The position numbers and the translations under genes were made by a program. A DNA stretch of 64,000 nt, from NCBI RefSeq assembly GCF_052324685.1, contig NC_135224.1:21847951-21911950 (forward strand), in the 5' to 3' direction. The notes beneath the pieces were generated by a model. The model saw nothing but the letters and a program-made list of their open reading frames with translations. It had not been told where the DNA came from and made no database searches. Below are positions 1-64,000 of this stretch, one piece after another; the stretch's first letter is position 1, and each line of letters starts with the position of its first letter. The stretch comes from Brachyhypopomus gauderio (Eukaryota > Chordata > Actinopteri > Gymnotiformes > Hypopomidae).

Positions 1-3000
1 TAGCTGTTGTTTGCCAGTGTGATAAAGTCATGGTCTGTGGACAGTTGGATTCTCCTCTCCCCCTTTTGCTCACTACACACTCTGACATTTGGTCGACCTT
101 TGGTTCCCCATTTAAATAGGGTGGATCATAAACTGATTTGTATAAATACTGTAAACATATAAATAGGAGGGCTTCCGTATCCCTGCGCTCCCTAAAACAT
201 TGAGACTGCTTCCCAAAACCAGGTATCAGTTTGTTTGAATAGAAGAGGTGCTGTCAAAGACCTGGACGTTGAGGTTCGAGGAGCACCGATATGGATTTCA
301 GTCACCTTGGAGTCCTGCACTATAAGAGGTCCACATTTCCAAGCAATGTGACCGCCTGGAAATGAAATCCAATGTTTTCATTTAGATGTTCAGAGTAAAC
401 TGTGGAGCTTCTTTGAAGTTTTCACATATTGATTGAAGTTATTTAGAAGGTAAACTTAATTTGGGCTTTTACATTGATAAAATACAAATAAACCTTACAA
501 AATAAAAAAACCTCCTGTGCACGAAACACAATGTAACCAGAGACAACCAGTATCTAGTTCTCAGTAGTCATGGTTCCAGGTAGCAGTGCAGATGTCCTGC
601 GGTCCCGATTTAAGATCAGTATCTCTGTTGACTCTATATCTTCTTTCCATCTCTCTCCCTCTCTCTCTTTCTCCTGGTCTGTGTGTCCGTGTGTGTCCGT
701 GTCCGTGTGTGTGTGTGTGTGTGTATCTGCTATACCAGGCGCCATCACCAGATACACTCAGATCATATGCTTCAGTTGTCTAACTGACCTGAACGTAGAT
801 CTGGAGAAGATGGAGACAAGCAAGACCCAGTGAACTTCCACAATGTCCTGGAATATTCTGGAACGTTTTAAAGTTTCCACTTCAGGCGTGGACATGGGAG
901 CCTTGTCATATCTGTCCAGGATGGAATGTTCTTGTTCACTGAGACGCAAACCTTTTTGCATGTACTAAATTTGTTTTACATAAAACATTTGCACATATGC
1001 TGACATTTTAGGATTAACAGCCTGTGTGTCACTTTAATAAGTGCACAGAAGATATCAAATGTCTCTTTGTTTCGGTGCTTCGATGAAACCTTTGCTGTGA
1101 TGTCACCAGACCAAAGAGGACTCTACTACTTGATCCCAAACGATTTTTAATTTCAACACACATTGTTCCCAAAAATATCTGAACGAAAGGTTAACAGGAA
1201 TGAGGCAAGTGTGGGCGTGCCAGTGGGTACATGTGTATCCATCCGCCACCGAGTCGTGCTGCGGCCTGGAAAAACGTACGCCAAAGAGAAATGGAATGAG
1301 ATTTTTGTAACAGTGACTAATGTATGGTTTGCACTTTTTCTACTATGTTACCACAGCACTTTAAAGAGATCTCGCCTTTTCTCTTAATTTTTAAAAAATT
1401 ACTGTGTGATTTTTTTAGGGAATTGGCCGTTTGTATGTTTTAGGTCTGACACAGTGCTTCTCTGTCTCTCTCAAGTCTGTATGAGGCATAGGCTAACGGC
1501 AGGCTAACGGTAGGCTAATCATGGCTTCAGTTTCCTGTCACTGCTTATTTTCTCTTCATATTTGACCCATTTCACGTCTGCTCACTCTCTTGGAGAAGTG
1601 CTCATGTGCCATTTGTGGTTTACAGTGAGCTTTACAGTTTACATGGGTTTACACTTCAGTTCTCTTCATGTTTTTATATTGGCCAATCGCGACAAATGCA
1701 GGAAGCTTTTGGCACCTGAATTATCTAAAACTATTTGATTTTTACCAGCTCATAATCTACACTGGCAATGGATATGGAGTTAGAATAAATATGATATTTC
1801 ACATTTGAAATATTTTTGTTTTTATTTACTATATAGATAATATAGAATGACAGCAGAGCATGGGTGTGTTCCTTTATTAGTTAAACATTTAAACATATAT
1901 TTATTTATATTTTATTTATATATATTTTAATCCTTTACACGATAGTTTACAATATAATAGAACAATAGCAGATTTTCTAAATTGAAGTCTCCTGGTCAAT
2001 GTTAACATTTGCCTTACAAGTCTGTTAACATCTGCAGAGCAACACTGCTTTTCCTTTACACACACACACCTCACCTCCAGCTGCCATCACTATCATATTT
2101 TAACTCGTATTTTAATACGTTAGGCTGTTTTTGGTGTTTTGGCTGTTTTGGTTATGACTAGTTGTTACTCAGACTTCCATTTAGGCAAAAGTCAAAATTC
2201 TGTGGTTTCTGTTGTCAGTTTTATGGGAACTAACAGGAGAATATTTGGCTGTAGCATTTCACTCTGCTGACGTAAAATCGTAAAAAGCCTTGACTTGTAT
2301 ATACTTAACAATGTTTGATTTAATGCATCTCTGACACATCTAGTGTCTAAGCCAGAGGATGACCAGCGTTTGAGGAGCTGAAACTAGCTGATCTGGAATG
2401 TTCCAAATGAAGGAGGAAGTTCAGAGCGTTTATTGTGGCATCCCAGTGTAAATCGAGGTCAGCACAATCTTTGGCACACAGTGACTCAGCAGAGAAGCTG
2501 GTGAGTCATGTTTTTGAAAGCAGATTACACAGGGCTTTGACCACTTTATGACCTCACGCTAGACCTGGAAAAATAATTTGCACTGTGGAGATTCACTGGC
2601 AAGAATTGGGAAACTTGTATGAGTCAATTAGCAGCACGGAAGTCAACGCAAAGGTGATGGGAACGATACTTGAAATGATATTTGTGTTCCTCCACTGAAG
2701 ATGAATGCCCCTTTTGCCTTTGTTTATTTCACTTATTTATAATAATGTAATCAGTTTTTTTTTTCTGCTTTTCTGCTTACGCATTTTGTTTTACAATTCA
2801 AATACAGTACCATAAATATGAAAGAGGTCAATATTGTTACATTATCAGGGGTTGTAGATGTAAAGATCCTGCTCCAGATCACAAAATAAATTGGAAACAT
2901 CTCAGTTGCATCTCAAACGAGTGAGTGCCGTGTACTAGCACAGAACACAGACACACCTTAAAACCAAATTAAACTGTAACTCGGTAATCTCAGCCACAGC

Positions 3001-3640
3001 GAGCAACTTCACCAAGGCATGTTGTAAGCATGGATGAAATTCTGATTTCATAGGTGGGGGGGACACAAATGGCTTGAGAACTGGGGCGCGGGGTTTACCA
3101 AAACCGGCTTTTGAAAAAGTGCAGGGGACGTGTGTCCCACACTTCCCGATCTTGTGAGTTCTACTCATATTGCTGCTCTGTCGTCCTTAAATGAGTCAAC
3201 AATTGTGGCACTGGTCCAGTTTTATGAATAGCCATCTAAAAGAAGTTATGTAAGAAACAAACAGTTACTAGATTGTGCAGAGTGAGAAGGTCAAATAGAT
3301 AAAACCAAATACTTGGGAAAAAAAATCTCTCAGTTTTCCCTAAACAAATTATTTGTTTTTTGTTTTGATAAAGTTGTTTATCATTTATAGCTAATAGTTA
3401 TTTTAAGTGGGACAATATACTGTAAATGAATGAATGAATGGTGTTCTGACTTCTGTACAGTATTGTGTAGGCCCCTGTGAGTGACGTGGAACTAATGAGA
3501 GTTTTGTATAAAGCACAACGTCAGTGTTTCCATATTGATGCGATTTTCCCAATAAATGTATTTGATAAATACAAATAATGATCCTAAAATGTCCAGGAAG
3601 AGAAACATCGATAAGGGTGTTTCAAGAAAGATGGGAAAAC
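1..3640. other. No recognisable gene
   Basis: I find no convincing coding exon, RNA gene or intact transposon here apart from short simple repeats. The few open frames are short, show no family motif and lack matching splice sites. If the mucin-like gene described further right continues leftward, its 3' exons could lie here, but I could not identify any with a compatible phase. Confidence 0.4.
666..722. repeat. GT-rich microsatellite
   Basis: Imperfect gtgtgtccgt repeats pass into a pure GT run. Open frames overlapping it on both strands are products of the repeat. Confidence 0.85.
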
Positions 3641-3649
3641 TAATACATG

Positions 3650-4217
3650 TTTGTGCTTCAAGGAGAAAAACCGGTAGGTCTTTCGTGTTATGAAGCGGTG
3701 GCGGTTGTCAAAAAGTACAATCAACGTCGACATTTTGAGACCAGACACGGAGCTAAATATGGCAAAATTAGGCATCAAGAAAAACAAGCTGGTTTTGATG
3801 TGGCTGAAGAAATCGCCACGCTTCAAAGTCTTTTTCAGAGCGTTTTTGAAGCACAATTGCTATTTTCAGTTGTTTGATATTTCAAGTTTTGAACAAAGTA
3901 AATGTGATATTTTTGATGTTATTTTTCCTTATTCACTTGGATAGTTTGATCGTTGATGGAGTAATGTGGGTTTCATAACATAGCATAAATGAAAAGGATT
4001 TATATTATATAGGATTTATTTTTTATAACCACAAGCAAACATTTTTCTCCATCAATGCAAATATATGTGTAAGCCTAATATTTGTAACTTGAATAAGTAA
4101 TAAATTCATGTTATTTAACATTAAGAAGTAGTTACATTTATAAGTTACATATGGCCCTCTGTGGGCAACGATTATGCTGATGTGGCCCGCGGTGAAAATG
4201 ATTTTGAGACCCCTGGT
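3650..4217 (+). mobile_element. hAT transposon remnant with transposase N-terminal fragment
   Basis: A plus-strand frame from about 3,690 reads VAVVKKYNQRRHFETRHG and then AKYGKIRHQEKQ. This resembles the zinc-finger N-terminal part of hAT transposases of the ZBED5/FAM200/SCAND3-like type (pattern L..YN..RH.ETKH..KY). About 340 bp downstream, at 4,177-4,217, lies gtggcccgcggtgaaaatga followed by ttttgagacccctgg. This matches the common vertebrate hAT terminus that reads CAGGGGTCTC on the other strand. The catalytic core is missing and no intact left terminus was found, so this is an internally deleted relic. The family assignment is from memory of motifs. Confidence 0.6.
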
Positions 4218-4644
4218 CTACCTACTCTTCTGTCTCCATGAGTTCTGTCGTGTAATCTCTTTCCTATTCCTATTTCCTATTCCTATTCCATCTCCATGGG
4301 TTCTCTATAGATTCTCCAGTCCAGAGAAGCAAAGCCTCTTTGATTGCACCAGTCAATCATGCTTGATGGTGCTGCTGTCATGTCCAAGATGTCATTATGG
4401 TTATTTTTGGGTTTGTTTGTTTCTTCTACTCATATTTCATGTTAAAATCTCTCTCTTATTGTTTGCTAATTTCTTAGATTGAAAAAGTGATTGTAACCCA
4501 CTTTTATTCTTTCAGAGCTTAGTTATTGTGCTTAGTTATAACTCAGAGCTTAGTTATTGTGCTTAGTTATAACATGTTGCAGCTAACAGAGTGGCGGGAG
4601 TATGAGTACAACAGCCTGGGTTCATGGTTCTTATCTACAACCCT

Positions 4645-4926
4645 CACCTGTTGACCTTGCTCATCCACTCACCTGTTGACCTTGGTCATCCACTCACCTG
4701 TTGGCCTTGGTCATCCACTCACCTGTTGACCTTGGTCATCCACTCACCTGTTGACCTTGGTCATCCACTCACCTGTTGACCTTGGTCATCCACTCACCTG
4801 TTGGCCTTGGTCATCCACTCACCTGTTGGCCTTGGTCATCCACTCACCTGTTGACCTTGGTCATCCACTCACCTGTTGGCCTTGGTCATCCACTCACGTG
4901 TTGACCTTGGTCATCCACTCACCTGT
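4645..4926. repeat. 25-bp minisatellite, about 11 copies
   Basis: The unit cacctgttgaccttggtcat plus ccact repeats with an exact 25-bp period from 4,645; starts fall at 4,670, 4,695 and so on to 4,895, with a partial copy at 4,920. Most copies differ only at one position (ttgacc or ttggcc), with a gctc variant in the first copy and cacgtg in one late copy. The 72-residue plus-strand frame across it (repeating HSPVDLG) is a by-product, because 25 is not a multiple of 3 and the peptide cycles through frames. Confidence 0.95.
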
Positions 4927-5020
4927 ATTATGTTATGCACTGAGAATCTGTGACAGGACTACATTTTAAGTGATAGGTTTTATTAAAAATATCACTTGAT
5001 ATAGGAGGTATGAGGTAGGC

Positions 5021-5490
5021 GTCTCAATATCCAGATCTACCATAAAGAGAAGGCTGCATGAAAGTAAATACAGAGGGTTCACTGCACTGTGCAAGCCACT
5101 CATAAACCTCAAAAATAAAAAGGCTAGACTGGACTTTGCTAAAAAACAAGTAAAAAAGCCAGCCCAGTTCTAGAAGAACATTCTTTGGACAGATGAAACC
5201 AAGATCAACCTCTACCAGAATGATGAAAAGATAAAAGTATGGTGAAGGAGTGGTACAGCTCATGATCCAAAATGTACCACATTATCTGTAAAACACGGCG
5301 GAGGCAGTGTGGTGGCTTGGGCATGCATGGCTGCCAGTGGCACTGGGTCATTAGTGTTTATTGATGATGTGACACAGGACAGAAGCAGCCGAATGAATTC
5401 TGAGGTATTCGGAGCCACACTGTGTGCTCAGATCCAGCCAAATGCAGCCAAACTGATTGGTCGTCGTTTCATATTACAGATGGACAAAGG
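5021..5490 (+). pseudogene. Tc1-like transposase pseudogene (3' half)
   Basis: One plus-strand frame reads through the central and catalytic part of a Tc1/mariner transposase. Visible blocks are TIKRRLHESKYRG, then KKARLDFAKKQ, ILWTDETKINLYQND, SVKHGGGSVVAWACMAASGTG and finally IGRRFILQMD. WTDETK carries the first catalytic Asp, and the QMD near 5,480 aligns with the second. Two in-frame stops interrupt it (TAG near 5,170 and TGA near 5,245). The sequence diverges after the second Asp, so the DLNPIE block with the catalytic Glu is absent. No flanking inverted repeats were seen. It is dead and 5' and 3' truncated. Confidence 0.85.
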
Positions 5491-5591
5491 ATTTAAAGAA
5501 AAAAAACTTAAATTACATTATATAAACATAAAGAAGTTGATTTACAGCCAAAACATTAAAGGATATGAATTATTTTCAAGAACAACATTGC

Positions 5592-6343
5592 ATTAAACAC
5601 AGTGATGGTTTAGTTACCTTGAAAAAGTAATCTGATTACTTCTTTTAAAAGTAACTTAGTTACATTACTGATTACTTGATTTTAAAAGTAACTACATTAG
5701 ATTACAAGGTACTTTACCGGTAGTTACATTCAGCAGCAAAATGAGTTTTTCCTATACTCGCTTTATTGGAAGTGCATTTTTAACAGTAACAATGTATCTC
5801 CTGACATTACCTTCGTGTCGATGCATGGAATTATTTGTAAATGTATTTGTAAACGTAGTAATACAAGCAAACTATTCAGTCAGACAGCTATTTGTTGTGA
5901 AACGAAATACAATTACAAGTTCAAGCATTTTAGCCAAAATTCCAGCACTTTCAAACGTGGAACACAATGCAACAATAAAATTTGTCAGGTAAATGTTCCT
6001 TCCCCTGTTTTTGAGGGGTGTTTCTTTACACTACCACATATCGTTATGGACAACACTGCACAGAATGACGTGAACGCACTCGCTCTCTCACAAATTTGCG
6101 GGCAGCGTGCGGAATCGAGTGCTCTGGTCAGACGCAAAAGTAGAACTGAGCCAAGAAGAAAGCAAAAATATATATTTTTACTAAGGAAAATTAAAATAGT
6201 AATGCACAGTTACTGGGATAAGTAACTAATCTGATTACTGGACTGGAAATAGTAACTCGTTATATTACTCATTACTGAAAAAAGTGGTAAGATTAGAGTA
6301 ACGTGTTACTAAGTAACGTGTTACTGACATCACTGATTAAACA
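5592..6343. mobile_element. hAT-type non-autonomous element with 8-bp target duplication
   Basis: The element proper is 5,600-6,335 (736 bp). It begins cagtgatgg and ends gacatcactg, an inverted pair of at least 8 bp. It is flanked on both sides by the identical 8-mer attaaaca (5,592-5,599 and 6,336-6,343), the duplication length typical of hAT transposition. Both ends are rich in gtaac/gttac motifs (for example agtaacgtgttactaag), which form extended subterminal inverted repeats. The two overlapping plus-strand frames inside show no transposase similarity, so the element is probably a MITE mobilised in trans. Confidence 0.85.
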
Positions 6344-7077
6344 TAGCTAGTGATGCATAATGTACAATTGAGTGGACAGATTATTAATCTGCATTTCCTT
6401 CGAATATCAAATAAAAGATTGAAAAGATGAATATATTTACATAATATGTCACTATAGATGTTACTTGATGTAATTATACTGTTTTCACTTGCAATGGTAT
6501 CATTTTATAGGATGTAGAAACAGAAATAGCCAAAGTGTTTGGTCTTTCTCCCTGTCTGTCGGCCATCTTTTTCCCATTGCAATGACCAGCCAATGGGATT
6601 TTATTTTTGTAATAGCTCCCACTAGAGTGGACCATATGTAGCAGTGCCCAAAATTTCAAGCATATATAGAGAAAAAACATTTCTAACCAGCTGTACACTG
6701 TAGTGACCTCTATGCATGAAAGAGTTTTAACCAGCAATAAGCAAAAATGGACAGACAAACAGCCATTAGGTGGCAAACTCACTAATGAGGGGCGGGAACC
6801 CAACAAAACAACACAAACACTGCTGCTAACGTAGGCAGCCATATACGGCTATATTAACAGTAATAAACGGGATCCAAATAAGGTGGGACTGGTCCAATCC
6901 TGCAGGTCTTCATACTTTGATAATGCGTTTTACAGAGATACGCATGCTGTTTGCTGGCATGTACCATAAGAGCTATGAAAAAGAGAAACATGCTTTTAAC
7001 TTAGAATATTTAAAAAATTACTTACAGTCTGTAATCGAATCTTTAAGTATGACAAATGAGAGGAAGTGAATGTGTAC

Positions 7078-7163
7078 CTCCTGAATGGCAGAGCTGATTA
7101 AACTTTCATTTAGCGGCACCTTCGTGTTGATTACACACCGCAGTCCAGCAACCACAGGGTACA
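7078..7163 (-). CDS. Mucin-like gene: SEA-like domain exon
   Basis: A minus-strand 86-nt exon lies between CTTTCAG (acceptor) and GTACAC (donor). It enters in phase 1, as every array exon leaves, and exits in phase 0. The joined codon is GTG, and the peptide runs [14 protein letters not shown], then [15 protein letters not shown]. The hydrophobic start, the alternating beta-strand-like pattern and the NES sequon resemble the first strand and helix of SEA-type modules that often follow PTS domains in mucins. The similarity is by eye only. A continuation exon should lie to the left but was not found. Confidence 0.5.
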
Positions 7164-10100
7164 CTGAAAGATCAAGGGTATATTGAACAAATCATTGATC
7201 TCATTTACATGGAGATCTATACATCTCATCCCTGATGTATAAGTCATTGTTGCAGATAAATCCAAGATGGAAACAAAGGTTCCTGCAGACCTAAACCATT
7301 CTTAGAAAACATTACAGTGACCAGAGATTTGACTAGAGGCTCTGGAGTTTCTCCACACTTATGTTGTTTACTGTAATTAGCAATAGAGTCGAGGGGGAGG
7401 GGGTTACATTTAAAAGTGTTAGTGGCTACAATCAACATATCTAGTGGTTGAGTTGCAGTCTGAGGGTTTATAGTTTGAGGTACAGTTGATGTCGAAGAAG
7501 TCTTTGAGGTCTAACACAACTTATCTAATCGAACTTTCTATCTAAATAGCTAGCTAGGGAACTTAATCAATAAAGCTCACTTGCAGGCAAAAACATCGTT
7601 TTATCATGCACTGGTCAATTTTGAGGTTTTAGGCTATTTTTGATTCCGTAACATGTCTTCTTTCAAACTGTTGGAAAGAAAATGTCCAAAATAAACATTT
7701 AGTTGTTTATTTATTTGGTTGAGCATGTAGATTTTTCCTAAATTCACAAAAAGTTAGCATTCTTAGGGAGCAGGAACCACCGCTCCTGTTATCTGTACCC
7801 TGTCATCATGGGTATCGTTGTAAAGCGCTCTCTCTCTCCTGCACGAGTTTATCCATATATTTGTAATTTCTATCAGCAACCAATCGTGAAAGAAAACAGG
7901 GTGATTTAAACGCAAGCTTGACATCTCATTGGCTGGTGTCGATTTCTGAGAACGTGATTCGTTCAGATGTCACGTGGTCACATGCCCTTACACTTCCTGG
8001 TTTAGCTTGTCAGTATCATTATAATCTAAAAATGCTGAAAGTAGTACTTTTAACAGCTTCTGACAATAATTGTCACTTGCGAGTAGAAGCAAGGGAAAAC
8101 TTGCAAAAATCAATTAAATAATGAAATGGTTACATGCAATGCATTGATGCGTAAGCTGTAAGTAGACTTTAGATAGCGGGGCAGACCAACATGCCACACA
8201 GCAAAGCGTGTTTGAAATAATGAATGGATTAATTCGTTATAATTGTATAGGTACAGGGCTTTAAATTTATATCAAACCACGGGTTTTGCAGCAGTTTGAT
8301 TTTAGAGTGCGGTCTGTGCAAAAGAGATGGGTACCGCAAAACTGTATATACATCTATGCGTCTTCAAGGTGTAACTAGGAAGGATGTCGCATTTGAAGTG
8401 ATCATGCGAATGGTGCTCTTAGCACACGAGTTAGGGTTGGGACATGCAAGATGTTGGGGATCCCTGTCCATCTCAGAGACATGACAATAGAGGTATGGGA
8501 CAGGGCCTACACAGAGACAAGAAGCTGATCCACAGAATAATAAAGTGCCATGTCCTTCAATAATTTGTTGTTTTACTTTTACCCTACAGATATTTTCTTT
8601 AGTGGCAGAATGGATAAAACTTACATAAACACATAAGATATTTTATGTTATGTAAAAGTAAAAAATAAATACACCTATTAATCATGAGGAGATGAACAGG
8701 TAGTGATATCCTGTACATTTAATTGTGTTGATAAATGCAGGGTTGAGGCAGCAGGTATGGCCATTTCTACCTTTAGTGAAGGTGCCTCTGCTAGGCTTTC
8801 TGATATGGAGAGGTTGTGGCTGCAGAGCAGTCTTACTGTCAATGTAATGAAGCTGATATGATCAGAGTATCAAAAGCAGAGGTTGTCACATCTGACACGT
8901 CTGCCAGCGCAAAACACAAGTTGTAAGACTCATGAGCATCATGAGGAAATGTGTGAGGGACCTACATATGGAGCAGGGATGGACCACTAGGTTATGCAGG
9001 ACAGACATACACCAATTTAGGGTGACAGTTCCACAGGCTGCAGTGTGTGTGCTCACGTGAACACGTTAAACTTAATTTAGTCATTACATTGTTCTGTTTT
9101 GCTGTTGTTTGTCCTTTTATTGTTGGTGATGCTCTATATCACTGCTGCTAATGTTATGATTAGGTTTTGAGTAAGTAAATAGTGGTCTCCAATACAAATG
9201 TATGAAATTTCAATATCTATTCAGTTCTCTTGCACATATATATATATATATATATATGAAATTTTCACTTTTATTAATATCTATATTCAGAAGGTTTTTA
9301 CAGAGGGAATTCTTCATATATCACCTTATGCCTAAAAACATGGCAAAAATAGATTTTTTTAAATTATGAGAGTATTTTCAGATTTATAAAGATTTATTGA
9401 TTTATTCCTTCTATAAAAACATTTGATTCTATTATGTTAACAAAATGTAGCATATCATTTTGATTAATTTGATTTGTGTATCTTTTGCATAATGATGGGC
9501 CTTCAGGGCCACTGTAGTCTATAGTAAAAAAGCATGTTATCCTAAACCAGTTGTAGAACATTTTACAAAAGCTGTTAAGCTGTGATTTTGCCACCAACAC
9601 TCTCCTTGTTTGCTTTAACAATAATGAGCATTTATTATATATCATATTGAGAATATAAATATCTTGTCAACATACCTAGTGGTTGTGTTGTGGTTGGAGT
9701 AGATGTAGTTTGAGGTGTAGTTGATGTCAAAGACCTTGTGGTGTCTATATTTCAGTGAGAAACAATAGGCATTATTTTTGCTTTCAGGTAAATCCTAGAT
9801 TTTATGATTCAGGTGATTCTAAAGCTGATGTCTGCAATAAAAACGCCTGCCATCCTAAACCAATTGTTAAACATTTTCTAAAAACGGTTGACCGTTTTCT
9901 AAAAACGGTTGTGATTTTGCCAAATACACTCTCCTCGTTTGCTTTAATTAACAATAAACTGCTATTTTCATATTTCATATTGAACATATACACAGATATT
10001 GTCAACATACTTAGTGGTTGTGTTGTGTTTTGAGGTGCAGTTGATCTCAAAGAGGTTGTGTTGTCTATATTTCAGAGAGAAACAAAAGTTATTAATTTTG

Positions 10101-13100
10101 CTTACAGGTAAATCCTAGATGTTATGATTCAGGTTATGCCAAAGTGTTTGTCTATAGTAAAAATGCCTGCCATCCTAAACCAATTGTTGAACATTTTATA
10201 ACCAATTGTTGAACATTTTATAAAAACTGTTGACCTCTGATTTTGACAAATACACCCTCCTTGTTTGCATTAAGTAACAATAAAGGACATTTTTCATATT
10301 TCATATTGAACATATAAAGATCTTGTCAACATACTTAGTGGTTGTGTTGTGTTTTGAGGTGCAGTTGATCTCAAAGAGGTTGTGGTGTCTATATTTCAGT
10401 GAGAAACAATAGTCATTATTTTTGCTTTCAGGTAAATCCTAGATTTTATGATTCAGGTGATTCTAAAGCTGATGTCTGCAATAAAAACGCCTGCCATCCT
10501 AAACCAATTGTTAAACATTTTCTAAAAACGGTTGACCGTTTTCTAAAAACGGTTGTGATTTTGCCAAATACACTCTCCTCGTTTGCTTTAATTAACAATA
10601 AACTGCAATTTTCATATTTCATATTGAACATATACACAGATATTGTCAACATACTTAGTGGTTGTGTTGTGTTTTGAGGTGCAGTTGATCTCAAAGAGGT
10701 TGTGTTGTCTATATTTCAGAGAGAAACAAAAGTTATTAATTTTGCTTACAGGTAAATCCTAGATGTTATGATTCAGGTTATGCCAAAGTGTTTGTCTATA
10801 GTAAAAATGCCTGCCATCCTAAACCAATTGTTGAACATTTTATAACCAATTGTTGAACATTTTATAAAAACTGTTGACCTCTGATTTTGACAAATACACC
10901 CTCCTTGTTTGCATTAAGTAACAATAAAGGACATTTTTCATATTTCATATTGAACATATAAAGATCTTGTCAACATACTTAGTGGTTGTGTTGTGTTTTG
11001 AGGTGCAGTTGATCTCAAAGAGGTTGTGGTTACTATATTTCAGTGAGAAACAATAGTTATTATTTTGCTTACAGGTAAATCCTAGATGTTATGCTTCAGG
11101 TGATGCTACAGCTCTTGTCTATATTCTAAAAGCCTGCCATCCTAAACCAATTGTTCAACATTTTACAAAAACTGTTGACCTCTGATTTTGCCACATACAC
11201 GCTCCTTGTTTGCTTTAATTAACAATAAACGGCATTTTTTATATTTTATATTGAACATATAAATATCTTGTCAACCAACCTGGTTGTTGTGTTGTGGTTG
11301 GAGTGAATGTAGTTGATGTACTTGATGTCGAAGAGGTTGTGGTGTCTACATTTCAGTGAGAAACAATAGTCATTATTTTTGCTGTCGGGTCAATTCTAGA
11401 TGTTGTGATTCAGGTGATGCTACAGCTCTTGTCTATATTAAAAAAGCCTGCCATCCTAAACCAATTGTTGAACATTTTATTAAAACTGTTGACCTGTGAT
11501 TTTGCCACATACACGCTCCTTGTTTGTTTTAATTAACAATAAATGGCATTTTTCATATTTCATATTGAACATAAAAATATCTTGTCAACATACCTGGTTG
11601 TTGTGTTGTGGTTGGAGTCAATGTAGTTGATGTACTTGATGTCGAAGAGGTTGTGGTGTCTACATTTCAGTGAGAAACAATAGTCATTATTTTTGCTTTC
11701 GGGTAAATCCTAAATGTTATGATTCAGGTGATGCTAAAGCTCTTGTCTAAATGCCTGCCATCCTAAAACAATAGTTAAACATTTTATAAAAACTGTTGAC
11801 CTGTGATTTTGCCACATACACGCTCCTTGTTTGTTTTAATTAACAATAAATGGCATTTTTCATATTTCATATTGAACATAAAAATATCTTGTCAACATAC
11901 CTGGTTGTTGTGTTGTGGTTGGAGTGAATGTAGTTGATGTACTTGATGTCGAAGAGGTTGTGGTGTCTACATTTCAGTGAGAAACAATAGTCATTTTTGC
12001 TTTCAGGTAAATCCTGGATGTTACGATTCATGTGATTCTAAAGGTCTTGTCTATAGTAAAAATGCCTGCCATCCTAAACCAATTGTTGAACATTTTATTA
12101 AAACTGTTGACCTGTGATTTTGCCACATACACGCTCCTTGTTTGTTTTAATTAACAATAAATGGCATTTTTCATATTTCATATTGAACATAAAAATATCT
12201 TGTCAACATACCTGGTTGTTGTGTTGTGGTTGGAGTGAATGTAGTTGATGTACTTGATGTCAAAGAGGTTGTGGTGTCTACATTTCAGTGAGAAACAATA
12301 GTCATTATTTTTGCTTTCGGGTAAATCCTAAATATTATGATTCAGGTGATGCTAAAGCTCTTGTCTAAATGCCTGCCATCCTAAAACAATAGTTAAACAT
12401 TTTATAAAAACTGTTGACCTGTGATTTTGCCACATACACGCTCCTTGTTTGTTTTAATTAACAATAAATGGCATTTTTCATATTTCATATTGAACATAAA
12501 AATATCTTGTCAACATACCTGGTTGTTGTGTTGTGGTTGGAGTGAATGTAGTTGGAGATGTAGTTGATGTCAAAGAGGTTGTGGTGTCTACATTTCAGTG
12601 AGAAACAATAGTCATTATTTTTGCTGTCGGGTCAATCTTAGATGTTATAATTCAGGTGATGCTACAGCTCTTGTCTATACTAAAAAATCCTGCCATCCTA
12701 AACCAATTGTTGAACATTTTATTAAAACTGTTGACCTGTGATTTTGCCACATACACGCTCCTTGTTTGCTTTAATTAACAATAAACGGCATTTTTTATAT
12801 TTTATATTGAACATATAAATATCTTGTGAACATACCTAGTGGTTGCGTTGTGGTTGGATTGAATGTTGTTGGAGATGTAGTTGATGTCAAAGAGGTTGTG
12901 GTGTCTACATTTCAGTGAGAAACAATAGTCATTATTTTTGCTGTCGGGTCAATCCTACATGTTATGATTCAGGTGATGCTACAGCTCTTGTCTATACTAA
13001 AACATCCTGCCATCCTAAACCAATTGTTGAACATTTTATTAAAACTGTTGACCTGTGATTTTGCCACATACACGCTCCTTGTTTGTTTTAATTAACAATA

Positions 13101-16100
13101 AATGGCATTTTTCATATTTCATATTGAACATAAAAATATCTTGTCAACATACCTGGTTGTTGTGTTGTGGTTGGAGTGAATGTAGTTGATGTACTTGATG
13201 TCGAAGAGGTTGTGGTGTCTACATTTCAGTGAGAAACAATAGTCATTATTTTTGCTTTCGGGTAAATCCTAAATGTTATGATTCAGGTGATGCTAAAGCT
13301 CTTGTCTAAATGCTCGCCATCCTAAAACAATAGTTAAACATTTTATAAAAACTGTTGACCTGTGATTTTGCCACATACACGCTCCTTGTTTGCTTTAATT
13401 AACAATAAACGGCATTTTTTATATTTTATATTGAACATATAAATATCTTGTCAACATACCTAGTGGTTGCGTTGTGGTTGGAGTGAATGTAGTTGGAGAT
13501 GTAGTTGATGTCAAAGAGGTTGTGGTGTCTACATTTCAGTGAGAAACAATAGCCATTATTTTTGCTGTCGGGTCAATCCTAGATGTTATGATTCAGGTGA
13601 TGCTACAGCTCTGTCTATACTAAAAAATCCTGCCATCCTAAACCAATTGTTGAACATTTTATTAAAACTGTTGACCTTTGATTTTGCCACATACATGCTC
13701 CTTGTTTGCTTTAATTAACAATAAACGGCATTTTTTATATTTTATATTGAACATATAAATATCTTGTCAACATACCTAGTGGTTGTGTTGTGGTTGGAGT
13801 GAATGTAGTTGGAGATGTAGTTGATGTCAAAGAGGTTGTGGTGTCTACATTTCAGTGAGAAACAATAGTTATTATTTTGCTTACAGGTAAATCCTAGATG
13901 TTATGCTTCAGGTGATGCTACAGCTCTTGTCTATATTCTAAAAGCCTGCCATCCTAAACCAATTGTTCAACATTTTACAAAAACTGTTGACCTCTGATTT
14001 TGCCACATACACGCTCCTTGTTTGCTTTAATTAACAATAAACGGCATTTTTTATATTTTATATTGAACATATAAATATCTTGTCAACCAACCTGGTTGTT
14101 GTGTTGTGGTTGGAGTGAATGTAGTTGATGTACTTGATGTCGAAGAGGTTGTGGTGTCTACATTTCAGTGAGAAACAATAGTCATTATTTTTGCTGTCGG
14201 GTCAATTCTAGATGTTGTGATTCAGGTGATGCTACAGCTCTTGTCTATATTAAAAAAGCCTGCCATCCTAAACCAATTGTTGAACATTTTATTAAAACTG
14301 TTGACCTGTGATTTTGCCACATACACGCTCCTTGTTTGTTTTAATTAACAATAAATGGCATTTTTCATATTTCATATTGAACATAAAAATATCTTGTCAA
14401 CATACCTGGTTGTTGTGTTGTGGTTGGAGTCAATGTAGTTGATGTACTTGATGTCGAAGAGGTTGTGGTGTCTACATTTCAGTGAGAAACAATAGTCATT
14501 ATTTTTGCTTTCGGGTAAATCCTAAATGTTATGATTCAGGTGATGCTAAAGCTCTTGTCTAAATGCCTGCCATCCTAAAACAATAGTTAAACATTTTATA
14601 AAAACTGTTGACCTGTGATTTTGCCACATACACGCTCCTTGTTTGTTTTAATTAACAATAAATGGCATTTTTCATATTTCATATTGAACATAAAAATATC
14701 TTGTCAACATACCTGGTTGTTGTGTTGTGGTTGGAGTGAATGTAGTTGATGTACTTGATGTCGAAGAGGTTGTGGTGTCTACATTTCAGTGAGAAACAAT
14801 AGTCATTTTTGCTTTCAGGTAAATCCTGGATGTTACGATTCATGTGATTCTAAAGGTCTTGTCTATAGTAAAAATGCCTGCCATCCTAAACCAATTGTTG
14901 AACATTTTATTAAAACTGTTGACCTGTGATTTTGCCACATACACGCTCCTTGTTTGTTTTAATTAACAATAAATGGCATTTTTCATATTTCATATTGAAC
15001 ATAAAAATATCTTGTCAACATACCTGGTTGTTGTGTTGTGGTTGGAGTGAATGTAGTTGATGTACTTGATGTCAAAGAGGTTGTGGTGTCTACATTTCAG
15101 TGAGAAACAATAGTCATTATTTTTGCTTTCGGGTAAATCCTAAATGTTATGATTCAGGTGATGCTAAAGCTCTTGTCTAAATGCCTGCCATCCTAAAACA
15201 ATAGTTAAACATTTTATAAAAACTGTTGACCTGTGATTTTGCCACATACACGCTCCTTGTTTGTTTTAATTAACAATAAATGGCATTTTTCATATTTCAT
15301 ATTGAACATAAAAATATCTTGTCAACATACCTGGTTGTTGTGTTGTGGTTGGAGTGAATGTAGTTGGAGATGTAGTTGATGTCAAAGAGGTTGTGGTGTC
15401 TACATTTCAGTGAGAAACAATAGTCATTATTTTTGCTGTCGGGTCAATCTTAGATGTTATAATTCAGGTGATGCTACAGCTCTTGTCTATACTAAAAAAT
15501 CCTGCCATCCTAAACCAATTGTTGAACATTTTATTAAAACTGTTGACCTGTGATTTTGCCACATACACGCTCCTTGTTTGCTTTAATTAACAATAAACGG
15601 CATTTTTTATATTTTATATTGAACATATAAATATCTTGTGAACATACCTAGTGGTTGCGTTGTGGTTGGATTGAATGTTGTTGGAGATGTAGTTGATGTC
15701 AAAGAGGTTGTGGTGTCTACATTTCAGTGAGAAACAATAGTCATTATTTTTGCTGTCGGGTCAATCCTACATGTTATGATTCAGGTGATGCTACAGCTCT
15801 TGTCTATACTAAAACATCCTGCCATCCTAAACCAATTGTTGAACATTTTATTAAAACTGTTGACCTGTGATTTTGCCACATACACGCTCCTTGTTTGTTT
15901 TAATTAACAATAAATGGCATTTTTCATATTTCATATTGAACATAAAAATATCTTGTCAACATACCTGGTTGTTGTGTTGTGGTTGGAGTGAATGTAGTTG
16001 ATGTACTTGATGTCGAAGAGGTTGTGGTGTCTACATTTCAGTGAGAAACAATAGTCATTATTTTTGCTTTCGGGTAAATCCTAAATGTTATGATTCAGGT

Positions 16101-19100
16101 GATGCTAAAGCTCTTGTCTAAATGCTCGCCATCCTAAAACAATAGTTAAACATTTTATAAAAACTGTTGACCTGTGATTTTGCCACATACACGCTCCTTG
16201 TTTGCTTTAATTAACAATAAACGGCATTTTTTATATTTTATATTGAACATATAAATATCTTGTCAACATACCTAGTGGTTGCGTTGTGGTTGGAGTGAAT
16301 GTAGTTGGAGATGTAGTTGATGTCAAAGAGGTTGTGGTGTCTACATTTCAGTGAGAAACAATAGCCATTATTTTTGCTGTCGGGTCAATCCTAGATGTTA
16401 TGATTCAGGTGATGCTACAGCTCTGTCTATACTAAAAAATCCTGCCATCCTAAACCAATTGTTGAACATTTTATTAAAACTGTTGACCTTTGATTTTGCC
16501 ACATACATGCTCCTTGTTTGCTTTAATTAACAATAAACGGCATTTTTTATATTTTATATTGAACATATAAATATCTTGTCAACATACCTAGTGGTTGTGT
16601 TGTGGTTGGAGTGAATGTAGTTGGAGATGTAGTTGATGTCAAAGAGGTTGTGGTGTCTACATTTCAGTTAGAAACAATAGTCTTTATTTTTCTTTCAGGT
16701 AAATCCTAGATGTTACGATTCATGTGATTCTAAAGGTCTTGTCTATAGTAAAAATGCCTGCCATCCTAAACCAATTGTTGAACATTTTATTAAAACTGTT
16801 GACCTGTGATTTTGCCACATACACCATCCTTGTTTGTTTGTTTTAATTAACAATTAAATGCATTCCTTATATTTCATATTGAACATAAAAATAACTTGTC
16901 GACATACCTAGTGGTTGCGTTGTGGTTGGAGTGAATGTAGTTGGAGATGTAGTTGATGTCAAAGAGGTTGTGGTGTCTACATTTCAGTGAGAAACAATAG
17001 TCATTATTTTTGCTGTCGGGTCAATCCTAGATGTTATGATTCAGGTGATGCTAAAGCTCTTGTCTAAATGCCTGCCATCCTAAAACAATAGTTAAACATT
17101 TTATAAAAACTGTTGACCTGTGATTTTGCCACATACACCCTCCTTGTTTGTTTTAATTAACAATAAAATGCATTTATTATATTTCATATTGAAAATATAA
17201 ATATTTTGTCAACATACCTGGTTGTTGTGTTGTGGTTGGAGTGAATGTAGTTGATGTACTTGATGCCGAAGAGGTTGTGGTGTCTACATTTCAGTGAGAA
17301 ACAATAGTCATTATTTTTGCTTTCGGGTAAATCCTAAATGTTATAATTCAGGTGATGCTACAGCTCTTGTCTAAATGCCTGCCATCCTAAAACAATTGTT
17401 GAACATTTTATAAAAACTGTTGACCTGAGATTTTGCCACATACACCCTCCTTGTTTGTTTGTTTTAATTAACAATAAAATGCATTTATTATATTTCATAT
17501 TGAAAATATAAATATTTTGTCAACATACCTGGTTGTTGTGTTGTGGTTGGAGTGAATGTAGTTGATGTACTTGATGCCGAAGAGGTTGTGGTGTCTACAT
17601 TTCAGTGAGAAACAATAGTCTTTATTTTTGCTTTCAGGTAAATCCTGGATGTTACGATTCATGTGATTCTAAAGGTCTTGTCTATAGTAAAAATGCCTGC
17701 CATCCTAAACCAATTGTTGAACATTTTATTAAAACTGTTGACCTGTGATTTTGCCACATACACGCTCCTTGTTTGCTTTAATTAACAATAAACGGCATTT
17801 TTTATATTTTATATTGAACAAATAAATATCTTGTCAACATACCTAGTGGTTGCGTTGTGGTTGGAGTGAATGTAGTTGGAGATGTAGTTGATGTCAAAGA
17901 GGTTGTGGTGTCTACATTTCAGTGAGAAACAATAGTCATTATTTTTGCTGTCGGGTCAATCCTAGATGTTATGATTCAGGTGATGCTACAGCTCTTGTCT
18001 ATACTAAAAAAGCCTGCCATCCTAAACCAATTGTTGAACATTTTATTAAAACTGTTGACCTGTGATTTTGCCACATACACGCTCCTTGTTTGCTTTAATT
18101 AACAATAAACGGCATTTTTTATATTTTATAATGAACATATAAATATCTTGTCAACATACCTAGTGGTTGCGTTGTGGTTGGAGTGAATGTAGTTGATGTA
18201 CTTGATGTCGAAGAGGTTGTGGTGTCTACATTTCAGTGAGAAACAATAGTCATTATTTTTGCTGTCGGGTCAATCCTAGATGTTGTGATTCAGGTGATGC
18301 TACAGCTCTTGTCTATACTAAAAAAGCCTGCCATCCTAAACCAATTGTTGAACATTTTATTAAAACTGTTGACCTGTGATTTTGCCACATACACGCTCCT
18401 TGTTTGCTTTAATTAACAATAAACGGCATTTTTTATATTTTATATTGAACATATAAATATCTTGTCAACCAACCTGGTTGTTGTGTTGTGGTTGGAGTGA
18501 ATGTAGTTGATGTACTTGATGTCAAAGAGGTTGTGGTGTCTACATTTCAGTGAGAAACAATAGTCATTATTTTTGCTGTCGGGTCAATCCTAGATGTTAT
18601 GATTCAGGTGATGCTACAGCTCTTGTCTATACTAAAAAAGCCTGCCATCCTAAACCAATTGTTGAACATTTTATTAAAACTGTTGACCTGTGATTTTGCC
18701 ACATACACGCTCCTTGTTTGCTTTAATTAACAATAAACGGCATTTTTTATATTTTATATTGAACATATAAATATCTTGTCAACATACCTAGTGGTTGCGT
18801 TGTGGTTGGAGTGAATGTAGTTGATGTACTTGATGTCAAAGAGGTTGTGGTGTCTACATTTCAGTGAGAAACAATAGTCATTATTTTTGCTGTCGGGTCA
18901 ATCCTAGATGTTATGATTCAGGTGATGCTACAGCTCTTGTCTATACTAAAAAATCCTGCCATCCTAAACCAATTGTTGAACATTTTATTAAAACTGTTGA
19001 CCTGTGATTTTGCCACATACACGCTCCTTGTTTGCTTTAATTAACAATAAACGGCATTTTTTATATTTTATATTGAACATATAAATATCTTGTCAACATA

Positions 19101-22100
19101 CCTAGTGGTTGCGTTGTGGTTGGAGTGAATGTAGTTGATGTACTTGATGTCGAAGAGGTTGTGGTGTCTACATTTCAGTGAGAAACAATAGTCATTATTT
19201 TTGCTGTCGGGTCAATCCTAGATGTTATGATTCATGTGATTCTAAAGGTCTTGTCTATAGTAAAAATGCCTGCCATCCTAAACCAATTGTTGAACATTTT
19301 ATTAAAACTGTTGACCTGTGATTTTGCCACATACACGCTCCTTGTTTGTTTTAATTAACAATAAATGGCATTTTTCATATTTCATATTGAACATAAAAAT
19401 ATCTTGTCAACATACCTGGTTGTTGTGTTGTGGTTGGAGTGAATGTAGTTGATGTACTTGATGTCGAAGAGGTTGTGGTGTCTACATTTCAGTGAGAAAC
19501 AATAGTCATTATTTTTGCTGTCGGGTCAATCCTAGACGTTGTGTTTCAGGTGATGCTACAGCTCTTGTCTATACTAAAAAAGCCTGCCATCCTAAACCAA
19601 TTGTTGAACATTTTATTAAAACTGTTGACCTGTGATTTTGCCACATACACGCTCCTTGTTTGCTTTAATTAACAATAAACGGCATTTTTTATATTTTATA
19701 ATGAACATATAAATATCTTGTCAACATACCTAGTGGTTGCGTTGTGGTTGGAGTGAATGTAGTTGATGTACTTGATGTCGAAGAGGTTGTGGTGTCTACA
19801 TTTCAGTGAGAAACAATAGTCATTATTTTTGCTGTCGGGTCAATCCTAGATGTTATGATTCAGGTGATGCTACAGCTCTTGTCTATACTAAAAAAGCCTG
19901 CCATCCTAAACCAATTGTTGAACATTTTATTAAAACTGTTGACCTGTGATTTTGCCACATACACGCTCCTTGTTTGCTTTAATTAACAATAAACAGCATT
20001 TTTTATATTTTATATTGAACATATAAATATCTTGTCAACATACCTAGTGGTTGCGTTGTGGTTGGAGTGAATGTAGTTGATGTACTTGATGTCGAAGAGG
20101 TTGTGGTGTCTACATTTCAGTGAGAAACAATAGTCATTATTTTTGCTGTCGGGTCAATCCTAGATGTTGTGATTCAGGTGATGCTACAGCTCTTGTCTAT
20201 ACTAAAAAAGCCTGCCATCCTAAACCAATTGTTGAACATTTTATTAAAACTGTTGACCTGTGATTTTGCCACATACACGCTCCTTGTTTGCTTTAATTAA
20301 CAATAAACGGCATTTTTTATATTTTATATTGAACATATAAATATCTTGTCAACCAACCTGGTTGTTGTGTTGTGGTTGGAGTGAATGTAGTTGATGTACT
20401 TGATGTCGAAGAGGTTGTGGTGTCTACATTTCAGTGAGAAACAATAGTCATTATTTTTGCTGTCGGGTCAATTCTAGATGTTGTGATTCAGGTGATGCTA
20501 CAGCTCTTGTCTATATTAAAAAAGCCTGCCATCCTAAACCAATTGTTGAACATTTTATTAAAACTGTTGACCTGTGATTTTGCCACATACACGCTCCTTG
20601 TTTGTTTTAATTAACAATAAATGGCATTTTTCATATTTCATATTGAACATAAAAATATCTTGTCAACATACCTGGTTGTTGTGTTGTGGTTGGAGTCAAT
20701 GTAGTTGATGTACTTGATGTCGAAGAGGTTGTGGTGTCTACATTTCAGTGAGAAACAATAGTCATTATTTTTGCTTTCGGGTAAATCCTAAATGTTATGA
20801 TTCAGGTGATGCTAAAGCTCTTGTCTAAATGCCTGCCATCCTAAAACAATAGTTAAACATTTTATAAAAACGGTTGACCTGTGATTTTGCCACATACACG
20901 CTCCTTGTTTGTTTTAATTAACAATAAATGGCATTTTTCATATTTCATATTGAACATAAAAATATCTTGTCAACATACCTGGTTGTTGTGTTGTGGTTGG
21001 AGTGAATGTAGTTGATGTACTTGATGTCAAAGAGGTTGTGGTGTCTACATTTCAGTGAGAAACAATAGTCATTATTTTTGCTGTCGGGTCAATCCTAGAT
21101 GTTATGATTCAGGTGATGCTACAGCTCTTGTCTATACTAAAAAAGCCTGCCATCCTAAACCAATTGTTGAACATTTTATTAAAACTGTTGACCTATGATT
21201 TTGCCACATACACGCTCCTTGTTTGCTTTAATTAACAATAAACGGCATTTTTTATATTTTATATTGAACATATAAATATCTTGTCAACATACCTAGTGGT
21301 TGCGTTGTGGTTGGAGTGAATGTAGTTGATGTACTTGATGTCAAAGAGGTTGTGGTGTCTACATTTCAGTGAGAAACAATAGTCATTATTTTTGCTGTCG
21401 GGTTAATCCTAGATGTTATGATTCAGGTGATGCTACAGCTCTTGTCTATACTAAAAAATCCTGCCATCCTAAACCAATTGTTGAACATTTTATTAAAACT
21501 GTTGACCTGTGATTTTGCCACATACACGCTCCTTGTTTGCTTTAATTAACAATAAACGGCATTTTTTATATTTTATATTGAACATATAAATATCTTGTCA
21601 ACATACCTAGTGGTTGCGTTGTGGTTGGAGTGAATGTAGTTGATGTACTTGATGTCAAAGAGGTTGTGGTGTCTACATTTCAGTGAGAAACAATAGTCAT
21701 TATTTTTGCTGTCGGGTCAATCCTAGATGTTATGATTCATGTGATTCTAAAGGTCTTGTCTATAGTAAAAATGCCTGCCATCCTAAACCAATTGTTGAAC
21801 ATTTTATTAAAACTGTTGACCTGTGATTTTGCCACATACACGCTCCTTGTTTGTTTTAATTAACAATAAATGGCATTTTTCATATTTCATATTGAACATA
21901 AAAATATCTTGTCAACATACCTGGTTGTTGTGTTGTGGTTGGAGTGAATGTAGTTGATGTACTTGATGTCGAAGAGGTTGTGGTGTCTACATTTCAGTGA
22001 GAAACAATAGTCATTATTTTTGCTGTCGGGTCAATCCTAGATGTTATGATTCAGGTGATGCTACAGCTCTTGTCTATACTAAAAAAGCCTGCCATCCTAA

Positions 22101-25100
22101 ACCAATTGTTGAACATTTTATTAAAACTGTTGACCTGTGATTTTGCCACATACACGCTCCTTGTTTGCTTTAATTAACAATAAACGGCATTTTTTATATT
22201 TTATATTGAACATATAAATATCTTGTCAACATACCTAGTGGTTGCGTTGTGGTTGGAGTGAATGTAGTTGATGTACTTGATGTCAAAGAGGTTGTGGTGT
22301 CTACATTTCAGTGAGAAACAATAGTCATTATTTTTGCTGTCGGGTCAAGCCTAGATGTTATGATTCAGGTGATGCTACAGCTCTTGTCTATACTAAAAAA
22401 TCCTGCCATCCTAAACCAATTGTTGAACATTTTATTAAAACTGTTGACCTGTGATTTTGCCACATACACGCTCCTTGTTTGCTTTAATTAACAATAAACG
22501 GCATTTTTTATATTTTATATTGAACATATAAATATCTTGTCAACATACCTAGTGGTTGCGTTGTGGTTGGAGTGAATGTAGTTGATGTACTTGATGTCAA
22601 AGAGGTTGTGGTGTCTACATTTCAGTGAGAAACAATAGTCATTATTTTTGCTGTCGGGTCAATCCTAGATGTTATGATTCATGTGATTCTAAAGGTCTTG
22701 TCTATAGTAAAAATGCCTGCCATCCTAAACCAATTGTTGAACATTTTATTTAAACTGTTGACCTGTGATTTTGCCACATACACGCTCCTTGTTTGTTTTA
22801 ATTAACAATAAATGGCATTTTTCATATTTCATATTGAACATAAAAATATCTTGTCAACATACCTGGTTGTTGTGTTGTGGTTGGAGTCAATGTAGTTGAT
22901 GTACTTGATGTCGAAGAGGTTGTGGTGTCTACATTTCAGTGAGAAACAATAGTCATTATTTTTGCTTTCGGGTAAATCCTAAATGTTATGATTCAGGTGA
23001 TGCTAAAGCTCTTGTCTAAATGCCTGCCATCCTAAAACAATAGTTAAACATTTTATAAAAACTGTTGACCTGTGATTTTGCCACATACACGCTCCTTGTT
23101 TGTTTTAATTAACAATAAATGGCATTTTTCATATTTCATATTGAACATAAAAATATCTTGTCAACATACCTGGTTGTTGTGTTGTGGTTGGAGTGAATGT
23201 AGTTGATGTACTTGATGTCGAAGAGGTTGTGGTGTCTACATTTCAGTGAGAAACAATAGTCATTATTTTTGCTGTCGGGTCAATCCTAGATGTTGTGATT
23301 CAGGTGATGCTACAGCTCTTGTCTATACTAAAAAAGCCTGCCATCCTAAACCAATTGTTGAACATTTTATTAAAACTGTTGACCTGTGATTTTGCCACAT
23401 ACACGCTCCTTGTTTGCTATAATTAACAATAAACGGCATTTTTTATATTTTATATTGAACATATAAATATCTTGTCAACCAACCTGGTTGTTGTGTTGTG
23501 GTTGGAGTGAATGTAGTTGATGTACTTGATGTCGAAGAGGTTGTGGTGTCTACATTTCAGTGAGAAACAATAGTCATTATTTTTGCTGTCGGGTCAATTC
23601 TAGATGTTGTGATTCAGGTGATGCTACAGCTCTTGTCTATATTAAAAAAGCCTGCCATCCTAAACCAATTGTTGAACATTTTATTAAAACTGTTGACCTG
23701 TGATTTTGCCACATACACGCTCCTTGTTTGTTTTAATTAACAATAAATGGCATTTTTCATATTTCATATTGAACATAAAAATATCTTGTCAACATACCTG
23801 GTTGTTGTGTTGTGGTTGGAGTCAATGTAGTTGATGTACTTGATGTCGAAGAGGTTGTGGTGTCTACATTTCAGTGAGAAACAATAGTCATTATTTTTGC
23901 TTTCGGGTAAATCCTAAATGTTATGATTCAGGTGATGCTAAAGCTCTTGTCTAAATGCCTGCCATCCTAAAACAATAGTTAAACATTTTATAAAAACTGT
24001 TGACCTGTGATTTTGCCACATACACGCTCCTTGTTTGCTTTAATTAACAATAAACGGCATTTTTTATATTTTATATTGAACATATAAATATCTTGTCAAC
24101 ATACCTAGTGGTTGCGTTGTGGTTGGAGTGAATGTAGTTGATGTACTTGATGTCAAAGAGGTTGTGGTGTCTACATTTCAGTGAGAAACAATAGTCATTA
24201 TTTTTGCTGTCGGGTCAATCCTAGATGTTGTGATTCAGGTGATGCTACAGCTCTTGTCTATACTAAAAAAGCCTGCCATCCTAAACCAATTGTTGAACAT
24301 TTTATTAAAACTGTTGACCTGTGATTTTGCCACATACACGCTCCTTGTTTGCTATAATTAACAATAAACGGCATTTTTTATATTTTATATTGAACATATA
24401 AATATCTTGTCAACCAACCTGGTTGTTGTGTTGTGGTTGGAGTGAATGTAGTTGATGTACTTGATGTCGAAGAGGTTGTGGTGTCTACATTTCAGTGAGA
24501 AACAATAGTCATTATTTTTGCTGTCGGGTCAATTCTAGATGTTGTGATTCAGGTGATGCTACAGCTCTTGTCTATATTAAAAAAGCCTGCCATCCTAAAC
24601 CAATTGTTGAACATTTTATTAAAACTGTTGACCTGTGATTTTGCCACATACACGCTCCTTGTTTGTTTTAATTAACAATAAATGGCATTTTTCATATTTC
24701 ATATTGAACATAAAAATATCTTGTCAACATACCTGGTTGTTGTGTTGTGGTTGGAGTCAATGTAGTTGATGTACTTGATGTCGAAGAGGTTGTGGTGTCT
24801 ACATTTCAGTGAGAAACAATAGTCATTATTTTTGCTTTCGGGTAAATCCTAAATGTTATGATTCAGGTGATGCTAAAGCTCTTGTCTAAATGCCTGCCAT
24901 CCTAAAACAATAGTTAAACATTTTATAAAAACTGTTGACCTGTGATTTTGCCACATACACGCTCCTTGTTTGTTTTAATTAACAATAAATGGCATTTTTC
25001 ATATTTCATATTGAACATAAAAATATCTTGTCAACATACCTGGTTGTTGTGTTGTGGTTGGAGTGAATGTAGTTGATGTACTTGATGTCGAAGAGGTTGT

Positions 25101-28100
25101 GGTGTCTACATTTCAGTGAGAAACAATAGTCATTTTTGCTTTCAGGTAAATCCTGGATGTTACGATTCATGTGATTCTAAAGGTCTTGTCTATAGTAAAA
25201 ATGCCTGCCATCCTAAACCAATTGTTGAACATTTTATTAAAACTGTTGACCTGTGATTTTGCCACATACACGCTCCTTGTTTGTTTTAATTAACAATAAA
25301 TGGCATTTTTCATATTTCATATTGAACATAAAAATATCTTGTCAACATACCTGGTTGTTGTGTTGTGGTTGGAGTCAATGTAGTTGATGTACTTGATGTC
25401 GAAGAGGTTGTGGTGTCTACATTTCAGTGAGAAACAATAGTCATTATTTTTGCTTTCGGGTAAATCCTAAATGTTATGATTCAGGTGATGCTAAAGCTCT
25501 TGTCTAAATGCCTGCCATCCTAAAACAATAGTTAAACATTTTATAAAAACTGTTGACCTGTGATTTTGCCACATACACGCTCCTTGTTTGTTTTAATTAA
25601 CAATAAATGGCATTTTTCATATTTCATATTGAACATAAAAATATCTTGTCAACATACCTGGTTGTTGTGTTGTGGTTGGAGTGAATGTAGTTGATGTACT
25701 TGATGTCGAAGAGGTTGTGGTGTCTACATTTCAGTGAGAAACAATAGTCATTATTTTTGCTGTCGGGTCAATCCTAGATGTTATGATTCAGGTGATGCTA
25801 CAGCTCTTGTCTATACTAAAAAAGCCTGCCATCCTAAACCAATTGTTGAACATTTTATTAAAACTGTTGACCTGTGATTTTGCCACATACACGCTCCTTG
25901 TTTGTTTTAATTAACAATAAATGGCATTTTTCATATTTCATATTGAACATAAAAATATCTTGTCAACATACCTGGTTGTTGTGTTGTGGTTGGAGTGAAT
26001 GTAGTTGATGTACTTGATGTCGAAGAGGTTGTGGTGTCTACATTTCAGTGAGAAACAATAGTCATTATTTTTGCTGTCGGGTCAATCCTAGATGTTATGA
26101 TTCAGGTGATGCTACAGCTCTTGTCTATACTAAAAAAGCCTGCCATCCTAAACCAATTGTTGAACATTTTATTAAAACTGTTGACCTGTGATTTTGCCAC
26201 ATACACGCTCCTTGTTTGCTTTAATTAACAATAAACGGCATTTTTTATATTTTATATTGAACATATAAATATCTTGTCAACATACCTAGTGGTTGCGTTG
26301 TGGTTGAAGTGAATGTAGTTGATGTACTTGATGTCAAAGAGGTTGTGGTGTCTACATTTCAGTGAGAAACAATAGTCATTATTTTTGCTGTCGGGTCAAG
26401 CCTAGATGTTATGATTCAGGTGATGCTACAGCTCTTGTCTATACTAAAAAATCCTGCCATCCTAAACCAATTGTTGAACATTTTATTAAAACTGTTGACC
26501 TGTGATTTTGCCACATACACGCTCCTTGTTTGCTTTAATTAACAATAAACGGCATTTTTTATATTTTATATTGAACATATAAATATCTTGTCAACATACC
26601 TAGTGGTTGCGTTGTGGTTGGAGTGAATGTAGTTGATGTACTTGATGTCAAAGAGGTTGTGGTGTCTACATTTCAGTGAGAAACAATAGTCATTATTTTT
26701 GCTGTCGGGTCAATCCTAGATGTTATGATTCATGTGATTCTAAAGGTCTTGTCTATAGTAAAAATGCCTGCCATCCTAAACCAATTGTTGAACATTTTAT
26801 TTAAACTGTTGACCTGTGATTTTGCCACATACACGCTCCTTGTTTGTTTTAATTAACAATAAATGGCATTTTTCATATTTCATATTGAACATAAAAATAT
26901 CTTGTCAACATACCTGGTTGTTGTGTTGTGGTTGGAGTGAATGTAGTTGATGTACTTGATGTCGAAGAGGTTGTGGTGTCTACATTTCAGTGAGAAACAA
27001 TAGTCATTATTTTTGCTGTCGGGTCAATCCTAGATGTTGTGATTCAGGTGATGCTACAGCTCTTGTCTATACTAAAAAAGCCTGCCATCCTAAACCAATT
27101 GTTGAACATTTTATTAAAACTGTTGACCTGTGATTTTGCCACATACACGCTCCTTGTTTGCTTTAATTAACAATAAACGGCATTTTTTATATTTTATATT
27201 GAACATATAAATATCTTGTCAACCAACCTGGTTGTTGTGTTGTGGTTGGAGTGAATGTAGTTGATGTACTTGATGTCGAAGAGGTTGTGGTGTCTACATT
27301 TCAGTGAGAAACAATAGTCATTATTTTTGCTGTCGGGTCAATTCTAGATGTTGTGATTCAGGTGATGCTAAAGCTCTTGTCTATATTAAAAAAGCCTGCC
27401 ATCCTAAACCAATTGTTGAACATTTTATTAAAACTGTTGACCTGTGATTTTGCCACATACACGCTCCTTGTTTGTTTTAATTAACAATAAATGGCATTTT
27501 TCATATTTCATATTGAACATAAAAATATCTTGTCAACATACCTGGTTGTTGTGTTGTGGTTGGAGTCAATGTAGTTGATGTACTTGATGTCGAAGAGGTT
27601 GTGGTGTCTACATTTCAGTGAGAAACAATAGTCATTATTTTTGCTTTCGGGTAAATCCTAAATGTTATGATTCAGGTGATGCTAAAGCTCTTGTCTAAAT
27701 GCCTGCCATCCTAAAACAATAGTTAAACATTTTATAAAAACTGTTGACCTGTGATTTTGCCACATACACGCTCCTTGTTTGTTTTAATTAACAATAAATG
27801 GCATTTTTCATATTTCATATTGAACATAAAAATATCTTGTCAACATACCTGGTTGTTGTGTTGTGGTTGGAGTGAATGTAGTTGATGTACTTGATGTCGA
27901 AGAGGTTGTGGTGTCTACATTTCAGTGAGAAACAATAGTCATTTTTGCTTTCAGGTAAATCCTGGATGTTACGATTCATGTGATTCTAAAGGTCTTGTCT
28001 ATAGTAAAAATGCCTGCCATCCTAAACCAATTGTTGAACATTTTATTAAAACTGTTGACCTGTGATTTTGCCACATACACGCTCCTTGTTTGTTTTAATT

Positions 28101-31100
28101 AACAATAAATGGCATTTTTCATATTTCATATTGAACATAAAAATATCTTGTCAACATACCTGGTTGTTGTGTTGTGGTTGGAGTCAATGTAGTTGATGTA
28201 CTTGATGTCGAAGAGGTTGTGGTGTCTACATTTCAGTGAGAAACAATAGTCATTATTTTTGCTTTCGGGTAAATCCTAAATGTTATGATTCAGGTGATGC
28301 TAAAGCTCTTGTCTAAATGCCTGCCATCCTAAAACAATAGTTAAACATTTTATAAAAACTGTTGACCTGTGATTTTGCCACATACACGCTCCTTGTTTGT
28401 TTTAATTAACAATAAATGGCATTTTTCATGTTTCATATTGAACATAAAAATATCTTGTCAACATACCTGGTTGTTGTGTTGTGGTTGGAGTGAATGCAGT
28501 TGATGTAGTTGATGTCAAAGAGGTTGTGGTGTCTACATTTCAGTGAGAAACAATAGTCATTATTTTTGCTGTCGGGTCAATCCTAGATGTTATGATTCAG
28601 GTGATGCTACAGCTCTTGTCTATACTAAAAAAGCCTGCCATCCTAAACCAATTGTTGAACATTTTATTAAAACTGTTGACCTGTGATTTTGCCACATACA
28701 CGCTCCTTGTTTGTTTTAATTAACAATAAATGGCATTTTTCATATTTCATATTGAACATAAAAATATCTTGTCAACATACCTGGTTGTTGTGTTGTGGTT
28801 GGAGTCAATGTAGTTGATGTACTTGATGTCGAAGAGGTTGTGGTGTCTACATTTCAGTGAGAAACAATAGTCATTATTTTTGCTGTCGGGTAAATCCTAA
28901 ATGTTATGATTCAGGTGATGCTAAAGCTCTTGTCTAAATGCCTGCCATCCTAAACCAATTGTTGAACATTTTATTAAAACTGTTGACCTGTGATTTTGCC
29001 ACATACACGCTCCTTGTTTGTTTTAATTAACAATAAATGGCATTTTTCATATTTCATATTGAACATAAAAATATCTTGTCAACATACCTGGTTGTTGTGT
29101 TGTGGTTGGAGTGAATGTAGTTGATGTACTTGATGTCAAAGAGGTTGTGGTGTCTACATTTCAGTGAGAAACAATAGTCATTATTTTTGCTGTCGGGTCA
29201 ATCCTAGATGTTATGATTCAGGTGATGCTACAGCTCTTGTCTATACTAAAAAAGCCTGCCATCCTAAACCAATTGTTGAACATTTTATTAAAACTGTTGA
29301 CCTGTGATTTTGCCACATACACGCTCCTTGTTTGCTTTAATTAACAATAAACGGCATTTTTTATATTTTATATTGAACATATAAATATCTTGTCAACATA
29401 CCTAGTGGTTGCGTTGTGGTTGGAGTGAATGTAGTTGATGTACTTGATGTCAAAGAGGTTGTGGTGTCTACATTTCAGTGAGAAACAATAGTCATTATTT
29501 TTGCTGTCGGGTCAATCCTAGATGTTATGATTCAGGTGATGCTACAGCTCTTGTCTATACTAAAAAATCCTGCCATCCTAAACCAATTGTTGAACATTTT
29601 ATTAAAACTGTTGACCTGTGATTTTGCCACATACACGCTCCTTGTTTGCTTTAATTAACAATAAACGGCATTTTTTATATTTTATATTGAACATATAAAT
29701 ATCTTGTCAACATACCTAGTGGTTGCGTTGTGGTTGGAGTGAATGTAGTTGATGTACTTGATGTCAAAGAGGTTGTGGTGTCTACATTTCAGTGAGAAAC
29801 AATAGTCATTATTTTTGCTGTCGGGTCAATCCTAGGTGTTATGATTCATGTGATTCTAAAGGTCTTGTCTATAGTAAAAATGCCTGCCATCCTAAACCAA
29901 TTGTTGAACATTTTATTTAAACTGTTGACCTGTGATTTTGCCACATACACGCTCCTTGTTTGTTTTAATTAACAATAAATGGCATTTTTCATATTTCATA
30001 TTGAACATAAAAATATCTTGTCAACATACCTGGTTGTTGTGTTGTGGTTGGAGTGAATGTAGTTGATGTACTTGATGTCGAAGAGGTTGTGGTGTCTACA
30101 TTTCAGTGAGAAACAATAGTCATTATTTTTGCTGTCGGGTCAATCCTAGATGTTGTGATTCAGGTGATGCTACAGCTCTTGTCTATACTAAAAAAGCCTG
30201 CCATCCTAAACCAATTGTTGAACATTTTATTAAAACTGTTGACCTGTGATTTTGCCACATACACGCTCCTTGTTTGCTTTAATTAACAATAAACGGCATT
30301 TTTTATATTTTATATTGAACATATAAATATCTTGTCAACCAACCTGGTTGTTGTGTTGTGGTTGGAGTGAATGTAGTTGATGTACTTGATGTCGAAGAGG
30401 TTGTGGTGTCTACATTTCAGTGAGAAACAATAGTCATTATTTTTGCTGTCGGGTCAATTCTAGATGTTGTGATTCAGGTGATGCTACAGCTCTTGTCTAT
30501 ATTAAAAAAGCCTGCCATCCTAAACCAATTGTTGAACATTTTATTAAAACTGTTGACCTGTGATTTTGCCACATACACGCTCCTTGTTTGTTTTAATTAA
30601 CAATAAATGGCATTTTTCATATTTCATATTGAACATAAAAATATCTTGTCAACATACCTGGTTGTTGTGTTGTGGTTGGAGTGAATGTAGTTGATGTACT
30701 TGATGTCGAAGAGGTTGTGGTGTCTACATTTCAGTGAGAAACAATAGTCATTTTTGCTTTCGGGTAAATCCTAAATGTTATGATTCAGGTGATGCTAAAG
30801 CTCTTGTCTAAATGCCTGCCATCCTAAAACAATAGTTAAACATATTATAAAAACTGTTGACCTGTGATTTTGCCACATACACGCTCCTTGTTTGTTTTAA
30901 TTAACAATAAATGCCATTTTTCATATTTCATATTGAACATAAAAATATCTTGTCAACATACCTGGTTGTTGTGTTGTGGTTGGAGTGAATGTAGTTGGAG
31001 ATGTAGTTGATGTCAAAGAGGTTGTGGTGTCTACATTTCAGTGAGAAACAATAGTCATTATTTTTGCTGTCGGGTCAATCCTAGATGTTATAATTCAGGT

Positions 31101-34100
31101 GATGCTACAGCTCTTGTCTATACTAAAAAATCCTGCCATCCTAAACCAATTGTTGAACATTTTATTAAAACTGTTGACCTGTGATTTTGCCACATACACG
31201 CTCCTTGTTTGCTTTAATTAACAATAAACGGCATTTTTTATATTTTATATTGAACATATAAATATCTTGTGAACATACCTAGTGGTTGCGTTGTGGTTGG
31301 ATTGAATGTTGTTGGAGATGTAGTTGATGTCAAAGAGGTTGTGGTGTCTACATTTCAGTGAGAAACAATAGTCATTATTTTTGCTGTCGGGTCAATCCTA
31401 CATGTTATGATTCAGGTGATGCTACAGCTCTTGTCTATACTAAAACATCCTGCCATCCTAAACCAATTGTTGAACATTTTATTAAAACTGTTGACCTGTG
31501 ATTTTGCCACATACACGCTCCTTGTTTGTTTTAATTAACAATAAATGGCATTTTTCATATTTCATATTGAACATAAAAATATCTTGTCAACATACCTGGT
31601 TGTTGTGTTGTGGTTGGAGTGAATGTAGTTGATGTACTTGATGTCGAAGAGGTTGTGGTGTCTACATTTCAGTGAGAAACAATAGTCATTATTTTTGCTT
31701 TCGGGTAAATCCTAAATGTTATGATTCAGGTGATGCTAAAGCTCTTGTCTAAATGCCTGCCATCCTAAAACAATAGTTAAACATTTTATAAAAACTGTTG
31801 ACCTGTGATTTTGCCACATACACGCTCCTTGTTTGCTTTAATTAACAATAAACGGCATTTTTTATATTTTATATTGAACATATAAATATCTTGTCAACAT
31901 ATCTAGTGGTTGCGTTGTGGTTGGAGTGAATGTAGTTGGAGATGTAGTTGATGTCAAAGAGGTTGTGGTGTCTACATTTCAGTGAGAAACAATAGTCATT
32001 ATTTTTGCTGTCGGGTCAATCCTAGATGTTATGATTCAGGTGATGCTACAGCTCTTGTCTATACTAAAACATCCTGCCATCCTAAACCAATTGTTGAACA
32101 TTTTATTAAAACTGTTGACCTGTGATTTTGCCACATACACGCTCCTTGTTTGCTTTAATTAACAATAAACGGCATTTTTTATATTTTATATTGAACATAT
32201 AAATATCTTGTCAACATACCTAGTGGTTGCGTTGTGGTTGGAGTGAATGTAGTTGGAGATGTAGTTGATGTCAAAGAGGTTGTGGTGTCTACATTTCAGT
32301 TAGAAACAATAGTCTTTATTTTTCTTTCAGGTAAATCCTAGATGTTACGATTCATGTGATTCTAAAGGTCTTGTCTATAGTAAAAATGCCTACCATCCTA
32401 AACCAATTGTTGAACATTTTATTAAAACTGTTGACCTGTGATTTTGCCACATACACCATCCTTGTTTGTTTGTTTTAATTAACAATTAAATGCATTCCTT
32501 ATATTTCATATTGAACATAAAAATAACTTGTCGACATACCTAGTGGTTGCGTTGTGGTTGGAGTGAATGTAGTTGGAGATGTAGTTGATGTCAAAGAGGT
32601 TGTGGTGTCTACATTTCAGTTAGAAACAATAGTCTTTATTTTTACTTTGTCATGCCTGCCTCCTCCCATCATAACACTCTAGTTTTTAAACTACAAACTA
32701 GAGTTTTGTTATACAGTATCTCATGAAGTAGAATGGGACTGAATTATTAAAGCTATTTAAATGTAGCTAAATACCTAGATAATTAAGCATGAAAGGTCTT
32801 TTAAGTTTTCTCTTAGTTTTCATTAAAATAGCTAGCTAGCAAGCTACATTTACAGCAAGCTACATAAAGGGCAATACTTTTTTTTTTTACATTTTTACAT
32901 TTAAAAATCTTTACTCATCCCTTCTGGTTCAACTAAATGAGCTGCTGTATAATACAACTCTTGTTTCAGGACAAAAACCTGCAGATTATTCTGCTTGTTA
33001 TTCACAATAGTTGTTATACAATGTAAAGTTTTTTATATCATCTTTAAAACCTACAAAGTCCCTGTGTAAAATAATTCATCCCGAAACACTTCCATTATGT
33101 TGTGACTGGATTTGCAGCATTTCTGAATTTGCAGCGCATTTCTAAAATGTAGCATACCCAATATCATTTTGATTAATTTACTTTGCGTATCTTTTGCATT
33201 GCAATGGGCTTTCAGGGCCACCGTAGTCTATAGTTTTAAAAAGCCTGTTATCCTAAACCAATTTTAGAACATTTTACAAAACCTATTGTGTTCTGATTAC
33301 ACCCTACTTGTTTGCTTTAATTAACAATAAAGGGTATTTTTCATATTTCATATTGAAATATAAATATCTTGTCAACATACCTGGTAGTGGTGTTGTGGTC
33401 TGAGGGTATGTAGTTTGAGGCACAGTTGGTGTTAAAGAGGTGGCGGTCTCTACATTTCAGTAAGAATCAATAATCATTATTTTTGTTTTCAGATAAATCC
33501 TAGATGTTATGATTCAGGTCTTGCAAAAGTTGTCTATAGTAAAAAAGCCTGTTATCCTAAACCAATTTTAGAACATTTTACAAAACAAAATCTTTTGAAC
33601 TTTGCTATTGCCACATACACTCTTCTTGACAAATTTGATTAAAAATAAAGTGCATTTTTACTAACAAAACATGTTTATGTTACTACAGTTTAGTTTTATA
33701 TAGATAGATAGAGACAGACAGACAAAAATAGGTTTCCAGACAAAAACCTTGCATCAGTACAGAGAGGTCTGCAACACATCACAATTTACAGAACATCCCA
33801 AACTACAGAAGACTGCTGAGGCAAACTAGTTGACAATCTGAATGTCTTCTACTGCAGAGGGACTCCAGCCCTAGAAGAAGAAACCCTGCCTCATTGGACT
33901 GAATGATTCTGTCCTGTCAGCCTCACATCTGTGGCCAGGAAGTCATTTGAACATCTGTAGTCAGTACACATCACATGACCACAAGCAGTGCAGGTAGGCA
34001 AACATTTCACAGCCACCCTCACTCTTAGCACAGGTGTTCCCCAGGGTTGTGCCCTGGGCCCCCTGCTGTAATCACTGCATACCTACAAGTTCGAGGCCAC

Positions 34101-37100
34101 TTCCAGCTCTACCACCTTTGACAAGTTTGCAGACAACATTGTGGTTGTGGGTCTGATCTCAGATGATGATGAGAAATGATGATTACCTGGAGGAGACTTA
34201 TTACCAGGAGAAGTGGTAAAAGGACAACAGTCTCCTCCTTAGTGTCAGCAAGAAAAAGGACTACACTAGGAAGCTATTGAGGAGTTAACACTTTGTCTGG
34301 ATCAACAGAGTGGTAGTGGAAAAGGTAGCCAGCTTCAAGTGCCCGGGAGTTCACATCTCATGTGACTTATCATGGTCTTGCCACAAAAACCACTTGTCAG
34401 CAGCTCTACCACCTCAGATGCCTGAAAGACTTCAGACTGCCGTCCAAGGTGCTGTGAAACATCTATATCTGCACCATTGATCACATTTACTTATTTATAC
34501 AACATGTAAACATCATTATCACTACACTGTAAAACCCAACAAGTTCACTGAACTCAAAAGTTTTGTTGTAACCGATTACCTAAGGAATTTTAAGATCATG
34601 TAATATAATTTTTAAGTACAGTTAACTTAAAAAAAATATAAAAATTAAAATAAAATATATAAGTTTAGGAAAATCTTAATTTTTAAGATATACTTAACCA
34701 TTGTTGTTTACATTTTTATGGCATTTGGCAGACGCTCGTATCCAGAGCGACTTACATTTTATCTCATTTTTTTATATACAAATGAGCAATTGAGGGTTAA
34801 GGGTCTTGCTCAGGGGCACCTCAGTCATGCCTTCAGGTCTGGGAATCGAACCCACGACCCTCCGGTCACAAGACCGGTTCCCTAACCGCCAGGCCATGAC
34901 GCGCCGCCATTGTGACCGGGCATGTTGGTGACGTCAGACGCTGCGTGACTTTGGATACTCATAAATTATAATGTTAGTGACAGTCATTACTCAAAAATAA
35001 GTACTCATTTAAACTTAAAACATAACAAAAAGTTAAGACAGCGCAAAACCTTAATGCTGGGTTTATAGTGTAGTTTTCCTGCACCAGCCGCACTGTTCAC
35101 CATGTTTGTTCAAAAATCACAGTATGCTAATTAGATGGTTTTAACCAATAGGCATGCAGGAGCGCATTGCGTCAGACGCTCGGCAAATATTAAATGAAAA
35201 ACAATGAGTTTAGTGATTGTCTTCACTTGAAAATGTTGAGCTTATTGAGCTTAAAACTTGAATATCGTTGTATGAACTTTAATGTTTTAAGCTGTTTGAA
35301 CTGTTTTGCAGTTTTGCTTACAAATAGAATAATTTTTATGAGTTCACCACACTGTGAGGGAATACAGTGTATCTTAATTAATGTTTATTATTTATGAATT
35401 TGTAAATTTGTTAATAATTAAGTTAATTATTACTATCCACTTATTCATTACCTCCTTCTTAATTGTATGAATTGTATGTAGCAAGTTCTGTGTCTTGTAC
35501 TTTACATTCAACTGCACACTGTTCTCCCCTCTACTCTCTGTACCAACAGTGTTTATTATTAGGGTAGATATATTGTAAATAACATAACTATCATCCATAT
35601 TTTTGTCTTTAGTTACTTTGCATTTTCATATTCCCTGTTTTACTCTTTGTGTGAGCAGGCAGTTGCATTTCACTGCTAGTTGTACTACGTATGACTTTAT
35701 ATGTGACAAATGAAGTTTTATTTGTTTCTTGTAATTATCCAGCTAGTATCAGCTGACCCTTCCGCATAGCTATTCTTGTTTCTTCAGGCAGTTATTACAC
35801 CCTAATTCACATCTACAAAAATAGCATTACAATTTCATTCCCATGTGACGTGTCATTGTTGCTATAACTACTTTGTTGCTATAACATGTTTGTGTGTCTT
35901 TTATATCATTTGAATGTTGTTTGTTTATTGTGTATTGTCTGTAAATAGTATGTATTGCTTAAGACTAAGCAGACTTAGGACTGCTTAGTAACCTAAAGCC
36001 AATTTCATGTGTGTCAACATACTTGACCAATAAATCTGATTCTGATTGAAATACGAAGTGACTTTATTAATTAATCCCCTTAGGGAAACTCCTCTCTGCA
36101 TTTAACTTGTGCACACAACTGGAGTGAATACACACATAACTGGAGTGAGCTCACACATACCAAGGGTGAGCACATACGTACCCTGAGTGAGCACACACAT
36201 ACCCGGAGTGAGCACACACACACCCAGAGTGAGCACACACATACCCAGAGTGAGCACTAGGGGTGTGTTTAAAAAATCGATCTTTCGATTCAAATTGATC
36301 TTCATTTGAATGATTCGATATCGATTTATGAAACCTGAGATCGAGCTTTAGAATTAGCCAATTTTTCCCGCATATGCGTACCGTTTTAACGTCTCGCGTT
36401 TTATCTCACGAGATCATCCTTTTTTTTCTCGAGCACCGCCACTTGGCTGGGGTGATCAGTTAAGCATGGCTGCAGCAAGAGTAAAAAAATGTACCTCTGA
36501 TCCACATCTATGATTCAATGAGTTACTAGTTCGCTCTGGCGCCAACCACTGGTGATCGATCGATCGCGAAATAATACTTAATTTGTGTCCATTTTACACC
36601 GCCACCCCCTCCAGGTTCAAATCTCACTCCAAGCGATCTTGAAAAGTTGGCAACCCTGCAGATGTATGGTTACATTTTGGATTCAGAAACCATGATGGTA
36701 GGAAAGAGTTGGATAAAAGCACAGCCGTGTGTAAACTGTGCAACATGGAGGTGAAATATTGTGGGAATACCACAAATCTGAGAAATCATTTAACGCGACA
36801 CCATCCTGATATTCAAAAAACGCCAGAACCCAAACAAACTCCACTAGAGATGGCATTTGCGATTATACTATCTACAAGTTCTCCCCGTGCCAAAAAAATA
36901 ACCGAAGTGCTTGAATTCCACCTAGTAAAGGTGTATGAACCCTGCAAACTTTGTTCATAGGCCCTTTTCACACTTCCGCATTTTTTCTTCCGGAAGCTCT
37001 CGTTGCAGGGTAAAGTTACTTCCGTTACACGTTAAACAATGGCAGAGTCCAATAACAAGAGCTTTTGCAGTGCACCAGGGTGCTCGATCTCGAAGCAAAA

Positions 37101-40100
37101 ACAGTCATATATCAGTTTCTATGGTTTTCCGGCTGACGACGAGCAGAAAAGAAAATGGGTTTGTGCAATTAGGAGGGATGAAGGGGAAAACTTTGTGATA
37201 CGGAGCATCTTTGTGTGTAGCCAGCATTTCACTGCTGCAGACTACATAGCAGGAAGCTCGTGGCTAAAAGTTGGTGCTGTCCCCAGTACTGTTACTGTCC
37301 CCAGTACTGTTACTGTTCCCAGTACTGTTACTGTTCCCAGCCGGTTTCAGTGGAACAGTTGCTGTCCGCGTTTGAAAGATCAAGCTCTCGGCTGGGAGTA
37401 CACGTACATCCGCTAGCATCTAGCCCCGGTTCGCTAGCTTCTAGCTCCGGTTCGCTAGCTTCTAGCCCCGGTCCGATAGCATCTAGCCCCGGTCCGCTAG
37501 CTTTTAGCTCCGGTTCGCTAGCTTCTAGCCGTCATCCGATAGCTTCTAGCCCCGGTTCGGTAGCTTCTAGCCCCGGTTCGGTAGCTTCTAGCCCCAGTTC
37601 GGTAGCTTCTAGCCCCGGTTCGGTAGCTTCTAGCCGTCATCCGATAGCTTCTAGCCCCGGTTCGCTAGCTTCTAGCCGTGATCCGATAGCTTCTAGCCCC
37701 GATCCGATCGCTTCTAGCCCCGGTTCGCTAGCTTCTAGCCGTGATGCGATAGCATCTAGCTAGAAAAGAGCAAGCTCTCGGCTGGCTGTACACCACGAAC
37801 ATCTACTAGTCGAGAGTTTGCTCTTTCAAAGACAGCAACTGTTCCACTGAAACGGCTCTGAAACTAGCTGTGATCCGCTAGCATCCAGCTCTGACCATCA
37901 CTTTGTTGTCGACTATATTGGACACTGAATAAACAATAACACGTAACAACTTGGTGTGTGTCATGAACTTTATTGATACTGATGTAAACCAAACAATCAA
38001 TAGCTGACGTCCCTTGGCTTGCTAAAGCTGGGCTGAATTCACTGCTGAATTCAAAGCTGAATTCACTCTCTCACTCTCGCTCCTTGCGCGCTCTCCCACT
38101 CACACTTAACTTAAAGAAACAGTAACCCAATAATCCCATTATCGTTACAATATTAAAAAAGAATGTAACTGTTGTTCACAATATAAACACTAATATCTTA
38201 ATACATTTTAATAAAGTTTGAGTGTTCCTTGTATCATTACAACATTTCACATTCAAACTACACTTTTTATTGTAACTGAAATGTCCCTACAAGAATCGAT
38301 ATTGAATCGAATCGAAAATCGAATTGAATCGGGACCTTGTGAATCGAAATCAAATCGAAATGGGAAATCAGTGGTGATACCCACCCCTAGTGAGCACACA
38401 CATACCCAGAGTGAACACACACATACCCAGTGTGAACACACACATACCCAGAGTGAACACACACATACCCAGAGTGAACATACCCAGAATGAATTATTAT
38501 TCATTATGAAAATGAATCAGACCCACTGAAAATTGCGTTCGACTCCATACTAGATTCAGTAGGTATAGCCCAAAATGTGACAGGGCCTACCCACCGCTGT
38601 AAACACACCTTAGACTTAATACTTACTTACGGATTAAACATAGAACATTTGGCAATCATCCCCGCAAAATGACGCCATTTCAGATCATTCCTTACTAATA
38701 TATGAAATGACTTTATACAATGTACATCAGATGCGCCATACAAAAACCACGCGCACTATCACATCCGACACTGCAGCAACATTTATAAACTTACTGCCGG
38801 AGCTACCGAACACTATGCCACTGCAGCCCAATGAATTGGAACAAGCAACACAACAGTTTTATTCCACACTCAGCAATACCTTAGACAGTGTAGCTCCAAT
38901 TAAAACAAAATTAATTAGGGAGAAAAAGCTTGCACCATGGTATGACGAACACACTCGTCTTCTAAAACAGGCAGCTCGAGCAGCGGAGCGAAAATGGAAA
39001 TCCACCTCACTAGAAGTGTTTAGAATCACACGGAAAGACGCCATAGTCAAATATAAACATGCCCTAATAAAAGCTAGAGCCGCATACTATTCGACACTAA
39101 TAGAAAACAACAAGAATAACCCTAGATTTCTCTTCGCGACGGTATCTAAACTAACAAGAAATATCGACGACACTAGTTCTAACACAGCACTTACACACAC
39201 TAGCGATGAATTTTTAAACTTTTTCAATAATAAAATAGATAATATCCGACTACAGAGTCATAATACATCGCAGCCTAACCTCCAATCCAACCCCAGTAGT
39301 TTAGTTATTAGTATGCATCCAAAAATATTACTGAGCTAAATATCTTCGATCCTATATCGCAAAAAGAGCTCACAACACTGATTAATTCGTCTAAGCCTAC
39401 ATCATGTATATTTGACCCAGTTCCAACCCGTCTATTTAAAGACCTACTCCCAGCCATTGCAGGGCCCTTACTTAATATGATTAACTCCTCCCTTAACCTA
39501 GGTTACATGCCCAAACAATTAAAATGCGCCGTAATTAGACCATTGATTAAAAAACAGAATCTCGATCCGCAGATTCTAGCTAACTATAGACCCATTTCTA
39601 ATCTCCCATTTATCTCTAAAATTTTAGAAAAAGCAGTTTCCAATCAGTTAAACCACTATCTCCAATCAAATAGTATCCATGAAAAGTTCCAATCAGGATT
39701 TAGACCAAACCACAGCACTGAAACAGCTTTACTCAGGGTAGTGAATGATCTACTAATATCGGCCGATAATGGGCTTGTCTCGTTGCTTATACTGTTAGAT
39801 CTTAGTGCAGCTTTTGATACTGTAGACCACAACATTTTGCTGGATAGACTAGAAAACACGGTAGGTATTAAAGGAGTCGCACTCTCCTGGTTTAGATCAT
39901 ATTTAACTGACCGCTTCCAATGTGTAAGTGTTAATAATAAAACCTCTAAATCTGTGCAGGTTAAATATGGTGTCCCACAAGGGACAGTCCTAGGACCACT
40001 TCTATTCACACTATACATGTTACCCTTAGGCGAGATTATGCATAAGCATGACATCAGTTTCCATTCCTACGCAGACGACACTCAGCTATATTTATCGGCA

Positions 40101-41684
40101 AAACCCGATGATTTAGGCGCAAACAGTAAGATTGAGAAATGTGTAGAAGAGACAAAACATTGGATGGCGTGTAACTTTCTAGCACTAAATCCCGATAAAA
40201 CAGAATTAATAATAGTTGGGTCTAGGGCTGCGAGAGACAAGATACATAATGTAGCATTGAATCTACATTCTTTTACTATAACCCCCAGCGCAGAGGTAAA
40301 GAACTTGGGCGTCACAATAGACCCAGATCTCTCGTTCGATACACATATTAATAATATAACTAGGGTAGCGTTCTTTCACTTGCGCAACATTGCCAAAATT
40401 AGAAACATATTAAATATTAGTGATGCAGAAAAACTAATCCATACATTCATATCCTCTCGTTTAGATTATTGCAACAGTCTCCTAGCTGGATGCTCTGGTA
40501 AATCGATAAACAAACTCCAGCTGGTTCAGAACGCAGCAGCACCAGTTAAAACAAAAACTAAAAAGTTTGATCACATTAGTCCCGTACTATCGTCATTACA
40601 CTGGCTGCCAATTAGATTCCGTATTGACTATAAAATACTTTTATTAACATATAAAACGCTGCATGGCTTAGCTCCAGACTATCTTAGTGAACTTATTGAT
40701 CATTACAACCCAGCACGTTCACTTCGTTCACAGGACGCAGGGTTATTAACTGTTCCTAGGATCAAAAAGATCACAGCAGGTGGAAGAGCCTTTTCTTTTA
40801 AAGCTTCACAACTGTGGAATAATCTTCCTGCCTCTATTCGGGACTCAGACACAGTCTCAATGTTTAAAACTCGATTAAAGACTCATCTGTTTAGTTTGGC
40901 CTTTGATTAATCTGTTACATAGTTACTACATCTCGTATCTTTTCTCCGAGGTTCACCTGGAGAGTAACATTGCAGTCGGAGCCTACAATACCAGCATCGC
41001 TGCTCCGACATGGAATGAAAGCCTGGCGTTCATCAACAGACATTTACAGTGACAATATCAAAACCCAATCTCTGAACTTCAATCAGAATCAGGCAAGCAT
41101 TTTAATACACACAAGAAATTTGGTTTTCGTGGTTGGTGACTCTTAATGGATTATGAATATTTATGTTTGTCATTTGTATTCATTACATGATTGCTGTTTT
41201 GATTTGTAAATATTCTCCCTCCATTATATATGCATTTTGTTTTACATCTTGTAAAGCAGTCATGAGCAAATAATTTTTATAGTGGTTGTTAGTTACATTA
41301 AAATTAAACTGCATATTAAACCCCTCTAGTGTTATTTATAACAAAATGTATTCATGACACCCAGCACCCTAATATGAGAAGAACTGAATTATAAAATGCT
41401 ACATGAAAATAAGGTTCTACAAATTAAAGTTTGGTTGTCAACAGGTTAGATTGCAGTATAAAAGGAGACTTTAAGTTAAACTCAATACAGTTCAAACACA
41501 GTAACATCGTTTTGCACAATCACACAAAATTCTCAGCTTTCACCAGAGCAACAAGTAGACTTTCATCAGGTCGATATCAGAATCTTCTCCATAATATTAA
41601 TTCTCTCCCTATTAATCTTAGTAACGTACCTGTTTGTCCATTGGCAACAGCAATGGATCCAACAAACAGAATGAGCAGCAGCAT
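7078..41684 (-). CDS. Mucin-like secreted or surface protein with reiterated Thr/Ser mini-exons (partial model)
   Basis: Minus-strand gene model. Exon 1 (41,630-41,684) encodes a signal peptide and ends in phase 1. Exon 2 (33,381-33,449; 69 nt) is phase 1-1 and Thr/Pro-rich. An array at 9,676-32,608 follows, with about 74 mini-exons of mostly 66 nt, each between a TGTAG acceptor and usually a GTATGT donor. The last exon found (7,078-7,163) starts in phase 1 and resembles part of a SEA-like domain. All phases agree, and about 73% of the residues in a repeat exon are Ser or Thr, the composition of PTS mucin domains. What is seen is the exon structure; that all pieces form one transcript is inference. 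The 3' exons, stop codon and any membrane anchor were not found. Intron 1 is about 8.2 kb and full of transposons. I do not recognise an orthologue by name. A TATA-like TATATTCA lies about 175 bp upstream of the start codon. Confidence 0.6.
7441..7510 (-). pseudogene. Decayed copy of the mucin mini-exon
   Basis: This minus-strand segment still reads [11 protein letters not shown]-like and ends QPLG, and sits in sequence similar to the array unit. It is broken: the donor GT is AT (CTAG followed by ATATGT) and the interval between the acceptor-like TTAG and the old donor is 70 nt, not a multiple of 3. It is an old outlying copy that could not be spliced like the others. Diverged unit intron sequence extends left to about 7,230. 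Confidence 0.6.
7511..9370. other. Intronic or intergenic DNA without recognisable gene
   Basis: Between the decayed mini-exon and the main array there are no convincing exons. It is A/T-rich, with a short AT microsatellite at about 9,235-9,257. Short open frames at 7,918 and 8,296 lack motifs or splice sites. If the mucin-like gene model is correct, this is intron. Confidence 0.4.
9755..11042. repeat. Two-unit (644-bp) higher-order duplication
   Basis: The segment starting at 9,755 is repeated almost exactly from 10,399, giving a 644-bp period of two units. The two units within each dimer differ clearly; one has a duplicated ctaaaaacggttgaccgtt-type segment, the other a doubled ccaattgttgaacatttta. 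Exons in one unit class here are shorter (54 nt) and end CTAA before GTATGT, still in phase 1, and encode an NTT sequon. Confidence 0.9.
11049..16672. repeat. Nine-unit (2,812-bp) block duplicated in tandem
   Basis: The stretch beginning aacaatagttattattttgc at 11,049 recurs at 13,861. The order of the unit variants (for example the cctacatgttatg unit, the catgtgattctaaaggtct unit and the gctcgccatcc unit) is the same for all nine units of both blocks. The two blocks look nearly identical; I noticed one substitution (aatatt versus aatgtt), though I did not align every base. The copies end where the following unit switches from ttcagtgag to ttcagttag. Confidence 0.9.
33140..33660 (-). repeat. 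Diverged outlying copies of the array unit (right flank)
   Basis: After a gap of unrelated sequence (32,650-33,140) the same unit reappears about one and a half times in clearly diverged form. It shares gcctgttatcctaaacca, a caattttagaacattttaca segment and the ttgtcaacatacctgg donor region. The mini-exon at 33,381-33,449 sits in it. The mirror-image situation on the left side (9,400-9,660) shows that the outer copies are older than the homogenised core. Confidence 0.85.
33381..33449 (-). CDS. Mucin-like gene: first Thr/Pro-rich exon after the signal peptide
   Basis: A minus-strand exon of 69 nt lies between TGTAG and GTATGT and is phase 1-1. Joined to the signal-peptide exon it gives GAG as the bridging codon, then [13 protein letters not shown] and YPQTTTPLP. 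It is more Pro-rich and diverged than the core exons and keeps perfect splice dinucleotides, which supports its use as the first repeat exon. Confidence 0.6.
33975..34490 (+). pseudogene. LINE reverse-transcriptase remnant
   Basis: Plus-strand fragments read [12 protein letters not shown], then [16 protein letters not shown], and further on [19 protein letters not shown]. These correspond to the GVPQG box, the (F/Y)ADD catalytic box (here mutated to FADN) and the LGVxIS segment of non-LTR reverse transcriptases. Frameshifts and stops break it into pieces. It lies inside intron 1 of the mucin-like gene, in antisense orientation. Confidence 0.75.
34700..34912 (-). mobile_element. tRNA-derived SINE
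   Basis: Read on the minus strand, the element starts with an RNA polymerase III A box (tggcctggcgg, complement of 34,886-34,896) and a perfect B box (ggttcgattcc, complement of 34,842-34,852), about 35 bp apart as in tRNA genes. Then come gagcaagacccttaaccc and, at the end, a tail containing gctctggatacgagcgtctg and ccaaatgcc. This tail is shared by many teleost SINEs and their partner LINEs. I do not assign a named family. Confidence 0.75.
34920..36100. other. A/T-rich intronic DNA with LINE 3' tail-like sequences
   Basis: No exon was found. Two stretches resemble 3' ends of non-LTR elements: the segment ending gtgacaaatgaagttttatt near 35,725 and the one ending aataaatctgattctgattg near 36,048. 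Both resemble the short A/T-rich tails of teleost LINEs. Nothing else is recognisable. Confidence 0.4.
36120..36257. repeat. 21-bp minisatellite, left part
   Basis: Units of gagtgagcacacacatacc plus ca repeat, degenerate to the left and cleaner to the right. The array is interrupted by the hAT element at 36,258 and resumes at 38,390-38,490 with a gtgaacacacacatac variant, so both halves were one array before the insertion. Confidence 0.85.
36667..36957 (+). pseudogene. hAT transposase BED zinc-finger fragment
   Basis: The frame reads [18 protein letters not shown], then [20 protein letters not shown] and [11 protein letters not shown]. This is a ZBED-type BED finger with C-x2-C and H-x4-H spacing and a preceding aromatic W..FGF segment. 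It runs on to AKKITE, which matches the region after the finger in such transposases, then loses similarity at about 36,920 and stops. The RNase H-like core and the C-terminal dimerisation region are absent. Confidence 0.8.
37039..37416 (+). CDS. THAP-domain ORF (125 aa), transposon-associated
   Basis: The start codon at 37,039 opens a THAP DNA-binding domain covering residues 1-82 or so. It has the Cys pair in FCSAPGCS, the FYGFP motif, the conserved Trp in [12 protein letters not shown], the C-x2-H pair in VCSQHF, and AVPS at the end, close to the family AVPT/S signature. The THAP part has no stops or frameshifts. After it come three copies of a TVTVPS-type repeat and an unrelated tail to the stop. 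Full-length THAP proteins or P-element-type transposases would have a large downstream domain, which is not seen. It may be the first exon of a longer gene, a domesticated fragment, or a relic. An upstream Met is lacking and the ATG context (acaATGg) is acceptable. Confidence 0.6.
   Translation: MAESNNKSFCSAPGCSISKQKQSYISFYGFPADDEQKRKWVCAIRRDEGENFVIRSIFVCSQHFTAADYIAGSSWLKVGAVPSTVTVPSTVTVPSTVTVPSRFQWNSCCPRLKDQALGWEYTYIR
37344..37853. repeat. 21-bp minisatellite bounded by inverted and direct repeats
   Basis: Units such as ttcgctagcttctagccccg plus g repeat from about 37,412 to 37,762 (roughly 17 units), with cgtcatccgat and cgtgatccgat variants. In one frame they encode ASSPGSL heptads. The arm at 37,344-37,390 (gtttcagtggaacagttgct...) has an inverted copy at 37,812-37,853, and agatcaagctctcggctggg near 37,377 has a direct copy near 37,766. 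The array could therefore fold as a large stem-loop. Confidence 0.8.
38398..38490. repeat. 21-bp minisatellite, right part
   Basis: Continuation of the array interrupted by the hAT element, with units such as gagtgaacacacacatacc plus ca. Confidence 0.8.
38520..41100 (+). mobile_element. 5'-truncated L2/CR1-type LINE
   Basis: The element begins inside the endonuclease domain ([21 protein letters not shown]), directly next to the minisatellite, and runs through a nearly complete reverse transcriptase to about 40,910, followed by a short 3' untranslated part. Truncation at the 5' end is typical of target-primed reverse transcription. It lies antisense within intron 1 of the mucin-like gene. The exact 3' boundary is uncertain. 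Confidence 0.85.
38690..40910 (+). pseudogene. LINE ORF2 (endonuclease end and reverse transcriptase), frameshifted
   Basis: First frame, to 39,339: the linker region with [20 protein letters not shown] and [20 protein letters not shown] one-base shift near 39,325 moves the reading to the second frame, which runs from [15 protein letters not shown] to the stop at 40,910. That frame contains the RT boxes [67 protein letters not shown], the catalytic [26 protein letters not shown], and LGVTIDPDL. It ends with the typical C-terminal [12 protein letters not shown] and [20 protein letters not shown] segments. The 477-residue RT part is intact, so the copy is fairly young, but the N-terminal truncation and frameshift make it inactive. 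Motifs fit the L2/CR1 group of the Jockey superfamily. Confidence 0.9.
41630..41684 (-). CDS. Mucin-like gene: signal-peptide exon
   Basis: The start codon at 41,684-41,682 opens [18 protein letters not shown], a textbook signal peptide with a short hydrophobic core ([13 protein letters not shown]) and a probable cleavage after ANG. The exon ends ACAG before GTACGTTAC, in phase 1, the same phase in which all downstream repeat exons start. The open frame continues upstream without another convincing start, so the 5' untranslated region probably lies in 41,685-41,860. This start was chosen because only it places the hydrophobic core at the N-terminus. Confidence 0.7.
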
Positions 41685-42163
41685 ATCTTCTGTGAGGCTG
41701 CACTTGTGAGAAGGTAAATGTGTTTGGACGTCTGCTCGCAGTATTGCTGTGAGAGCTTCAAGTGGGACTTTTGAACAACCTACTATACTGGTTTTTCCAG
41801 TAGTGCAAATACAATTCTCTGTATAGGTAACCGAAACTCCTCCCCTGATTGTCAAGTGCTGAATATATGTAAACAGATAATTATCAAAAATAATGAATAA
41901 AATACATATTCATATATGTTTACATATATGCTTATACAGATACATAAAAAAAAATTACAGAGCACCTGTTTATAGAGCACCAGATTGTTTTATGAAAAAT
42001 AATCAACATGATTCATGAGGTCAACTGCTTTTTCAAACATTTATTAGGGATCTCTTGGTTGAAGACAGAAAATGAAGGCTTTACAATTGGAGTAGTTGTA
42101 ACACAAGTTTAAACACATCAAATAAAATGTCAAATATAAAAATAACAATAAGCAATCATCTCT
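41685..42163. other. Short intergenic region between ccdc39 3' end and mucin-like gene
   Basis: About 480 bp separate the ccdc39 polyadenylation signal from the mucin-like start codon, both on the minus strand. On that strand it contains a TATA-like TATATTCA near 41,858-41,865 with a forkhead-like TGTTTAC just upstream. These are short matches and only suggestive. Confidence 0.3.
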
Positions 42164-42169
42164 TTTATT
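42164..42169 (-). promoter_or_regulatory. ccdc39: ccdc39 polyadenylation signal AATAAA
   Basis: The complement of tttatt gives a canonical AATAAA about 80 bp past the ccdc39 stop codon on the same strand. No better hexamer lies between. Confidence 0.6.
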
Positions 42170-42247
42170 TGCAGGAGCTGACCCTCCGTGGGTGGGGGTG
42201 GGTGGTAAAGAAGCTGACCCTGTGTGGGTGGGTGGTGTAACTGCACT

Positions 42248-57628
<15,381 letters not shown>

Positions 57629-58928
57629 TTTACTTCTTAAATCAGAAAATGACTTCACATATGAGAAAATAAAACTATATAGCTAGTTGCCGAGTTTGCT
57701 ATTTAACGGCATGAACGCGCTCCTCAGCACTTTCCAATGTTGTATTTGTCCCCTAGCAACAGGAACGGCAATCGTGTTGACCCGTAGAGGGCGCCAAACC
57801 CCACACACGACCAAGCACTGTTACTTCTGCATCCTTTCACTGCATTTGTACAAAGTTCGGCAATGCAGCTATTGGGAGCAATAAAATCCCCAAAATTAAA
57901 ACACTATACGCCAAAGAACCGTTTCACTATCCAGTTTCATAGGCACCCCGAGAAGGTAAGGTTCACATTTATAGTATAAACCAAACCGTAGCACAGAAAG
58001 CACTTCACACTTGGCAACACAGCAGAGCGAGCTGAGCTACAGTCAAAATATGAGCTACCTGATTAGGAACCTCTCCTCTAAAGGAAGTGGGAGAAATGAC
58101 AGACATTGGTAAAACAACCAGTTTCACAAACCATCTAGTGCTTATTTATAGTTTGGATAAAATATAGGAACACAACGTGTCCTACAATAAGTTATTGTTT
58201 AATTTGTCAAGGGAATGTAAAATATAATTATTCCAGTTTTTCATGGTAGAATATACTAAGTATCCTTAGTCATTATGACCAATCAAGTTTAATCAAAACC
58301 AAACAAGCAATGTGAAATCATATCAATTTTCTTAACAGCAACAGAAAATATAATACAATAAGTCACAATAAAACTAACAAAATTGGGCGTTTTGTAGTTC
58401 TCATTTTATCCCCTAAAAAATCCAATCAAAAGTCTGTGTCCCGGATATTTAATAATAATAATAAAAAAAAAAAAACACGCACACAGAAATACACATTCAA
58501 AGCAGGAATGCAGATGGAGTATTAAAATGAAGGTTTAATATCGATGATTTCAGACATTCCCCAGCCAAGCCCTGGGTGTGGATTTAGATGGCATGTCTGA
58601 GTGTCCGTTCACTTTTAGCTCTTGCCCAACTAATCCTGTAGTACTTCGGGGAAAGCGTGGCAAGGTCCCAGAGCTTGAACCGGCTTCTGTTGACTCACGT
58701 CGACACAAAAGTGGCACACATCCAAACATGTAAGACTTAAAAAGCCCAAACCACCGGTAGATGACTGAAAAGGAGACGCATCTTTCGAACTGTCTTTGTT
58801 TTATGTGGACGTCTCAATCCTGAGGGTTAAAGGCATTTCAGATCTCAGTTCAGTCCTCTGTGCTCTGGGAGCCAGAGGAGATGGGGATGGACAGGGTCCC
58901 AGTGGCCCTCGGAAGGCTCTTTCAGGGC
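57629..58928. other. Intergenic region ccdc39 / dcun1d1
   Basis: About 1.3 kb lie between the dcun1d1 stop codon and the ccdc39 start codon. It should hold the dcun1d1 3' untranslated region and the ccdc39 promoter. The sequence gttgctaggggacaaatac (complement of 57,746-57,764) contains gttgctagg, which resembles the GTTGCCATGGNAAC-type X-box half site bound by RFX factors at ciliary genes; the other half is not clear. A poly-A run is at about 58,466-58,479. Confidence 0.4.
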
Positions 58929-61591
58929 CTACACGGCTGTGCTCTTGGTCCCAATGTGTGGCCGAGCAAATTCCACAAAATCATCAATAAGAACTGGCCA
59001 CGCGCCTGTAAAGCAAGAAACCAAAGTTACAATCTGATTACATTTTAACCAGCGCACCAAAGCAGGCACATGCTTATTATCTTTGGCAGCAAAAATAATT
59101 TTTATCAAAAACTATGCAGAAACTTGAAAGGCAGCAACAAAGGAACCCCGAAATAAATAAATTAATAAAATTAATAAAATTAACTTTTTTTAAAGAAGCA
59201 ATTTGTAGATCACCTAAAAGGTATTTATGAAACAAAGCTAAATAACATTTAAAGTGACCTCGTAAATGAAACAAAGTGCATGGTAAAATGAAAGGCGGTA
59301 TAACGCTTACCCTCCTCATCGTAGTTGGACATGTCATCAGTAATCATTGTGCTGAAGTCTAACAAGAGGTTCCAGGTGTCTTTTGGAATGGACCTCTTAT
59401 GGTGCTCCTGTAGAGTTATAAGGATACCCTGACAAATACAAACTTAGCACAGGTGGCATGATGCCAGTGGTATTAAGGAAAATAACCTTAATAGCCTTCA
59501 TTTACAACAGCGTCCAAAGCTAACCAAAATTATTCTAACAAATCCTGTCTAAATTTATCTAAGCAGTTACAAGAGATCCGTTTAGAAGGAGTTTTGAATC
59601 CATGTAGGGTAAAGCAGGCCAATTTCAAAGCCAATAGTATGAAAAAGAAAGATGGCTGCAGCTTTATAACCTTGATTGGCACATGTTGCTTATTGGTATA
59701 TGTACAAGTGTGTGTTACTTATCAATCACCCTTACTTAGCAGCACGTGTATCGCATACTTATAATGGTAAATGGCTCATATCTAAAATCTGTCCAAAAGA
59801 AGAGTCTATTTTCCCACAATATAAGCAATCCCATTCCCATGTTCAGAAATGACTGATTTACACAGAAGACGACTCACCACTAAAAATTTGTTCCACAGGT
59901 CTAGGAATTTGAAGCGCCCAGCCAGTACTAAATTCCAGTAAGCAATTGCCATTTCTAAGTCTATAGAGGGGAAAAAAGGCAAATTAATTTAAAGAACAAT
60001 GATGACTCCTCCCTGGCCCCAGTACAGAAGGAATTAACGGACACATACCCAAGCCTTTCTGCCCTGGATTCTTCGCAAAGTTGAAAGTAAACTGATAAAA
60101 GTCCTTAAATTTCCCTTGGTCTTTTAACTCCTGTTCCATTTTGGGTAATTGTGCTTTAAGCTTCTCTATGCCGTCACATCTTGGAAAGACAAAAAGGTGA
60201 GTTGAGTGCAAAATGCATATGCCACCGAGCTGTGCCGACAGCTTTGCGGTAGATACACTAATGTGTGGTGTGAGAACTTAGAGCAACAAAAGCAGATCAC
60301 CCTTGTTCAGTCATTCCATCCATGAACTCTTGCTTTGAGAACTCGCACTGCGTTGCAGCACGAAACTTCCACGCAATTAGTAGTACGCTTATACTGGCTG
60401 GATCAAGACCCAAGTCATCGCAGAATTGCTGAATGCCGTCTATACCAATCTTGTTATCATCATGGGGGTCTGTTAAAATGATAAAATATACTAATGCCTT
60501 GCTTCTAGCATCATGGTTATCCAAGAGTATCTGGTTGTAAGAGTTAGCCAGCTTCGTTCAACTGAGAGCAGACATTTGGTAGACCCATGTTAGAATGCAT
60601 ACCAATTAAAAACAGTGTCTATTAACATAATTCAAACTAAAGTATACACGCTCTATATTTTTTTAAAGTGAAGTATTGCTTTAAAACCGTTTCTAAGATT
60701 TCTAAGTCTGTATATCATACAATTAATGAATATCATCATACTACGAAGGAAATGTTTCGAATTACCTCTGTACCGATTGTAGAGCTGTTCCAATTTTTTC
60801 TTGTCAAACGACCCCTTGAGGTTCTGTACATACAGTTCGGGATTCTGGAAGAAGTTGTCTGTGGCAACATCTAGTTTCCAGTCATTCTGAGACAAGCAGT
60901 TCAGCGCCGTTTTCTCGTTGGACTGAGTGAAAATCATGAACTGGCGAACTTTATCCTTCTGTGAGGATTTCAGCTTGTTCTGTCGTGGGAGAGCAGTTGG
61001 AGAGGGATGTCAAAATGGCAAATGTGTGTTACTAGACCAGGGGACGTCAGTCTAACGGTGGGCCTTTCTGCCAGCTCACTTAACACACTTTGATATCTGA
61101 GCAGCTAATGGGACGATATTTTTAGGTAGATGACATTAACGACCTGTTCTGATCATAAAGCACAGCCAAACAATTGAGTTGCAATTAAACTCTATGCTTA
61201 CCAGAACACATCTCATCTTTGATAGCAACCTAGCTAGCTGGCTTTCATGAACACCCGATATGAAGATAAGATGTCTTTACATTACTGCCTTTGGTTTTGC
61301 TTCAGCCAATGTATCTGTAAGGTAGCAGTGCAGCTAGCTGGCTAACACGCTAGCCGTCAAGCGAGCAGCAGCCTGGTTTGCACAGTGAGCTAGCCTGCCG
61401 GCTAACCAGCTAGCTAGCTCTCCAACAACCATCAGTTCAATAGCTGTCGCTGCCTGAACTCCAGATAAATACATCTGGCAGCAGGGGTGACGTTTCTAAC
61501 TGTGATACACCATAACACACACAGCTGTCTCGTGAGCACTAAATAAACAACTGTGTGTGTACATATAAATATATATATTTTGATTTACCAT
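58929..61591 (-). CDS. dcun1d1: DCN1-like protein 1 (cullin neddylation co-E3)
   Basis: Complete seven-exon model: 61589-61591, 60766-60979, 60301-60469, 60049-60179, 59878-59960, 59311-59407 and 58929-59005. The total is 774 nt, 257 aa (human 259). Exon 1 codes only for the initiator Met (ATG directly before GTAAAT). The second exon reads [20 protein letters not shown] and [19 protein letters not shown], the N-terminal UBA domain (about residues 8-45). The PONY domain follows, with [115 protein letters not shown] and the end GTKSTAV. The PONY domain binds cullins and the N-acetylated UBE2M E2, promoting NEDD8 transfer to cullin-RING ligases in nucleus and cytosol. The sequence fits DCUN1D1 better than DCUN1D2 ([14 protein letters not shown]). 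It has one residue less than human after PELY. It is tandem with ccdc39 and divergent from eif4a2. Confidence 0.97.
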
Positions 61592-62803
61592 GTTTGTGAT
61601 TTCCAGACTCCCTCTTCCGCTATGCCTCTCGGCCCTTCATCTACTTCCGCTTCTGCGCAGTGCGGTTTCCAAAACAGGTAAATGAATGCTGTTGAAAATA
61701 AACCTTAATAGTAGAATTTTACTTTTGTACACGTTGCCGAATAATTAAGCCTGTTATTGGACTGAATATTTGAATCTTTGAATTGGCCTTGCCAATTGTG
61801 ACTGATCACTTTTTTCCTAGACTTAGGTTTAATTAGGTCTGGGAAACTGGTTAATTGTTGAAAACATAACCAACCACTTAAAGCTCCCTTTTGACCGACC
61901 TTCATCTGAGCACAAATTAAACTCGTTTAGTTATTGAACTGACTAATGTATTACAACACGCAGACAGGTTGAATAATTGCTAAAGCGTATTACTGTCACC
62001 TGGTTTAAAATGTAGTCCTATAATTGGGCATATACAGATTTCTTTCTTTTGCCCAAGAAAACAAAAAACGTTGTTAAATAAATTATCAAGAAGTAGGGAT
62101 TTTAGTTACAGTGCCTGCTTATTGTTTGGTCTTCAGTCCCTTATAAAACTGCATGGGACACACTTGGCGTTTAGACGATCAGCAAAATGAATCGACATTT
62201 TCAACGGGGGATACGGGTTAATATTTGGATGTTAATATCTGAATGAAATATTTAGTCATCAGTCGTTAATCTAAGCATTTTCTCGGTTTTACAGACAGTT
62301 TTACAGGCTTAACTGACTTACGTGAAGACTGTCGAATTACAGACCAGTCTATTGAAATCCACAAGTGTCACCTACTGCAATGAATATACTATACAAACAA
62401 ATACCCAACATTAACATCTTTAATTCACCACGGACACTCGATTGTTTTAATCAAGATCAGAGTTGGACCAGAGAGCCCATGACCCATCACACAGGGTCCC
62501 TCACATGGACACCACAGTCCTTCATGAACCCACAAACGTGGAGACCCCGTAGCGACCTCATCACAGCCTACCATTGCGGCAATATCACTGCGCTTTACGA
62601 TATAGGTCTACGCAAAGATTGTAACGCGCCATAACTTGTGAAAAACAACGTTAATCTTTGACACAAAAATTGGTGATGCGCATGGTGAGACTGGTAAAAT
62701 CACACCAAAGACCGTTGTGTTTAGAAATGTTGTACAAGTTCCGCGCGGAATCAGAGAAAAAAAATAGTTCCGGTTAAATAAAATCGCCCGAGATTCACAC
62801 GCG
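61592..62803. promoter_or_regulatory. Divergent promoter region dcun1d1 / eif4a2
   Basis: About 1.25 kb separate the two start codons. Near the dcun1d1 side the sequence has cacttccgc/cttccgcttc motifs (GGAAG on the dcun1d1 strand), typical ETS-type sites of housekeeping promoters, at about 61,613-61,650. Near eif4a2 it becomes CpG-richer from 62,740. Between about 61,330 and 61,425, in dcun1d1 intron 1, gctagctggctaac-like words are clustered without an evident function. No exon was found. Confidence 0.5.
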
Positions 62804-62813
62804 CTTCCTTTCC
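62804..62813 (+). promoter_or_regulatory. eif4a2: Candidate 5' TOP start of eif4a2
   Basis: The pyrimidine tract cttcctttcc, preceded by acgcg, lies 29 bp before the start codon. mRNAs of translation factors often start with C followed by 4-14 pyrimidines, which couples them to mTOR control. The real start site is not visible from sequence alone. Confidence 0.4.
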
Positions 62814-62841
62814 AAGCGAATGCCGAAGTCGCGGACGGACC

Positions 62842-63984
62842 ATGTCGAGCGGTTCTGCTGATTATAACAGGTACACAACCGGTTCCATCTAGTTTCGCTC
62901 CAAATTTGATTTGTCGTTGTTTCTTGTCGTGAGTAAACATTTGAAAACGTGTCTTTCTATTTTTTGATATGACGGTTGTGTGGCCGTGCGCCATAACTTG
63001 GCCTAGCGCAGCTGGTTAGCCGCCTCGGGCCCCTCGGAGCTCGCGCTGCGCGAGGCACTTCAGCTCGGACTCGCGCGCGCGTTAGTGTGTGACCCTCACG
63101 TTCATAACGTGTTAAAATCTCACGTGCGTATCTAGTTTATGCAGTTTATATTTCACGATCGTCAGCCTCACGCCCACCAACCGTGCCGAGGCCTGTACGT
63201 TAGCTAAAGCATTTGCTACAAATTATAGGGCCATGGTTTAGCCGTGCAGAAATCTGGGGGGGGGGGGAGTATACATCTAGCCTATCTTTGGACTAACTTG
63301 GTAATTACCTAGTTAGATAATTAATTTGACCTTAAAACGTCGCCCTGTACTGAAGTTTGTACATTTTATTTTGCGATGCCCGCAGCACCAACATCACATC
63401 GTACAGGTCTACTCGTCACGGAGAAACGGGCTCACTTTGCTCGACTACCCACGTGGCATTTTGGGAACGCAGTTCGATATCTTTCACGCAGAAGCGTCCG
63501 TCTTTCTAACCTGGAAATTTCTGCACTCCAAAAGAAATGGCAGTATTCTTAAGGTTTTGGTTAAGTGAACAAATGTTGTAAATAACGTGTTTCAGCTCTA
63601 GAGATCGAGACCATGGAGGGCCAGAGGGAATGGAGCCTGATGGTATCATCGAGGTAATTTCTTGGGAATACTTTACACTCTAAACTTAATACAACTAAAC
63701 TGCAGTGTGTGTGTGTGTGCGCGCGCACTGCACCAGCAGTTGCCCAGGTGTCTGATAGTAAACCACGTGCAAGGACACAGGCATGACTACACACAGGAAG
63801 AGTGAGAGAAGTTATGTTTTGTATGTAAATATTTATACACTTTTATCACAGAGCAACTGGAACGAGATTACGGACAACTTTGATGATATGAATTTAAAGG
63901 AAACACTCCTCCGTGGAATTTATGCATATGGTTTTGAGAAGCCTTCCGCTATTCAACAGAGAGCTATTATTCCTTGCATAAAAG
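62842..63984 (+). CDS. eif4a2: Eukaryotic initiation factor 4A-II, first three coding exons (partial)
   Basis: Exons: 62842-62870, 63602-63653 and 63852-63984, all with GT-AG borders; the gene continues beyond the window. The product starts [13 protein letters not shown], then [52 protein letters not shown] and IIPCIKG. This covers the N-terminal extension and the DEAD-box Q motif ([15 protein letters not shown]), which senses adenine; the Walker A exon (AQSGTGKT) lies outside. eIF4A is the RNA helicase of eIF4F that unwinds 5' untranslated regions in the cytosol. SADYNR distinguishes the eIF4A2 type from eIF4A1. An extra DR pair before DHGG comes from acceptor TCTAG at 63,601. Confidence 0.95.
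62995..63090. promoter_or_regulatory. eif4a2: CpG-rich segment in eif4a2 intron 1
   Basis: Runs such as gctcgcgctgcgcgaggcac and gactcgcgcgcgcgtt give the highest CpG density of the window, just inside the gene. This fits the downstream edge of a housekeeping CpG island. A run of 12 G lies further on at about 63,247-63,258. Confidence 0.5.
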
Positions 63985-64000
63985 GTAAGTGCAACACGGT

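Follow-up and report, generated by a model that had tools for sequence, protein, structure and literature searches.

A tandem array of mini-exons and its flanking candidate exons

The window, a stretch of 64,000 nucleotides of the Brachyhypopomus gauderio genome, carries on its minus strand an array of 74 exon-plus-intron units of ~314 bp each (9676..32608), with exon starts running from 32608 down to 9744. TRF reported a period of 314 with 69.8 copies and 93% matches across 10844-32643, and an acceptor-anchored search located 75 minus-strand units in total. A sequence-only reading of the same DNA had proposed about 74 units; these were recovered, and the 75th lies outside the span proposed there, with its exon start at 33449, 841 bp ahead of the first array unit. 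The mini-exons measure 66 nt in 54 of the 75 units (for example, the 22-residue exon at 20044..20109, minus strand, from the same search), 69 nt in 17 and 54 nt in 4. The acceptor is AG in every unit, and the donors are GTATGT (66 units), GTTGGT (8) and ATATGT (1), such that GT is present in 74 of the 75, in line with the earlier description of an acceptor, a usual 66-nt exon and a usual GTATGT donor. The unit with ATATGT in place of GTATGT lies at 31903..31971 (minus strand, exon start 31971), and the four 54-nt exons (10011..11032, minus strand; starts 11032, 10708, 10388 and 10064) have weaker donors, with an A preceding GTATGT. Among the 73 introns joining successive array exons, the commonest lengths are 248 and 241 bp.

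The outlying unit contains a diverged 69-nt exon of 23 residues (33381..33449, minus strand) with AG and GTATGT intact. Beyond the other end of the array, a relic exon (7441..7510, minus strand) spans 70 nt from the nearest AG, which is not a multiple of 3, and is followed by ATATGT, having lost both its frame and its donor. The unit is confined to this locus: a search of the 796-Mb genome with the exon motif, tolerating 3 mismatches at most, gave 71 matches, every one inside the array, leading us to reject a dispersed repeat, and an intron query (very common words being skipped and the array itself unlisted) matched only the diverged neighbourhood of the 33449 unit. Outside the array, on the minus strand below 42300, the 33449 exon is the only candidate with an S/T/P content above one half.

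Upstream of the units, 8.2 kb before the first of them and on the same strand, we identified a proposed first coding exon (41630..41684, minus strand) encoding 18 signal-peptide-like residues, which ends in phase 1 at a GTACGT donor scoring 9.3 and is single copy in the genome. Signal-peptide-like phase-1 exons occurred twice in 258 kb of strand, the exon at 41684-41630 having a hydropathy of 3.0 versus 2.3, the signal-peptide call being made from hydropathy and splice score only. The ORF enclosing this exon had no Pfam match at E 0.01; the signal peptide together with two repeats weakly matched New_glue (E 0.081, 13.1 bits versus a cut-off of 31), a match that we regard as reflecting composition only. 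Downstream of the array, two weak candidate exons were noted on the minus strand: exon A (7026..7163; 138 nt, phase 1-1), for which no Pfam or PDB match and, in the genome search, no other relative at E <0.01 was obtained, and the terminal exon B (6854..6972), which has an acceptor score of 10.5 and ends in a stop. Exons like A and B, these two counted, number 10 and 16, respectively, in 258 kb of strand, and the genome matches to A and B besides themselves had E values of 0.014 (a match containing stops) and 0.316; the two candidates beat chance only weakly.

Reading frame and composition

All 75 mini-exons have a length that is a multiple of 3, and 71 of the 73 introns do not. The phase 1-1 organisation described in the sequence-only reading extends to the complete set, all 75 exons being symmetric and free of in-frame stops in phase 1; the second frame is likewise stop-free in 75/75, and the third carries stops in 51. 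Conceptual joining of the 74 exons at 9676-32608 gives 1628 residues with 1112 S/T, and all 75 exons together give 1651 residues, including 1122 S/T (68%) and 168 P, close to the earlier estimate of ~1,600 residues with ~1,100 Ser/Thr. The conceptual translation, 75 Ser/Thr/Pro-rich repeats, has the PTS tandem-repeat composition of a mucin-type protein.

How much of this could arise by chance was gauged with 1500 random one-strand 314-bp units. An open AG..GT exon of length 3n (45-120 nt) was present in 40.6% of these, and 10.3% held an exon with splice scores matching those of the array's GTATGT units, so that the splice pattern by itself is unremarkable. None of the 1500 contained a candidate exon with at least 60% S/T, and the Ser/Thr richness of the mini-exons is therefore far above chance. 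The plus strand of the array also has a recurrent open pseudo-exon of its own, 57 nt long and in phase 1, with 62 candidates. Because of this pseudo-exon, the splice matches in 10.3% of random units and the intron-like divergence of the exons described below, the coding status of the array is not proven.

Divergence of exons and introns

The sequence-only reading had held that exons evolving no differently from introns would speak against it. Substitutions come near to that pattern, with 20 of 66 exon sites and 44 of 241 intron sites differing between unit 33449 and a core unit, the exon being the more diverged, but indels do not, since both exon indels (2/2) are multiples of 3, versus 3 of 13 intron indel positions (Fisher p ~0.1, calculated by hand). 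Intron divergence from the core unit amounts to 18% for unit 33449 and 12% for unit 9744, and both edge units have kept their acceptor and donor, remain 69 nt long and are still in frame, whereas the relic at 7510-7441 lost its donor along with its frame. Within the core, 11 variants fall in 66 exon columns and 75 in 241 intron columns, a lower exon density that is not significant (p 0.09). A synonymous excess was sought in the exons and was absent (2/18, 1/7 and 1/18), as was slower exon evolution among the old units, and a coding signature from substitutions was consequently rejected. In a random-substitution control, the probability of retaining as much S/T/P was 0.0007 from 33449 to 9744, 0.14 from the core to 33449 and 0.29 from the core to 9744; since only the first pair gave a small probability, we attach no weight to this retention. 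Among 73 units, 50 are distinct, and block duplication is signalled by a best shift of 9 units, at which 15 of 59 pairs exceed 98.5%.

These patterns bear on whether the array might be a non-coding satellite, that is, an old mucin exon that was tandemly amplified and homogenised along with its introns and lacks a working transcript, in which case the open frames would merely reflect how recent and how similar the copies are. The seemingly neutral exon substitutions, the homogenised core (median pair identity 0.925), the lost donor at 31971, the four weak donors, the relic at 7510-7441 and the plus-strand pseudo-exon are all consistent with such an origin. The phase-matched signal-peptide-like exon upstream on the same strand, the in-frame exon indels, and the length, frame and splice sites retained by units 33449 and 9744 at the edges despite their divergence argue against it, and we consider a satellite unlikely.

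Neighbouring genes and domain searches

The neighbouring gene was identified by Pfam as CCDC39, and a UBA-domain ORF, presumably DCUN1D1-like, lies on the same strand; we take this neighbourhood to resemble a segment of human chromosome 3q. Human LAMP3 contains a Ser/Thr-rich region, and with CCDC39 and the UBA-domain ORF on its strand the array could conceivably represent the repeat domain of another gene, such as one for a LAMP3-like protein. However, the 13 Lamp2-like_luminal matches of the genome all lie outside the window, and the closest one on the array's contig is ~9 Mb away; we accordingly rejected the LAMP3-like identity by synteny, and membership in another gene of this kind appears highly improbable.

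In search of a C-terminal domain, we scanned 20 of the 101 minus-strand ORFs (at least 28 aa) in the left flank (1-9800); none contained a recognisable domain, including any credible SEA or EGF, and the only two domain matches were both far below cut-offs. Genome-wide, SEA gave 8 matches (E up to 0.1, 23 candidates scored) and trefoil 44, with none of either on the array's contig (C14), and VWD, the domain characteristic of gel-forming mucins, gave at least 160 (150 of 262 candidates scored), with none in the window among the matches listed. A pair of SEA matches on C7 was rejected as Muc13, as the ORFs there, judged by eye, resemble a serine protease that carries LDL-receptor class A repeats. 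Elsewhere in the genome, on C30, an uninterrupted S/T-rich open stretch of 330 nt is flanked by two SEA matches.

A proposed mucin-like gene with one repeat per exon

We propose that the minus strand probably carries a gene for a mucin-like protein, either secreted or at the cell surface, with the array as its repeat domain. The mucin-domain reading made from the letters of the array is strengthened, in silico, by the symmetric phase 1-1 exons, the mucin-like composition and the phase-matched signal-like exon, and weakened by substitutions without synonymous excess. In the proposed gene, exon 1 would encode the signal peptide and end one base into a codon, and would be linked by splicing to ~75 mini-exons, each entered with two bases, encoding 18-23 residues of which two thirds are Ser/Thr, and left with one base; because the phases match, any number of mini-exons could be joined in frame. 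The predicted transcript, whose putative 3' end may include the weak candidate exons A and B, would yield an O-glycosylated mucin-like product, secreted or at the surface. The unit, exon plus ~248-bp intron, would have multiplied through replication slippage or unequal exchange, with several units often copied as one block and the outermost units, 33449 and 9744, retaining an older, more diverged form.

A ladder of lengths produced by exon skipping is possible but conjectural: ~75 interchangeable mini-exons, spliced in varying number, might give rise from one allele to products of <100 to >1,650 residues, their length adjusted according to tissue or condition and superimposed on differences in unit number from one individual to another, a scenario that we regard as doubtful. 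The more certain source of length change, judging from other mucins, would be that individuals differ in unit number. If transcribed, the locus would be an extreme case of an exon-by-exon mucin domain and a natural test of splicing across ~75 near-identical exons and introns, and would allow the contribution of DNA copy number to mucin length to be told apart from that of exon choice in the RNA.

The sequence-only reading had taken one giant exon to be the expected layout of mucin PTS repeats. This is the layout of the conventional PTS domain, which resembles the array in its Thr/Ser/Pro tandem repeats and expected O-glycosylation but lies in a single large exon, whereas the array repeats are each interrupted by introns. 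Separate PTS-repeat exons are already on record, however, for chicken Muc13: after a signal sequence, its PTS domain is built from exons that each encode one nearly identical 20-residue repeat, with at least 12 repeats and an assembly gap (PMC1552070). Each of the 75 predicted exons likewise holds one PTS repeat, of 18-23 residues, and since that design has been published the array can be viewed as an extreme variant of it, with 75 repeats versus at least 12. The same authors proposed in 2006 that PTS length is controlled by splicing (PMC1552070); among titles and abstract openings of the open-licence literature, we found no test of splicing-controlled length in a one-repeat-per-exon mucin.

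The shared exon-per-repeat design and the order of signal peptide and PTS domain raise the question of whether the array belongs to the Muc13 orthologue of this genome, which would be a transmembrane mucin with its PTS domain spread over many exons; an unpublished note in the same source credits zebrafish Muc13 with several PTS exons (PMC1552070). Yet the SEA, transmembrane and tail regions of chicken Muc13 (PMC1552070) have no recognised counterpart at the array: the 8 SEA matches of the genome all lie on other contigs, although the Pfam model may miss a SEA domain that is too diverged, and the 20 scanned left-flank ORFs were devoid of SEA, EGF or other credible domains. Moreover, Muc13 adjoins HEG in chicken and mammals (PMC1552070), whereas the gene that Pfam confirmed next to the array is CCDC39. 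Orthology to Muc13 is thus very unlikely.

Other systems share individual features with the proposed mucin-like gene. Mucins of the Xenopus FIM-A.1/C.1 type are secreted but have trefoil domains, a domain for which none of the 44 genome matches is on the array's contig. Tandem amplification of a symmetric exon or exon group together with its introns is described for fish piccolo b, whose phase-0 zinc-finger exons of 0.7-1.35 kb occur in 8 to 16 copies (PMC3484663), and for zebrafish zonadhesin, with repeated groups of 17 VWD exons (PMC1325057). Neither is a mucin mini-exon array, but the zonadhesin groups are in phase 1, the same phase as the array exons (PMC1325057).

A minus-strand array of predicted Ser/Thr-rich mini-exons

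Tandem Repeats Finder reported a single array with a period of 314 bp and 69.8 copies (positions 10844–32643). An acceptor-anchored search resolved 75 minus-strand units, 74 with exon starts running from 32608 down to 9744 and an outlying one at 33449, confirming and extending the ~74 reiterated mini-exons claimed in the sequence-only reading. Within the array, units are spaced 307–324 bp apart, and their exons measure 66 nt (n = 54), 69 nt (n = 17) or 54 nt (n = 4). All 75 exons have an AG acceptor, the donors being GTATGT (n = 66), GTTGGT (n = 8) and ATATGT (n = 1), and every exon is open in the phase 1 that had been proposed, in which the codon at each junction takes one base from the preceding exon and two from the following one. 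The commonest unit peptide, of 22 residues, is shared by 22 units, and the others are close variants; residue 1 is assumed to be G in the per-unit translation and is N after 54-nt exons in the joined one. Joined in silico, with exon 31971 taken in although its donor is not GT, the 75 exons would encode 1651 residues with 1122 Ser/Thr, 168 Pro and no stops, which agrees with the ~1,600 residues and at least ~1,100 Ser/Thr predicted for full inclusion.

Controls on the splice pattern and on selection

The interpretation of the array as a mucin gene composed of mini-exons is partly supported, by the open phase-1 frame, the Ser/Thr composition and a phase-matched signal-peptide-like exon; the splice pattern is weak evidence for coding, and the substitutions bear no mark of purifying selection. 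Among 1500 random 314-bp one-strand units, 40.6% contained an open exon of 3n length and 10.3% held an exon scoring at the level of the GTATGT units of the array; an exon with ≥60% Ser/Thr occurred in none of them. The plus strand of the units carries an open phase-1 pseudo-exon of 57 nt (TTTCAG to CAG/GTGAT), with acceptable splice scores, 62 candidates (9676–32608) and a main reading of 19 residues; by motif, a 3n segment ending in CAG/GTGAT follows 55 of 70 plus-strand acceptors. This pseudo-exon is probably a product of chance, and a caution for any reading from the splice pattern.

The question of whether the exons evolve unlike the introns received a divided answer. Compared with a core unit, unit 33449 differs at 20/66 exon and 44/241 intron sites, and unit 9744 at 9/66 and 30/241, respectively. 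Synonymous changes (2/18, 1/7 and 1/18 in three comparisons) did not exceed the random-change control, and the 69 core units showed 11 exon variants in 66 columns versus 75 intron variants in 241 (P = 0.09), so that purifying selection is not evident from either the exon–intron differences or the synonymous share. Indels, by contrast, were of 3n length at both exon positions (2/2) versus 3/13 intron positions (Fisher P about 0.1, by hand), several of the 13 stemming from one poorly aligned unit; this pattern favours frame retention. Because mucin repeats are expected to keep their composition while their sequence drifts, these results are compatible with a mucin, and not proof of one.

Growth of the array

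Core units have a median pairwise identity of 0.925, and 50 of the 73 full units are distinct. Near-identical pairs are most frequent at a shift of nine units (15/59 above 98.5%). The exon motif, allowing ≤3 mismatches, had 71 matches in the genome, every one in the array, and the reversed control had none. The natural reading is that the array would have been enlarged by unequal exchange or slippage together with block duplication. Units 33449 and 9744, each with its following intron, are 79% alike, a likeness that makes both look like old edges of the expanding block.

Candidate terminal exons and surroundings

The window spans C14:21847951–21911950 in a genome of 796 Mb. CCDC39 (Pfam CCDC39, E = 1.5e-11, ORF 46163–46612; final part recognized by eye near 42563) is located upstream of the array and on its strand, as is a UBA-domain ORF that we take to be DCUN1D1-like. 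Just past the CCDC39 side, 8.2 kb before the first unit, lies a proposed first exon (41684–41630, minus strand), single-copy and signal-peptide-like, of 18 residues followed by G/GTACGT, in phase 1. There are two such exons in all in 258 kb of flanking strand, this one with a hydropathy of 3.0 versus 2.3. Splicing from its phase would put the mini-exons into their Ser/Thr frame, a choice that matters because a second mini-exon reading frame is likewise stop-free. Plus-strand LINE reverse transcriptase, THAP and BED domains (Pfam) lie in between, and the intron leading to the first unit would therefore be transposon-invaded. Positions 36643–40910 (plus strand) hold the BED zinc finger, the THAP domain, an adjoining 21-bp minisatellite (SSPGSLA-type repeats) and then the LINE reverse transcriptase; the minisatellite (AGTGAGCACACACATACCC type) flanks the THAP region on both sides (36121–36257 and 38389–38480; likeness up to 89%).

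On the 3′ side, the last intact unit exon (9744–9676, minus strand) is followed by a relic exon (7510–7441, minus strand), which measures 70 nt when counted from the closest AG and has ATATGT at its donor site. Beyond it, candidate exons A (7163–7026, minus strand; phase 1-1, donor GTAAGT) and B (6972–6854, minus strand; acceptor score 10.5, ending in a stop) would fit as a continuation of the array gene, but are mere leads, because exons of equal quality recur 10 and 16 times, respectively, in 258 kb of strand, A and B counted in. Neither had a Pfam or PDB match, and a genome search gave no convincing relative. Pfam scanning of 20 of the 101 minus-strand ORFs (≥28 aa, positions 1–9800) returned only ApbA and SspN, weak and far under the cut-offs.

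Elsewhere in the window, a UnaL2 LINE 3′ element (34715–34768, minus strand) adjoins a tRNA-like element (34832–34904, minus strand), and the pair (34715–34904) looks like a SINE of tRNA origin that ends in a LINE tail. The CCDC39 gene region holds a 20-bp minisatellite (~41 copies, 47341–48150) with long open stretches in several frames. Tc1/Sleeping Beauty-type transposase frames occur on the plus strand at 50099–51138 (50099–50584 matching Pfam HTH_Tnp_Tc3_2 and HTH_SB, the remainder by eye) and 5000–5593 (by eye). Plus-strand ORFs left of the window resemble an amino-acid transporter and RIPK2 (by eye).

Comparison with known systems

Chicken Muc13 is described as having one PTS repeat per exon, the 20-residue repeat occurring at least 12 times, with EST support; its authors suggest control of PTS length by splicing, and mention as unpublished a homologue in zebrafish whose PTS region is divided among several exons (PMC1552070). 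The exon-per-repeat design is thus already known, and the array resembles chicken Muc13 in its PTS-type repeat per exon, with 75 predicted here versus at least 12 there. Amplification of symmetric exons also has precedents in fish genes, namely piccolo b, with 8 to 16 copies (PMC3484663), and zebrafish zonadhesin, with amplified groups of 17 VWD exons (PMC1325057). The array is a variant of a known design, of interest mainly because of its size and because splice control over mucin length could be tested on it; among open-licence papers, judged by titles and abstract starts, none described a mucin array this large.

In seabream muc13, as described, the repeat region is followed by SEA and EGF domains (PMC11035888). 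A whole-genome profile search gave eight SEA matches, none of them on C14, and membership of the array gene in Muc13 is not supported. Neither did any of 44 trefoil matches in the genome fall on C14, nor any of 13 LAMP luminal domain matches in the window, and VWD was absent from the window among the matches listed. Two SEA matches, at C30:461711 (locus L030) and 464175 (L031), lie 2.5 kb apart, and between them, on the same strand and in both overlapping loci, is one Ser/Thr-rich open stretch with TTRETSTHPTSTSES repeats. This stretch shows the conventional layout within the same genome, in contrast to the mini-exon array.

Other repeats in the genome

Four loci on the same contig (L021–L024, C14:21767951–21807950) make up a region that resembles a very long minisatellite, in which periods of 14, 28 and 42 bp are nested (Tandem Repeats Finder on L022 alone) and open frames recur (MDAGESTQLSGRRREY...). 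On another contig, 25 successive trefoil-domain matches share a strand and recur regularly every ~3.9 kb (C9:13190090–13284383), which points to a tandemly amplified trefoil gene, perhaps of the egg-envelope type.
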